Shown here piece after piece: positions 1 through 64,000 of a stretch of 64,000 bases of DNA. Source of the stretch: Rhodocyclaceae bacterium (GTDB lineage Bacteria; Pseudomonadota; Gammaproteobacteria; Burkholderiales; Rhodocyclaceae); contig VIKE01000007.1 in the NCBI GenBank assembly GCA_008080565.1, forward strand, positions 46,282 through 110,281, in the 5' to 3' direction. A program made the position numbers and the translations under genes. Each line of letters starts with the position of its first letter. Position 1 is the first letter of the stretch. The notes beneath the pieces are model-generated. The model saw nothing but the letters and a program-made list of their open reading frames with translations. It made no database searches and was not told where the DNA came from.

Positions 1-59
1 TCGAAATCCGCAAACAGGGCAAGCCGGTCGATCCGGCGCAGTATCTACCGAAAAGATGA
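1..59 (+). CDS. 3' end of a CDS upstream of rpoS, probably NlpD/M23 peptidase family (partial)
   Basis: Open frame ...EIRKQGKPVDPAQYLPKR* ending in TGA that overlaps the rpoS ATG (ATGA); position before rpoS and C-terminal M23-like sequence. Confidence 0.6.
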   Translation, partial: EIRKQGKPVDPAQYLPKR

Positions 60-985
60 GCGATATCGGCGAGGGTGTGGATGACGAGTTCGAGGGGCAG
101 CCCGATGAATCGGTCCTGCTTTCGGAGCCTGAGGCAGCCTCTCCGGAAATCGAGCTACTCGAGGATGTCACCCAGCTTTATCTGAGCGAGATCGGCGCCA
201 AGCCGCTGCTCACCCCGGAACAGGAGCTGGCGACGACGCGGCTCGTCCGGGCCGGCGATTTTGCTGCCCGTCAGCGCATGATCGAGCACAATCTGCGGCT
301 CGTCGTGAATATCGCCAAGCATTACCTGAACCGGGGAATACCGCTGCTTGACCTGATCGAGGAAGGCAATCTCGGCCTGATCCACGCACTGGAAAAGTTC
401 GACCCGGAACGCGGCTTCCGTTTTTCCACGTACGCCACCTGGTGGATACGCCAGAACATCGAGCGCGGCATCATGAACCAGTCGCGCACCATTCGGCTGC
501 CGGTGCATATCGTCAAGGAAATCAACGTCGTCCTGCGTGCCATGCGCCATCTGGAGTCGGCCGACAAGCGCAACTCGACGGTGGAGCGTATCGCCGCACT
601 GATCGACTGGCCGGTCGAGGACGTACGGCGCACGCTGTCGCTCAACGAACATATCGCCTCGCTCGATGCGCCGCTCGACATCGATCCCAGCCACACCATC
701 GCCGAAGTCATCGCCGACGATGGCGGCAGTGATCCGGAGTCATTGCTGCAATTGAGCGAAGTCGGCTCGCTGGTCGGCGACTGGCTTGATCAACTGAGCG
801 AGCGCCAGCGCTCGGTCATTGAGCGCCGTTACGGGTTGAATGGTGCCGACGTGGCGACGCTCGATGTCATCGCCCACGATCTCGGGCTGACCCGCGAGCG
901 GGTCCGGCAGATTCAGATGGAAGGTCTGGATCGCCTGCGCAAGATCGTCAAGCGCGGCAATATCTCGCGCGATTCTCTGCTGTAG
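56..985 (+). CDS. rpoS: RNA polymerase sigma factor RpoS
   Basis: Sigma-70 regions: RMIEHNLRLVVNIAKHY, DLIEEGNLGLIHALEKFDPERGFRFSTYATWWIRQ, C-terminal HTH TRERVRQIQ. Confidence 0.95.
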   Translation: MSDIGEGVDDEFEGQPDESVLLSEPEAASPEIELLEDVTQLYLSEIGAKPLLTPEQELATTRLVRAGDFAARQRMIEHNLRLVVNIAKHYLNRGIPLLDLIEEGNLGLIHALEKFDPERGFRFSTYATWWIRQNIERGIMNQSRTIRLPVHIVKEINVVLRAMRHLESADKRNSTVERIAALIDWPVEDVRRTLSLNEHIASLDAPLDIDPSHTIAEVIADDGGSDPESLLQLSEVGSLVGDWLDQLSERQRSVIERRYGLNGADVATLDVIAHDLGLTRERVRQIQMEGLDRLRKIVKRGNISRDSLL

Positions 986-1994
986 CAGCGCACATCCGGC
1001 CGCGGATTTCTTCGGCCAGCTGGAAAACCGACATGGCGTAGAAGCTTGACCGGTTGTAGCGCGTGATCACATAAAAATTATCGAATCCAAGCCAGTATTC
1101 CGTCTCGCGCCCGGGTGAGACAAGGTCGATCAGCGCCGCCGTCGTTTGCGGGTCGATGTTGGCGCGGATGCCTTTGTCGGCCAGATCGGCGACCTTGAGG
1201 CTCGGGCGCAGGCCGGCCTGAATCAGTTCGGCATCCGGCGTGCCGGCCGTCATGGCCGGTACGGCGATGGGCTGCCCGGCTTGCCAGCCATGTTGTTCGA
1301 GAAAGCGGGCGACGCTGCCGATGGCATCGTCGACGCTGTTCCCCAGATCGACGCGCTGGTCGCCGTCGAAATCGACAGCATAGCGGCGCTGACTGCCCGG
1401 CATGAATTGCGGGATGCCGATGGCGCCGGCAAACGAGCCTTTGACGGCCATCGGGTCGAGATTGTTTTCCCGCGCCAGCAGCAGGAACTGTTCGAGTTCG
1501 GTGCGGAAAAATTCGGCCCGTCGCGGGTAGTTGAAAGCCAGCGTGGACAGTGCCTCGAAGACACGGAAGCCGCCTGTGTTGCGGCCGTATTCGGTTTCGA
1601 CGCCGATGATGGCGACGATGATTTCCTCGGGGACGCCGTAGAGGGCCGAGGCCTTGGCCAGTTGCCCGGCATTTTCCTGCCAGAAGCTGACGCCGCCATC
1701 GATGCGCCGCTCGTTCAGGAAGCGCGGCCGGTAGCGTTCCCACGAGCGCTGCAGCGGCGAGGCGGGCGGCTGGATTAGCTTGAGGACGGTGGCGTTCGGG
1801 CGGGTCTGGGCGAACTGGCTGATCAGTTCGTCGGCCTTGAAGCCGTGGCGCGTTTCGAGGTCGCGGGCAAATTCGATGGCGGCCGGATCGTCGGCGAAGG
1901 TCGGCGTATTCGCTTTGGCATGTTGCCCGGCATTGGCCAGCGTGGTCAGGGCGGCGAGGAGCAGCGGGGCAAGCGTCAGTTTGAGGTTCATCAT
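948..1994 (-). CDS. mltB: Lytic murein transglycosylase B
   Basis: VPEEIIVAIIGVETEYGRNTGGFRVFEALSTLAFNYPRRAEFF, IGIPQFMPGS; start chosen at MMNLKLTLAPLLLAALTT (signal peptide). Confidence 0.9.
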   Translation of the reverse strand: MMNLKLTLAPLLLAALTTLANAGQHAKANTPTFADDPAAIEFARDLETRHGFKADELISQFAQTRPNATVLKLIQPPASPLQRSWERYRPRFLNERRIDGGVSFWQENAGQLAKASALYGVPEEIIVAIIGVETEYGRNTGGFRVFEALSTLAFNYPRRAEFFRTELEQFLLLARENNLDPMAVKGSFAGAIGIPQFMPGSQRRYAVDFDGDQRVDLGNSVDDAIGSVARFLEQHGWQAGQPIAVPAMTAGTPDAELIQAGLRPSLKVADLADKGIRANIDPQTTAALIDLVSPGRETEYWLGFDNFYVITRYNRSSFYAMSVFQLAEEIRGRMCAATAENRARYCRA

Positions 1995-3844
1995 GGCAAT
2001 TGCGCGATGGCGTCGCGCAGTGTTTTCAGGTGTTTGTCGGTGTTGCCGTAGCGCGCTACAAGGTAGGCGTCGACCACGCGCTGGAAAGGTTCGGCCAGTT
2101 CCGGTCGTTGTTCGCGAACGCGTCGGGCCAGATCGAGGGGCGTTTCCCAAGGCGCGCAGTCTACCTTTCTTCGGGCCAGATGTCGCAGCGCCTTATGCCA
2201 AAGGCGAACGACCGGGTCGCTTTCCGGGCGTTTGTAGAGCGCCCAGCCCATGAGGCCGGCGACGAGCAGGCCGCAGGTGCCGCCCAGGGCGACGACCAGA
2301 GCCTGCCAGTCGGCGTCGGGCAGGCCGAGCCGGGCGAGCAGTTCGCGCTGGCGTCGCGGGTCGTAGCCGAGGATGTTCTGGTTCCACGCGTTGTTGATCG
2401 CCTCCCAGCGATAACGCAGTGTTCTGATCCAGTCGGCGCGTATCTGAATCAGCATCGGTAGCGGTTCACCGAAGGCCAGCGCATTGGCGATGCCGGTTTC
2501 GATACGGTCAGGCGACACGGCGGCGGTCGGATCGACGCGGACCCAGCCTTTGCCATCGAGCCAGACTTCGGCCCAGGCGTGGGCATCGGACTGGCGAACC
2601 ACGAGGTATTGATCGAGCGGATTGAATTCGCCTCCTTGGTAGCCGCCGACGACGCGGGCCGGAATGCCGGCGGCGCGCATTAGCGTCACGAAGGCAGCGG
2701 CGTAGTGCTCGCAGAAACCTCGTTTGCTCTGAAAAAGGAAATCGTCGATGCCGTGCCGGCCGAGCAGCGGCGGTCGCAGCGTGTAGGTGAAATCGGCCGC
2801 GAACAAAGCGAGCGCCTTGGCGATGACGCCTTCCGGCGTGTTGCCCTGACGCCATTGGGCGGCCAGGGCGCGGGTCTGCGGATTGCCTTCGGGCAGTGCG
2901 AGGTTGCGGCCCATGACCAGGGCGTCTTCGCTCGCGTTGAAGCGGTAATCGAGGCTGGCCGATAGCCGGAAGCGCTGGCGCTCGTTGATGGCATTGCGGC
3001 TGACTGCGGTCAACGTACCATTCACTGCTATTTCGGCTGGCACATCGGCTGGTGCGTCGAGGGCCAGCAGCCAGCGCTGGTTGTGCGCCTCGATTGTCGT
3101 TTCATAAGCGATGGGCGGCGAAATGCGTTCCAGTTGAGGCGCCGGGTGGCGACCTTTGTATGGCTGCCAGGTCGTACCATCGAACTGCTCCATGACCGGG
3201 CCGCGCCAGTAGAGCTTTGGCCGGGGCGGTAGCGGCCCGTCGAAGCGAACGCGAAAGGCGATGTCGGCATTCTGGACAAGCTCGGCGATGCTGCCCGGCG
3301 ACATGCTGTCGGACAGTCCGGTCTTGCCGGCGTAAGCGTCGGTTGGCAGGCCCCAGAGCGGCCCCGAAATGCGCGGAAAGAGCAGGTACAGCCCATGCAG
3401 GCGGACCAGCGTTGCCGTGACCAGCCACATCGCGGCGAGCAGCCAGAGGCCGGTCGGGATGCTTTGCGAGTACAGGTAGTGGGTGAGCAGCAAAAAGTAG
3501 CCGAGGGTGACGACGACCATCGCGTCGCGTCGCGACTTGAGCTCGAGCAGTTTCATGGTCATGAACATGACCAGCATGGCGACCCCGACGTCGCGCCCGA
3601 ACAGCGTGTGGAATTCGAGCAGGATGCCGGCGCTGCCGGCGCCAACCAGCGGGATCAGTATCCAGCGGCCGGGCAGGCGCTGGTCTTTCCACCACAGCCA
3701 GACGGCCCACAAGAGCAGGGCGCCGGCCACCGCGCTGAGCCATGGCGGCTGATGCATGAAGTGCGGCGCCGTTGTCGCCAGTGCCGTGGCGAACAGCCAG
3801 GGCGTGGCGTGGCGGTCGAGGGCTTCGCGGGCTGGCGTGCTCAT
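1991..3844 (-). CDS. Transglutaminase-like membrane protein (TgpA/DUF3488 family)
   Basis: N-terminal TM segments, then RGFCEHYAAAFVTLMRAAGIPARVVGGYQGGE...DAHAWAEVWLDGKGWVRVDPT (transglutaminase core). Confidence 0.9.
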   Translation of the reverse strand: MSTPAREALDRHATPWLFATALATTAPHFMHQPPWLSAVAGALLLWAVWLWWKDQRLPGRWILIPLVGAGSAGILLEFHTLFGRDVGVAMLVMFMTMKLLELKSRRDAMVVVTLGYFLLLTHYLYSQSIPTGLWLLAAMWLVTATLVRLHGLYLLFPRISGPLWGLPTDAYAGKTGLSDSMSPGSIAELVQNADIAFRVRFDGPLPPRPKLYWRGPVMEQFDGTTWQPYKGRHPAPQLERISPPIAYETTIEAHNQRWLLALDAPADVPAEIAVNGTLTAVSRNAINERQRFRLSASLDYRFNASEDALVMGRNLALPEGNPQTRALAAQWRQGNTPEGVIAKALALFAADFTYTLRPPLLGRHGIDDFLFQSKRGFCEHYAAAFVTLMRAAGIPARVVGGYQGGEFNPLDQYLVVRQSDAHAWAEVWLDGKGWVRVDPTAAVSPDRIETGIANALAFGEPLPMLIQIRADWIRTLRYRWEAINNAWNQNILGYDPRRQRELLARLGLPDADWQALVVALGGTCGLLVAGLMGWALYKRPESDPVVRLWHKALRHLARRKVDCAPWETPLDLARRVREQRPELAEPFQRVVDAYLVARYGNTDKHLKTLRDAIAQLP

Positions 3845-4791
3845 GGCTGGCAGAGGGCGAGTGCTTCGAGGCAAAGCTGGCGATGTCGCTCGCCGCTGCC
3901 GGTCGGGATATCGACGCCGGGCAGGCGCAGGCCGTAATGGGCGTCGGCGGCATCGGCGGCGAGCACCCAACCGGTCAGGATGCCGATGCGGGTTTCGTTG
4001 GTCAGCGCGGCGTCGGTCAGTTGCCAGTCGAGCAGCAGTTCGACTTGCGCGCCGCCGGCGAATTGCTTGATCAGCAAGGGGCCGTTGGCGTTGCGGGCGC
4101 TGGCTTTCCAGGCGACATGGCGCGGTGAGTCGGCCGGCTGGCGTTCGCGGAATCCGGCGAAGTCCTCCTGGCCGCCATCGCCGCTGCGCTCGCCGCCGAG
4201 CGCTGTCGGCGAGGCCGGGGGCAGCGGCGCGGCAATCGGTTGAGGATAGACCAGGCAGCGCATGGCCGGCTGCAGGTAGGCCCAGGCGGTGAACAGGCCG
4301 AGCGGATAGCGTGTGGCCAGGCGGACGCGCGGCAGGGCGAGCCAGCCGCGGCTTTTGGCGCTGACCGGAATATTCAATTTTGTGCTTTTTTTCCGGTTGA
4401 CCGTGGCAAACACCGGATTGCCGCTTTCGGCTTCCAGTTCCAGTCCCAGGCGTGGGGTAGGGCGGTCGTTGTCGAGGGTGATCTGAAAATGCGCCATCTC
4501 GCCAGCGAAAACCGGCCCGCTTCGCCCTGGCGTGATGACCAGTCCGTGCAGGTTGCGAAAGGTGTGGATCATGCCAACGATGCCCAGCCCAACGAGCAGG
4601 AAAACCAGCGCATGACCGAGCGCCAGGTTGTAGTTGATGGCACCGATCAGCATGACGACGAGCGCCAGGGCGTAGAGCAGCCCGCCGCGCGAGGGGATGA
4701 TGAAAATGCGCCGCTGGCCGAGGCGCAGCGGTGTCGTGCCGTCGCTGCGCCAGCGAAACAGTTTTTGCTGCAGGGTGGCGACGATGCCCAC
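3841..4791 (-). CDS. DUF58 domain-containing protein
   Basis: Two N-terminal TM helices, FREYxPGD-like segment DFAGFRERQPADSPRHVAWKASARN; sits between MoxR and TgpA genes. Confidence 0.88.
   Translation of the reverse strand: MGIVATLQQKLFRWRSDGTTPLRLGQRRIFIIPSRGGLLYALALVVMLIGAINYNLALGHALVFLLVGLGIVGMIHTFRNLHGLVITPGRSGPVFAGEMAHFQITLDNDRPTPRLGLELEAESGNPVFATVNRKKSTKLNIPVSAKSRGWLALPRVRLATRYPLGLFTAWAYLQPAMRCLVYPQPIAAPLPPASPTALGGERSGDGGQEDFAGFRERQPADSPRHVAWKASARNANGPLLIKQFAGGAQVELLLDWQLTDAALTNETRIGILTGWVLAADAADAHYGLRLPGVDIPTGSGERHRQLCLEALALCQP
4372..4410 (+). repeat. Dispersed 35-40 bp motif, copy 1
   Basis: ATTCAATTTTGTGCTTTTTTTCCGGTTGACCGTGGCAAA; inside DUF58 gene (antisense to it, encoding FATVNRKKSTKLN). 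Confidence 0.85.
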
Positions 4792-4796
4792 GTTTT

Positions 4797-5747
4797 TCAG
4801 GGGATGGCGACGCTGCGGATCAGGGCGGCGATGTCTTCGGCCAGCGCGTAGCCACCACCCTGTGCCGAGCGCAGGCGATGCCGGGCAACGGCGGGGAGAA
4901 CGGCCTGGACGTCGTCGGGCAAGACCATGTCGCGCCCGGCCAGCCAGGCCCAGGCGCGCGCGGCGGCGAGCAGGGCGAGGCCGGCGCGTGGCGACAGGCC
5001 GTGCTGGAAAGCCGGGTTCTGGCGGGTCGCTTCGACCAGCGCCTGGACGTAATCGATGAGCGGTCCGGCCGCGTGGACGGCTGATGCCTCCTGCTGCAAG
5101 GCCGGCAGGTCATCGGGCGTGAGTAGTGGCTTCAATTCCTCGACGCGCCGCCGCTGGCCGCCGGCGGCGAGGAGGGCGCGTTCGGCGGTGCGGTCCGGGT
5201 AGCCGAGTTCGAGGCGCATGAGGAAACGGTCGAGCTGCGATTCGGGCAGCGGAAAAGTGCCGATCTGGTGGGCCGGGTTTTGCGTCGCGATGACGAAGAA
5301 GGGCGTCGGCAACATCCGCGTCTGGCCTTCGGCCGTGACTTGCCCTTCCTCCATCGCTTCGAGCAGGGCACTCTGGGTTTTCGGCGTGGCGCGATTGATT
5401 TCGTCAGCGAGGACCAGCTGGGCAAAGATCGGGCCGGGCAGGAAACGGAATTCGCTGCGCTCGCGCTCGAAAACGGAAACGCCGGTGATGTCCGCCGGCA
5501 GCAGGTCGCTGGTGAACTGGATACGCGAGAACTGCAGGCCGAGCAGCCGGGCCAGCGTGTGGGCCAGCGTCGTCTTGCCCATGCCGGGCAGGTCTTCGAT
5601 GAGCAAATGGCCGTCGGCCAGCAGGCAGGCAATGGCCAGCCTGATTTCATGATCCTTGCCGAGAATGATCCGGCCGGCCTGCTCGAGGACGCCGTCGAAT
5701 GCCCGCGGGCGACCGGTGAGGCCGGAAAGTGTACTTTTCAACATCAT
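4797..5747 (-). CDS. MoxR-family AAA+ ATPase
   Basis: Walker A LPGMGKTTLAHTLA, LVLADEINRATPKTQSALLEAMEEGQVT. Confidence 0.93.
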   Translation of the reverse strand: MMLKSTLSGLTGRPRAFDGVLEQAGRIILGKDHEIRLAIACLLADGHLLIEDLPGMGKTTLAHTLARLLGLQFSRIQFTSDLLPADITGVSVFERERSEFRFLPGPIFAQLVLADEINRATPKTQSALLEAMEEGQVTAEGQTRMLPTPFFVIATQNPAHQIGTFPLPESQLDRFLMRLELGYPDRTAERALLAAGGQRRRVEELKPLLTPDDLPALQQEASAVHAAGPLIDYVQALVEATRQNPAFQHGLSPRAGLALLAAARAWAWLAGRDMVLPDDVQAVLPAVARHRLRSAQGGGYALAEDIAALIRSVAIP

Positions 5748-5864
5748 ATGAGTCCGCTGTGTCAGTCCGAACCCATTCTAATGCTTGAAGCGGCGCGATG
5801 AATGGGACGATAATGACAATTCGACGTGCGCCGTTTTGTGCGCCGCTTCGCAGAGAGAGAACAA

Positions 5865-6791
5865 GTGACGACCACTGCCATCATCACCCATCGTGACTGC
5901 CAGTTGCACGACATGGGTTCGCATCACCCGGAATGTCCCCAGCGTCTGACCGCCATCAACGATCATCTGATCGCCCAGGGAATCGACGCCTATTTTGTCT
6001 ACTACGACGCGCCGCTCGCCACCTTTGAACAACTGATGCGCGTCCACCCCGCTTCCCATCTCGAACGCCTCAAGCGCGCCTCGCCGGAACTGGGCGTCGT
6101 GCACCTCGACCCCGATACCGCGATGAATCCGCATACCTGGCAGGCCGCATTGCGTGCTGCCGGTTCGGGTTGCCTCGCCGTCGACCTCGTCATGAAGGGT
6201 GAAATCGAAAACGGCTTCTGCGCCGTGCGACCGCCCGGTCATCACTGCGAAAAAGCAAATCCGATGGGTTTCTGCTTCTTCAACAACATCGGTGTTGCCG
6301 CCAAGCACGCACTTGTCGCCCATGGCCTGGAGCGCGTCGCGATCATCGATTTCGACGTTCATCATGGTAACGGCACCGAAGACTGCTTCGCCGGTGACGA
6401 GCAGGTGCTCATGTGCTCCATCTTCCAGCACCCGTTCTATCCCTATTGCGGCACCGACAAGCCGGCAGCCAACATGTGCAATGTGCCGCTGGCTTCCGGT
6501 TGCGGCGGCGAAGAGTTCCGCGATGCCGTGACGCAGGTCTGGATGCCGCGCCTGCGCGAATTCAAGCCGCAGATGATCCTTATCTCGGCCGGCTTCGATG
6601 CCCACTTCGAGGACGACATGGGCAACCTGAAGTTCCTCGAAAAGGACTACGCCTGGGTCACCGATCAGCTGAAAACGCTGGCCGCCGAAATGTGCGAAAA
6701 GCGCATTGTCTCGATGCTCGAAGGCGGCTACGTGATGACCTCGCTGGCGCGCAGCGTCGGCGCGCATCTGCGCTCGCTGGCTGATCTCTAG
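5865..6791 (+). CDS. Histone deacetylase family protein (acetoin utilization/HDAC-like)
   Basis: RPPGHHCEKANPMGFCFFNNI, IDFDVHHGNGTED, ISAGFDAHFEDDMG; GTG start at 5865 likely. Confidence 0.9.
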   Translation: MTTTAIITHRDCQLHDMGSHHPECPQRLTAINDHLIAQGIDAYFVYYDAPLATFEQLMRVHPASHLERLKRASPELGVVHLDPDTAMNPHTWQAALRAAGSGCLAVDLVMKGEIENGFCAVRPPGHHCEKANPMGFCFFNNIGVAAKHALVAHGLERVAIIDFDVHHGNGTEDCFAGDEQVLMCSIFQHPFYPYCGTDKPAANMCNVPLASGCGGEEFRDAVTQVWMPRLREFKPQMILISAGFDAHFEDDMGNLKFLEKDYAWVTDQLKTLAAEMCEKRIVSMLEGGYVMTSLARSVGAHLRSLADL

Positions 6792-6876
6792 CCACTGTTT
6801 TCTTTCGGAAAAAGAACAGGGTGGGGTAAAATCCCGCCCTCTTTTTCATGTTTCCAACGTTTAACCGGACAAATCC

Positions 6877-8097
6877 ATGGCGTTGATTGTTCAAAAATAC
6901 GGCGGTACGTCGGTCGGTAATCCCGAGCGCATCAAGAATGTCGCCAAACGCGTTGCCAAATTCCAGGCACAGGGCCATCAAGTGGTCGTCGTCGTCTCTG
7001 CAATGAGCGGCGAAACCAACAAATTGATTGCACTGGCCAAGGAAGTTCAGGCCACTCCCGATCCGCGCGAGCTGGATGCCATCATGTCCACCGGCGAACA
7101 GGTCACTACCGGCCTGCTCTCCATGGCGCTGATGGACATCGGCTGCAAGGCCAAGAGCTACACCGGCGGCCAGGTCAAGGTGCTGACTGACAGCACGCAC
7201 ACCAAGGCGCGCATCCTGTCGATCGACGAAACCAACATGCGCCGCGATCTCGATGCCGGCCACGTTGTCGTCGTTGCCGGCTTCCAGGGTGTCGACGAGC
7301 ACGGCAACATCACGACCCTCGGCCGTGGCGGTTCCGATACCTCCGGCGTCGCCCTCGCGGCTGCGCTCAAGGCCGACGAGTGCCAGATCTACACCGACGT
7401 CGATGGCGTCTACACCACCGACCCGCGCGTCGTGCCCGAAGCCAAGAAGCTCGACACCATCACCTTTGAAGAGATGCTGGAAATGGCCAGCCTCGGCTCC
7501 AAGGTGCTGCAGATCCGCTCGGTCGAATTCGCCGGCAAGTACAAGGTCAAACTGCGCGTTCTTTCCAGCTTCCAGGACGAAGGGGAAGGTACGCTGATCA
7601 CTGTTGAGGAAGACAAGAATATGGAACAACCGATCATTTCCGGTATCGCTTTCAACCGCGACGAAGCCAAGCTCACCATGCTCGGCGTTCCCGATACCCC
7701 GGGCATTGCCTACCAGATCCTGGGCTCCATCGCCGACGCCAACATTGACGTCGACATGATCATCCAGAACGTCGGCCATGATGGCACCACGGACTTCTCC
7801 TTCACCGTGAACCGCGGCGACTACGCCAAGGCCCAGGGCATCCTCGAAGGCGTCAAGGCCAAGCTCGGCGCTCGTGAAGTGACCGGCGACAACAAGATCT
7901 GCAAGGTCTCCGCCGTCGGCGTCGGCATGCGCTCGCACCCGGGCGTTGCCTCGAAGATGTTCAAGGCCCTGGCTGACGAAGGCATCAATATCCAGATGAT
8001 CTCGACCTCCGAAATCAAGATTTCCGTCGTTCTCGACGAGAAGTATCTGGAACTGGCTGTCCGCGTCCTGCACCGCACGTTCGGTCTCGATCAGTAA
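6877..8097 (+). CDS. lysC: Aspartate kinase
   Basis: VQKYGGTSVGNPERIKNVAKRV, two C-terminal ACT domains. Confidence 0.95.
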   Translation: MALIVQKYGGTSVGNPERIKNVAKRVAKFQAQGHQVVVVVSAMSGETNKLIALAKEVQATPDPRELDAIMSTGEQVTTGLLSMALMDIGCKAKSYTGGQVKVLTDSTHTKARILSIDETNMRRDLDAGHVVVVAGFQGVDEHGNITTLGRGGSDTSGVALAAALKADECQIYTDVDGVYTTDPRVVPEAKKLDTITFEEMLEMASLGSKVLQIRSVEFAGKYKVKLRVLSSFQDEGEGTLITVEEDKNMEQPIISGIAFNRDEAKLTMLGVPDTPGIAYQILGSIADANIDVDMIIQNVGHDGTTDFSFTVNRGDYAKAQGILEGVKAKLGAREVTGDNKICKVSAVGVGMRSHPGVASKMFKALADEGINIQMISTSEIKISVVLDEKYLELAVRVLHRTFGLDQ

Positions 8098-8151
8098 GTT
8101 TGACCAAAAGGCGCGGAGCCTATATCATCCGCGCCTCGTTGTAGCAGGCAA

Positions 8152-8244
8152 GGACACGTGGCCGAGTGGTCGAAGGCACACCCCTGCTAAGGGTGCATCC
8201 GGGCAAAACCTGGATCCAGGGTTCGAATCCCTGCGTGTCCGCCA
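8152..8244 (+). tRNA. tRNA-Ser (GCU anticodon)
   Basis: Acceptor GGACACG...CGTGTCC GCCA, long variable arm, anticodon loop CTGCTAA, GGTTCGAATCC T-arm. Confidence 0.95.
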
Positions 8245-8262
8245 AGCAATACAACGATGCTT

Positions 8263-8290
8263 AAGGCCCCGATTTTTCGGGGCTTTTTGC
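8263..8290 (+). terminator. Rho-independent terminator after tRNA-Ser
   Basis: GGCCCCGATTTTTCGGGGCTTTTT. Confidence 0.75.
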
Positions 8291-8628
8291 TTTTTTGGGT
8301 TGGTAATCACCCTACGTTTGAGCGCAGGATAAATTCTGGTGGAAGCAGTCATACAAGCCGTCGTCGAAGAGCCGCCTTTGAATCTCGGCCTGGTTGCCCA
8401 ATTGCAGATTCATTTTTATCGGCTGAGCACCTACGCGGTACTGAATTTTCTCGATGATCCTGCCATGTTGGCCTTCGTGCTCTGTTAAAGCGTCCGCAGG
8501 TCCAAATTACTCACTGGATAAGCCATTTCTCTGCAGTCACAAACGGCTACAAAACACGGGAAGACATATTTCTTTCGCAGGCCTAGAGTGTGTACGTTGT
8601 TGTGCAGTGCACAAAATCTGTAAAGGAT

Positions 8629-8850
8629 ATGAATATGGTTCCCGACTACATGCAGAAATACACTGACCTCCGGATTGGGCGGCTGTCGTTTCACCAGTTC
8701 ATGGAATTTGTCGATGAAATCTACTGTATGGGTCACACCAACGGTAGCTTGTCCGCGCAAGCCGAGTTGCTCAAACGGATCAACGGTCAGATCGCTTCGA
8801 CTGGTCCCACGTGTGATTCGCAGATAGTGCCGTACGAGTCGGTTTTCTAG
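8629..8850 (+). CDS. Small hypothetical protein
   Basis: ORF MNMVPDYMQKYTDLRIGRLSFHQFMEFVDEIYCMG...; no family recognised; palindrome TTGTGCAGTGCACAA just upstream; an overlapping antisense ORF makes the call uncertain. Confidence 0.35.
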   Translation: MNMVPDYMQKYTDLRIGRLSFHQFMEFVDEIYCMGHTNGSLSAQAELLKRINGQIASTGPTCDSQIVPYESVF

Positions 8851-8940
8851 AATCTCGGCAATCAATTGGTCTGCGCGCGGGCATCTTGTGGCATCTTTGT
8901 TTGGAGCGTAGATTAGAAAACGTTCGAAGGGAGATATCCA

Positions 8941-9302
8941 TGCGCTACACCATCCTTCTGGCGCTTCTGCTTGCATCCACTGCAACCCAGGCCGACGTCT
9001 TTACCTGCCACACGCGTTCCGGAGAAGTCGTCTATTCCGACGTTCCCTGCGACAAGGGATCGATAATCGAAAAAATAAGCCCGAGCGAGTCGGTATCAGA
9101 CCCGGTTGCCGCCCAGAAAGAACTTGAGCGACAAAAGGCCTATACCGAGCGGCAAGCGGCCGAAAATGCGCGGGCAACGGCTGCTGCGCCCATGCCGGCA
9201 ATCCTTCCGGATTACTCCAGCCCACCTCCTTCATCGCCACTGCCGACGCCGTTGTCGCCATCGTCGTCAGGACAATCGGACATGCCCCCAAGAACACGGT
9301 GA
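8941..9302 (+). CDS. DUF4124-domain secreted protein
   Basis: Signal peptide MRYTILLALLLASTATQA then DVFTCHTRSGEVVYSDVPCDKGS. Confidence 0.7.
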
Positions 9303-9335
9303 GACAAGCATTCTCTCGGGCTCACACCAAATAAA

Positions 9336-9362
9336 AAAGCGCCTTTCGGGCGCTTATTTCTT
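9336..9362 (+). terminator. Rho-independent terminator
   Basis: AAAGCGCCTTTCGGGCGCTTATTTCTT. Confidence 0.6.
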
Positions 9363-9378
9363 ACTCCGGACTGTCTGT

Positions 9379-10008
9379 CTATGGTCTGGCGAAGATATTC
9401 CGGTCGAATGTCAGGTTGTCGAAGGCGGCGTAGGTCCAGGGCAGGCCGTTGGCTTGCGATGAGAGGCGTACCTTGGCGATGTTGCGGCTGGGCGAGGAAA
9501 AGCTCAGCGGATGCCAGTGGCCAAGGAAGTTGGCATCGTGAACCCCCAACTGCGTCAGTACCTTGCCCAGATATTTGCCGGTCGAGTCGTAGGCCTCCAT
9601 GAATGGCCGGTTATCGGCATTGCCCGAGCCTTCTGGCGAGTTCATCGCATAAGCCCAAACGCTGACCGATTGCTGCAATTGGGAAAACGTCGCTTCGAGG
9701 GCGCCGTAGCGCGCATCGAACCAGGGATTGGAAGGATCGGCTTCGATGATGGTCAGGACATTTTTTCCGCTCTGGGCGGATCCGCCCACCGGCATTTCCT
9801 TGGCGAATGCTGACCACGTGCGTGGCGGGTAGGTCACGCTGGCAAAGTTCACGCCTGAACTGGCATAGGTAGAGTCAACGGCCGTACCACTGGGCACGTC
9901 GTCGAAAGTAATGGAAACCGTTCGCCAAATATTGGGTGGCGGGCGAAATGGAGGACGCTGTGAAATGACGCCGCCGAGCTTGATCGCATTGTTTGTGAAG
10001 TCGGGCAT
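9379..10008 (-). CDS. Hypothetical beta-sandwich-like protein
   Basis: ITFDDVPSGTAVDSTYASSGVNF resembles PEP-CTERM/carbohydrate-binding ectodomains, but no signal peptide or PEP-CTERM tail is visible. Confidence 0.5.
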   Translation of the reverse strand: MPDFTNNAIKLGGVISQRPPFRPPPNIWRTVSITFDDVPSGTAVDSTYASSGVNFASVTYPPRTWSAFAKEMPVGGSAQSGKNVLTIIEADPSNPWFDARYGALEATFSQLQQSVSVWAYAMNSPEGSGNADNRPFMEAYDSTGKYLGKVLTQLGVHDANFLGHWHPLSFSSPSRNIAKVRLSSQANGLPWTYAAFDNLTFDRNIFARP

Positions 10009-10192
10009 GAGAAACGCTCCTTTTCAGTGATGCACAAATTTGCAAAGCGGCACACTTGCGACAGGAATGAAATCTCTCAAGTGTGCTTTTTTGCCAACGA
10101 TTGTCCATACGAAAAGCATAGATTAATCGCTCTGGCATTCAAGGAGAAGCTGTACAAAACACTGCGGGCACAGCCGTTTTTGCCAATCCGGA

Positions 10193-10226
10193 TGCCACGG
10201 TCAACCGGAAATTTTGCCCAAAATTC
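10193..10226 (-). repeat. Dispersed 35-40 bp motif, copy 2 (minus orientation)
   Basis: Reverse complement GAATTTTGGGCAAAATTTCCGGTTGACCGTGGCA; overlaps the stop codon of the mscS-like gene. Confidence 0.85.
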
Positions 10227-11853
10227 AAAGCGGTCGTTTTGCCGGCGCCGGGTACCAGTCGTCCGGCTTCACCACCTTGGCCTGCGCCGTATCGGCGAGG
10301 TAATGTGGCGACATGATCTGCACGCCAAACTCGTTGAAGACATCCTGGATATTGGCATGGAGCTGGCTCAGCACCTCGGCGCGCGGCCGCGGGCTGTGCG
10401 GGATAGCCTGGGCGACCAGCCGGTATTCCGGATAGAAATCGGAAAGGTTGGTTTGAAAGACGACGGGCGGGGGATTGTCGAGAATCCCCGGAGTCCGCTT
10501 CGCCGCGTCGATCAGCATGGCCTCGACCTGCCGCCACGGCGTGTCGTAGCCGATGGTGACGGTCGTATCGACGACATAGCCGGCGCCATCGACGGTGCGC
10601 GAATAGTTCTTGGTCACCGCCCCGGTGATCATCGAATTGGGCAGCGTCAGCTCCTCGCCGAGGCCGGTACGAATGCAGGTCGTAAACATGCCGATCCTGA
10701 CCACCGTGCCTTCATGCTCGCCAATGCGCACGTATTCGCCGGCCCGGATGGTCCGCGTGTAAGTCAGGATCAGCCCGGCCGCACCCTGGCCAACAACGCT
10801 CGAGGCGCCAAGCGAGACCATCAGGCCGAGCAGCACCGACAGCCCCCTGAACGCCTCGGTCTGGGCGCCTGGCAGATACGGATAGGCCATGGCGATGGCA
10901 AACAGCCAGATGCCGATGCCGAAAAGTCGCCGCGTCGTCGGCATGGTTTCCGGTTCCAGCCAGCTGACCGGCGTTCCGGTATGCGACACACGCTCGAAAA
11001 AGCGCCCGAGGAAACCAATGAAAACGCGCGCCAGCATGAAAATGACCAGCGCCACGCCCAGCCCGGGAATGGCGCCGAGAATGCTTTCGAGCAGGCCGCC
11101 CGCGACGTTCAGCAGGTAGTCGTTGAGGCGCTCGCCCCACGGCCGGGTGTACGGGAAACGCGAGAGCACGAAACTCAGCCATTCATAACTCAGCAACAGC
11201 ACCACCAGCCAGCGCAGGATGATCAGAAGGCGGCGCAGGAAAGGCAGCAGGTATTCGCCCTCGATCAGTTGCAGGTTGCCGATCTTCAGGTTCTCCACCT
11301 TGCGCTCGGCACGGCTCAACAGCGCGTTGGCCAGCCAGCCGCGCAGTCGGCTCAGCGTCCACAGCAGCAAGCCGAAGACCAGCGTGGCAAGCGCCGTGGC
11401 GCCCAGCGCCTTGAGCAGCGACTCCATGTTTCTCGACTCCCGCGTCTCGGCCACAATCTGCTCCAGTCGCCGCGCCGCCTGCCCGGCGACCGCCTCCGGT
11501 GTTTCCTGCAGCAGCGGGTCGGCATCGCCGGCCGTGATGACGAAAGCCAGGCGATCATCGAGCACGATCAACTGCCCTTCGGGATTGGTCCTGATGGTGA
11601 CGACCAATTCGCCCCCCTGACGCAAGGCCTCCTCGATCACCGAGCGGGCTCGTGCCGCGCGCACGGCCGGTGTTGCCCCGAGAAAGTGGGCGCGGAACAC
11701 CGTCAAAGTGCGGTTGAAAACGATCAGGCTGGCTTCTGCAGTCGCCGCCTCGGTGCCATGCGCCTTGGTCTCCGGCGCCGGCGTTGCCCAGGCCGCGCCT
11801 GTCAGCATGATGGCCGTCAGGAATAGTCCGATTGCACGCAGGGCTGCTCGCAT
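10225..11853 (-). CDS. Mechanosensitive ion channel family (MscS-like)
   Basis: Multiple TM helices; VLLGLMVSLGASSVVGQGAAGLILTYTRTIRAGEYVRIGEHEGTVVRIGMFTTCIRTGLGEELTLPNSMI. Confidence 0.9.
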   Translation of the reverse strand: MRAALRAIGLFLTAIMLTGAAWATPAPETKAHGTEAATAEASLIVFNRTLTVFRAHFLGATPAVRAARARSVIEEALRQGGELVVTIRTNPEGQLIVLDDRLAFVITAGDADPLLQETPEAVAGQAARRLEQIVAETRESRNMESLLKALGATALATLVFGLLLWTLSRLRGWLANALLSRAERKVENLKIGNLQLIEGEYLLPFLRRLLIILRWLVVLLLSYEWLSFVLSRFPYTRPWGERLNDYLLNVAGGLLESILGAIPGLGVALVIFMLARVFIGFLGRFFERVSHTGTPVSWLEPETMPTTRRLFGIGIWLFAIAMAYPYLPGAQTEAFRGLSVLLGLMVSLGASSVVGQGAAGLILTYTRTIRAGEYVRIGEHEGTVVRIGMFTTCIRTGLGEELTLPNSMITGAVTKNYSRTVDGAGYVVDTTVTIGYDTPWRQVEAMLIDAAKRTPGILDNPPPVVFQTNLSDFYPEYRLVAQAIPHSPRPRAEVLSQLHANIQDVFNEFGVQIMSPHYLADTAQAKVVKPDDWYPAPAKRPL

Positions 11854-11933
11854 TTCAAGTCTCCATCCAAATCGGGCCGGGCTTTTCTCGCCGGTCATCT
11901 TTATGCATTCTAAATTCGCCGGCATAACCAGCG

Positions 11934-12206
11934 TCAAGTTTCTGCCCGGCCAAGCCCCAGAGAGGCCGCATACCGGCGCTTCTCGCCGGGTGACAACTGC
12001 TTGATCCGGTATTCCGCCTTCGAGGCCGATGAACGATCAGGATGGTTTTCGTAACCAAGCAGCCGGAGCGGCGGATGCGAGCGCGTATAGCGCGCACCGG
12101 TGCCGGCGCAATGAGCGGCGTAGCGACCGGCCACGTCGACCGCGATGCCGGTATAAATGCTGCCATCGACGCACTCGATCATGTACAGAAACCAGGGCTT
12201 GCTCAT
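11934..12206 (-). CDS. GIY-YIG nuclease family protein
   Basis: WFLYMIECVDGSIYTGIAVDVAGRYAAHCAGTGARYTR. Confidence 0.9.
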   Translation of the reverse strand: MSKPWFLYMIECVDGSIYTGIAVDVAGRYAAHCAGTGARYTRSHPPLRLLGYENHPDRSSASKAEYRIKQLSPGEKRRYAASLGLGRAET

Positions 12207-12454
12207 GCTTCAGTCGAGCGGGCCAGGGCGCTGCGGATGCGCTCGATGGTCGCCTCGACCGGCGCCTGGCGGGGCACATCGAGGCCGAGATCGCGGGCGA
12301 TGGCATTGACCTTGGCCGGGTTGAGCGGAATGCCGCCGCGATCAACCGCCGCAATCAGCTGGCGGGCCCGCGCGTAGTCGGAAAGCGGGGCGGGGCGGCC
12401 GAAAAACAGCGCCCATATGCGCGAGAAAAGGCCCGTCGGCCGGCGTGATCCCAT
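12203..12454 (-). CDS. Small hypothetical protein
   Basis: MGSRRPTGLFSRIWALFFGRPAPLSDYARARQLIAAVDRGGIPLNPAKVNAIARDLGLDVP; overlaps the GIY-YIG start. Confidence 0.55.
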   Translation of the reverse strand: MGSRRPTGLFSRIWALFFGRPAPLSDYARARQLIAAVDRGGIPLNPAKVNAIARDLGLDVPRQAPVEATIERIRSALARSTEA

Positions 12455-12486
12455 ACACTTGCTTCTTGATAAAAGCTGAAGGATAC

Positions 12487-13200
12487 ATGGATGCAGCTGG
12501 CAACGAAGATGCAACGGACGCGGAGCGCACGAACTTGAGCGAAGTGACAATCAGCCGCAGCATGCTCGCCGCGAGTGAGTTGCCGATCTACAACGGCGTT
12601 TCGATGGCCAGAATCACCCTGGTCGGCGATGCCGCCCTGGCCGAGCGGGCCCTGGCCGCCTTGCTGGCGGTGCCGGCCATCGGTTTCGATACCGAGTCGA
12701 AACCCACCTTCCTGAAAGGCGAGATTTCCACCGGGCCGCACCTTGTTCAACTGGCCACCGACGAACACGTCTATCTATTCCCCGTCGTCTTCGCCGCCAA
12801 TCATGATGTGCTGCGGCAAATCCTTGCCGCCCAGAACGTGCTCAAAGTCGGCTTCGGTCTTGGCAACGACCGCAGCGCCCTGCGTGCGCGCCTCGGCATC
12901 GAACTGGCCAATGTCCTCGACCTTGGCGAAGCCCTGCGCGGGCCCGGCCATCGCGGCACGGTCGGGGCCAAAGTCGCCGTCGCCCACTACTTCGGCCAGA
13001 AATTCCAGAAATCGAAAAAAGTCGGCACCAGCAACTGGGCCAGTGCGCGCCTCAACGAGCGCCAGTTGTTATACGCTGCCAACGACGCGCACGTCGCCCT
13101 GCAAATCTACCGGGCCTGGCTGCGCGACCCCGAGCGTCTGGCGCAAACCGTGCCGGCCGCGGCAATTCAACCAAGCTCAGGAAACGAAAATCATGGCTGA
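12487..13200 (+). CDS. 3'-5' exonuclease domain protein (RNase D-like)
   Basis: AIGFDTESKPTFLKGE, HLVQLATDEHVYLF, VGTSNWASARLNERQLLYAANDAHVALQIY. Confidence 0.85.
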   Translation: MDAAGNEDATDAERTNLSEVTISRSMLAASELPIYNGVSMARITLVGDAALAERALAALLAVPAIGFDTESKPTFLKGEISTGPHLVQLATDEHVYLFPVVFAANHDVLRQILAAQNVLKVGFGLGNDRSALRARLGIELANVLDLGEALRGPGHRGTVGAKVAVAHYFGQKFQKSKKVGTSNWASARLNERQLLYAANDAHVALQIYRAWLRDPERLAQTVPAAAIQPSSGNENHG

Positions 13201-13831
13201 ATCACTGCCCATGCTGTCATTGCTGGAAACCCGCGTACTTGGCACCCTCGTCGAAAAACAGCGCACCGTGCCCGACACCTATCCGCTCTCGGTCAATGCG
13301 CTGCTCGCCGGCTGCAACCAGAAAACCAGCCGGAATCCGGTCATCGAAGCCAGCGAGAGCGACGTCGTTCAAGCTATCGATGTCCTGAAAGGCCTCTGGC
13401 TGGTCAATGAAATCAGCGGCAGCCGGGTCAGCCGGTTCGAGCACCGTCTCGAGAAAATACTCGGCGTGCCGACGCAAGCCTCGGCACTGCTCACCGTGCT
13501 CATGCTGCGCGGGCCGCAAACGGCCGGCGAACTGCGCCTCAACTGCGAACGCCTGCACCGCTTTGCCGACATCTCGTCGGTCGAAGCCTTCCTCGAAGAA
13601 CTGGCCAGCCGGGAAGGGGGCGCTCTGGTCGTCGAACTGCCGCGCCTGCCCGGATCGCGCGAAAACCGCTGGATGCACCTGCTCAGCGGCGAGCCGGAAA
13701 TCGAAACCATGCTGCCGGCAAAGTCGTCGCATACGCCCAACCAGGAAATCGAAGAATTGAAGGCGAGGGTGACCGCGCTCGAAACCGAGCTGGCTGAAAT
13801 GCGCACCCGGCTATCCGCAATCGGCGCATGA
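13193..13831 (+). CDS. YceH family protein (DUF480)
   Basis: LLETRVLGTLVEKQRTVPDTYPLSVNALLAGCNQKTSRNPV. Confidence 0.9.
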   Translation: MAESLPMLSLLETRVLGTLVEKQRTVPDTYPLSVNALLAGCNQKTSRNPVIEASESDVVQAIDVLKGLWLVNEISGSRVSRFEHRLEKILGVPTQASALLTVLMLRGPQTAGELRLNCERLHRFADISSVEAFLEELASREGGALVVELPRLPGSRENRWMHLLSGEPEIETMLPAKSSHTPNQEIEELKARVTALETELAEMRTRLSAIGA

Positions 13832-14730
13832 AACCTCGCCATACGGCCAGTCCCGGCCGCATCCGCATCATCGGCGCCGCCAGCGGCATCGGGGCGCAGG
13901 ATCGCGCCTGCGAAGACGGCCCGGTCGCTTTTCATCGCTCGCAAGCCTGGCATGAACTCGAGCATCACCCGTTGATTGACTGGGGCAAGACACTGTTTGC
14001 CCCGCAAGGCGATCATGCCTCGATCACCGGACGAATCGCCGCGCTGTGCCGCAATCTCGCCGACGAAGTCGTGCTCGCCCTGCGCGCCGGCGAGTTTCCG
14101 GTTGTCATCGGTGGCGACCACTCCGTCGCCATTGGCACCTGGAGCGGCGTTGCCCGCGCCATTGCCGAACCGATCGGCCTGCTCTGGATCGACGCCCATC
14201 TCGACAGCCACACCCCGGAAACCAGCTACTCCGGCGCCATCCACGGCATGCCGCTGGCCTGCCTGCTCGGCCGTGGCGACAAACGCCTGCTCAACATCGG
14301 GCTGGAAGGCAGCCAGATCAGCGCTGCCCACACCGTTGTCCTCGGGCCGCGCAGCTACGAACCGGAAGAGCTCGAATTCCTGCAGCGCATGCAAGTGCGC
14401 ATTATCGACAGCGACGAAATACTTCGCCGAGGCTTCGCCGCCTGTCTCGACGAAGCGATAGCCATCGTCGCCAGCGCCCCGGCCGGTTTTGGCGTCACGC
14501 TCGACCTCGACGCCATCGACCCACGCCTGGCCCCCGGCGTCGGCAGCCCCGAGCCCGATGGCCTGGTCGTGCACGATGCCGTCGAGGCCATGCGCCGAAT
14601 CGGCGGCCTGCCCGGACTGAAGGCGCTGGAAATCGTCGAATACAACCCGGACCGTGACCGCCATGGCACAACGGCCGGGCTGATCTCGGATTTGATCGGG
14701 GAATTGCTGCCGCCGGGCAGCGACAGGTAG
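13828..14730 (+). CDS. Arginase family protein
   Basis: VIGGDHSVAIGTWSG, LLWIDAHLDSHTPE, TLDLDAIDPRLAPGVGSPEPDG. Confidence 0.9.
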   Translation: MKPRHTASPGRIRIIGAASGIGAQDRACEDGPVAFHRSQAWHELEHHPLIDWGKTLFAPQGDHASITGRIAALCRNLADEVVLALRAGEFPVVIGGDHSVAIGTWSGVARAIAEPIGLLWIDAHLDSHTPETSYSGAIHGMPLACLLGRGDKRLLNIGLEGSQISAAHTVVLGPRSYEPEELEFLQRMQVRIIDSDEILRRGFAACLDEAIAIVASAPAGFGVTLDLDAIDPRLAPGVGSPEPDGLVVHDAVEAMRRIGGLPGLKALEIVEYNPDRDRHGTTAGLISDLIGELLPPGSDR

Positions 14731-14782
14731 TTCGCCGGCGCGACCGGCGTCGAGCATTTGGCTTTTTCTCGATTCCCTTTCT

Positions 14783-14817
14783 GGCCTGCAGGGCAAGCCC
14801 CTCTCAATTCCGGTTGA
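14783..14817 (+). repeat. Left arm of imperfect inverted repeat flanking the TA module
   Basis: GGCCTGCAGGGCAAGCCCCTCTCAATTCCGGTTGA pairs with the reverse complement of 15710-15744. Confidence 0.7.
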
Positions 14818-14834
14818 GTAGCTTGCGAGCGATA

Positions 14835-14917
14835 TGGTGAAAGCCCCATTCTGTTGAGGTTTGGGGCCTTTTCTGACAGGCAGAAGCTGCCAACGAATTC
14901 GACGGCAAGCCGCGACC
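14835..14917 (+). repeat. Left direct repeat flanking the TA module
   Basis: TGGTGAAAGCCCCATT...GGTTTGGGGCCTTTTCTGACAGGCAGAAGCTGCCAACGAATTCGACGGCAAGCCGCGACCT vs 15578-15662. Confidence 0.8.
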
Positions 14918-14920
14918 TCA

Positions 14921-14949
14921 TTGACGTCAACCAAATTCGGTACTAAATT
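14921..14949 (+). promoter_or_regulatory. Sigma-70-like promoter of the TA operon with overlapping inverted repeat
   Basis: TTGACG - 17 bp - TAAATT; IR CCAAATT(N8)AATTTGG spans the spacer and -10. Confidence 0.65.
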
Positions 14950-14976
14950 TGGGCTTGGTGAACCCCGGGAGGTAAC

Positions 14977-15255
14977 ATGCAGTCAATCGCCAACATCAAA
15001 TCCATTTCGTACCTGAAAAGCCATGCGGCGCAGATTTCTGAAGAATTGGAAATGAACGGGAATCCGTTTGTGATCACCCAGAATGGTGAGGCCACCATGG
15101 TGATTGAGGGCGTCAAGCAGTTTCAGGAAAAAGAAGCGCTCATTGCGGCTTTGAAAATCATCGCCTTGGGCGAGAAAGACCGCTTGCAAGGGAAAGGCAT
15201 TCCCGCTGCCGAATCACGGGCGCAACTGCTGGCTGCTCGTCAAAACCGGAAATAA
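14977..15255 (+). CDS. Antitoxin, Phd/YefM family
   Basis: NIKSISYLKSHAAQISEELEMNGNPFVITQNGEATMVIEGVKQFQ; start codon of the toxin overlaps the stop. Confidence 0.85.
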   Translation: MQSIANIKSISYLKSHAAQISEELEMNGNPFVITQNGEATMVIEGVKQFQEKEALIAALKIIALGEKDRLQGKGIPAAESRAQLLAARQNRK

Positions 15256-15575
15256 TGGCGGTCATCATTCTTCCCGATGCCCAGGCGGACTTGCTTTCGC
15301 TTCAGGACTACATGCTCGACAAGTGGGGCGAAGCCGCATGGCTGAAAGCTGAGGACGAGATTTTCGAAAAACTGGAGAAAGTTGACTCCGGGATTTTCAA
15401 TGGAACGCCAGTCCAAGAACTTACGTCAGTGGGCATCTTGGATTACCAGAACGTTTACACCTCGCATCACAAATTGGTCTACCGACGCATCGGCAGTGAT
15501 ACCTATGTGTACCTCATTGCTGGACATAGGCAGGACTACCCCACGATTCTGGTGAAACGGTTATTGAGTCGGTGA
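15255..15575 (+). CDS. Toxin, RelE/ParE family
   Basis: VIILPDAQADLLSLQDYMLDKWGEAAW...VYTSHHKLVYRRIGSDTYVYLIAGHRQDYPTIL. Confidence 0.87.
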   Translation: MAVIILPDAQADLLSLQDYMLDKWGEAAWLKAEDEIFEKLEKVDSGIFNGTPVQELTSVGILDYQNVYTSHHKLVYRRIGSDTYVYLIAGHRQDYPTILVKRLLSR

Positions 15576-15577
15576 TT

Positions 15578-15662
15578 TGGCGAAAGCACCTCTCCAGCAA
15601 GGTTTGGGGGCTTTTCCGGACAGGCAAAACTGCCTGCGAATTCGGCGGTAAGCCGCGATCCT
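15578..15662 (+). repeat. Right direct repeat flanking the TA module
   Basis: TGGCGAAAGCACCTCTCCAGCAAGGTTTGGGGGCTTTTCCGGACAGGCAAAACTGCCTGCGAATTCGGCGGTAAGCCGCGATCCT. Confidence 0.8.
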
Positions 15663-15698
15663 TCAAAATCCTTGCAGCGCAATAACCCCAAGAAAAAT

Positions 15699-15730
15699 GC
15701 CCCTCGAAATCAACCGATTTTCAGAGGGGC
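15699..15730 (+). terminator. Hairpin GCCCCTCGAAAT...ATTTTCAGAGGGGC (terminator-like)
   Basis: 7-bp G/C stem plus an extended A/T stem; no strong U-tract after it. Confidence 0.4.
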
Positions 15731-15744
15731 TTGCCCGCAGGGCC
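15710..15744 (-). repeat. Right arm of inverted repeat flanking the TA module
   Basis: Reverse complement GGCCCTGCGGGCAAGCCCCTCTGAAAATCGGTTGA. Confidence 0.7.
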
Positions 15745-16083
15745 GGTATCCCTGAATAAGGGGAAGGGGCGACGACTTACCCCGATCCTCTCCCACCGGC
15801 CAGGTGTCATTGGAATGCAACACGCGTCGGATATTGTTTCAGGGTTGGCTGCGTCAAAATGACGCAAGCGTTTCTTGGTTATGACGGCAAATTGTAAAGA
15901 TAATCACGGATTAGTCTGAATGGGCTGTTGCGGGTGCCTGCGCGAGAAGTAGAATTCCGCCCGGTCTGTTCATGCATATTGAATGGTCTGTCAGCTTTGG
16001 TGGGGTCAAAACCCGTTCTTTCATTGGTGTTGTCGGCTATCCCGGCTAAAAATGCTGCAGTGCAATGTGGTAACATTTCAAGA

Positions 16084-17334
16084 ATGATGTCATGCCGAAA
16101 AATCCTGATCGCATCTGCGGCCTCCGTGCTTGTTCATGCTCCCGCTGCGGTGGCGAACGAGGGCGATGTCGTCAATCTGAGTGCTGCTGTCACGATGATG
16201 CATGACAACAATATGTTCCGTCTGGCGCCTAATGCCAACCCGGCTAATTACGGGCTGGATGGGCGTTCCGACACCATTACCATGACCTCGCTGGGCCTCA
16301 ATCTCAACAAGATGGTTGGCCGGCAGCAGCTGATTGGCAATATCAGTTTTGCCGACACCAGTTACAAGCGCAACAGCTACCTCGATTTCCTGGCCCTGAA
16401 CTACGACGGCAAGTGGCTGTGGGCTGTCGGTACCCGCTGGACGGGCGAATTTGCGCTGGATCGTGCCGAATCGCTCAACACTTATTCCGACTACATCACC
16501 AATAACTATCGGCAACGCAATGTCCGCCTCGTCGAGAACGAGCGCTTCACCGCCAACTACTGGTTTCACACCAGTTGGGCCGCCTTCCTCGGCGTATCGC
16601 GCAACAGCGTGACCAACGAGCAGGCAGTCCTGGCCGAAAACGATTACGAAGCCAGTGGCTTCAACTACGGCATCCGTTTTCGCCCCGTTTCCGGCAACAC
16701 GGTGGCGCTTCGCATCAGGCAGCTCGACGGCAGTTACTCGAATCGCCCGTTCAATGCTGCCGCGCAGGCCGACAACGGTTTTTCGCACAACAGCATTGAC
16801 CTCGAAGCCAGCTGGTTACTTACCGGCAAAACGCAACTGCGCAGCCGGCTCGAATACCTCGAACGCAAACACGACCATTTTGTCTCGCGCGACTACAGCG
16901 GTTGGGCCGGCAACCTGGATCTGGTCTATGCTGCGACCGGCAAGAGTAATTTGACCTTCGGCTACAAACATGGTCTGGAAAGTTTTCAGGGCAGCTATCG
17001 CGAAGCGCAGGCGCCTTTCAGACAAATCACCTCCAGCTATTACGAGCTCGACGAACTCAACCTTGGCGCCCGCTGGGCCGCTACCGACAAAATCTCCACC
17101 AGCGCCCGCCTGGGCTATGGCAAGCGCAGCTATCACGGTGAAATAGCGCCCCTGCCGGCCGGAGTCGAGCCGCGTCAAGACAAGACAACCCGGGCCGGCA
17201 TTGATATCAGCTACCGACCCTTACGCTGGTTTGAAATAAAGGCCGGCATGAACTACGAGAAGCGCAACGTCAATGACGACCGCTACGACTACAAAGACCG
17301 CACCACTTTTGTCTCGCTCAGCGCCCAGTACTGA
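16084..17334 (+). CDS. epsL: XrtB/PEP-CTERM-associated outer-membrane protein EpsL
   Basis: Signal peptide, beta-barrel-like repeats ending in FVSLSAQY; first gene of the epsL-D-E-F-G-xrtB order. Confidence 0.75.
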   Translation: MMSCRKILIASAASVLVHAPAAVANEGDVVNLSAAVTMMHDNNMFRLAPNANPANYGLDGRSDTITMTSLGLNLNKMVGRQQLIGNISFADTSYKRNSYLDFLALNYDGKWLWAVGTRWTGEFALDRAESLNTYSDYITNNYRQRNVRLVENERFTANYWFHTSWAAFLGVSRNSVTNEQAVLAENDYEASGFNYGIRFRPVSGNTVALRIRQLDGSYSNRPFNAAAQADNGFSHNSIDLEASWLLTGKTQLRSRLEYLERKHDHFVSRDYSGWAGNLDLVYAATGKSNLTFGYKHGLESFQGSYREAQAPFRQITSSYYELDELNLGARWAATDKISTSARLGYGKRSYHGEIAPLPAGVEPRQDKTTRAGIDISYRPLRWFEIKAGMNYEKRNVNDDRYDYKDRTTFVSLSAQY

Positions 17335-17386
17335 CGTGACCAACGCCATTCAAGAATCCGCTGCAACCATTTTTTAAGGTGAACCT

Positions 17387-18340
17387 GTGAACAAGCTCAA
17401 AACCATCTCTGCCATCGTTCTTTCCACCCTGGTGCTCGGCGCTTGCGGCGATCGTCCGCCCGAGAAAAAAGCCGCCAGCCAGGTTGCCGCAAAAGTCAAT
17501 GACGGCGAGATCTCCGTTCATCAGATCAACTTCGTGCTCCAGCGCACCCCCAACATTCCGGCCGCCAAGGCCGAAGCTGCCAAGCGCCAGGTACTCGAAA
17601 GCCTGATCGACCAGGAACTGGCCGTGCAGCAGGCCATGGAAGCCAAGCTCGAGCGCACGCCGAATGTCATGCAGGCCATCGAAAGCGCCCGCCGTGAAAT
17701 TCTCGCCCGCGCCTTCATCGAACAAAAGGTTTCCAAACAGGCCAAGCCGTCTGCTGACGAAGTCCGCAAGTTCTACAACGATCACCCTGAGCTGTTTGCC
17801 AACCGCAAGATCTACCGCATTGAAGAAGTCGCCTTTGCCGCTACTCCGGAAATCATCGCCGGCATCAAGGCGCAACTGGGCACCGGCAAGGCCTCCGTGG
17901 CGGAGGTTGTCGGCGGACTCAAGGCCAAGGGTGTTGAAGTTACCGGTGGCGTCAGCGTCAAGGCGGCCGAGCAACTCGCCCTCGAACTGCTGCCGCGCCT
18001 GGCCCAGGCCAAGGATGGCCAGGTCCAGATGATCGAAAACCAGGGCCGTGTCGCCTTCATTACCGTACTGGCCAGCAAGTCCGAGCCGATGGATGAAATC
18101 AAGGCCCAGCCCTTCATCGAAAACTTTATCAACAACAAGCAAAAGTCCGAAGCCGCCCGCAGCACCATGAAGGAGCTGCGCGAAAAGGCCAAGATCGAAT
18201 ACGTTGGCGAATTCGTCGCACCGGCGCCGGCCGTCGCTGCTGCACCTGCCGCAGCACCTGCACCAGCCGAAGCGCCGCAAAAGGCCGCGGCGAACCCCAC
18301 CGAGGCGGCCGTCAACAAAGGCATTGCCGGTCTCAAGTAA
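17387..18340 (+). CDS. epsD: EpsD-family peptidyl-prolyl cis-trans isomerase (lipoprotein)
   Basis: Lipobox LVLGACGD; SurA/PpiC-like helical N-domain; operon position. Confidence 0.8.
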   Translation: MNKLKTISAIVLSTLVLGACGDRPPEKKAASQVAAKVNDGEISVHQINFVLQRTPNIPAAKAEAAKRQVLESLIDQELAVQQAMEAKLERTPNVMQAIESARREILARAFIEQKVSKQAKPSADEVRKFYNDHPELFANRKIYRIEEVAFAATPEIIAGIKAQLGTGKASVAEVVGGLKAKGVEVTGGVSVKAAEQLALELLPRLAQAKDGQVQMIENQGRVAFITVLASKSEPMDEIKAQPFIENFINNKQKSEAARSTMKELREKAKIEYVGEFVAPAPAVAAAPAAAPAPAEAPQKAAANPTEAAVNKGIAGLK

Positions 18341-18358
18341 AGCGGAAACCAAGCATCC

Positions 18359-19168
18359 ATGAGCTACCTAAACAGACTTCTCCTCGGCATTCTCGTCACC
18401 TTTGGCCTGATCGCCGGCGCCCAGGCGCAGGGCAAGCAGGTTGACTACCGGCTGGGAGCTGGCGACGCGATCAAGATCAGCGTCTTCCAGAACCCGGACC
18501 TCACCGTCGAAACCCGCGTTGCCGAAAGCGGCTCGGTCACCTATCCGCTGATCGGTGCCGTGCAGCTTGGTGGGTTGTCGATTGCCGATGCCGAGCTGAC
18601 CATTGCCAACAAGCTGCGCGAAGGCGGTTTTGTGCAAAAGCCGCAGGTCAACATCCTGCTCATGCAGTTCAAGGGCAACCAGGTTTCCATCCTCGGCATG
18701 GTCAATCGCCCGGGTCGTTATCCCATTGAAACCGGCAACACCCGCCTGACCGACATGCTGGCCACGGCCGGCGGTGCCATTCCCTCCGGCGGCGCCGATG
18801 TGATCATTGTTTCCGGCATGCGCGACGGCAAGGCTTACCGCCAGGAAATCGACATCCCCGCCATGTTCATCAGCGGCAACACCGATCTCGACATTCCCGT
18901 GGTGGGCGGCGACATCATCTACGTTCATCGTGCCCCGGTCTTCTACATCTACGGTGAAGTCCAGCGCGGCGGCTCCTATCGCCTGGAGCGCAACATGACC
19001 GTGCTGCAGGGCCTGGCCCAGAGCGCCGGAACGACCATTCGCGGCACCGAGCGCGGCCTGCGCATTCACCGTCGCGGTCCGGACGGCAAGGTGCAGATCA
19101 TCTCCCCGGAAAAGTCCGACCTCATTCAAGCCGACGACGTTCTCTACGTCCAGGAAAGCTTCTTCTAA
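18359..19168 (+). CDS. epsE: Polysaccharide export protein EpsE (Wza/poly_export family)
   Basis: VDYRLGAGDAIKISVFQNPDLTVETRVAESGSVTYPLIGAVQLGG. Confidence 0.88.
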   Translation: MSYLNRLLLGILVTFGLIAGAQAQGKQVDYRLGAGDAIKISVFQNPDLTVETRVAESGSVTYPLIGAVQLGGLSIADAELTIANKLREGGFVQKPQVNILLMQFKGNQVSILGMVNRPGRYPIETGNTRLTDMLATAGGAIPSGGADVIIVSGMRDGKAYRQEIDIPAMFISGNTDLDIPVVGGDIIYVHRAPVFYIYGEVQRGGSYRLERNMTVLQGLAQSAGTTIRGTERGLRIHRRGPDGKVQIISPEKSDLIQADDVLYVQESFF

Positions 19169-19192
19169 AAAGAAGATCACCGAAAGCCCCGC

Positions 19193-20641
19193 ATGACTTT
19201 TCAGCAATTCCTTCTCATCCTCTGGGCCCGCCGCAAGCTGGCGCTGTCGGTTTTTGGCGTCACCGTGCTGACCACGCTGGTCATCAGCCTGATCCTGCCC
19301 AAGGAATACACCGCCACCACCTCGCTGGTCATCGACGTCAAATCGCCCGACCCCATCGCCGGCATGATCATGCAGGGCATGATGGCACCCGGCTACATGG
19401 CGACGCAGATGGACATCATCACCAGCGACCGCGTCGCCACCCGCGTCGTCAAGCTGCTTGGTTTTGAAAAGAGTGCCCAGGCTGTCGAGAACTGGAAGGA
19501 AGCCAGCGAAGGCAAGGGCACGCTGGAAAGCTATTACGCCGGAATCCTACAAAAGAAGCTCGACATCAAGCCCTCCCGCGAGAGCAATGTCATCAACGTG
19601 AATTTTTCGGGTGCCGACCCGGTGTTTGCCGCGGCTGTCGCCAACGCATTTGCCCAGGCCTACATCGACACCTCCATCGAAATGCGCGTCGAACCGGCTC
19701 GCCAATACAGCGCCTGGTTTGAAGAGCGCCAGAAAGGCTTGCGCGCCGCGCTGGAAAAAGCCCAGTCCCGCCTTTCTGCCTACCAGCAGGAAAAAGGCAT
19801 CGTCGTGACCGACGATCGCATGATGGACAACGAAACAGCGCGCCTCAACGACCTCACCATGCAGCTTTCCGCCGCCCAGGCCCAGCGCGCCGACGCCTCC
19901 AGCCGGCAAAAGAGCGGCACCAGCGAACTCTCGCTTGAAGTGCTGCAAAATCCGCTGGTCCAAGGGCTCAAGGCCGAAATCGCTCGCGCCGAATCGCAGC
20001 TGTCGCAGATCAGCAGCAATTTCGGCAAGAATCACCCGCAAGTTCAGCAGCTCGAAGCCCAGATCGCCGAACAGCGCCAGCAACTGCGTGAAGAAATCGG
20101 CCGCATTTCCGGTGGCAATGCCGTTGCCAGCAAGTTCGGCGTCGTCAAGCAGGATGAGCTCAAGAAGGCTATCGAAGAGCAGAAAAAACGGGTGCTGGAT
20201 CTGCGCTCCCAGCGCGATGAACTGTCTGTGCTGGTCAATGATGTCGAAACTGCCCGCCGCGCCTACGAGGCCGTCGGCCAGCGCATGATGCAAAGCAACC
20301 TCGAAGGCCAGTCGCAGCAGACCAACGTGCTCGTGCTTAGCCCGGCTACCGAGCCGACCCAGCACTCCAAGCCCAAGGTCTTGCTTAACGTGCTGGTTTC
20401 CATCTTCCTCGGCGCCATGCTCGGCGTCGGTGCCGCACTCGTGCTTGAACTCGGCCAGCGCCGCATCCGCTCGGCCGAAGACCTCACCCTGGCGCTTGAC
20501 CTGCCAGTGCTGGCCGAACTCGATTCCACGCTGCCCAGGGCAAAAAGAGGATTTCGATTTTGGGCGAAAAATCCGGTTGACCGTGGCAATCGCGAACCCG
20601 CTCTCAATACCGGCAATCAGCCAGCCGCAGCGAAGGCCTGA
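19193..20641 (+). CDS. epsF: Chain length determinant protein EpsF
   Basis: Wzz domain with N- and C-terminal TM helices and long coiled coil; contains the dispersed motif in its C-terminal tail. Confidence 0.85.
   Translation: MTFQQFLLILWARRKLALSVFGVTVLTTLVISLILPKEYTATTSLVIDVKSPDPIAGMIMQGMMAPGYMATQMDIITSDRVATRVVKLLGFEKSAQAVENWKEASEGKGTLESYYAGILQKKLDIKPSRESNVINVNFSGADPVFAAAVANAFAQAYIDTSIEMRVEPARQYSAWFEERQKGLRAALEKAQSRLSAYQQEKGIVVTDDRMMDNETARLNDLTMQLSAAQAQRADASSRQKSGTSELSLEVLQNPLVQGLKAEIARAESQLSQISSNFGKNHPQVQQLEAQIAEQRQQLREEIGRISGGNAVASKFGVVKQDELKKAIEEQKKRVLDLRSQRDELSVLVNDVETARRAYEAVGQRMMQSNLEGQSQQTNVLVLSPATEPTQHSKPKVLLNVLVSIFLGAMLGVGAALVLELGQRRIRSAEDLTLALDLPVLAELDSTLPRAKRGFRFWAKNPVDRGNREPALNTGNQPAAAKA
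20551..20591 (+). repeat. Dispersed motif, copy 3
   Basis: GATTTCGATTTTGGGCGAAAAATCCGGTTGACCGTGGCAATC; in epsF 3' end (RFWAKNPVDRGN). Confidence 0.9.
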
Positions 20642-20647
20642 TCAGAG

Positions 20648-21517
20648 ATGAACGCAATGACCGAAAAACTCGACACCGGCGCAGGCCGCTCCATTGGCGC
20701 CATCCTCATCGACAACGGACGCCTGACGCCGGACGCCGCCGAGCGCATCCTCAAGCTGCAAAAAGAGCAGGGCCTGCGCTTTGGCGATGCCGCCATCCAG
20801 CTCGGCCTGCTCTCTGAGGCCGACATCCAGCAGGCGCTCTCCCGCCAGTACGATTACCCCTACCTGATGCCCGGTGATGACCGCGTCAGCGAAGAAGTCG
20901 TCGCTGCCTTCAAGCCTTTCAGCCCCATCGTCGAACAACTGCGTGCCGTGCGCAGCCAGCTCATGCTGCGCTGGTTCGATGCCGATGTCGGCCACAAGAC
21001 ATTGGCCGTCGTCAGCGCGGGTAGGGCAGAAGGCCGCAGCTTCACCGCCGCTAATCTCGCTGTCGTCTTCTCGCAACTCGGCGAACGCACGCTGCTGATC
21101 GATGCCGACCTGCGCAACCCGAGCCAGCACCAGCTGTTCCGCCTCGAAAACAAGCTCGGTCTTTCCAGCCTGCTGGCCGGCCGGGCCGAACTGGCCGAAG
21201 CCGTCACCCGCATTCCCGGCCTCATCGATCTTTCTGTTCTGCCGGCTGGCGCCACTCCGCCCAACCCGCAGGAACTGCTGGCCCGCCCCGTCTTCAACGC
21301 ACTGATGGCCACTGCCGCCGGCCAGTACGACATCGTGATCGTCGACACCCCGGCCGGTGCCGAAACCGCAGACAGCCAGACCATTGCCGCCCGCACCCGC
21401 GGTGCCGTCGTTGTCGCCCGCAAGGACAGGTCCTCGGCCCCCGCCTTGCAAGGCTTCGTCACCTCGCTGCAGCACAGCGGCGTTGCCGTCGTCGGTGCCG
21501 TGCTCAACAACGGATAG
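20648..21517 (+). CDS. epsG: Chain length determinant tyrosine kinase EpsG
   Basis: GspE-like N-domain then BY-kinase-like fold: LLIDADLRNPSQHQLF, LSVLPAGATPPNPQELL, DIVIVDTP. Confidence 0.82.
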   Translation: MNAMTEKLDTGAGRSIGAILIDNGRLTPDAAERILKLQKEQGLRFGDAAIQLGLLSEADIQQALSRQYDYPYLMPGDDRVSEEVVAAFKPFSPIVEQLRAVRSQLMLRWFDADVGHKTLAVVSAGRAEGRSFTAANLAVVFSQLGERTLLIDADLRNPSQHQLFRLENKLGLSSLLAGRAELAEAVTRIPGLIDLSVLPAGATPPNPQELLARPVFNALMATAAGQYDIVIVDTPAGAETADSQTIAARTRGAVVVARKDRSSAPALQGFVTSLQHSGVAVVGAVLNNG

Positions 21518-21610
21518 CCAAGATGCAGCTTAGCTCGTTCTCGCTTCGCTCTTCGGATGCGCGTTTTCGCCATAGAGACAGGCGCTCCTCCGTTTTGCAC
21601 AGCAAAAATG

Positions 21611-21633
21611 CCGGGGGTTATCCCCGGTTTTTG
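21611..21633 (+). terminator. Intra-operon hairpin between epsG and xrtB
   Basis: CCGGGGGTTATCCCCGGTTTTTG. Confidence 0.55.
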
Positions 21634-21655
21634 CGAGATGCACAGGCTATGACGT

Positions 21656-21694
21656 TTCATTTTTTGGCAAAAATTCCGGTTGACCGTAGCAATC
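21656..21694 (+). repeat. Dispersed motif, copy 4
   Basis: TTCATTTTTTGGCAAAAATTCCGGTTGACCGTAGCAATC; intergenic, 20 bp before xrtB. Confidence 0.9.
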
Positions 21695-21713
21695 AGTCAC
21701 CAAGGGGCTGTCA

Positions 21714-22616
21714 ATGAACCTCGCAGCAGAAAATGAGCCGATATTGCCAATGGAACCCCGACCGGCCATCGCCGATTGGTTCCCCATTTTTATCGGCCTC
21801 ATCGCCCTCTACGTGCCTACCTGGGTCAATCTTTCCAGCACCATCTGGGCTACCGAAGCACAGGCACACGGGCCCATCATCCTCAGCGTGGCCTTGTGGT
21901 TTTTCTGGAAACAGCGCCTTGTCATCCACGAGATGGCTGCTGCGCCCTCAAAGGCCGGCTGGCCGCTCTTCATTCTTGGCCTGCTGCTCTACGCCATCGG
22001 CCGCTCACAAGAAATTTTGCTCTTTGAAGTCGGCTCGCAAATCATCGTTATTGCCAGCCTGCTGCTTATCCAGCGTGGCTGGACAGCCCTGGGCATCGCC
22101 TGGTTTCCCCTATTTTTCCTGCTCTTCATGATCCCACTTCCCGGCGCTTTTGTGGATGCGCTGACTATGCCAATGAAGATGGCCGTATCCTATGTGTCCG
22201 AAAACGTCCTCTACTGGGTCGGCTACCCCATCTCGCGGAGCGGAGTCATCCTGCAGATCGGCCAGTACAAACTGCTCGTTGCCGATGCCTGTGCTGGCCT
22301 GCAAACACTATTTACCCTTGAAGCGCTTGGCCTGCTCTATCTCAACATCGTTCGCCACGATTCGTTCTTCAGAAACGTTACCTTGGCCATTCTCATCATC
22401 CCCATCTCGTTCACCGCCAACGTCATCCGCGTCATGGTGCTCACACTCATCACCTACCACTTTGGTGACGAAGCAGGGCAGGGCTTCCTGCACGGCTTTG
22501 CCGGCATGGTGCTGTTCGTCACAGCGCTGTTGATCATCATGGGTGTTGATTCGCTGCTTCAACTTGGCGAAAAGCGCTGGCGTGGGCAGGCTGTCGTAAA
22601 CAAGGTGCAAGCATGA
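21714..22616 (+). CDS. xrtB: Exosortase B
   Basis: Polytopic membrane protein with catalytic motifs VADACAGLQTLF (Cys), ANVIRVMVL (Arg), GFLHGFAGM (His). Confidence 0.92.
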   Translation: MNLAAENEPILPMEPRPAIADWFPIFIGLIALYVPTWVNLSSTIWATEAQAHGPIILSVALWFFWKQRLVIHEMAAAPSKAGWPLFILGLLLYAIGRSQEILLFEVGSQIIVIASLLLIQRGWTALGIAWFPLFFLLFMIPLPGAFVDALTMPMKMAVSYVSENVLYWVGYPISRSGVILQIGQYKLLVADACAGLQTLFTLEALGLLYLNIVRHDSFFRNVTLAILIIPISFTANVIRVMVLTLITYHFGDEAGQGFLHGFAGMVLFVTALLIIMGVDSLLQLGEKRWRGQAVVNKVQA

Positions 22617-23290
22617 CCCTTCTGATCCGTAACATCATCCTGCTAGTGCTCATGCTTGCCACCTCGGCGCTGGCGGTAGCGATGCGGCCAACTCAAAAGA
22701 TTTCAGAACTGGGGCCTAAGGTCGAACTCGAAACGCTGGTGCCGCGCAGTTTTTCGGGCTGGACCGAAGTTGAGACCACAACGGCTCAGATCGTCGATCC
22801 TGGTGCTCAGGAAATGCTCAACATGATCTACAGCCAGATGGTCAGTCGCACCTACATCGACTCTGATGGTTACCGGATCATGCTATCGCTGGCTTATGGC
22901 GGCGATCAGTCACGCGACATGCAGGTGCATCGTCCCGAAGTATGTTACGCCGCGCAGGGATTCCGTGTCGGCGATCAAACCAAAACTGGGCTTAACGTCC
23001 AGTCGCGTTCGTTGCCGGTCATGCAACTGGTAGCTACGGCCGGCTCCCGGATCGAGCCCATTACCTACTGGATCCGCGTCGGCGACAGACTAGCCCGTGG
23101 GAACATCGAACTGGGCCTTTCACGCATCTCATACGGCATGCGAGGACAAATTGCCGATGGCTTACTGGTTCGCGTGTCCAGCATCGACCGCGACCTACCC
23201 CATGCCTACAAGCAGCAAGAGCGCTTCATCAACGATTTGATCGGCGCCATACCCGAGGGTGAGAGAAAGGCATTGATCGGCAAGAATTGA
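22613..23290 (+). CDS. epsI: EpsI family protein
   Basis: Follows xrtB; FSGWTEVE, SLAYGGDQSRDMQVHRPEVCYAAQGF. Confidence 0.88.
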   Translation: MTLLIRNIILLVLMLATSALAVAMRPTQKISELGPKVELETLVPRSFSGWTEVETTTAQIVDPGAQEMLNMIYSQMVSRTYIDSDGYRIMLSLAYGGDQSRDMQVHRPEVCYAAQGFRVGDQTKTGLNVQSRSLPVMQLVATAGSRIEPITYWIRVGDRLARGNIELGLSRISYGMRGQIADGLLVRVSSIDRDLPHAYKQQERFINDLIGAIPEGERKALIGKN

Positions 23291-23364
23291 TACCTTCCGC
23301 CTGGCGAACCAACTGCCAGGCGGGCCTGCCACAAACGAACAAGTACCCGAATAGCGAATAGACC

Positions 23365-24684
23365 GTGTCAAAAACCAGCGTAACGAACAAGGAAGGCATG
23401 GTCCAACATGCCTTTTTTATGGCAGTCACTACCGGCGTGAGGTTGCTCACCGGTGTGGTGCTGTTTGTTCTGCTGGCGCGAAAACTGGGACCCACGGATT
23501 TCGGACTGTTCACCTATTGGGTGACCGTCACCAGCCTGCTCTGCCTGCTGGTCGATTACGGTTTCACGCCCAAGATTCTGCGCGAGGTGGCCAAGGAGCC
23601 GGAATCGGCCAGAAAGGCGCTCGGCGAAGCGCTAGTAACCAAAATTGGCTTTTCCATCTGCATCTTTCTCGCGCTTCCCGTCGTGCCGTTCATATTTAAT
23701 CTTGATTCTCGCGACGTGGTACTGATGTTTAGCCTGATGGTCGCCGCCATTGGTTTTTCTTTCGGCGACTTCATCTGCGCACCGTTCCGGGCGCTCGACA
23801 GCTACGGCGAGGAGACAAAGATCGTCGTTTTCACCAGCATCGTCCACTTCGTGCTGGTGTATGGGGCTGCGGTCTTGGGTCTCGGTCTGGAAAGCATCGT
23901 CATTGTCTTCGCCGTCTCACGAGTCATCTATTCGTGCACCTCTTTCATTTCGAGCTTCAAGGTACTTGGCAAGCCCGTTTGGCCGAAAAACAAGCTGGCG
24001 TGCTTCGTCAAAGAGGCGAGGGATGGTTTCTACTACGCACTCGATATGGGTATGGCAAACCTCTACCTCCAGATTGATACCGTGCTTATCAAACTTTATC
24101 TGGGAAGCCACGCCGTCGGGGTCTATCAGGCAGGTGCGAAACTGGCGCAAGGGTTCTATACGTTGCCGCAGATTGCAAGCAATCTGTATCTGCCCAGAAT
24201 TGCGCGGGTGGAATCGAATCCTCCGCAATTGGAGAAAGTCTTGCGGGATTCGTCGGTTCAACTATTCGGTTCCGGATTTATCGGCTACCTAGTCTTTAAC
24301 TTCGGGGCAACGTTTTTCCAGGAGGTGATTTTCGGTCCCGAATACGCTGAGTTGAAGGATATATTTCCCCTGTTTGGTCTGTTGGTATTTACCCGGTACT
24401 ACCTCGCATCATTAGGGTTCGCGATCTCCGGACTTGGTTTTCAGCAATATCGTTTCAAGGTCACCGTGCTGATGTGTTTGGTGTTAGCAGCGCTTTCTCC
24501 ATTCATCGTGCCGTCGTTCGGCCTTAGAGGCTTCATTCTCCTGCTCGTCGGAGTCACCCTCGTTTCGACGGTTTCCTATTACTACAAGTTGTTTGCCAGC
24601 GGCATTGCCGTCGGCTATGCACGGCCAATCATGTCGTTCTTCGTCCTGTTGGTTGGTCTCAACTTATACGCAACGCACCGATGA
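23365..24684 (+). CDS. Oligosaccharide flippase (Wzx-like)
   Basis: About 12 predicted TM segments, LLARKLGPTDFGLFTYWVTVTSL. Confidence 0.85.
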   Translation: MSKTSVTNKEGMVQHAFFMAVTTGVRLLTGVVLFVLLARKLGPTDFGLFTYWVTVTSLLCLLVDYGFTPKILREVAKEPESARKALGEALVTKIGFSICIFLALPVVPFIFNLDSRDVVLMFSLMVAAIGFSFGDFICAPFRALDSYGEETKIVVFTSIVHFVLVYGAAVLGLGLESIVIVFAVSRVIYSCTSFISSFKVLGKPVWPKNKLACFVKEARDGFYYALDMGMANLYLQIDTVLIKLYLGSHAVGVYQAGAKLAQGFYTLPQIASNLYLPRIARVESNPPQLEKVLRDSSVQLFGSGFIGYLVFNFGATFFQEVIFGPEYAELKDIFPLFGLLVFTRYYLASLGFAISGLGFQQYRFKVTVLMCLVLAALSPFIVPSFGLRGFILLLVGVTLVSTVSYYYKLFASGIAVGYARPIMSFFVLLVGLNLYATHR

Positions 24685-24765
24685 TATTAGGCGGCCAAAT
24701 TGGTGATCACGTTTTTCCCAATGACTCCAGGGCATTCGACCAAACGAAACATTGAAAGATAGCTA

Positions 24766-25953
24766 ATGAGTAACACGATAAATATCGGTCTGATGTGGCA
24801 TTCCCTCAGGTCAGACAATCTGGGTGTTGGCGCATTGACGTTGTCGCAAGTGGAAATCATCAACGAGGCCGCAAGAGCTCTCGGCCTGAGTGTTGCCTAT
24901 AAGGTTTGGGGAACACAGGGCGGCAAGGATTACAGTGCCTACCTTGGGGATCGGCTGATCAGTAGCGGCGACATCTCTCTGCGTGAGATTGTCATGGGAA
25001 GAAGCACGCTTGGCGCTGAAATGTCCAGTTGCCACCTCATCTTCGACATTGGCGAGGGCGACAGTTTCTCGGATATCTACGGTCTGAAGCGATTCTTCCT
25101 GCACGTCGTTACCAAATGGATGGCGCTTGGCAAATGCCCGCTGATCCTCAGCCCGCAAACAATCGGGCCGTACGCGCGGGCAAGCACGCGGTTTCTCGCC
25201 TCACGCCTGATGAAAAGATGCCGGAAGGTATTCGCTCGTGACGACATTTCAAAGGACTACTTGGCAAAACTCGGCGTTGTATCGAATACCGGAGTAGCGA
25301 TTGACGTTGCTTTCGCTCTGCCTTATCAGCGCAAGGCGTTTACGGGCGACAAGATCAAGGTTGGTGTGAATGTCTCCGGCCTCCTTTTTAATGGTGGCTA
25401 TTCCAAGAACAATATGTTCGGACTGCAGTTTGATTACCGGCAGTTTGCGGAACACTTGTTGGAGAAACTGACTGCCGATGACCGATATCAGGTCTATCTC
25501 GTGCCGCATGTGGTTTGCGAAAGCTATCCGATTGATGATGATTTCAAGGCGTGCGAGTGCCTGCACGAGCAATTTCCAAATACCGTTCTTGCCCCGACCT
25601 TTAAAGACCCAATCGAAGCCAAGAGTTATATCGCCGGAATGGATTTCTTTACGGGGTCCCGCATGCACGCTTGCATTGCCGCGTTTTCTTCCGGCGTTCC
25701 CGTCGTGCCCGTCTCGTACAGCCGGAAGTTCAACGGCCTGTTCAAGTCCATGGGGTATGAATACCTTGCTGACCCGACGACGCAAAATGAAGAACAGGTT
25801 CTGGGATCGATCTTGGAGGGTCTTTCCCGGCGCGCCGAACTTGCTGAGAAAGTTGACTCGGGAAACCGGATAGCCGCGTCCCGTCTGGATATTTACCGGG
25901 AGTTCGTGGCGGAAGCTTTGAACGAAGTGCTTCGTTCAAGTGCCAGGGCGTGA
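24766..25953 (+). CDS. Polysaccharide pyruvyl transferase family protein
   Basis: DNLGVGALTLSQ, LILSPQTIGPYARASTRFLA, FFTGSRMHACIAAFSSGVPVVPVSYSRKFNGL. Confidence 0.88.
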   Translation: MSNTINIGLMWHSLRSDNLGVGALTLSQVEIINEAARALGLSVAYKVWGTQGGKDYSAYLGDRLISSGDISLREIVMGRSTLGAEMSSCHLIFDIGEGDSFSDIYGLKRFFLHVVTKWMALGKCPLILSPQTIGPYARASTRFLASRLMKRCRKVFARDDISKDYLAKLGVVSNTGVAIDVAFALPYQRKAFTGDKIKVGVNVSGLLFNGGYSKNNMFGLQFDYRQFAEHLLEKLTADDRYQVYLVPHVVCESYPIDDDFKACECLHEQFPNTVLAPTFKDPIEAKSYIAGMDFFTGSRMHACIAAFSSGVPVVPVSYSRKFNGLFKSMGYEYLADPTTQNEEQVLGSILEGLSRRAELAEKVDSGNRIAASRLDIYREFVAEALNEVLRSSARA

Positions 25954-25990
25954 GTCGGGTGTTTTGGAAATCAACTGCAGGTATTCCGCG

Positions 25991-26794
25991 ATGAGCAATA
26001 GTGAATTGTCCGTAAGCATCGTTACCGCCACTTTCAACTCGATGCGTTTCTTCGAGAAAACCAAGCAAAGCGTTTTCTCTGCAGGAGTCGAAGGCTTCGA
26101 GTGGATCGTGGTTGATGACGGTTCAAGTGACGGGACTAGGGAGTATTTGCAAACTTTGACGGATCCACGGATAAAGGTGCATCTCAAGGAGCGCAACACA
26201 GGAATCGGCGACTCCTACGAGATCGGCGTCAGGTTGGCGCGAGGAAAATACCTGCTGATTCTTGACCATGACGACACAATTCCCGGTAGCTCCCTGATTG
26301 ATAGGATCGACGCACTTGAATCGCATCCGGAATCCAATGTGGCTTTTGGGACGGTCGCCTACATGGACGAGGGCGATCGTATTTACCAGGTCTCAAAATT
26401 TCCGTTCCTGAAGCATTCCGGGCTAGTGCCATCGGCTCGGGTTCTTGCAGGCGTTTTTTTTGCGCCGGCCTATCCCTTGAAACAGGGTTGCGTTGTGTTG
26501 CGGACGGCTTTTGTCAGAACCGTTCCGCGCATTTTCGATATCGCGCTGTTTCTTAGCGGTGTGCGAAGTGGCCCGGTAGCATTTATCGACCAGCCATGCC
26601 TGAATTACCGGACGTTCCGGAACCAGTTTTCCAGTTCCCGGAAGATGCGGCTCATCAAATTCTTCCACTTCTACTGGGCACGGTACGCATTCCAGTATCT
26701 CCCTTGGCTAGTCAGTGTTCCGGTGGCGCTCTACCGCACCGCGCTTGAATTAGCCAAGGTGCTGTGGTGCTTCATTTCGCCAAAGCGGGTGTAG
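25991..26794 (+). CDS. Glycosyltransferase family 2
   Basis: LSVSIVTATFNSMRFFEKTKQSV...WIVVDDGSSDGTREYL, LILDHDDTI. Confidence 0.88.
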   Translation: MSNSELSVSIVTATFNSMRFFEKTKQSVFSAGVEGFEWIVVDDGSSDGTREYLQTLTDPRIKVHLKERNTGIGDSYEIGVRLARGKYLLILDHDDTIPGSSLIDRIDALESHPESNVAFGTVAYMDEGDRIYQVSKFPFLKHSGLVPSARVLAGVFFAPAYPLKQGCVVLRTAFVRTVPRIFDIALFLSGVRSGPVAFIDQPCLNYRTFRNQFSSSRKMRLIKFFHFYWARYAFQYLPWLVSVPVALYRTALELAKVLWCFISPKRV

Positions 26795-26799
26795 CGGAA

Positions 26800-27726
26800 A
26801 TGCCCACCCTCTCTATTCTGATCGTCAATTACAACGGCCTGAGATTTCTGGCCGACTGTTTCGCATCAATCAAGAAGCATGTCAGCTGCTCCTACGAGAT
26901 CATCGTGGTGGACAATGCCTCCTCCGATGGTAGCTGTCAGTTCATTGCCGACAATTATCCCGAAGTCAGGTTGGTTGCCAGCCCGATCAACACCGGGTTT
27001 ACAGGGGGCAACAACTTGGCCGGGGAGCATGCGCGAGGCAAGTATCTGTTGCTCCTGAACAACGATACGGTCTTGCTGAGCGATATCGCCCTGGCCGTCG
27101 CAGAATTCGACGACCCTGCCGTGGGTGCGCTCGGCTGTCACCTCGTCTACGGCAACGGCACCTTACAGCACTCCTTCGGTTTCGAGCACAAGCCTGGGCG
27201 ACTCGTGCTGTTCTGGCTGTTGGGTGACATATTCAGGAACTTTGCTCCGGCCAAGCTCGCCGAAACGGACCCGGCTGAATACGCGAGGACACAGGCGAAC
27301 GTTGCTTGGGTAAGCGGTGCATTCCTGCTGACCCGCACGGAGCTGTGGCAGAGATTGGGCGGACTGGATATCAGCTACTTCATGTATGTCGAGGATGTCG
27401 ATTATTGCAAGCGCGTTGCCTGCGCCGGCTACCGGGTCGAGTATTTCCCCGGAGCAAGGATTGTCCACTACGGCGGCGCGGGCCGCGCATGGATGGGACT
27501 GCGGGCGTTGCAAAACACCCTGCGCTCGTACCTGATCTACACCCGCAAAAACTATACCGTTCGGGACGTGTTGTTTTTGCGGATCGCACTTTCTGCGGTA
27601 TTTGTTGCCCGTGCCATGGCTTATGGCGCTATCGCGCTTGTCAGGCGTTCCTCGGTGCATCGAGAAAAATCCGGCGGTTTCCTACAGGCTGCAGCGGAGC
27701 TGGCCGGCGTCAGGAAACCCGCATGA
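26800..27726 (+). CDS. Glycosyltransferase family 2 (rhamnosyltransferase-like)
   Basis: LSILIVNYNGLRFLADCFASIKKH...VVDNASSDGS, MYVEDVDYCKRV. Confidence 0.9.
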   Translation: MPTLSILIVNYNGLRFLADCFASIKKHVSCSYEIIVVDNASSDGSCQFIADNYPEVRLVASPINTGFTGGNNLAGEHARGKYLLLLNNDTVLLSDIALAVAEFDDPAVGALGCHLVYGNGTLQHSFGFEHKPGRLVLFWLLGDIFRNFAPAKLAETDPAEYARTQANVAWVSGAFLLTRTELWQRLGGLDISYFMYVEDVDYCKRVACAGYRVEYFPGARIVHYGGAGRAWMGLRALQNTLRSYLIYTRKNYTVRDVLFLRIALSAVFVARAMAYGAIALVRRSSVHREKSGGFLQAAAELAGVRKPA

Positions 27727-28904
27727 AAACCGTTCTGTTCGTTCATCAATCGGCTGAAATGTACGGCTCCGACAAGGTACTGCTATCTCTCGTCGATGGC
27801 CTAGACCGTTCGCACTTCCGCGCGATCGTTCTGCTCCCGTCTGATGGTCCGCTTCGGGATGAACTGGTTGCGCTGGGTATCGCAACCCATGTCGTCCCGA
27901 TCGTCAAGGTAAGTCGTGCGAGCTTCAGCCCGAAAGGCTTGCTGCAGCTGCCATTGCAGATACGGCAGTCCTTGAAGGCCATCAGCCGCCTGGTGCGGCC
28001 GGAGGAGGTCAGCGTCGTGCATTCCAATACGCTCGCCGTGCTTTCCGGCGCGCTCTGGGCGCGGCGATACCGGATTCCGCACCTGTGGCATGTACATGAA
28101 ATGATCGTCCATCCCCGCATTGCCAGAAGGCTTTTTCCGCTGTTCCTGCGCCTGTGGGCGGACCGAGTCGTGAGTAATTCGATTGCCACGGAAAAGCTGC
28201 TGCTGGAAGTCGAGCCGGCACTCAACCCCCGCTCTGAAACGATTTGGAACGGCATGGAACGTGCCGCGCAACCGAACCCGGAGGCCGCTGCCGTTTTCAG
28301 GCAGAGCATTGCCTTGCAGCCGGGTGAACTGCTTGTGGTGCTAATGGGGCGGATCAATCGCTGGAAAGGGCAAAACCTACTGGTCGATGCCGCGATACGA
28401 CTCCGGGCCGAAGGTGTTACTGGCGTCCGCTATCTCATCGTGGGCAGTCCGCCGGAAGGGCAGGAGCACTTTCTTGATGCGCTGTGTGAAAAAATCAGTG
28501 TATCGGGAATGGGGGAGGTCGTGACGGTGATGGGTTTCCAGACCGACATCTGGCCGATCTGGGATGCGGCCGATATTGCGGTGGTCCCGTCTACGGAACC
28601 GGAGCCCTTCGGCATGGTTGCACTTGAGGCCATGGCGGCGGAAAAGCCGGTCATCGCTGCTGGCCATGGAGGCTTGCTCGATATCGTGGTCGACGGCGAA
28701 ACCGGCCTGCTGTTCAAGCCGGGCGATGTCGGGGACTTCGCCCGGTGCCTGGCAAAGCTGTTCAATGACCCCGAGTTGCGTCGGGACATGGGCGCCGCCG
28801 CCTGCCACCGCTACCAGAAGACATTCAGCCTCGGCGCTTACGTGTCCGGGTTCGAGCGGGTCTATTCGGAAATGGCGGAGAAAACTAGGAGCTCGCGCCG
28901 ATGA
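27723..28904 (+). CDS. Glycosyltransferase family 4
   Basis: VLFVHQSAEMYGSDKVLLSL, VPSTEPEPFGMVALEAMAAEKPVIAAGHGGLLDIVVDGETGLLF. Confidence 0.9.
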   Translation: MKTVLFVHQSAEMYGSDKVLLSLVDGLDRSHFRAIVLLPSDGPLRDELVALGIATHVVPIVKVSRASFSPKGLLQLPLQIRQSLKAISRLVRPEEVSVVHSNTLAVLSGALWARRYRIPHLWHVHEMIVHPRIARRLFPLFLRLWADRVVSNSIATEKLLLEVEPALNPRSETIWNGMERAAQPNPEAAAVFRQSIALQPGELLVVLMGRINRWKGQNLLVDAAIRLRAEGVTGVRYLIVGSPPEGQEHFLDALCEKISVSGMGEVVTVMGFQTDIWPIWDAADIAVVPSTEPEPFGMVALEAMAAEKPVIAAGHGGLLDIVVDGETGLLFKPGDVGDFARCLAKLFNDPELRRDMGAAACHRYQKTFSLGAYVSGFERVYSEMAEKTRSSRR

Positions 28905-30277
28905 GTTCAATCGTTGGAAGCCGCTACATCGCCCCGATAGCGATGAAGGAGCAGCATGTCAATTGGCCGGTCGTTCTCTACTTCTTTTTCCTGACTGTTG
29001 CCAGCCTGCTGGGTGCGGTGCCGATAACGGTATTCATGCTCTTGTTCATGTTCCTTGTGCTGTGTTGCTGGATTCCCATGCGGGGCGGCTTGCCGCCCTT
29101 GCTCGGCAATCTGTTGCTGCCGTTTTCGGCTCTGCTACTTGTTGGGTCCCTCGGAATTTATGAAAACCCCAAGTACGACGTGTTTAAGGATGTCTGGTAC
29201 GTCGGAAAACCCATGCTGTGCATGACGGTCGGGTTCGTGCTGATGTGGAACCTGCGCGACTTGCGCAGGCTGTTACGGATATTTGTCGTCGTCGGCGCTG
29301 TGGTTTCGGTATTCCACATCATCCGTTTCATCCAGAACCCTGATTTGCTTAGCTTGTCGGCAAACGATATGCGGAACGCCGCTGGCCGCGGCTATATCAT
29401 CGCCGTTATTGGAATAGGTGCTTGGCTGGCGGCATGGAAACTCAATTTCAGGCTTTTCCCGTTTGGCCGGTTGATCGATACGATACTGTTGTTGCTTTGT
29501 CTCGCATCGATCGGCCTGTCGATGTCGCGAGTGATGTTCTTGTCGTTCTTGCTGCTGGTGGGCGCTGTTCTCGGCATCGTCAACTTCACCGATCGAAAAA
29601 AAGTGACCAAGATCGTTGTGGCCGTTGTCATCGGCTTTATTGTGCTGATGCTGATACCGAAACCGCAGTACGTCGGGCAAAACGCCACCTTTCTGGAGAA
29701 GATGCTTTTTTCCCTGCAAGAGATGGAGGTGCGCGACTACAACTCGATCGCCGACATCAATACCCGTTGGCGCGGCTACGAGACGGCGCGGGCATACTTG
29801 ACCTATTCGAACGGAGCGTACTGGCAATATCTGACCGGTCGCGGATTTGGCACGTCGGTCGATCTTGGGCTATTCATGCCGATGGGGGACGAGCCGATCA
29901 GATTCGCTCCAATCTTGCATAACGGTTACATGTATCTGCTGGTCAAGACCGGGTTGATGGGCATTCTTATCTACCTGTTTTTCTTGGCCAGTGTCATCAG
30001 GACAGGAAATGAATGCATCCGGCAGGAGGGGGGCGGGTCCCATGAGTCTCGATACACCGGCCGGCTGATCGTTGGTGTGGCTTGCGTATTGGGGGTTAGC
30101 ACTTTCGTCGTTTCAGGTCCGTTCAACAAACAAGCAATGATCCCGGCTGAGATTTTTCTGGGCGCACTCGTTGCTCATGCTGCTCGGCGTACCTTTCCCA
30201 ACCGGTCGGTAACGTTTGAGCGCGTCATTCAGCCGTCGCCGTCTTCGCCTAGCGTTGTCTCAAAGGGGATGAAATGA
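28901..30277 (+). CDS. O-antigen ligase/polymerase-like membrane protein
   Basis: Polytopic protein with a large periplasmic loop, HNGYMYLLVKTGLMGILIYLFFL. Confidence 0.7.
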   Translation: MSSIVGSRYIAPIAMKEQHVNWPVVLYFFFLTVASLLGAVPITVFMLLFMFLVLCCWIPMRGGLPPLLGNLLLPFSALLLVGSLGIYENPKYDVFKDVWYVGKPMLCMTVGFVLMWNLRDLRRLLRIFVVVGAVVSVFHIIRFIQNPDLLSLSANDMRNAAGRGYIIAVIGIGAWLAAWKLNFRLFPFGRLIDTILLLLCLASIGLSMSRVMFLSFLLLVGAVLGIVNFTDRKKVTKIVVAVVIGFIVLMLIPKPQYVGQNATFLEKMLFSLQEMEVRDYNSIADINTRWRGYETARAYLTYSNGAYWQYLTGRGFGTSVDLGLFMPMGDEPIRFAPILHNGYMYLLVKTGLMGILIYLFFLASVIRTGNECIRQEGGGSHESRYTGRLIVGVACVLGVSTFVVSGPFNKQAMIPAEIFLGALVAHAARRTFPNRSVTFERVIQPSPSSPSVVSKGMK

Positions 30278-31389
30278 AACTCTCAGCGTTCTTCAGGTTT
30301 CTCGCCGCCATCGTCTTCTCTCTGCTGGTGCAGTCTTCCTTTGGTCAATCTATACCGGAAGGCGATGATCCGAATCTGCCGCCGGGGTGGCCTTGGCGCG
30401 GGATCACCATCGACTCTATGAGCCGGGGGAACAGCCCTGCCTTCGTCGGTTATTTGAAGAGCCAGGGCGCCAACGCCGTCGAACTGGTACTCGTACTCAG
30501 GGATACGGCGAAATATAAGAAAAAAAGCCCGGCCGAGGTTTGGGACGAGACGATCCAGTGGGCAGACTGGATGCTTGATGCCTGCCGCGACAACGGCATG
30601 GTGGCGATGCTCTCGGTCTCGCAGTTCCCAGTCGATCCTGCCTACAACTTGACCCAGGCTTCCCCTGAGTTCTGGGGAACGCCAGCCCATCTCGAAGAGG
30701 TAGTCGAAATCGCGGAACGGCTGGCGCAGCATTTCAAGGACCGAGGCAGGGAACTGGGCGCCTATGAGTTCCTGAACGAGCCTCTGGTCAGGAGTAGCGG
30801 AAAACTACGTTCTCCAAAGGCTTGGCCGGCGCTCATGGGCCGCCTGGTCGAAGCGGTACGCAAGCACGATCCTGATCGCCATATCGTCTTGACTGCCGGC
30901 TTCGGCGGCGAGGCGAGTTACTACAAAACTCTTGAAAAGCCGTTGCCCTATGACCGAATCATCTATGGTGCCCATGTCTATAACCCTCATGAGTTCACGC
31001 ATCAGGGGATCGGGGAAAACCCACGAGGCAAGAGCTGGCCGGGGTACGTTGGCATAGTGCGTTGGGACAAAGATAGGCTGCGGAAACAGTTGTCGCCGCT
31101 TATCGAATTTCGCAAGAAGTACAACGTGCCGGTACTGGTCGGCGAATTCAGCGCAGTACGGTGGGCAGAAGGCGCATCGCAATGGATCTGCGATGCGGCG
31201 AGCCTGTTCGACGAAAACGGATTCGGGTGGATGTACTTCGCCTTCAACGGGTATCACGGCTGGAATCCGAATTACGACGCTATTTACTCCGGCAATGATA
31301 CCGCGGACTTCGAGAAGCACCGGGTTGGCGACCAGTCCGAGCGCTGGCGGATTATGCGATCGATCTATAGCCGTAAATGCAAGTCATAG
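30274..31389 (+). CDS. Secreted glycoside hydrolase family 5 (cellulase-like)
   Basis: Signal peptide; YEFLNEPLV (acid/base NEP) and VPVLVGEFSAVRW (nucleophile E). Confidence 0.83.
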   Translation: MKLSAFFRFLAAIVFSLLVQSSFGQSIPEGDDPNLPPGWPWRGITIDSMSRGNSPAFVGYLKSQGANAVELVLVLRDTAKYKKKSPAEVWDETIQWADWMLDACRDNGMVAMLSVSQFPVDPAYNLTQASPEFWGTPAHLEEVVEIAERLAQHFKDRGRELGAYEFLNEPLVRSSGKLRSPKAWPALMGRLVEAVRKHDPDRHIVLTAGFGGEASYYKTLEKPLPYDRIIYGAHVYNPHEFTHQGIGENPRGKSWPGYVGIVRWDKDRLRKQLSPLIEFRKKYNVPVLVGEFSAVRWAEGASQWICDAASLFDENGFGWMYFAFNGYHGWNPNYDAIYSGNDTADFEKHRVGDQSERWRIMRSIYSRKCKS

Positions 31390-31443
31390 CTGAGTCATTC
31401 ACTTTAGTTGCACCAAGAATTCAATAGCCAACTAGGAAACGCA

Positions 31444-32454
31444 ATGAAGAAGATATATCTGCTAGGCAATGAGTTGAACCCGACGCCGCTGAGAGTGTTC
31501 ATCAAATCGCTCAAGCAGGCGCCGTATATGGCAAGTAACTATCTTTACGACATGCGGCGCTACCTCAAGCATTCCTCAACCTTGGGGTACGGCAGCAAGA
31601 ACAAGCTGCGGGCACGAATAATTGCGATTTATCACAACGTCGAAAAGGGCCTCTCACTGCCGGCGCCGCGACCCGGTTTCGGAGAAAGCAATCTTTCGTA
31701 TCTTCTGTCGGCGATAGATTTGTATCTGTCGCGATATGGTGTCGATGAGTTTTTGCAGGCACCGGCCAGCGCTCTCTCCGCCTATGTGGACTTCAATCGT
31801 GCGGCGGGGAACGAGAATTTCCCGGAAAGAGAACGGATATTGAAGACAATTGATCGGATCGGGGTGGCGAGTCCGGAATGCGGCGGCACAGTCCTGTTAA
31901 CCAAGGCACAAATTCGGGCTGCAACTCAGAATGTCGGGGCCGAGTTCTTTACGTCGAGGTGTTCGGTTCGCCAGTATTCCGAAGAAGACGTATCGGACGA
32001 AGATATTGTTGAAGCCGTCCGGATTGCCCAGAAATCGCCCTCCGTTTGCAACAGGCAAACATGCAAGGTTTATGTGATCCACACCAAGGAGCAGATCAAG
32101 CGGGTTCTCGATTTTCATGGCGGTACGCGTGGCTTCGGGGAGCACGTAAACAAACTGCTCGTCGTGACGAACAAACTTTCTAGCTTTTGGGGCGCGTCCG
32201 AGCGGAATCAATGCTGGATTGACGGTGGTTTGTTTGCCATGAGTCTGCTACTAGGGCTGCATTCGCGCGGGCTTGGTGCGTGTAGTTTGAACTGGAGCAA
32301 AGACTCGAGTGTAGATCGCGAATTCCGGAAGATCGTGGAAATTGGAGATGACGAGGCAGTCATCATGTTGGTCGCAGTTGGGCATATCCCAGAGAGTTTG
32401 AAGGTTGCTTTGTCGCATCGGATGCCAATTGAAGATGCTGTTTGTTTTTGCTAG
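31444..32454 (+). CDS. Nitroreductase family protein with N-terminal extension
   Basis: FFTSRCSVRQYSEEDVSDEDIVEAVRIAQKSPSVCNRQTCKVYVI; GLHSRGLGACSLNW. Confidence 0.82.
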   Translation: MKKIYLLGNELNPTPLRVFIKSLKQAPYMASNYLYDMRRYLKHSSTLGYGSKNKLRARIIAIYHNVEKGLSLPAPRPGFGESNLSYLLSAIDLYLSRYGVDEFLQAPASALSAYVDFNRAAGNENFPERERILKTIDRIGVASPECGGTVLLTKAQIRAATQNVGAEFFTSRCSVRQYSEEDVSDEDIVEAVRIAQKSPSVCNRQTCKVYVIHTKEQIKRVLDFHGGTRGFGEHVNKLLVVTNKLSSFWGASERNQCWIDGGLFAMSLLLGLHSRGLGACSLNWSKDSSVDREFRKIVEIGDDEAVIMLVAVGHIPESLKVALSHRMPIEDAVCFC

Positions 32455-32479
32455 AACACTAATCAAGCTCGGGAGATGC

Positions 32480-33586
32480 ATGAAAAAAACTATAAGAATA
32501 CTTGGTACTCGCGGCGTGCCTGCCGCACACGGCGGCTTTGAAACCTTTGCCGAATATCTGGCCCTTTTTCTCGTTGACCGTGGATGGCGCGTGGTGGTGT
32601 ATTGCCAGGAAGATGGTAGCGGCCCGGTGTTCAACGATACGTGGTGTGGCGTCGAGCGGGTGCGTATTCCCGTTGCTCAGACTGGCCCCAAGGGCACGAT
32701 AGTGTTTGATTGGAAGGCAACGGCGCATGCGGCGCAGTTTGGCGATTTGTGTTTGACGCTGGGTTACAACACGGCGGTGTTTTGCAGCCTGTTGCGAGTG
32801 AAGGGCATTCCCAACCTGATCAACATGGATGGCATCGAGTGGTCGCGTGCCAAGTGGGGTGGCGTGGCCAAGACGTGGTTCTGGATGAACGATTGGGCCG
32901 GTTGCTGGCTGGGTAATCATCTGGTGGCGGACCACCCGCAGATCAAGGTGCATCTGGAGTCACGCGTGCGCGGTAGCAAGATCACGACGATTCCCTATGG
33001 AGCCGACGAAGTGCTGGCGGCGGATGAGGCGCCGGTGCGTGCGCTCGGGGTTGAGCCGGGGCGTTATCTGACGGTGGTTGCTCGCGCCGAGCCGGAAAAC
33101 TCGTTGCTGGAGATTGTGCAGGGGTTTTCTGCGGCGAAACGTGGTTATCGCTTGGTTGTACTGGGCAACTATCAGGATGAAAACGTTTATCACCGGGCGA
33201 TCAAGAGCGCGGCGAGTGAGGAGGTTTTGTTCCCCGGGGCTATCTATGACAAGACGGTCGTGCAGGCTTTGCGCTTTCATAGCGCGGCTTATGTGCACGG
33301 CCATCAGGTGGGCGGCACCAATCCCTCATTGGTTGAGGCGCTGGGGGCCGGGAATGCAGTCATTGCCCACGACAACCGCTTCAATCGTTGGGTGGCAGGG
33401 GATGGGGCGGTGTATTTCAACGGGGCGGAATCGTTCTCGGCGCAACTAGGGCAATTGTTGGCGGAGCCTTCGCGCTTGCAGGTCCTCTCGTCCAAGAGTC
33501 GCGAGCGCTTCCATCAGGAGTTCACTTGGCCGCATGTGCTGGCGCAGTACGAGGATTTATTGGCCAGGTATTTGCCCGGCAAATGA
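32480..33586 (+). CDS. Glycosyltransferase with DUF1972 N-terminal domain
   Basis: IRILGTRGVPAAHGGFETFAEYLALFLVDRGWRVVVYCQ, GIEWSRAKWG, VGGTNPSLVEALGAGNAVIAHDNRFNRWV. Confidence 0.9.
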   Translation: MKKTIRILGTRGVPAAHGGFETFAEYLALFLVDRGWRVVVYCQEDGSGPVFNDTWCGVERVRIPVAQTGPKGTIVFDWKATAHAAQFGDLCLTLGYNTAVFCSLLRVKGIPNLINMDGIEWSRAKWGGVAKTWFWMNDWAGCWLGNHLVADHPQIKVHLESRVRGSKITTIPYGADEVLAADEAPVRALGVEPGRYLTVVARAEPENSLLEIVQGFSAAKRGYRLVVLGNYQDENVYHRAIKSAASEEVLFPGAIYDKTVVQALRFHSAAYVHGHQVGGTNPSLVEALGAGNAVIAHDNRFNRWVAGDGAVYFNGAESFSAQLGQLLAEPSRLQVLSSKSRERFHQEFTWPHVLAQYEDLLARYLPGK

Positions 33587-33675
33587 ATTCGGAATAGTCC
33601 GTTGGGACTAGTTGGTGCATCGCAAAGGCATAACAAGTTTGGCGATAATTCTTTTTTTTGTGATTGGAACAGGCT

Positions 33676-34737
33676 ATGAGTATTCTCGTTACCGGTGCAG
33701 CAGGATTTATTGGCAGTAATTTCGTATTGGACTGGCTGGCCCAGTCCGATGAGCCGGTCATCAACCTCGATGACCTGACCTATGCAGGCAACCTTGAAAA
33801 CCTCGCTTCGCTTGATGGCGATGCGCGGCATATTTTCGTCAAGGGCAGCATTGGCGACTTTGATCTGGTTTCGAAGTTGCTGGCCGAGCACCAGCCGCGG
33901 GCGGTGGTCAATTTTGCGGCCGAATCGCACGTCGACCGCAGCATTCATGGCCCGGAAGACTTCATCCAGACCAATATCGTCGGCACCTTCCGTCTGCTGG
34001 AGGCGGTGCGGGCTTTCCACGGTCAACTGGAAAAAACGGCCAAAAATGAATTCCGTTTTCTCCATGTGTCGACCGACGAAGTTTACGGTTCGCTGGCCAA
34101 GGACGAGCCGGCCTTTACCGAAACCCACCAGTACGAGCCGAACAGCCCGTACTCGGCGAGCAAGGCAGCGAGCGACCATCTGGTGCGCGCCTACCACCAC
34201 ACCTACGGCCTGCCGGTGCTGACCACCAACTGTTCCAACAACTACGGCCCCTACCACTTCCCGGAAAAGCTCATCCCGCTCGTCATCCACAATGCGCTGG
34301 CCGGCAAGCCGCTGCCGATCTACGGCGATGGCCAGCAGATTCGTGACTGGCTCTACGTCAAGGATCACTGCAGCGCCATCCGCCGCGTGCTTGAAGCCGG
34401 CAAGGTCGGCGAGACCTACAACGTCGGCGGCTGGAATGAAAAGCCGAATCTGGATGTCGTCCATACGCTGTGCGCCATCCTCGACGAACTCAGCCCGCGG
34501 GCTGACGGCAAGCCGTACAAGGAGCAGATTACCTACGTCACCGACCGCCCCGGCCATGATCGTCGCTATGCGATTGATGCGACCAAGATCGAACGCGAAC
34601 TGGGCTGGAAGCCGGCGGAAACCTTCGAGACCGGCATCAAGAAGACGGTGCAGTGGTATCTCGATAACCAGGCCTGGGTGGCCAATGTGACGAGCGGCGC
34701 TTACCAGAACTGGGTTGGCAAGCAGTACAGCGCCTGA
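33676..34737 (+). CDS. rfbB: dTDP-glucose 4,6-dehydratase
   Basis: [42 protein letters not shown]. Confidence 0.95.
34016..34056 (-). repeat. Dispersed motif, copy 5 (minus orientation, degenerate)
   Basis: TTCCACGGTCAACTGGAAAAAACGGCCAAAAATGAATTCCG inside rfbB. Confidence 0.65.
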
Positions 34738-34739
34738 TC

Positions 34740-35627
34740 ATGAAAATTCTTCTGACAGGCAGCAACGGCCAGGTTGGCTTTGAACTGCAGCGGGCCCTGG
34801 CGCCGCTCGGCGAGGTGGTTGCCGTTGATCACCAGGAATGCGACCTCGCCAATGCGGACGCCATCCGCCGGCTGGTGGCTGAGGTCAAGCCGCAGGTGAT
34901 CATCAATCCGGCGGCCTACACGGCCGTGGACAAGGCAGAAGCCGAGCCGGCACTGGCCCAAGCCATCAACGGCACGGCGCCCGGTGTCTTCGGTGAGGAG
35001 GCGGCACGCCTTGGCGCGCTGGTCATTCATTACTCGACGGACTATGTCTTCGACGGCAGCAAGCCCGGCGCTTATCTGGAAAGCGATGCGCCCAACCCGC
35101 AAAGCGTTTATGGCCAGACCAAGCTGGCCGGCGAGCAGGCTTTGCTGGCGAGCGGGGCGGATTGCCTGATCTTTCGCACAAGCTGGGTGTTTGGCGCGCA
35201 CGGCGCCAATTTTGCCAAGACCATGTTGCGTCTGGCCGCCGAGCGCGATGGCTTGAAGATCGTCGCCGACCAGTTTGGTGCACCGACCTCGGCTGCGCTG
35301 CTGGCTGACGTGACGGCGCAGGTGCTCGGGCGCTACCAACGCGAAGGCAGGGTGGGCTTCCCGTTTGGCCTTTATCACCTGGTTGCCGGTGGTTGCACGA
35401 CGTGGCACGAATACGCCCAGACGGTGGTGCGCGCTGCGCAGGCAGCCGGCAAGCCGCTCAAGCTGACGGCCGACGATATCCTGCCGATCACCACCGCCGA
35501 TTACCCGCTGCCGGCGCCCCGGCCGAGCAATTCACGACTCGACACGAGCCGCCTGCGTCAGACCTTCGGGCTGGAACTGCCTGATTGGCGGAACGGGCTG
35601 GATCATGTTTTGCAGCAGATTCTCTAG
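34740..35627 (+). CDS. rfbD: dTDP-4-dehydrorhamnose reductase
   Basis: ILLTGSNGQVGFELQRALAPLG, STDYVFDGSKPGAYLESDAPNPQSVYGQTKLAGE. Confidence 0.95.
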   Translation: MKILLTGSNGQVGFELQRALAPLGEVVAVDHQECDLANADAIRRLVAEVKPQVIINPAAYTAVDKAEAEPALAQAINGTAPGVFGEEAARLGALVIHYSTDYVFDGSKPGAYLESDAPNPQSVYGQTKLAGEQALLASGADCLIFRTSWVFGAHGANFAKTMLRLAAERDGLKIVADQFGAPTSAALLADVTAQVLGRYQREGRVGFPFGLYHLVAGGCTTWHEYAQTVVRAAQAAGKPLKLTADDILPITTADYPLPAPRPSNSRLDTSRLRQTFGLELPDWRNGLDHVLQQIL

Positions 35628-35654
35628 AAACTGTTTGTGATCTGCTTGGCGTTC

Positions 35655-35751
35655 AAACCCCTCCCCAGCCCTCCCCTTGTCAGGGGAGGGAGCCAGATCG
35701 CGCGCGATTTGGTGTGCTCCTCCCCTGACAAGGGGAGGCCGGGAGGGGTTT
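35655..35751. repeat. Long nested palindromic (cruciform) element between rfbD and rfbA
   Basis: AAACCCCTCCCCAGCCCTCCCCTTGTCAGGGGAGGGAGC ... ATCGCGCGCGAT ... GCTCCTCCCCTGACAAGGGGAGGCCGGGAGGGGTTT. Confidence 0.85.
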
Positions 35752-35808
35752 CGGTTTTACCAACCAGAACCCGAATTCATCATTACATCTCCAAATTAGG
35801 AAAGCATC

Positions 35809-36687
35809 ATGCGTAAAGGCATCATCCTGGCCGGCGGTTCCGGCACCCGTCTCTACCCGGTCACCCTGGCCGTTTCCAAGCAGCTGCTGCCGATCCACGA
35901 CAAGCCGATGATCTACTATCCGCTGACGACGCTGATGCTGGCGGGGATTCGCGACATCCTGATCATCTCGACGCCGCAGGATACGCCGCGCTTTCAGCAG
36001 TTGCTGGGCGACGGCAGCCAGTGGGGCCTCAACCTGCAATATGCCATCCAGCCCAGCCCGGACGGCCTGGCCCAGGCCTTCATCATCGGTCGCGATTTCG
36101 TCGGCAATGGCGACAGCGCGCTGGTCCTCGGTGACAACATTTTCTACGGCCACGAGTTTGCCAACGATCTGGGCGCAGCCGGTGCCCAGACCAGCGGCGC
36201 GACGGTCTTCGCTTACCACGTGCATGACCCGGAACGTTACGGCGTGGTCGAGTTCGACGCCGCCGGGCAGGCGATCAGCCTGGAAGAGAAGCCGAAGGTG
36301 CCGAAGTCGAATTACGCGGTGACCGGTCTCTATTTCTACGACAACCAGGTCCTCGACATCTCGCGTGATCTCAAGCCGTCACCGCGTGGCGAGCTGGAGA
36401 TCACCGACGTCAATCGCGTCTATCTCGAGCGCCAGCAGTTGAACGTCCAAGTCATGGGCCGCGGCCACGCCTGGCTCGATACCGGCACCCATGAAAGCCT
36501 GCTCGACGCCAGCCAGTTCATCGCCACCATCGAAAAGCGTCAGGGTCTCAAAGTGGCGTGTCCGGAAGAAATCGCCTACCGTAAGAGTTGGATCGATGCC
36601 GGCCAACTTGAGAAGCTGGCCCAGCCGATGATCAAGAACCTTTACGGCCAGTACCTGATGAACGTGCTCAAGGAAAGGGTGTTCTGA
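35809..36687 (+). CDS. rfbA: Glucose-1-phosphate thymidylyltransferase
   Basis: [38 protein letters not shown]. Confidence 0.96.
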
Positions 36688-37229
36688 TGCGCGCGATACC
36701 CACCGCCATTCCGGATGTGATCGCGCTCTATCCCAAGGTTTTTGGCGACGACCGCGGTTTTTTCTACGAGAGCTACAACCAGAAGGTCTTTCAGGAAGCC
36801 ACCGGGCTGGATGTGACCTTCGTCCAGGACAACCACTCCAAATCTGCCCGCAACGTGCTGCGCGGCCTGCACTATCAAGTGCAACATCCGCAAGGCAAGC
36901 TGGTCCGCGTGGTGCAGGGCGAGGTCTTCGATGTTGCGGTCGACATCCGCAAAGGCTCGAAAACCTACGGTCAGTGGGTTGGTGAATTGCTGTCGGCGGA
37001 CAACAAACGCCAGCTGTGGATCCCGCCCGGCCTGGCGCACGGCTTTGTCGTGCTCTCCGAAACGGCAGAATTCCTCTACAAGACGACGGATTACTATGCC
37101 CCGGCCCATGAGCGCTGCATCGCGTGGAATGACCCGGATCTGGCAATTGACTGGCAGCTTGAAGGCGAACCGCTGCTCTCGGCCAAGGATGCGGCTGGGC
37201 AACGGTTTAGGGATGCGGTTGGGGAGTAG
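36687..37229 (+). CDS. rfbC: dTDP-4-dehydrorhamnose 3,5-epimerase
   Basis: DRGFFYESYNQKVFQEATG, QDNHSKSARNVLRGLHYQ, IPPGLAHGFVVLSE. Confidence 0.95.
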   Translation: MRAIPTAIPDVIALYPKVFGDDRGFFYESYNQKVFQEATGLDVTFVQDNHSKSARNVLRGLHYQVQHPQGKLVRVVQGEVFDVAVDIRKGSKTYGQWVGELLSADNKRQLWIPPGLAHGFVVLSETAEFLYKTTDYYAPAHERCIAWNDPDLAIDWQLEGEPLLSAKDAAGQRFRDAVGE

Positions 37230-37286
37230 GCGAGATTTGTTGCTCTTCCCTGGCCACGTGGCCAGAACCAAGAAGTTCTGATCCGG

Positions 37287-37327
37287 ATTTTGTTTTTGGG
37301 CTAAATTTCCGGTTCACCGTAGCAATC
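37287..37327 (+). repeat. Dispersed motif, copy 6
   Basis: ATTTTGTTTTTGGGCTAAATTTCCGGTTCACCGTAGCAATC; intergenic between rfbC and manC-like gene. Confidence 0.88.
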
Positions 37328-37347
37328 AACGTTATTTATAGGTATCG

Positions 37348-38793
37348 ATGTTCATGACCCAGATTCTCCCCGTCGTTCTCTCCGGTGGTTCCGGCACGCG
37401 TCTATGGCCGCTGTCGCGCGAGAAATACCCGAAGCAGCTGTTGCCGCTGGTTGGCGAACAGTCGATGTTGCAGGCGACGGTAGCTCGTCTTGGTGGCCTG
37501 GCCGACATGGCGGGGCCGCTGCTCGTTTGCAACGAAGAACATCGTTTTGTCGTCGCCGAGCAAATCCGCACCCTCGGTTTGCACGGCTCGGTCCTGCTTG
37601 AACCCTTCGGCCGCAACACCGCTCCGGCCCTTGCCCTGGCCGCCCTGTGGGCGGTGCGCGATGGCGAAGATCCGGTCCTCGTTGTCATGCCGGCCGATCA
37701 CGACATCGCCGATGGCGCCGCCTTCCGTGACGCCGTCAGCCGCGCCGTCACCCTGGCCGAAACCGGCGTCACCGTCACCTTCGGGATCACCCCTGATTGC
37801 CCCGAAACCGGCTACGGCTACATCCAGCGCGGCCAGGCCCTGGCCGATGGCTCTGGCGCCTTTGCCTTGGCCCGCTTCGTTGAAAAGCCCGATCGCCCGA
37901 CCGCCGAAAGCTACCTCGATTCCGGTGACTACCTCTGGAACAGCGGCATCTTCGTCATGAAGGCCTCCGTCTGGATCGCCGCCCTCGGCGTCTGTCGCCC
38001 CGACATTCTGGCTGCCTGCCAACAGGCCCTGGCCGGCGGCAAGACCGATGGCGACTTCGTTCGTGTCGACGTTGAAGCCTTCAAAGCTTGCCCTTCCGAC
38101 TCCATCGACTACGCCGTCATGGAACGCCTGACCACCGGCGGTGCCGGCCTGCCCAAGGCCGCCGTCATCCCGCTCACCGCCGGCTGGTCCGACGTCGGCG
38201 CCTGGGATGCACTGTGGAAAGTCCTGCCCAAATGCGGCGAGGGCAACGCCACGCGCGGTGACGTCATGCTCGAAAACTGTCGCGATACGCTGGTTGTCTC
38301 GGAAAGCCGGCTCGTTGCCTGCATCGGCGTCAGCAACCTCGTTGTTGTCGAAACCGACGACGCCGTGCTTGTTGTCCATCACGACGCCACGCAAGACGTC
38401 AAAAAGATCGTCGACCGGCTCAAAGCCGACAAACGCAGCATCGCCCAATGGCACCGCAAGGTCTATCGCCCGTGGGGCTGGTACGACGGCGTCGATGCCG
38501 GCGAACGCTTCCAGGTCAAGCGCATCGGCGTCAAGCCGGGCGGCACCCTGTCGCTGCAAATGCACCACCACCGCGCCGAACACTGGATCGTCGTCAGCGG
38601 TACGGCCCGCGTGACCAAGGGCGAAGAAACCTTCCTGGTCACCGAAAACCAGTCAACCTACATCCCGCTCGGCGTCACCCACCGCCTGGAAAACCCCGGC
38701 ATCGTGCCGCTTGAGATGATCGAGGTGCAGTCCGGCAGCTACCTCGGCGAGGACGATATCGTGCGCTTTGAGGATACTTACGGGCGGAGCTGA
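37348..38793 (+). CDS. Mannose-1-phosphate guanylyltransferase/mannose-6-phosphate isomerase
   Basis: ILPVVLSGGSGTRLWPLSREKYPKQLLPL; C-terminal cupin RPWGWYDGVDAGERFQVKRIGVKPGGTLSLQMHHHRAEHWIVV. Confidence 0.95.
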   Translation: MFMTQILPVVLSGGSGTRLWPLSREKYPKQLLPLVGEQSMLQATVARLGGLADMAGPLLVCNEEHRFVVAEQIRTLGLHGSVLLEPFGRNTAPALALAALWAVRDGEDPVLVVMPADHDIADGAAFRDAVSRAVTLAETGVTVTFGITPDCPETGYGYIQRGQALADGSGAFALARFVEKPDRPTAESYLDSGDYLWNSGIFVMKASVWIAALGVCRPDILAACQQALAGGKTDGDFVRVDVEAFKACPSDSIDYAVMERLTTGGAGLPKAAVIPLTAGWSDVGAWDALWKVLPKCGEGNATRGDVMLENCRDTLVVSESRLVACIGVSNLVVVETDDAVLVVHHDATQDVKKIVDRLKADKRSIAQWHRKVYRPWGWYDGVDAGERFQVKRIGVKPGGTLSLQMHHHRAEHWIVVSGTARVTKGEETFLVTENQSTYIPLGVTHRLENPGIVPLEMIEVQSGSYLGEDDIVRFEDTYGRS

Positions 38794-38891
38794 GGGGCCT
38801 TCATGCTTTTAGCCCGAATGGACTATTGTCCCGAGGGCTATCCCAATTCACTATTCGTATCGAATAAATGTCAATTGGAAAGTATTGCCCC

Positions 38892-39428
38892 ATGAAGAAA
38901 TTCCTTACCGGCATGGCACTCGCAGTGGCCGCAGTTTCGGCCACCGCAGCGTCTGCCCCATCCGCTTCTCTGACCACCTCTGGTGCAACGTTTGCCGAGT
39001 ACACCGGCACCACGGTTGGCAGCAACGACATCAATGCCAACAACACGTTGTTCTGGATGTTCGAAGGTAGCAACCTTGGCTACAACAGCTACTTGCTGAT
39101 GTTCGATCCGCTGTCCAATGGTTCGATGGCTGGTTCCGTTACCTTCTCCGGCAACATTGCCTACGTTGCTTCGACGACTGTTGCGTTGGTCGGCACCGAC
39201 TTCCTGTTCAGCAATCCGGCTGTGACGTATGACTGGAAGGCCAAGTCCGGTCTTGAATCGAACGATGCGCTCAGCGTTTCTGGCAATACGCTGACCCTGA
39301 GCTGGCGCGGCGCCAGCCCCGGCGACAATATCCGCGTGCTGACTGTCGTGCCGGAACCGCAAAGCTACGCCATGTTCCTGGCCGGTCTGGGCATCGTCGG
39401 TGCCATGGTTCGCCGCAAGAACATCTAA
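38892..39428 (+). CDS. PEP-CTERM sorting domain-containing protein
   Basis: N-terminal signal peptide; C-terminal VPEPQSYAMFLAGLGIVGAMVRRKNI. Confidence 0.93.
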   Translation: MKKFLTGMALAVAAVSATAASAPSASLTTSGATFAEYTGTTVGSNDINANNTLFWMFEGSNLGYNSYLLMFDPLSNGSMAGSVTFSGNIAYVASTTVALVGTDFLFSNPAVTYDWKAKSGLESNDALSVSGNTLTLSWRGASPGDNIRVLTVVPEPQSYAMFLAGLGIVGAMVRRKNI

Positions 39429-39448
39429 CCGTAACGTTCTGGTAGCAG

Positions 39449-39475
39449 AATGCCGCCTTCGGGCGGCTTTTTTTC
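39449..39475 (+). terminator. Rho-independent terminator after PEP-CTERM gene
   Basis: AATGCCGCCTTCGGGCGGCTTTTTTT. Confidence 0.8.
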
Positions 39476-39494
39476 GTCTATAGGGAGTAATGAC

Positions 39495-40598
39495 GTGGCA
39501 AAGGGAATGATTCTGGCGGCCGGCCAGGGAACTCGGGTTCGACCACTGACCAAAGACTGGCCCAAGCCAATGGTGCCAATTCTCGGCAAGCCGGTGATGG
39601 CGTACCTGATCGAGCATCTGGTGCGTTATGGCATCACCGACATCATGGTCAACGTGGCGTATCACCACAAAAAGATCGAAGAGTATTTCGGCGACGGCCG
39701 GCGCTGGGGCGCCAATATCGGCTATTCCTACGAAGGCGTTTCCGATCATGGCGATATTCTCCCCAGGCCAAAGGGCTCGGCCGGTGGCATGAAGGCGATT
39801 CAGGATTTCAGCGGCTTTTTTGACGAAACGACGCTGGTGATCTGCGGCGACGCCATCGTCGATCTCGACATCGGGGCGGCCTTGTTCGAGCACCAGAGCA
39901 AGGGTGCCCTGGCCAGCGTGGTGACGCTGGAGGTGCCGAATGACCAGGTGCAGAACTACGGCATCGTGGTGGCTGACGATGATGGCAGGATCGAATCCTT
40001 CCAGGAAAAGCCAAAGCCGGCTGAGGCCAGGTCCAATCTGGCGAGTACCGGCATTTATATTTTCGAGCCGCAGGTGCTGGATCTGGTGCCGTCGGGGGTC
40101 GAGTTCGACATTGGTAGCCAGTTGTTCCCGCTCATGGCGGAAAAGGGCTTCCCGTTCTATGCCCAGAGTCGTTTCTTCAACTGGATCGACATCGGTCGCG
40201 TCACGGACTACTGGTCGGTGCTGCAGCGCGTGCTGCGCGGCGAGGTGGCCGAGATGGACATGCCGGGCAAGGAGATCATGCCGGGCGTCTGGGTTGGCCC
40301 GAATGTCTCGATCAATTGGGACAGTTCGAAGATCGTCGGGCCGGTTTATATCGGCTCAAGCGTCCGGATCGAGCCCGGCTGTTCGGTCATCGGTCCCGCC
40401 TGGATCGGCCATGGCAGCCACCTTCGTCAGGGGGCCAAGGTGATCCGCAGCGTGTTGTTCGAGTACACGCGCATCGGCGAGGGGATGGAGTTCTCCGAGA
40501 TGATCGTTTCGCCGCGCTATTGCGTAGACCGGGCTGGCGACACGACCTATGTCGGCGACGACCGATGCAAATTGCGTTGGGGTGATTCCCGGGGGTGA
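39495..40598 (+). CDS. NDP-sugar nucleotidyltransferase (mannose-1-P guanylyltransferase-like)
   Basis: KGMILAAGQGTRVRPLTKDWPKPMVPILGKPVMAYLIEHL; GTG start inferred. Confidence 0.88.
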   Translation: MAKGMILAAGQGTRVRPLTKDWPKPMVPILGKPVMAYLIEHLVRYGITDIMVNVAYHHKKIEEYFGDGRRWGANIGYSYEGVSDHGDILPRPKGSAGGMKAIQDFSGFFDETTLVICGDAIVDLDIGAALFEHQSKGALASVVTLEVPNDQVQNYGIVVADDDGRIESFQEKPKPAEARSNLASTGIYIFEPQVLDLVPSGVEFDIGSQLFPLMAEKGFPFYAQSRFFNWIDIGRVTDYWSVLQRVLRGEVAEMDMPGKEIMPGVWVGPNVSINWDSSKIVGPVYIGSSVRIEPGCSVIGPAWIGHGSHLRQGAKVIRSVLFEYTRIGEGMEFSEMIVSPRYCVDRAGDTTYVGDDRCKLRWGDSRG

Positions 40599-40680
40599 TT
40601 TGCTGCGCTGCAGGTTGCGAAACGTAGTTTTGAGGCATGGAGCAGGCGGGGGGCAGATCCTTTAGTCCTGCGTTTCAAGA

Positions 40681-40706
40681 AAGCCGCCAGGGAGCGGCTT
40701 TTTTAA
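40681..40706 (+). terminator. Rho-independent terminator
   Basis: AAGCCGCCAGGGAGCGGCTTTTTTAA. Confidence 0.65.
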
Positions 40707-40817
40707 TATTGACTCGCTGTTTTGAAGACTGGCATTGTGTCCGGACTACTCGCCGCTCGAAGCGGTGGATCGGCATTCAGTTACCTGGCTGGTACAGGGG
40801 TGTTTTTGAGGAGTGAT

Positions 40818-41180
40818 ATGGACGCAGAGTGCATGACGACGATTCAGTCCCGGGTGCGCAGCCGTTTCTGGCTGGTCGTCGGGCTGCTTGGCGTGTCTGC
40901 GCTGTTTGTCCTGGGCGCCCAGCCATTCGCTGTCGGGATTATCCCTTCGCCGTTTGACAAGTTGGCGCATGCCGTGGTGTTCGGTGGTCTTTTTCTTGTT
41001 CTGGATAGCGCACTGGCGTTGCCGTTCTGGCTTCTCCTGAGCATTCCCTTGGTGCTGTCGGCAGGTGATGAGTTTCACCAGATTTTTCTGCCGGGGCGCC
41101 AGCCGGGTCTGGATGACTGGGTGGCTGGCTTGTGCGGCGTCGCGCTGGCCGCCTGCTGGCGTCATCTCCGCCGCAACTGA
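40818..41180 (+). CDS. VanZ-like family protein
   Basis: PSPFDKLAHAVVFGGLFLVLDSAL...LSAGDEFHQIFLPGRQPGLDDWVAGLCGV. Confidence 0.8.
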   Translation: MDAECMTTIQSRVRSRFWLVVGLLGVSALFVLGAQPFAVGIIPSPFDKLAHAVVFGGLFLVLDSALALPFWLLLSIPLVLSAGDEFHQIFLPGRQPGLDDWVAGLCGVALAACWRHLRRN

Positions 41181-41194
41181 TTGCCCGTTTTTCT

Positions 41195-41998
41195 CTATCC
41201 GAACTGGTAGCTGGTTTCGGGGCGCCCGTTATTGGCGATATCTTCGAGCTTGCCGACGGCCTGGGCCCGATTGCTGACATTGATCTTCTTGAAGATGCGC
41301 TGCAGGTGGTTTTTGACCGTAAACGAGCTGATTTCCAGGATCATGCCGATTTCGATATTGGTCTTGCCATTGCGTACCCACTCGAGAATTTCGATTTCGC
41401 GCGTACTCAGCCCCGATTTGATCAGTGAATTGATCAGCGTTGGCGCGGTAACCTGGTCCGGCTCATGGATCGGCAAGCCATCGGTTTTTCTGACCGCCGC
41501 GTCGACATGGGGAAGAAGCAACTCGAAAAGCCTTCTTTCCTGCTCGTTAAAACTGCCGTCCCGTCGGAGCAGGATGTAGAGATGATCAGCCTTGAAGCGC
41601 GTGTCCGGAATTGCATGGAATAAAATATGTTTCATTTCATGTAATTCGGAGTGAAGGATTGTTACATCAATATTACTGCTACTTACGCTCGACATTGATG
41701 CCGATGTAACACGACCGCAACCTGCGACCCAATGGAGGTGAATACCGTTCCTGAATTCGCGAATGGCGTCGTGCAAGGGTTTTGCGCCACGTATTCCCGG
41801 TATGCCGGACACGATATCGTAGTGATAGGTTTCACCGCCGATGGCGCCGCTGAAACAAATGAGAACATCATGCTGGATTGCTTCCTGGAAATCGCCCTGA
41901 AGCCACAGCAGGAGCTGAAAATGGCTCTGGATCGACAACGAGTTGTGCATGATCCGAACGATCAGCTCCGGGTCGAAGTTTTTATGGACGGATGCCAT
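41195..41998 (-). CDS. epsA: XrtB/PEP-CTERM-associated LuxR-family regulator EpsA
   Basis: C-terminal LuxR HTH LSTREIEILEWVRNGKTNIEIGMILEISSFTVKNHLQRIFKKINVSNRAQAV; context. Confidence 0.8.
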   Translation of the reverse strand: MASVHKNFDPELIVRIMHNSLSIQSHFQLLLWLQGDFQEAIQHDVLICFSGAIGGETYHYDIVSGIPGIRGAKPLHDAIREFRNGIHLHWVAGCGRVTSASMSSVSSSNIDVTILHSELHEMKHILFHAIPDTRFKADHLYILLRRDGSFNEQERRLFELLLPHVDAAVRKTDGLPIHEPDQVTAPTLINSLIKSGLSTREIEILEWVRNGKTNIEIGMILEISSFTVKNHLQRIFKKINVSNRAQAVGKLEDIANNGRPETSYQFG

Positions 41999-42163
41999 GG
42001 GACTATTTGTGGTCTCTGATTTTGAGTCGTTATTATTACGTTAGTCTTTTTTTTGCAATGTCGACTATTTCACGAAAAATTCAAATGCTGCGGTGCGGCA
42101 TCCTGTTTCACTTGAGATACAATTTGGCATGGTTAAACAGTCGATAAATCTCCAGTTAATGCT

Positions 42164-43585
42164 ATGAACATATTGTCCTCCTCGCGCTTCGGTGGTGTTG
42201 CGTCGAACCGCCCGTTTATGGGTATGGAACGAGTTGGCGGGGCATTGTTTCGGCTTTTTGAGTCGTTGGTTGATCCCATTACGGTGCTTGCCACGCTTTT
42301 TGGCCTGATGCTGTGGTTTCGCGACGATGAGTACGCTCACTATGCGGTGCTCGGAGTGCTCGTTTTTTCGCTGACTTTCCCGGGCAAGAGCCTGATTCAG
42401 GAGACCGTGCGAGGCAGCATCCGCGAAGTCCTTATCAGTTGGTTTGGCATTGCTGCACTGCTGATCTTTTTCGGCCTGGCGACCGGGCTTTACACGCGCT
42501 TTCCGGAAGAAGTACTGTTTAATTGGCTCTGGATGGCCCCGGTTGCCCAGTTGGCGGGCCATTTCCTGTTCCGCTTCACCATGCCTGCAGTCCTTGCCGC
42601 GAATGGCTTTCCAAAGCGGGCAGTGGTGGTTGGCTGCAACGAATTGGGCCGCCATCTGGCCACCGAGATTGATCGTCACCCGATGCAAGGCATCAAGCTG
42701 AACGGATATTTCGACGATCGCGACGTCGAGCGACTGGATATGGGCAGTGGCCGCCTGATCGGCCGTTTTTCCGACGTTGCTGACTACGTCAAGGCCAACA
42801 AGGTCGATCTGATCTACCTCGCCTTGCCGATGGCGACACAGCCGCGAATTCTTTCTCTGCTCGAATCGCTGAACGACACGACGGCTTCGGTTTATTTCGT
42901 GCCGGATATTTTTGTGACGGATCTGATTCAGGCTCGCATGGATGCGGTTGGCCGGATGCCAGTGGTGGCCGTGTGCGACACGCCGTTTTCCGGCTTGAAT
43001 GGCATGGTTAAGCGCTTGAGCGACATCGTTCTTTCCCTGTTGATCCTGTTCCTGATTTCGCCGGTCCTGCTCGTAGTAGCCGGTTTGGTCAAGCTGAGTT
43101 CCCCCGGCCCGATCATTTTCAAGCAGCGGCGCTATGGCCTCGATGGCGAGGAAATCATGGTCTATAAGTTCCGCTCGATGACCGTTTGCGAAGATGGGCC
43201 GAATGTTCCCCAGGCGCGCAAGGGCGATGCCCGGATAACGCGTATCGGAGGGGTTCTTCGCCGGACTTCGCTCGACGAGTTGCCGCAGTTCGTGAATGTG
43301 CTGCAGGGGCGCATGAGCATTGTCGGCCCGCGGCCGCATGCCGTCGCTCACAACGAGATGTATCGCAAGCTGATCAAGGGCTACATGGTTCGCCACAAGG
43401 TCAAGCCGGGCATTACCGGCTGGGCTCAGGTCAATGGCTACCGTGGCGAAACCGAGACGCTGGACAAGATGCAGGCGCGTATCGACTACGATCTCGAGTA
43501 CCTGCGCAACTGGTCCTTGCATCTCGATCTTTACATCATTTTCCGAACCGTCCTGCTGGTTTTCAAGGACGCGAGCGCCTACTGA
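42164..43585 (+). CDS. Undecaprenyl-phosphate glucose phosphotransferase (WcaJ-like)
   Basis: CoA-binding-like NVGCNELGRHLA segment; KQRRYGLDGEEIMVYKFRSM...RRTSLDELPQFVNVLQGRMSIVGPRPHAV...KPGITGWAQVNGYRGET. Confidence 0.92.
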   Translation: MNILSSSRFGGVASNRPFMGMERVGGALFRLFESLVDPITVLATLFGLMLWFRDDEYAHYAVLGVLVFSLTFPGKSLIQETVRGSIREVLISWFGIAALLIFFGLATGLYTRFPEEVLFNWLWMAPVAQLAGHFLFRFTMPAVLAANGFPKRAVVVGCNELGRHLATEIDRHPMQGIKLNGYFDDRDVERLDMGSGRLIGRFSDVADYVKANKVDLIYLALPMATQPRILSLLESLNDTTASVYFVPDIFVTDLIQARMDAVGRMPVVAVCDTPFSGLNGMVKRLSDIVLSLLILFLISPVLLVVAGLVKLSSPGPIIFKQRRYGLDGEEIMVYKFRSMTVCEDGPNVPQARKGDARITRIGGVLRRTSLDELPQFVNVLQGRMSIVGPRPHAVAHNEMYRKLIKGYMVRHKVKPGITGWAQVNGYRGETETLDKMQARIDYDLEYLRNWSLHLDLYIIFRTVLLVFKDASAY

Positions 43586-43595
43586 GGCGGGGCCG

Positions 43596-44309
43596 ATGAC
43601 ATTTTCGGCTTCCGGGCAAAGATGTCTGCCGGCTTTGGTTGTGCTCGGGCTGCTGGCCCCCGTGCTCGGCCATTCGGCGGAGGCTGTTGCGCGTCGCGAT
43701 AGCCCGCGCGTACAGCTTCGGCTGGACAAGCGGTCGGTGGTACCAAGCCCGTTTCGTCTGAAAATTCAGCGGGCGGACTATCGGCTGAATACGGGTGCGG
43801 CGACCGAAACGCTGGCGCCTCAGAGAAAAGGCTCGGCGCTGTCGGCGATGATTGATCGCCACGCCAATGCCAAGGGGCTCGATCCGGCGCTGGTCCATGC
43901 CGTCATTCGCGCCGAGTCTGCGTATCGTCCCGATGCGCTGTCGCCGAAAGGGGCAATCGGCCTGATGCAGGTGATGCCAGCGACCGGCCGGCGCTTCGGG
44001 GTCAACGATCTCGATGTGCCGGAGCGCAATCTGCAAGCCGGCACGACCTATCTTCGGCATTTGCTCGATCGTTTTGACAATGTGTCGCTGGCGCTGGCGG
44101 CTTACAACGCGGGCGAAGGGGCGGTGAGTCGCTTTGGCAACAAGATTCCGCCGTATCCGGAGACTCAGGGCTATGTTCAGGGAATTCTTCGCTCGTACCG
44201 GAAGGATCTGAGCCTCGATACCTCGATGCCGACCCTTTATACGGATGGCGTGCGTCTAGCAGCAGACGATCTGGCACCGTATCGCTTGGTCAATACCGGC
44301 CGTTATTGA
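43596..44309 (+). CDS. Lytic transglycosylase SLT-domain protein
   Basis: LDPALVHAVIRAESAYRPDALSPKGAIGLMQVMPATGRRFG...LALAAYNAGEGAV. Confidence 0.92.
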   Translation: MTFSASGQRCLPALVVLGLLAPVLGHSAEAVARRDSPRVQLRLDKRSVVPSPFRLKIQRADYRLNTGAATETLAPQRKGSALSAMIDRHANAKGLDPALVHAVIRAESAYRPDALSPKGAIGLMQVMPATGRRFGVNDLDVPERNLQAGTTYLRHLLDRFDNVSLALAAYNAGEGAVSRFGNKIPPYPETQGYVQGILRSYRKDLSLDTSMPTLYTDGVRLAADDLAPYRLVNTGRY

Positions 44310-44406
44310 GGCTTTGTTCCGTTTCTGATGGCGCTCTCTGGCGGTATTTTTGTCCGGTCGGCGGAATGGTGGCGAGGTCTTTTATAATTGCGCCCTTCCG
44401 TATCCC

Positions 44407-44496
44407 ATGAATGGCAATCAGACACCGGTTTTCGACCCCCTGCGCATCGGTAGTGCTGCGTTGCTGTGGGACTCGCCTGGTGAATGCAGTCAATGA
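44407..44496 (+). CDS. Possible 29-aa leader peptide translationally coupled to dnaJ-like gene
   Basis: MNGNQTPVFDPLRIGSAALLWDSPGECSQ*; its TGA overlaps the downstream ATG (ATGA). Confidence 0.35.
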   Translation: MNGNQTPVFDPLRIGSAALLWDSPGECSQ

Positions 44497-45491
44497 ATTC
44501 CGATCCCCATGAAATTCTCGGTGTTTCGCCCGGAGCCGCACCGGCCGAGCTGAAGCGCGCCTATCGGCGGCTGGCCATGCGCTGGCACCCGGACCGGAGC
44601 GATCATCCGCAGGCGACGGAGCGTTTCAAGCAGATCAATGCGGCTTATGAGCAGTTGCTGGCGGTCGATGCCGAGGACGATGAAGAGGCTGAAGCGCCAC
44701 AGGCCGAGCCGGATGAGAGCGCGGCGAGGGCGGCCGATATTCGGCTCAACCTTGAGGTCAGTCTGGAGGAGGCTGCTTCGGGTTGCCGCAAGACCATCCA
44801 TTACTCGCGGGGCAAGGCCTGCCCGACCTGCGAGGGTACGGGCGAACACGGTATGTCCAGAACGCGCTTTTGCACCGCCTGCCATGGTAGCGGCCGGGTG
44901 CATGACGCCAAGCGCAATCTTGTGCGTTGCGAAGAGTGTGGCGGGCGCGGGCTGTTTACCGAGCGTATTTGCAAGGATTGTGGCGGCAGCGGCCGCGAGC
45001 TGGCTGACGTCAGTCTGGAAATTCGTGTGCCGCATGGCATGTTGCCGGGGGATGAATTGCGCCTGGCTGGGCAGGGTGAGCCGGGTGATGGGGAGATCCT
45101 GGCTGGCGATCTTTACCTGACAATCATCATCGGCTCGCATCCGCTTTACCAGTTGCGTGGTCGCGACCTGCATTTCCGGATGCCGGTCAGTGCGCTGGCC
45201 ATGATGGCCGGTGGTGATATCGATTTGCCCTCGTTGGCTGGTGTGATCTGTTATTCGCTGGAGGCCGGCACGGCTGAGCGGCGACAGTTGCGGCTGGCCG
45301 GCAAGGGTTATCCGGGGCGTGGCAAGAGTTATGCGGGCGATCTGGTGGTCGACCTGGAACCGGTCTTCCCGAGCAAGCTCAACGCCCGTCAACGCAAATT
45401 GCTGCTGCAGGCCAATGCGGCGCTGCTCGACGATGCGGACGTATCGCTACCGGAAATCGCCGCTTGGCGGAACGCTCACTGCATCGAGTAG
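44493..45491 (+). CDS. DnaJ-family chaperone with CxxCxGxG zinc repeats
   Basis: DPHEILGVSPGAAPAELKRAYRRLAMRWHPDRSDH; CPTCEGTG, CTACHGSG, CEECGGRG, CKDCGGSG. Confidence 0.9.
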   Translation: MNSDPHEILGVSPGAAPAELKRAYRRLAMRWHPDRSDHPQATERFKQINAAYEQLLAVDAEDDEEAEAPQAEPDESAARAADIRLNLEVSLEEAASGCRKTIHYSRGKACPTCEGTGEHGMSRTRFCTACHGSGRVHDAKRNLVRCEECGGRGLFTERICKDCGGSGRELADVSLEIRVPHGMLPGDELRLAGQGEPGDGEILAGDLYLTIIIGSHPLYQLRGRDLHFRMPVSALAMMAGGDIDLPSLAGVICYSLEAGTAERRQLRLAGKGYPGRGKSYAGDLVVDLEPVFPSKLNARQRKLLLQANAALLDDADVSLPEIAAWRNAHCIE

Positions 45492-45500
45492 GCGGCCCGC

Positions 45501-46043
45501 TCAGGGTTGCGGATGCGGATTGAAATTAAAGCGTTTTTTCGTGTCGACCGTGGCAATCGACTGTAGCGGCAGGTTCTGCCAGCGGATATCGCCGGAACCG
45601 GTTTCCATGAAGCTGAGAATGGCTTCATCGCTCGCCGGTTGGCCGTTGCCGTCACGGCATTCAGCCAGAAATTGCGTCAGATCGCGATCATTGAGCAGCC
45701 CAATGCCCAGACTCGTTTCGAGCAGGATGCTGCCTTCCTCGTCGAGGTAAATCGCCTTGATTTCCCCGGCTGGCTCGCCGGTATGGCTGACGAAGGACTC
45801 GCCGTCGCGGCGGAATACCCAGGGTGTGTAGGCCAGTTCGACGAACACCCGTTGCGGGCCGTTCTGCAGGAACCAGCAGCCTGATTCGTCACAACCGTAC
45901 TGCCGGTTGATGAACTGGATCAGGCCGCTGTGCATCACGCGCTCTCCCTGCAATCGCCAGTCGCCCCGCCGGTCGAGCGACAACCAGTCGTAACAGGCGG
46001 GGACGTTGGGCCACTTGGCGATGGCAGAGAGATCGACTGCCAT
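45501..46043 (-). CDS. Conserved hypothetical protein (DUF2946-like, tentative)
   Basis: [76 protein letters not shown]; family name not certain. Confidence 0.65.
   Translation of the reverse strand: MAVDLSAIAKWPNVPACYDWLSLDRRGDWRLQGERVMHSGLIQFINRQYGCDESGCWFLQNGPQRVFVELAYTPWVFRRDGESFVSHTGEPAGEIKAIYLDEEGSILLETSLGIGLLNDRDLTQFLAECRDGNGQPASDEAILSFMETGSGDIRWQNLPLQSIATVDTKKRFNFNPHPQP
45520..45558 (+). repeat. Dispersed motif, copy 7
   Basis: TTGAAATTAAAGCGTTTTTTCGTGTCGACCGTGGCAATC; antisense in 3' end of the 45501-46043 gene. Confidence 0.8.
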
Positions 46044-48862
46044 CAGTCTTCGTAGGCAGACATCGGCGGGCAGGCGCAGTTCAGGTTGCGGTCGCCGTAC
46101 ACATCGTCGATGCGATTGACGCTCGGCCAGAACTTGTTGGCAGCCACCCAGGGCAGCGGGAAGACTGCCTGTTCGCGGCTGTACGGATGCGACCATTCAC
46201 CGTCGATGACGTCCGCCTGCGAATGCGGGGCATTCTTGAGCGGGTTGTTGTCAGCCGACCAGACGCCATTTTCGATCTGGCGGATTTCCTCGCGAATGCT
46301 GACCAGGGCTGCGATGAAGCGGTCCAGTTCGGCCTTCGATTCGGATTCGGTCGGCTCGACCATGATCGTGCCGGCCACCGGGAAGGATACCGTCGGTGCG
46401 TGGAAGCCGTAGTCCATCAGGCGCTTGGCGATGTCGGTTTCGCTGATCCCGGTCGCTGCCTTGAGCGGGCGGATGTCGAAGATGCACTCGTGCGCCACGC
46501 GGCCGTTCTTGCCGACGTAGAGCACGGGGTAATGCGCCTTCAACTGCTGGGCAACATAGTTGGCGTTGAGGATGGCGACTTGCGTGGCCTTCTTGACGCC
46601 TTCGCCGCCGAGCATGGCGAGATACATCCACGAAATGGTCAGGATCGAGGCCGAGCCGAACGGGGCGGCAGAGACCGCGCCCTGGCCGGCATTGACGCGG
46701 TTGGCGTCGCCCGTTGGCTGGACGGCGTGGTCGGCCATGAACGGTGCCAGATGAGCCTTGAGGCCGATCGGGCCCATGCCCGGTCCGCCGCCGCCGTGCG
46801 GGATGGCGAAGGTCTTGTGCAGGTTCATGTGGCTGACGTCGGCGCCGATGAAGCCGGGCGAGGTCAGGCCGACCTGGGCGTTGAGGTTGGCGCCGTCCAT
46901 GTACACCTGGCCGCCGTTGGCATGGACGATGGCGCAGATCTCGCGGACCGCTTCCTCGAACACGCCGTGGGTCGACGGGTAGGTGATCATCAGGCAGGCC
47001 AGGTCGTCCTTGTGGGCTTCGGCCTTGGCCTTGAGGTCGGCGACATCGACGTTGCCGTTCTCATCGCAATCGACGACGACGACCTGCATGTTGGCCATCT
47101 GGGCCGTCGCCGGGTTGGTGCCATGCGCCGATTTCGGGATCAGGCAGATATCGCGATGGCTGTCGCCACGGCTGGCGTGGTAGCGCGCAATGGCGACCAG
47201 GCCGGCGTATTCGCCCTGGGCACCGGAGTTCGGCTGCATGCAGATGGCGTCGAAGCCGGTGACGGTCTTCAGCCAGTCAGTCAGGCTGGCGATCATTTCC
47301 AGATAACCTGCGGCCTGATCGCGCGGGGCGAAGGGGTGCAGACCGCCGAATTCCGGCCAGGTGACCGGGATCATCTCGCTGGTCGCGTTGAGCTTCATGG
47401 TGCACGAGCCAAGCGAGATCATCGAGTGGTCGAGCGCCAGGTCCTTGTTCTGCAGCGACTTGAGGTAGCGCAGCATCTCGTGTTCGGTGTGGTGCGTGTT
47501 GAACACCGGATGCTGGAGGACGGCGTCGCTGCGGATCAGTGCATCGGGCAGGGCGGAGTCGGCGGCGGCGACCTGGGCGTCGATGACATCCATGTCGAGC
47601 GTGACCTGGGTGATCAGCTTGAACAGCGTGGCGACATCGCTGCGCGTCGTCGTTTCGTCGAGCGAAATACCGAGGACGCCGGCCGAGACGCGGCGCAGGT
47701 TGTAACCGGCTGCCAGAGCGTCGAGGTAGACGGTTTCAGCGCGGGCGCCGAGGTCGAGATGGACGGTGTCGTAGAACTGCTTGGTCAGGAGACTGACGCC
47801 GGCGCGCTTGAGGCCTTCGGCCAGGATGGCGGTCAGACGGTGGATACGGCCGGCGATGGTGCGCAGGCCTTCAGCGCCGTGATAGACGGCGTACATGCCG
47901 GCCATGTTGGCCAACAGGACTTGCGACGTACAGATGTTGGAGTTGGCTTTCTCGCGACGGATGTGCTGTTCGCGGGTCTGCAGCGCCATGCGGTAGGCCG
48001 TCTTGCCGCGGGCATCCTTGGACAGGCCGATGATGCGGCCCGGCATCGAGCGGACGAAGGCTTCGCGGGTGGCGAAGAAAGCGGCGTGCGGGCCGCCGAA
48101 GCCCATCGGGATGCCGAAACGCTGGCTCGAGCCGAGGGCGATGTCGGCGCCCATGGCGCCGGGCGACTTGAGCAGGACCAGCGCCATGAGGTCGGAGGCG
48201 ACCGCAACGGTCGTACCCTTGGCTTTCAGCGCGGCGATGGTGGCGGTCAGATCGCGGACTTCGCCGTTGTCGCCCGGGTACTGGAGCAGGGCGCCGAAGA
48301 AATCTTCACTTTCGATTTTTGCGGCATTTTCCGGGTTGACCGTGGCAATGACCAGTTCGAAGCCGAAATAGCCGGCGCGGGTCTTCACCACGTCGATGGT
48401 CTGCGGGAAGCAGTTGGCATCGACCAGGAAGCGGTTGGATTTCGACTTGGAAACACGACGCGCCATGGTCATCGCTTCAGCGGCGGCGGTGGCTTCGTCG
48501 AGCAGCGAGGCATTGGCGATTTCCAGGCCGGTCAGGTCGACGACCATCTGCTGGAAGTTCATCAGCGCTTCCAGGCGGCCCTGGGCGATTTCAGCCTGAT
48601 AGGGCGTGTAGGCGGTGTACCAGCCCGGGTTTTCCAGAACATTGCGGACGATGACCTTGGGTGTCAGCGTGTCGTAATAGCCCATGCCGATGCAGGACTT
48701 GTTGACGACGTTCTTGCTGGCGATGGCCTTGAGGTCGGCCAGCGCTTCGTGTTCGCGACGTGGAGCAGGCAGCGGCAGATCGGCCGGCAGGCGGATGGCG
48801 GCGGGGACGGTCTGGTCGATCAGCTGCTCGAGGCTATCGGCGCCGATGGCTCTCGGTTCCCG
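46043..48862 (-). CDS. gcvP: Glycine dehydrogenase (P protein); 5' end appears truncated
   Basis: Very strong P-protein sequence ([43 protein letters not shown]); open frame upstream reaches ...[22 protein letters not shown] then hits TAG at 48863-48865 with no ATG/GTG until 48685. Confidence 0.85.
48312..48349 (+). repeat. Dispersed motif, copy 8
   Basis: TCGATTTTTGCGGCATTTTCCGGGTTGACCGTGGCAAT; antisense inside gcvP ([15 protein letters not shown]). Confidence 0.85.
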
Positions 48863-48887
48863 CTAGTCCGGGAACAAACTGCCGTTC

Positions 48888-49274
48888 TTAGGCGGCGTCG
48901 GCGACGGCCTGGTAGGCTGCAGCGTCGAGCATCTTGTCGAGGTCGGCGGCGTTGTCCGGGGTCATCTTGAACAACCAGGCAGCGTAGGCATCCTGATTGA
49001 CCGACTCCGGTGCATCGGCCGCAGCCTGATTGACTTCGGTGACGGTGCCGGAGATCGGGGCGTACACGTCAGCCGCAGCCTTGACCGATTCAACGACGGC
49101 GATTTCCTTCTCGGCATCGTAATGGGTGCCGACTTCCGGCAGTTCGACGAAAACCAGGTCGCCAAGGGCTTCCTGGGCGTGGTCGGTAATGCCGACGGTG
49201 ACGGAGCCGTCAGCGTTGAGCAGCATCCATTCGTGGGAGGCGGCGTACTTGAGGTTGGCGAGGACGTTGGACAT
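48888..49274 (-). CDS. gcvH: Glycine cleavage system H protein
   Basis: [60 protein letters not shown]. Confidence 0.95.
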
Positions 49275-49298
49275 GGTTTTCTCCTGAATGGGGTTGAA

Positions 49299-50390
49299 TT
49301 AGATGACTGCTTTGCCGTTGCGGGCGAATACGGGTTTGGTGACCTTGGCCTTGAGCGCCTTGCCACGGATATCAACTTCGACTTCGTCGCCGATCTGCAC
49401 ACCGAGCGGCAGGCGGGCGAGGGCGATGGATTGCTGGAGCGTTGGCGAGAAACTACCGGAGGTGATTTCACCATCGCCTTGCTTGGTCATGACCTTCTGA
49501 TGGCCGCGCAGCACGCCCTTGTCGAGCAGGATCAGGCCGAGGAACTGTTTCTGCTGGCCATTGGCGAGCAACGCAGCCTTGCCGACGAAATCGCGCTCGG
49601 TATTCAGAGAAACTGTCCAGGCCAGACCGGCGTCGAGTGGCGAAACAGTCTCATCCATGTCCTGGCCGTAGAGATTCATCCCGGCCTCGAGGCGCAGCGT
49701 GTCGCGGGCGCCGAGGCCGCACGGGGCGACGCCGGCGGCGTTGAGCTTGTTCCACAGCGCTTCGGCTTCGCCGGCCGGCAGCATGATTTCGTAGCCGTCT
49801 TCGCCGGTGTAGCCAGTGCTGGCGATGAAATACTGATCGACTTCAGCGGCAAAGAAAGCCTTCAGGCCTTCTGTAGCTGCCTTGGTCTGCGGCAGCACTT
49901 CCCAAACCTTGGTGCGGGCATTCGGACCCTGCACGGCAATGATGCCGAGGTTGTTGGCGCCATCGCGGCGCTGGGTGATGGTCACGTCGAGTTTCCACTC
50001 GGCGACCTTGGCCTGCATCCAGGCCAGATCCTTTTCGGCCGTGCCGGCATTGACCACGATGCGGAAGCGCGTGTCGGTCAGGAAATAGATGATCAGATCG
50101 TCAATGACGCCGCCGGCTTCGTTGAGCATGGCCGCGTAGAGTGCCTTGCCGGACACCTTGAGCTTGGCCACGTCGTTGGCGACGAGGCGGGAGAGAAAAG
50201 CGCGGCAATCGGCGCCAACAACATCAACCGGGCACATGTGCGAAACGTCGAACATGCCGCAGTTGTTGCGGACCGCGTTGTGCTCCTCGATCTGCGAACC
50301 GTAGTTGACCGGCATGTCCCAACCACCAAAATCCACCATCCGGGCATTCATTGCGCGGTGAGCGGCATTCAAAACCGTTTTCTTCAGCAT
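49299..50390 (-). CDS. gcvT: Glycine cleavage system aminomethyltransferase T
   Basis: [52 protein letters not shown]. Confidence 0.95.
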
Positions 50391-50429
50391 ATCAATCCTT
50401 TGCGAGCGTTTGTTAACGTCGGTTCTAGA

Positions 50430-50473
50430 AACGGAAAAAGGGTGAAACGAAAGAATGGTCTTTCGTTTCACCC
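50430..50473 (-). terminator. Expression-platform terminator of glycine riboswitch
   Basis: Minus strand GGGTGAAACGAAAGACCATTCTTTCGTTTCACCCTTTTTCCGTTT. Confidence 0.8.
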
Positions 50474-50645
50474 CTCTGTCCTCGATACCTGAGAGATTTG
50501 CCCCATCGGTGGATGTCGGTAATAGCCGCCATCGCTCTCCAGAGTTTTTTGGCTTGCGCCTTGTTCCGCGGTCCTTTTGCCTGAGCGTTTTCGGGTGGAT
50601 TTGCGCCTTCGGCGGCAGACGGATCTGCGCTCTCCCACGGAACGG
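50472..50645 (-). promoter_or_regulatory. Tandem glycine riboswitch upstream of gcvT
   Basis: Minus strand: GGGAGAGCGCAGATCC...GCCGCCGAAGGCGCAAATCC...CTCAGGCAAAAGGACCGCGGAACA then CTCTGGAGAGCGATGGCGG...CCGATGGGGCAAATCTCTCAGGTATCGAGGACAGAGG. Confidence 0.9.
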
Positions 50646-50756
50646 GTGGCACTATAACGGGATGCTGCGGTCTGATCAACCTGCTGCACCGCACAAGGGG
50701 CTCAGGGCATGGCCTCGTTCGTGCTAGAATCTTCGTTTGCCTTCAACTGCTTACCT

Positions 50757-51596
50757 GTGACGCCAGCCAATTTCGATTTTCATAGCCACTCCATCGTTTC
50801 CGACGGCTTTCTGCCGCCTCGGGTCGTGGCGGGGCGTGCGGCGGGGAACGGAGTTGATCTCTGGGCACTGACTGATCATGATGACCTTGGCGGTCTGGCC
50901 GAAGCCAGGGCAGCGGCTGAAGAGGCCGGCATGGGTTTCGTCAATGGCGTCGAAATCTCGATCGAGTGGCGCGGTGTGCCGATTCATGTCGTCGGTCTTG
51001 GCTTTGATCCGGCCAACCCGGCATTGAGCGGGGGTCTCGACGAGTTGCGCGTCGGGCGTATCGAGCGCGCCAAGCGGATGGGCGACGCGCTTGCCGCCAT
51101 CGGCATCCCCGGCGTCTATGAAGGCGCCTTGTGCTTCGTGACCAATCCGAGCCTGATCTCGCGCGCCCATTTTGCCCGCTATATGGTCTCGATCGGCATC
51201 GCCCGCGATGTGCCGGGCGTATTCCAGCATTACCTCGCGTCGGGTAAACCGGGGTATGTCGATCATCGCTGGGCAACACTCGAAGAAGCGGTTGGCTGGA
51301 TCACTGGTGCCGGCGGCGTGGCGGTTGTCGCGCACCCGGCGCGCTACAAGATGTCGGGTGCCGACATGCGCCGTTTTCTTGATGATTTCAAGGATGTCGG
51401 TGGGCAGGGCATCGAAGTGACCTGCGGCAGCCATTCGACCGACCATGTCATGCATTTTGCGCGTCTGGCCCGGCACTACGCATTTCACGCCTCGCGCGGT
51501 TCCGATTTCCACGGGCCGGAAGAAAGCTATGTCGATCTCGGCAAGCTTCCCCCGTTGCCGGAAGACCTCAAGCCGGTTTGGCGTCTGGTGGTCTGA
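50757..51596 (+). CDS. PHP-domain phosphoesterase (RNase AM/TrpH-like)
   Basis: ANFDFHSHSIVSDGFLPPRVVAGRAAGNGVDLWALTDHDDLGG; GTG start inferred. Confidence 0.88.
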   Translation: MTPANFDFHSHSIVSDGFLPPRVVAGRAAGNGVDLWALTDHDDLGGLAEARAAAEEAGMGFVNGVEISIEWRGVPIHVVGLGFDPANPALSGGLDELRVGRIERAKRMGDALAAIGIPGVYEGALCFVTNPSLISRAHFARYMVSIGIARDVPGVFQHYLASGKPGYVDHRWATLEEAVGWITGAGGVAVVAHPARYKMSGADMRRFLDDFKDVGGQGIEVTCGSHSTDHVMHFARLARHYAFHASRGSDFHGPEESYVDLGKLPPLPEDLKPVWRLVV

Positions 51597-51598
51597 AC

Positions 51599-52225
51599 AT
51601 GGCCCGCGTCGTCAATATTCATCCGGAATCACCGCAGCAACGTCTGCTCGTCCAGGCCGCCGACTTTATCCGCAAGGGCGCTATCGTCGCCCTGCCGACC
51701 GACTCCTGCTACGCCCTCGGCTGCCATCTCGGCGACAAGGAAGCGCTCGATCGTATCCGACTGATTCGCCAGATGGATGAGCGCCACCACCTGACGCTGA
51801 TGGTCCGTGATCTTTCCGAAATCGCCCATTTTGCCCGGGTTGACAACGCCCAGTATCGCCTGCTCAAGGCGGCGACGCCGGGTAGCTACACGTTCATTCT
51901 CGAAGGCTCCAAGGAATTGCCGCGCCGGGTCATGCATCCGAAGCGCAAGACCATCGGCCTGCGTGTGCCGGACCATCCGGTGGCGCTGGCCTTGCTCGAA
52001 GAATTGAATGAGCCGTTGTTGACGACGACCCTGCAATTGCCGGGTGACGAATTTTCGCTGACCGAAGGATGGGAAATCCAGGATCGCCTCGATGACCAGC
52101 TGGAACTGATCCTCGACTGCGGTCCTTGTGGTACCGAGCCGACGACGGTTATTGACCTGACCGGTTCCTCGCCCGAGCTGATCCGGGCAGGTCGCGGTCC
52201 GCTTGAGCTGTTTGGATTGGGCTGA
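51599..52225 (+). CDS. L-threonylcarbamoyladenylate synthase family (YciO/Sua5)
   Basis: GAIVALPTDSCYALGCHLGDKEALDRIRLIRQMDERHHLTLMVRDLSEI. Confidence 0.9.
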   Translation: MARVVNIHPESPQQRLLVQAADFIRKGAIVALPTDSCYALGCHLGDKEALDRIRLIRQMDERHHLTLMVRDLSEIAHFARVDNAQYRLLKAATPGSYTFILEGSKELPRRVMHPKRKTIGLRVPDHPVALALLEELNEPLLTTTLQLPGDEFSLTEGWEIQDRLDDQLELILDCGPCGTEPTTVIDLTGSSPELIRAGRGPLELFGLG

Positions 52226-52226
52226 G

Positions 52227-52883
52227 ATGCTCGATATCAACGCCATCATCCAGACCATCGCGATTCTTGCCCTGCCGCTGGTTTTTGCAATCACCTTGCA
52301 CGAAGCCGCGCACGGCTACGCCGCGAGGCATTTCGGCGACCCGACTGCCTGGCAGGCCGGGCGGATCAGCCTGAACCCATTGCGCCATATCGATCCGGTC
52401 GGCACCATCCTGATTCCGCTCAGCATCCTGCTGTTTTCCGGCGGCAATTTCCTGTTTGGCTACGCCAAGCCGGTACCGGTCGATTTCAGCCGTCTGCGCG
52501 AGCCCAAAAAAGACATGTTCTGGGTCGCTGCTGCTGGTCCGGGCGCCAATCTGTTGATGGCTTGCCTGTGGGCGCTGGCCTTCAAGTTGTCCTGGTTGTT
52601 GCCGCAGTTTTTCAGTACGCCGCTGGCACGGATGGCCGAGATGGGCATCCAGATCAACTGCGTGTTGATGGTGCTCAACCTGCTTCCCTTGCCACCGCTC
52701 GATGGCGGACGAATTGCCGTCAGCTTGCTGCCGCATTCGATGGCCTGGAAATTCGCCCAGCTCGAACGCTGGGGTTTTCCGATTTTGCTGGTGCTGTTGT
52801 TCACCGGTATCCTCGGCGCAATCATGAATCCGCTGGTCGATACGTCAGCTTGGCTTATCACTGTCATTTTTGGTCTCTACTAA
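52227..52883 (+). CDS. Site-2 protease family (M50) membrane protein
   Basis: FAITLHEAAHGYAARHFGDPTA (HExxH), MVLNLLPLPPLDGGRI. Confidence 0.9.
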   Translation: MLDINAIIQTIAILALPLVFAITLHEAAHGYAARHFGDPTAWQAGRISLNPLRHIDPVGTILIPLSILLFSGGNFLFGYAKPVPVDFSRLREPKKDMFWVAAAGPGANLLMACLWALAFKLSWLLPQFFSTPLARMAEMGIQINCVLMVLNLLPLPPLDGGRIAVSLLPHSMAWKFAQLERWGFPILLVLLFTGILGAIMNPLVDTSAWLITVIFGLY

Positions 52884-52892
52884 ATAAATAAT

Positions 52893-54095
52893 ATGTACGC
52901 AGAACGTGTTCTCTCCGGCATGCGCCCGACCGGGTCGCTGCATCTAGGCCACTACCATGGCGTTCTCAAAAACTGGATCGAGCTCCAGCACGAGTATCCC
53001 TGCCTGTTTTTCGTGGCCGACTGGCATGCGTTGACGACGCAGTACGACAATCCGCAGGGGATCGAGAAGGCTTCGATGGATATGGTGGTGGACTGGCTGG
53101 CGGCCGGCGTCGATCCCAATCAGGCGACGCTGTTCGTCCAGTCGCGGGTGCCCGAGCACGCCGAGCTGCATCTGCTGATGTCGATGATGACGCCACTGAG
53201 CTGGCTGGAGCGTGTGCCGACCTACAAGGACCAGCAGGAAAAGCTGGCCGGCAAGGATCTGACGACCTATGGCTTTCTCGGTTATCCGCTGCTGATGAGC
53301 GCCGATATCCTGATCTACCGCGCCGACAAGGTGCCGGTCGGCGAGGACCAGATTCCGCACGTTGAATTCACGCGCGAGCTGGCTCGTCGTTTCAACCACA
53401 TGTACGGCCGCGAACCGGGTTTCGAGGACAAGGCGCGTGAAGCCGTCAAGAAGCTGGGTAGCAAGAAGGCGCGCCTCTACGAAGAGATGCGCACCCGCTT
53501 CCAGCAGAACGGTGACCGCGATGCCATCGAGCAGGCCAAGGCAGTGCTCGACGAAGTCCAGCATCTGTCGATGGCCGACCGCGAGCGCTTGTTCGGCTAC
53601 CTTGAAGGTACCGGCAAGATGATTCTGGTCGAGCCGGGCTACCTGCTGACTGAAGCCTCCAAGATGCCGGGGCTGGATGGCCAGAAGATGTCCAAGTCGT
53701 ACAACAACACGATCACCATGCGCGAATCCGAGGAATCGGTAACCAAGAAGGTGCGCAGCATGCCAACCGATCCGGCCCGCGTCCGCCGTACCGATCCGGG
53801 CGAGCCGGCCAAATGCCCGGTCTGGCAACTGCATCTGGTCTATTCGAACGATGCTTGCAAGGAATGGGTGCAGCAAGGCTGCCGTACCGCCGGTATTGGT
53901 TGCATCGAGTGCAAGCAGCCGGTAATTGACGCCATCCTCAAGGAACAGGCGCCGATGCGCGAACGGGCACAGGTCTATCTGGATGATCCGACCCTGGTCA
54001 AGAACATCATTGCCGACGGTTGCGAGAAGGCTCGTGAATACGCCCGCGAAACCATGCGTGACGTGCGCGAAGCCATGGGGCTGGAATACCATTGA
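52893..54095 (+). CDS. trpS: Tryptophan--tRNA ligase
   Basis: VLSGMRPTGSLHLGHYHGVLKNW, GLDGQKMSKSYNN. Confidence 0.95.
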   Translation: MYAERVLSGMRPTGSLHLGHYHGVLKNWIELQHEYPCLFFVADWHALTTQYDNPQGIEKASMDMVVDWLAAGVDPNQATLFVQSRVPEHAELHLLMSMMTPLSWLERVPTYKDQQEKLAGKDLTTYGFLGYPLLMSADILIYRADKVPVGEDQIPHVEFTRELARRFNHMYGREPGFEDKAREAVKKLGSKKARLYEEMRTRFQQNGDRDAIEQAKAVLDEVQHLSMADRERLFGYLEGTGKMILVEPGYLLTEASKMPGLDGQKMSKSYNNTITMRESEESVTKKVRSMPTDPARVRRTDPGEPAKCPVWQLHLVYSNDACKEWVQQGCRTAGIGCIECKQPVIDAILKEQAPMRERAQVYLDDPTLVKNIIADGCEKAREYARETMRDVREAMGLEYH

Positions 54096-54385
54096 TGTTT
54101 GATATGGACTGGGAAACGCTGATCTGGATCGGCATCGGCTTCGGTGGCCAGGCGCTGTTCATGATGCGCTTCGTCATCCAGTGGTGGAGCAGTGAAAAAG
54201 CCAAGATGGTCGTCATACCGGTCTCGTTCTGGTATTTCAGCCTGGCCGGCGGCATCGTGCTGACCATTTACGCCATCCACCGCAAGGACCCCGTTTTCAT
54301 CTTTGGCCAGGCACTCAGTTTGGTCATCTACGTCCGCAACCTGCATCTGCACTACAAGGGCAAGGGCCGCGCGGCGGCCTCCTGA
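54092..54385 (+). CDS. Lipid-A-disaccharide synthase N-terminal-like (LAB_N) protein
   Basis: WIGIGFGGQALFMMRFVIQWWSSEKAKMVVIPVSFWYFSLAGG. Confidence 0.85.
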   Translation: MMFDMDWETLIWIGIGFGGQALFMMRFVIQWWSSEKAKMVVIPVSFWYFSLAGGIVLTIYAIHRKDPVFIFGQALSLVIYVRNLHLHYKGKGRAAAS

Positions 54386-54389
54386 GCGC

Positions 54390-55229
54390 ATGAGCGAGGT
54401 CCTCGAAGTGCTTCCGGTTGGCGAAGTCGAGCCGGTTGCCCGCGTTTACGGGCAACCGCTCGAGCAGATGCCGCTTGACCTGTACATCCCGCCGGATGCG
54501 CTGGCGATCATGCTCGACGCCTTCGAGGGGCCGCTTGACCTCCTGCTTTACATGATTCGCCGCGCCAACATCGATATCCTCGATATCCCGATGGCGCCGC
54601 TGACCCGGCAGTATCTCGATTACGTCGAGGCGATGCGGGCGAGTAATCTCGAGCTGGCTGCCGATTATCTCGTGATGGCGGCGATGCTCATCGAGATCAA
54701 GTCGCGCATGCTGTTGCCGCGGCCGAAGCTGGGCGAGGGCGACGAGGCCGAAGATCCGCGCGCCGAGCTGGTTCGCCGGCTCATGGAATACGAGCAGATG
54801 AAGCTCGCCGGGCAGAATCTGAACGCCATGCCGCAGGCCGAGCGCGAATTTTTCTGGGTAGAGACCTTGGTCGAGAAATCGCTGCTGGTCCGCCAGCCGG
54901 AAGTCTCGGTTGATGACCTCAAGGAAGCCTGGATGGCAGTCGTCCGCCAGGCCGGGCTGAAAAAGCATCACCAGATCGGGCGCGAAGAATTGTCGGTGCG
55001 CGAGCACATGGGCATCATCCTGCGCGCATTGCAGGCCAAAGGTGGCTTTGTCCAGTTCGAGACCCTGTTCGATCCCGATATGGGTGTGCCGGGTCTGGTC
55101 GTCCATTTCATTGCCATGCTTGAACTGGGCCGCGAAAAACTGATCGAAATCACCCAGACCGAAGCCTTTCAACCCATTTACGTCCGAGTGCATCAAGGTG
55201 GAACCGAGTCAGGTCAAGAGAGTGCTTGA
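54390..55229 (+). CDS. scpA: Segregation and condensation protein A
   Basis: [40 protein letters not shown]. Confidence 0.93.
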
Positions 55230-55743
55230 GGCAGCGCTGCTCGCCGCGCGCGAGCCGATGTCGCCAAGCGATATGAAAAAGATGTTCGACGAGGATTTGT
55301 CGACCGATACCCTGCGCAAGTTGCTCGACGAGTTGCGCGAGGAATGGTCCGAACGTCCGGTCGAACTGATTCAGCTCGCCTCTGGCTGGCGCTTCCGGAC
55401 GCGGCCCGAATACTTGCCTTATCTTGAGCGCCTGAACCCTGAGCGGCCGCCGAAATACTCGCGGGCCGTCCTCGAAACCCTGGCCATCATCGCCTATCGT
55501 CAACCGGTGACGCGCGGTGATATCGAGGAAATCCGCGGCGTCGCGGTCAATACCAACGTTGTCAAAACACTCGAAGAGCGCGGCTGGATCGATGTTGTCG
55601 GCCATCGCGAAACACCAGGTCGGCCGGCCCTGTTTGCCACCACCAAGCAATTTCTCGATGATCTGGGACTGAGAAGCGTCAGTGAACTGCCGCCGCTTGA
55701 ACAAATCGCCCAGACGCTGGAGCTGAATTATGAAAACCAATAA
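55198..55743 (+). CDS. scpB: Segregation and condensation protein B
   Basis: [24 protein letters not shown]...[32 protein letters not shown]. Confidence 0.93.
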
Positions 55744-56755
55744 ACGCACACCTCTCCGTTCCGCCAGCAAGCCGGGCGGATTTCAAAAACGGCCGGAAAT
55801 TCCGGTTGACCGTGGCAATCCCGCCCCGCGTGGTCGTACCACCGGCAATGCCCGCGAAGAGGCGCCCGAGGCCGAAGAAGTGGTCGAGGCGCCCAAGCCG
55901 CGTCGCCGTGCCGCGCTGCCGGCAACCGGCCGGGCCAGTCGCGGCAATATCGCGCGGAATGGCAAGGCGGTCGTCGAAGCCAAGCCGGAGCGCTTGCAGA
56001 AAATTCTGGCCCAGGCCGGTGTCGGCTCGCGTCGCGAAATGGAAGAGTGGATTTCGGCTGGCAAGGTCACAGTCAATGGTGTTGTTGCAACCATCGGCCA
56101 GTCCGTCGTGCCGACCGACAAGGTCAAGATCGGCGGCCGTCTGATCAATATCCGCTTTACCGGCAGCACTCGTCCGCCGCGTGTCCTGATGTATCACAAG
56201 CCGGAAGGCGAAATCGTCTCGCGCGACGACCCGGATGGCCGTCCGTCTGTCTTCGCTGCGCTGCCGCGCATGCGCGGCGGCCGCTGGATCAACGTTGGCC
56301 GTCTCGACTTCAATACCTCCGGCCTGCTGATTTTCACGACTTCCGGCGACCTGGCTAACAAACTGATGCACCCGAGTTCACAACTGGTTCGTGAATACGC
56401 GGTGCGTGTCCTTGGCGAGCTGACCCTCGAAGCGCAACAGCAATTGCTGCATGGTGTCGAACTCGAAGATGGCCGGGCCAATTTCGGGACATTGCACGAC
56501 GGTGGTGGTGAAGGTGCCAACCATTGGTATCGCGTGACGATTTTTGAGGGCCGCAACCGCGAAGTGCGTCGAATGTTCGAGGCGGTCGGGGTTACGGTCA
56601 GCCGATTGATCCGCGTCCGCTACGGCCCGTTCGTGCTGCCTCCACAATTGAAACGCGGCATGGCGCGAGAGCTCAAAGAGGTTGAAATCAAAATGCTGCT
56701 GCGCGACCTTGAAAACAACGCGCCAGCCCCCCGAAAGGGCCCTGAGAGCACCTAA
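55730..56755 (+). CDS. rluB: 23S rRNA pseudouridine synthase RluB
   Basis: S4 domain [49 protein letters not shown]. Confidence 0.9.
55780..55820 (+). repeat. Dispersed motif, copy 9
   Basis: ATTTCAAAAACGGCCGGAAATTCCGGTTGACCGTGGCAATC in rluB N-terminal extension ([10 protein letters not shown]). Confidence 0.9.
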
Positions 56756-56783
56756 ATCGATTGTCGATGGGGAATAAATCCGT

Positions 56784-56789
56784 TATAAT
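56784..56789 (+). promoter_or_regulatory. Candidate -10 box (TATAAT) of the rimP-nusA-infB operon
   Basis: CGTTATAATTCACGGG just upstream of tandem hairpins. Confidence 0.55.
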
Positions 56790-56802
56790 TCACGGGTTTG
56801 TT

Positions 56803-56835
56803 CCTCCCGTCGTTTTTGGCGGGGCATCTTTTTTT
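56803..56835 (+). terminator. Leader hairpin 1 with U-tract
   Basis: CCCGTCGTTTTTGGCGGGGCATCTTTTTTT. Confidence 0.55.
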
Positions 56836-56836
56836 C

Positions 56837-56865
56837 ATGAGGTGGGCGTTTCGCCCATTTTTTAT
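56837..56865 (+). terminator. Leader hairpin 2 with U-tract abutting rimP start
   Basis: GTGGGCGTTTCGCCCATTTTTTAT. Confidence 0.6.
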
Positions 56866-56873
56866 TTGTGGCT

Positions 56874-57314
56874 ATGGATTTAAACACGCTGTTGGAAACG
56901 ACTGTTGTCGGTCTCGGTTATGAACTCGTTGATGTCGAGATGTCGCCGCGTGGGCGGACGATTCGTGTCTTCATCGATGCGCCGGGTCGTGCTACGGGGA
57001 TTGATGTCGAAGATTGCGCCAAGGTCTCCAATCAATTGACGCGCATTTTCGAGGTGGAAAACTTCGATTTCGACCGTCTTGAGATTTCTTCGCCGGGCCT
57101 CGATCGCGTTGTCAAGAAAGCCGAAGACTTCGAACGTTTCGCTGGTCAGGAAATCCAGATCAAACTACGTATACCACACGGTGGCCGCCGGAATTTCCAG
57201 GGCGAACTGCTGGGCTGCAAAGATGGCAAGGTTGGTCTGCGTCTTGCAAAAGATGATGTGGAACTGGAATTCAATAATATCGAGAAGGCACGTCTGGTGC
57301 CTCGTTTCGACTGA
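56874..57314 (+). CDS. rimP: Ribosome maturation factor RimP
   Basis: LLETTVVGLGYELVDVEMSPRGRTIRVFIDAPG...ISSPGLDRVVKK; GTG at 56868 is an alternative start. Confidence 0.93.
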   Translation: MDLNTLLETTVVGLGYELVDVEMSPRGRTIRVFIDAPGRATGIDVEDCAKVSNQLTRIFEVENFDFDRLEISSPGLDRVVKKAEDFERFAGQEIQIKLRIPHGGRRNFQGELLGCKDGKVGLRLAKDDVELEFNNIEKARLVPRFD

Positions 57315-57335
57315 AGGACTAGGAGGTTTTAGCCC

Positions 57336-58808
57336 ATGAGCCGTGAAATATTGCTGCTGGTTGACGCACTCGCCCGCGAAAAGAATGTCGCCAAGGAAAT
57401 CGTTTTTGGCGCCCTTGAGCTGGCCCTTGCTTCGGCCACCAAGAAGCGTATCCATGACGAGGCCGATGTTCGCGTCTCGATCGACCGTAATACGGGTAGC
57501 TACGAGTCCTTCCGTCGCTGGCAGGTTGTGCCGGACAACGAATACGTCAACGAGTACCTGCAGATTCCGCTGTCGGAAGCCCAGAAGGACGACTCGGATA
57601 TCGAAGCCGGCGATACGCTGGAAGAAAGCCTTGAGCCGATCGATTTTGGCCGCATCGGCGCCCAGGCGGCCAAGCAGGTCATCCTGCAAAAGATTCGCGA
57701 TGCCGAGCGTGAGCAGATCCTGTCTGACTTCCTTGATCGCAAGGAGCACGTCGTTTCCGGCACCATCAAGCGCATGGAACGTGGCAACGCCATTGTCGAA
57801 GCGGGCAAGATCGAAGCCTTGCTGCCGCGCGACCAGATGATCCCCAAGGAAAATCTGCGCATCGGCGACCGCATTCGTGCCTATTTGCTGCGCATCGACC
57901 GCAATGCTCGCGGCCCGCAGATCATTCTGTCGCGCACTGCGCCTGAATTCATCATCAAGCTGTTCGACATGGAAGTGCCGGAGATTGCCGATGGCCTCAT
58001 GGAGCTGAAAGCCTGTGCCCGTGACCCCGGTCTGCGCGCCAAGATCGCCGTCAAGTCGAATGATCCGCGTGTCGATCCGATCGGTACTTGCGTCGGCCTG
58101 CGTGGTTCCCGCGTTACCGCTGTGCGTAATGAAATCGGTGGCGAGAATATCGACATCGTGCTGTGGTCGGCTGATCCGGCCCAGTTCGTGATCGGCGCCT
58201 TGTCGCCGGCTGAAGTTTCGTCCATCGTTGTCGATGAAGAAAAGCACGCCATGGACGTGGTGGTCGATGAAGACAACCTGGCTATCGCCATCGGTCGCAA
58301 TGGTCAGAATGTTCGCTTGGCGTCCGAATTGACCGGCTGGACCATCAATCTGATGACCCAGGACGAGTCAGCCAAGAAGTCCGAGGCTGAATATGCCGTG
58401 ACCCGCGTCACGTTCATGGAAAAGCTGGACATCGACGAAGAGCTGGCCGATCTGCTGATCGAAGAAGGTTTTTCTTCGCTGGAAGAGGTGGCTTACGTTC
58501 CGCTGGCCGAAATGCTGGAAATTGAAGGGCTGGATGAGGGGATCGTCAATGAACTCCGCAACCGTGCCCGCAATGTTTTGCTGACGGAAGCGATCGCGAC
58601 CGAAGAAAAGTTGGAAAATGTTTCCGAGGACCTGATGGGTCTCGAGGGAATGAGCAAGGAATTGGCCGCGAAACTGGCAGGTCACGACGTCAAGACTCGC
58701 GATGATCTCGCGGAACTGGCGGTGGATGAATTGACAGAGATGACCGGCATTGATGACGAGCGTGCCAAGGAACTCATTCTGAAGGCACGGGCTCACTGGT
58801 TCGAGTGA
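57336..58808 (+). CDS. nusA: Transcription termination/antitermination protein NusA
   Basis: S1/KH domains; [32 protein letters not shown]. Confidence 0.96.
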
Positions 58809-58825
58809 GCGGGAGGTAGCAAAGT

Positions 58826-61537
58826 ATGTCCGCAACAACAGTTTCACAATTCGCCGTTGAACTCAAAATGCCAGTCACGGCCCTGCTCGAACAATTGAGC
58901 AAGGCAGGGGTGGGCAAGCAGGGTGCCAACGATGCGCTGAACGATCAAGACAAGGCCAAGCTCCTCGATTACCTGCGCCGTGCGCACGGTGACGAGTCGA
59001 AGACCAAAATCACGCTGACGCGCAAGCAGACTTCCGAAATCAAGGCGACGGACTCACATGGTCGCGCCCGTACCGTTCAGGTCGAGGTGCGCAAGAAGCG
59101 TGTGCTGATGAAACGCGAAGTCGGCGAGCATGTGCCGGAGGCTGAACTTGAAGCGCTCGAGCTGGAGCCCGAGGCACCTGTGGTCGAGCTTGCTCCGGAA
59201 CCGGAAGTTATTCCTGAGCCGGTGGTTGAGGTCATCCCTGAGCCGCTTGTCGAAGCACCGGTTGAGGTGAAAGTTGAAGCGCCGGTCGAGCCGGTGGTCG
59301 AGCCCGTTGTCGAGAAGCCGGCTCCGGTTATTCTGGATCGTGCGGCGATTATCGGCGAGAAGGAACTCAAAGCTCGGGAACAGGAAAACCGTCGTTATAC
59401 GACGTTGCGCGAAATTCAGGAACGTGAGCTGCGTGAGAAGCAGGCGCGTGAAGCCGAATTGGTTCGTATGCGTCAGCAGGCGGAAATTGCGGCTGCGGCT
59501 GCCAAGGTTGCCGAGCAAGCCAAGCAGCAATCAGCTGCTGCAGCCAAGGCGGGCGAAGGCGCCGCTCCGGCTGCCGACAAGGGCACTTTGCACAAGAAGC
59601 CGGATGCGGCGGGCAAGAAAGGCGACAAGGGTCGCGTGGCCGATGATGGCAAGAAAAAGGGCGGCCTGAAGACGCGTGGCTCCGATGGCGGTACCGGCTG
59701 GAAGGACAACCGTCACGGCCACAAGAAGTCGCACAAGGGTGATGATGGTCAGGGCAGCTTCCAGGCGCCGACCGAGCAGGTCATTCGTGAAGTGCATATT
59801 CCCGAAACCATTTCTGTCACCGATCTGGCGCACAAGATGGCCATCAAGGCCATCGAGATCATCAAGGTCATGATGAAGATGGGTTCGATGGTTACCATCA
59901 ACCAGGTGCTGGACCAGGAAACGGCGATGATTGTCGTCGAGGAAATGGGCCACAAGGCGTTCGCCGCCAAGCTGGACGATCCGGATGCTTTCCTTGAAGA
60001 GTCTGCCGCTCACAAGGATGTGCCGCTTGAGCCGCGTGCTCCGGTGGTCACCGTGATGGGTCACGTAGACCACGGCAAGACCTCGTTGCTCGACTATATT
60101 CGTCGTGCCAAGGTTGCTGCTGGTGAAGCCGGCGGTATTACCCAGCACATTGGTGCCTACCACGTCGAAACCGACCGTGGCATGATCACCTTCCTCGATA
60201 CTCCGGGCCACGAAGCCTTTACGGCGATGCGCGCTCGTGGTGCCAAGGCGACCGATATTGTTATTCTGGTTGTGGCGGCCGACGACGGCGTGATGCCGCA
60301 GACCAAGGAAGCGATCCACCATGCCAAGGCAGCTGGTGTGCCGTTGGTGGTTGCAGTCAACAAGATCGACAAGCCCGATTCCAATCCGGACCGCGTCAAG
60401 CAGGAGCTGGTTGCCGAAGGTGTCATTCCTGAGGAGTACGGTGGCGATTCACCGTTCTGCCCGGTTTCGGCCAAAAAGGGTACTGGTATCGACGAGCTGC
60501 TCGAGCAGGTCCTGTTGCAGGCTGAAGTCCTTGAACTGACGGCGCAGAAAGATGCGCCGGCCAAGGGGTTGATCATCGAAGCGCGTCTCGACAAGGGCCG
60601 TGGTGCAGTCGCGACTATGCTGGTTCAGTCCGGTACCTTGAAGCGCGGCGATGTCGTGCTGGCCGGTCAGGTCTTCGGTCGCGTTCGTGCCATGCTCGAC
60701 GAGAACGGTAAGCCGATCAACGAAGCTGGCCCGTCCATCCCGGTCGAAATCCTCGGCCTGTCCGATGTGCCGGCTGCTGGCGAAGAAGCCATCGTGCTCA
60801 CCGACGAAAAGAAGGCACGTGAAATCGCCTTGTTCCGTCAGGGCAAGTTCCGCGACGTCAAGCTGGCCAAGCAACAGGCCGCCAAGCTCGAGAACATGTT
60901 CCAGCAGATGGAAGAGGGCGAGATCAAGACCCTGCCGCTGATCGTCAAGGCCGACGTACAAGGTTCGCAGGAAGCGCTGGTGCAGACACTGGCCAAGCTG
61001 TCGAACGAGGAGGTCCGCGTTCAGATCATCCACGGTGCCGTTGGCGCGATCAGCGAATCCGACGTCAATCTGGCCCAGGCTTCCGGTGCAGTCATCATTG
61101 GCTTCAACATCCGGGCCGATGCCGGTTCGCGCAAGCTGGCCGAAACCTTCGGTGTCGATATCCGTTACTACAACGTGATTTACGACGCGGTTGATGAGGT
61201 CAAGGCGGCTCTTTCCGGCATGTTGTCGCCGGAGAAACGCGAACAGATTACTGGTATGGTCGAAATTCGTCAGGTCTTCAATGTTTCCAAGGTCGGTGCC
61301 ATTGCCGGCTGTTATGTGCTGGAGGGCTTCGTCAAGCGCAATTCACGCGTCCGTCTGCTGCGCAACAACGTTGTTCAGTGGGATGGCGAACTCGACTCGC
61401 TCAAGCGTTTCAAGGACGACGTCAAGGAAGTTCGCTCCAACTTCGAATGCGGTCTGTCGCTGCGCGGCAATAACGACATCCAGGTTGGCGACCAGCTGGA
61501 AGCTTACGAAATTCAGGAAGTGGCACGCTCGCTGTAA
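58826..61537 (+). CDS. infB: Translation initiation factor IF-2
   Basis: [38 protein letters not shown]. Confidence 0.97.
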
Positions 61538-61908
61538 TGAAGAAAAAAGGATTTCAGCGTAGTGACCGGGTCGCGGAGCAGGTACGCCGCGACCTTGCCG
61601 ATCTGATTCGGACTGAATTGAAGGATCCGCGCGTCGGCATGATCAGCCTGACAGCTGTTGAGCTGACGCCGGATTACGCCCATGCCAAGGTGTTTTACGC
61701 GACACTCAATTCCGATCATCTGGAAGAGATCGAGCGTGGCCTCAAGCGGGCGTCCGGTTTTCTGCGGCGAGAGCTGGGGCGTCGTATCCATATCCATACT
61801 CTGCCTGAGTTGCATTTCGTTTACGACAACTCCATCGAGCATGGCGCCAGCATGTCGCTGTTGATCGATCAGGCTAACGCGCTGAGCGATCAGACGCCGG
61901 AAGACTAA
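61537..61908 (+). CDS. rbfA: Ribosome-binding factor A
   Basis: RSDRVAEQVRRDLADLIRTELKDPRVG. Confidence 0.95.
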   Translation: MKKKGFQRSDRVAEQVRRDLADLIRTELKDPRVGMISLTAVELTPDYAHAKVFYATLNSDHLEEIERGLKRASGFLRRELGRRIHIHTLPELHFVYDNSIEHGASMSLLIDQANALSDQTPED

Positions 61909-61915
61909 GCACGCC

Positions 61916-62815
61916 ATGCAAGTCAAGAAGACCTGGAAACAGGTCGATGGAGTGCTGTTGCTCGACAAACCCATCGGATTCACCTCCAACGACGCGCTGC
62001 AAAAGGCGCGTCGCTTGTTTTCCGCGGCCAAGGGCGGCCATACGGGTACCCTTGATCCTTTGGCAACGGGCTTGTTGCCGCTGTGTTTTGGCGAGGCGAC
62101 CAAATTTTCGGCCGACTTGCTCGATGCCGATAAAACCTATGAAGCCGTTCTCAAGCTGGGCGTCACTACCGATTCCGGGGATGCTGAAGGCAAGGTGACG
62201 GGGACTTCCACGGTCAACACGGAAAAAGCGGCAATTTTGAAATTGCTGCCGCAATTCACCGGCGATATTCAGCAGATTCCACCGATGCATTCGGCGCTAA
62301 AGCGTGATGGTCGCCCGCTCTATGAGCTGGCTCGCCAGGGTATCGAGGTCGAGCGCGAGGCGAGGGCGGTGACGATTCACGCCATTGATCTGCTCGACTT
62401 TGCTGGCGACGCGCTGACGCTACGCGTGGCGTGCAGCAAGGGCACCTACATCCGCGTGCTGGCGGCTGACATCGGGGCTGCGCTCGGTTGTGGCGCCCAT
62501 CTGACAGCGTTGCGGCGAACCCGGGTTGGTGATCTCGATCTGGAGGGAGCCGTAACCCTGGTTGAGCTTGAGGGGCTCGATGAAGCAGGGCGCATAGAGC
62601 ACCTTAAACCGGTCGATGCACTGTTGCACACCTTGCCCATCCTGACTGTCGAAGGCGAAGCTGCCCAGCGTTTCAGTCACGGCAATCCCGTTGACTTGCC
62701 GGCCGGCCTGAGCGGCAAGATTCGCGTCTATGAGAACGGCAAGCTGATCGGTATCGGCGAACCTGGCTCGGGGGATCGTTTGTGGCCAAAACGGCTGGTT
62801 CAACTCGCTGATTAA
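61916..62815 (+). CDS. truB: tRNA pseudouridine(55) synthase TruB
   Basis: GVLLLDKPIGFTSNDALQKARRLF...KGGHTGTLDPLATGLLPLCFGEATKF. Confidence 0.95.
   Translation: MQVKKTWKQVDGVLLLDKPIGFTSNDALQKARRLFSAAKGGHTGTLDPLATGLLPLCFGEATKFSADLLDADKTYEAVLKLGVTTDSGDAEGKVTGTSTVNTEKAAILKLLPQFTGDIQQIPPMHSALKRDGRPLYELARQGIEVEREARAVTIHAIDLLDFAGDALTLRVACSKGTYIRVLAADIGAALGCGAHLTALRRTRVGDLDLEGAVTLVELEGLDEAGRIEHLKPVDALLHTLPILTVEGEAAQRFSHGNPVDLPAGLSGKIRVYENGKLIGIGEPGSGDRLWPKRLVQLAD
62206..62243 (-). repeat. Dispersed motif, copy 10 (minus orientation)
   Basis: TTCCACGGTCAACACGGAAAAAGCGGCAATTTTGAAATT inside truB (STVNTEKAAILKL). Confidence 0.75.
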
Positions 62816-62917
62816 CTGATATAATCCAACGCTTTCCGTCGCCAACGGAAAATTTTATCCACTGGCGCTGGCTCTATCAAACCGGGGCGGCGTCGTTTTC
62901 ATGAAAGAGAGTTTGAA

Positions 62918-63187
62918 ATGGCATTCACTACTGAAGTCAAAGCCGGCGTCGTCGCCGAATTCCAGCGCGCCAAGGGCGATACCGGTTCTCCGGAAGTCCA
63001 GGTCGCCTTGCTGACCGCCCGCATCAACGATCTGACCCCGCACTTCAAAGAGCACAAGAAGGATCACCACTCCCGTCGTGGGCTGCTGCGCATGGTCAAT
63101 CAGCGTCGCAAGCTGCTGGACTACCTCAAGGGCAAGAACATCGATTCTTACCGCACCCTGATTACCAAGCTCGGTCTGCGCAAGTAA
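62918..63187 (+). CDS. rpsO: 30S ribosomal protein S15
   Basis: [51 protein letters not shown]. Confidence 0.97.
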
Positions 63188-63207
63188 GTCAGATCGACGC
63201 TACGAAA

Positions 63208-63245
63208 GAGCGGCCCGGTTTATCCCGGCCGCTTTTTTTGTTTTT
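63208..63245 (+). terminator. Rho-independent terminator between rpsO and pnp
   Basis: GCGGCCCGGTTTATCCCGGCCGCTTTTTTTGTTTTT. Confidence 0.8.
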
Positions 63246-63321
63246 TGCAGTACTGTTTGTTGTTGTCTATTGTAAGTTGTTGATAAATCGTTGTTTATTG
63301 TGTTGAGAGTGAAAGGAAAAT

Positions 63322-64000
63322 ATGTTTAACGTCGTGAAAAAAACATTCGCCTATGGTGCCCATCAAGTCACCATCGAAACCGGTGAAGTTGCCCGCCAGG
63401 CTGGCGGTGCCGTCCTCGTTTCCATGGAAGAAACCGTGGTTCTGGTTACCGTTGTGGCTGCCAAGAATGCCAAGCCGGGCCAGGATTTCTTTCCGCTGAC
63501 CGTCGATTACCAGGAAAAGACCTACGCTGCCGGCCGTATCCCCGGTGGTTTCTTCAAGCGCGAAGGCCGTCCTTCCGAAAAGGAAACGCTGACCTGCCGC
63601 CTGATCGATCGCCCGATCCGCCCGCTGTTCCCGGATGGCTTCTACAACGAAGTCCAGGTCATCGTTCACGTGCTGTCGGTCAACCCCGAGGTCGATTCCG
63701 ACATCCCGGCGATGATCGGCGCCTCTGCCGCACTGGCGCTGTCTGGCATTCCCTTCGCCGGCCCGATCGGTGCCGCCCGCGTCGGCTATGCCGATGGCCA
63801 GTACATCCTCAACCCGACGAAAGAGCAGCTCAAGACCAGCCAGCTCGACCTCGTCGTCGCCGGCACCGCCGCCGCCGTGCTGATGGTCGAATCGGAAGCG
63901 CAGCAGCTGTCCGAGGAAGTCATGCTCGGCGCCGTAGTCTTCGGCCACGACCAGTCCCAGGCCGCGATCAACGCCATCAACGAGCTGGTCGAGGCCGCCG
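63322..64000 (+). CDS. pnp: Polyribonucleotide nucleotidyltransferase (partial, runs off window)
   Basis: [44 protein letters not shown]...[19 protein letters not shown]. Confidence 0.96.

Follow-up and report, generated by a model that had tools for sequence, protein, structure and literature searches.

The Neisseriaceae and Pasteurellaceae were named in a 2025 paper as the only families with known uptake sequences (PMC12616744). The uptake signal sequence (USS) of Pasteurellaceae consists of a core and two A/T segments with a spacing of roughly one turn of the helix, and 65% of the USS in Haemophilus influenzae are intragenic (PMC1626085). With an orthologue gap test, Redfield et al. excluded insertion as the origin of the Haemophilus USS (PMC1626085). 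Literature searches returned no paper that joins 'DNA uptake sequence' with Dechloromonas or Rhodocyclaceae, and only incidental matches, judged by title, for Dechloromonas together with natural transformation.

The 41-bp motif described here is likely to be a DNA uptake signal sequence, for which receptor binding, uptake and molecular drive are proposed below. It resembles the Pasteurellaceae USS (Hin/Apl) in combining a core with two A/T-rich segments that lie roughly one turn of the helix from each other, and the likeness extends to an origin by substitution, a mostly intragenic location, the absence of an orientation bias, the existence of subclade dialects and the occurrence of some opposite pairs (PMC1626085). 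In contrast, the USS cores AAGTGCGGT and ACAAGCGGT are unrelated to the core GGTYGACCG, as a comparison found no relation to either of them, the USS has a total length of ~32 bp instead of 41 bp, and the motif studied here has a betaproteobacterial host, a lower density and a role in uptake that we infer. The DUS of Neisseriaceae is similar in forming several dialects with an invariant core in a compact clade and inverted pairs at terminators, and the overlapping dyad-symmetric forms of the Simonsiella DUS are like the palindromes of the congener G148 (PMC3630211). Unlike the motif, the DUS is a continuous 10-13-mer with an unrelated core and without flanking A/T tracts, and its receptor is established as ComP, whereas the receptor of the motif is putative. 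Intragenic copies with a reading-frame preference are likewise comparable to uptake sequences (PMC2346458).

Motif copies in the window and the host genome

The window, i.e. the whole stretch of 64,000 nucleotides that was analysed, sits on contig C65 of the 5.2-Mb draft genome G000. A sequence-only reading of the window had listed a repeat at ten places, and the motif is present at all ten coordinates, on the + strand at seven of them and on the - strand at three. Seven of these copies lie wholly within predicted genes, an eighth overlaps the end of a gene and the remaining two are intergenic, so that the accompanying remark that the repeat 'carries no gene' is misleading. The intragenic copies are located at 4371..4411 (+, 48.7 bits) inside a predicted gene without a Pfam match (3841-4791, -), at 20551..20591 (+, 49.9 bits) close to the 3' end of a Wzz/GNVR chain-length gene (19193-20641, +), at 34012..34052 (-, 50.4 bits) within an NDP-sugar dehydratase gene (33664-34737), at 45518..45558 (+, 38 bits) inside a DUF2946 gene (45501-46043, -), with an equal length in motif-poor relatives, at 48310..48350 (+, 46.9 bits) inside gcvP (46043-48685, -), where most motif-poor relatives are 15 bp shorter, at 55780..55820 (+, 44.6 bits) in a pseudouridine synthase gene (55730-56755), within its variable N-terminal part, and at 62203..62243 (-, 45.7 bits) inside truB (61916-62815), with an identical length in 8/8 motif-poor relatives. 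The copy at 10190..10230 (-, 50.4 bits) overlaps the 3' end of an MscS-type channel gene (10225-11937, -), and the intergenic copies are found upstream of an exosortase gene (21714-22616) at 21654..21694 (+, 48.4 bits) and upstream of a mannose-1-P guanylyltransferase gene (37348-38793) at 37287..37327 (+, 45.7 bits). The ten-copy list had missed three weaker, diverged copies, situated at 32548..32588 (+, 24.5 bits) in gene 32516-33586, at 33906..33946 (+, 23.9 bits) in the NDP-sugar dehydratase gene and, as the weakest of all, at 36929..36969 (-, 17.0 bits) within gene 36687-37229. The window also contains an exopolysaccharide/exosortase cluster, in which the exosortase (EpsH) gene neighbours the Wzz-like gene and NDP-sugar genes, and a tandem glycine riboswitch at 50466-50647 (-), upstream of the minus-strand genes 49299-50390, 48888-49274 and gcvP.

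Whole-genome enrichment, which had been set beforehand as a test, was borne out: allowing at most one mismatch, GGTTGACCGTGGCAA has 306 matches in G000 (150 forward, 156 reverse) vs 4 for the reversed pattern. When 464 kb of G000 were scanned with a 41-bp weight matrix, 65 sites scored 20 bits or more, and the reversed sequence gave none. More than 1,000 copies are dispersed over the G000 chromosome, the majority within ordinary genes; the density is ~240 sites/Mb in G000 and 240-630 unique sites per Mb across the genomes scored. Among 11-mer words, the motif is the top over-represented one in G000, G148 and G162. The G000 consensus, ATTTCAWTTTTGGCCNWTTTTTCCGGTTGACCGTGGMAATC, has an information content of ~34 bits and consists of two A/T tracts ~11 bp apart, followed by the core CCGGTTGACCGTGGMAA. 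The left arm, previously described as variable and A/T-rich, is A/T-rich but not merely variable, as its two T/A tracts occupy fixed positions with a distance of 11 bp between them. Four-base A/T runs in four motif-bearing genomes are enriched up to ~20-fold if they start at -19 relative to GTYGACCG and up to ~16-fold if they start at -8, with a weaker second tract in G156 (~5-fold); enrichment at these two positions was not found in the motif-free G151.

The fraction of sites inside predicted genes amounts to 68% in G000 and 72% in G162, based on home-made gene predictions, and the intragenic sites display a strong reading-frame preference (p 2e-8 to 3e-36, G000/G162). A replication-strand bias was not found in three complete genomes, for which the ratios of leading to lagging sites are 54:55 (G162), 149:136 (G148, including palindromic double calls) and 124:142 (G156), and the sites extend along these whole chromosomes without restriction to a single domain. 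Six low-GC 20-kb pieces (120 kb) contained no strong sites vs 23 expected, with the caveat of 6% draft contamination. One of these pieces was tested and has homologues in only 1/12 relatives, and nine proteins scanned from motif deserts (glycan, hydantoinase, MMPL and similar) included no classic mobile-element genes. An apparent excess of inverted motif pairs in G148 proved to be an artefact, as 95 pairs each consist of a single palindromic core that was counted once per strand.

Dialects, origin and maintenance

Among named genomes, an exact 19-mer of the motif matched almost exclusively MAGs and isolates labelled as Azonexus, Dechloromonas, Azonexaceae or Betaproteobacteria/Rhodocyclaceae. 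Several of the 19-mer-bearing contigs show 88-92% identity to stretches of G000, and one of them (HGW-Betaproteobacteria-6) is identical to the genus member G168. Because of the similarity of these contigs to G000, the host is regarded as a putative member of the Azonexus/Dechloromonas group. A family-wide search revealed that the G000 form is confined to its own genus, and close relatives form a clade with 200-350 copies of it per genome. The congener dialects GGTCGACCGTGA and GTYGACCGCAG share the two-tract architecture. De novo word counting in two other congeners, run without using the motif, returned CGGTCGACCGTGA as the top word in G148 and a strong enrichment of GTYGACCGCAG in G156, ranked after an apparent CRISPR repeat, while no word of this kind was found in G151. 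Iterative models recovered one common layout in all motif-bearing genomes modelled. In G148 (loci L188-L207), the core CACGGTCGACCGTG is perfectly palindromic, and some of the copies form complete hairpins that carry T-tracts and probably double as terminators. In G156 (sampled loci L208-L227), a TTGTAGCTCCCTCTCTCACCCCGGAAAGCTACAA-like repeat is present in ~49 copies and probably represents a CRISPR array.

Of the 77 genus genomes, 42 are motif-rich, with 67 or more occurrences of the generic pattern AWTT-N15-GTYGACCG, and the remaining 35 are motif-poor, with no more than 42. None of 393 sampled genomes from the order's other genera is motif-bearing, each having 10 or fewer occurrences of the pattern. 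In a nusA-infB tree, the motif-poor G204 (14 copies) is the sister of the motif-rich G153 (300 copies) with 100% support, and loss or gain of the motif is therefore recurrent.

Orthologous-site alignments place the copies at common positions throughout the motif-rich clade, while motif-poor species exhibit a different sequence of equal length, sometimes a partial motif. At 55 coding sites with alignable motif-free orthologues, the length difference was 0 in 51 cases and 3-15 bp in four; considering strong sites only, it was zero in 12/14 and 12-15 bp in 2/14. An element-sized gap (25-60 bp) relative to motif-free orthologues was found at none of the 55 coding sites, and the controls were alike, which indicates that the copies arose by substitution in place. 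Between species, the high-information positions diverge by 6%, the low-information positions by 15% and the flanks by 12-15%; as the high-information positions change less than the flanks, the sites are maintained.

Competing explanations and the competence machinery

Several alternatives can account for a long motif that recurs throughout a genome. One of the roles initially suggested, a miniature mobile element or REP/MITE-like repeat dispersed through an ancestral genome by transposition, shares with the motif a short length and a dispersal in hundreds of copies, and the strong consensus with rather few sites of intermediate strength in G000, an inverted head-to-head pair at locus L016 and the hairpins of G148 would agree with it. 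However, insertion gaps were seen at 0/55 coding and 0/14 strong sites, which refutes this role, and relatives hold partial motifs at the corresponding places. REP/MITE repeats insert, reside mainly between genes and usually form hairpins, whereas the present motif lacks insertion gaps, is mainly intragenic and forms no stable hairpin in its G000 version. A REP-type hairpin was rejected, since shuffled sequences fold as well as the G000 consensus (z -0.9 and 0.6) and only the palindromic G148 form folds better than its shuffles. Transposition is highly improbable as the source of the copies. A recombination or replication-polarised signal would, like KOPS, matS and Chi, be a dispersed functional chromosomal motif, and frequency and over-representation conform to a Chi- or KOPS-like signal. 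It is contradicted by the leading/lagging symmetry in G162, G148 and G156, on which the KOPS-like role proposed at the outset foundered, and a signal of this kind has next to no probability. Chi and KOPS are also far shorter than the 41-bp motif, for which neither strand polarity nor domain restriction was seen.

The main surviving rival holds the motif to be a genome-wide binding site: an intracellular protein of the nucleoid-associated, segregation or macrodomain type would recognise it, and selection acting on how the chromosome is organised would preserve it. Hundreds of dispersed copies and their conservation at orthologous positions are in line with such a site, and the palindromic core GGTCGACC of the G148 dialect fits a dimeric protein. 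Nevertheless, the missing replication-strand bias, the spread over whole chromosomes and a 34-bit consensus far stronger than usual regulator sites speak against it, and the fast change of dialects together with recurrent absence within one genus would be unusual for a chromosome-organising site, making this explanation rather unlikely. The interpretation as an uptake signal sequence is preferred because abundance on both strands, origin in place, intragenic frame bias, dialects, A/T tracts with a spacing of one helical turn, maintenance of the sites and their rarity in low-GC accessory DNA match it together, and to our knowledge no other class of sequence combines these features. Of the recombination or uptake tag considered in the sequence-only reading, the uptake part is consequently supported. 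Under the proposed mechanism, the core would be recognised at the cell surface by a receptor, which is probably a minor pilin of the type IV system, and the two A/T tracts, one helical turn apart, would help the DNA to bend on entry. Competent cells would preferentially take up conspecific DNA, and through such biased uptake, in conjunction with recombination, the copies would accumulate and persist in place.

Against an uptake sequence, it can be argued that the motif, with 41 bp and ~34 bits, is longer than known uptake sequences, that the G000 density of 240/Mb lies below the roughly one site per kb of the classical USS and that inverted terminator-like pairs are rare in G000. In addition, none of the candidate receptor families profiled tracks the motif. 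The host carries components of the competence/type IV pilus machinery, namely ComEC (an 821-aa open frame), ComP_DUS-family and FimT-family proteins, and the ComP_DUS-family and FimT/GspH-family pilins adjoin each other on contig C85. Every congener with a completeness of 90% or more and a contamination of 5% or less possesses ComEC. Phyletic profiles show that ComEC, ComP_DUS and GspH/FimT occur in motif-rich and motif-poor congeners alike, and these families therefore do not explain the presence or absence of the motif. Two ComEC matches, in G182 (contig C33:109525-144033) and G204 (contig C1:2218607-2251879), are split by ~33-34 kb at a common point, residue ~28 of the domain, which suggests that a large element has integrated into comEC at one and the same site in two different species. 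The motif-poor G204 further presents a FimT/GspH match with two in-frame TGA codons (C1:4106297-4106500), which, together with the interrupted comEC, fits a loss of competence.

Taken as a whole, these observations make it fairly probable that one Azonexaceae genus represents a third lineage with sequence-specific transformation, independent of Pasteurellaceae and Neisseriaceae, which converged on the Pasteurellaceae architecture, diversified into several dialects, one of them fully palindromic, and underwent repeated loss or gain among sister species. Known bearers of uptake sequences are mostly host-associated, and the Azonexus/Dechloromonas group is apparently free-living in freshwater and wastewater. 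If this interpretation is correct, the self-tagging of DNA would have evolved at least three times, and the A/T-tract architecture would be convergent and hence mechanically important. How an uptake code is gained, shifts between dialects and decays could then be traced within one genus, whose clade of 77 genomes would permit a search for the receptor by matching candidates to dialects, and tagged DNA would provide a practical handle for genetics in the Azonexus/Dechloromonas group.
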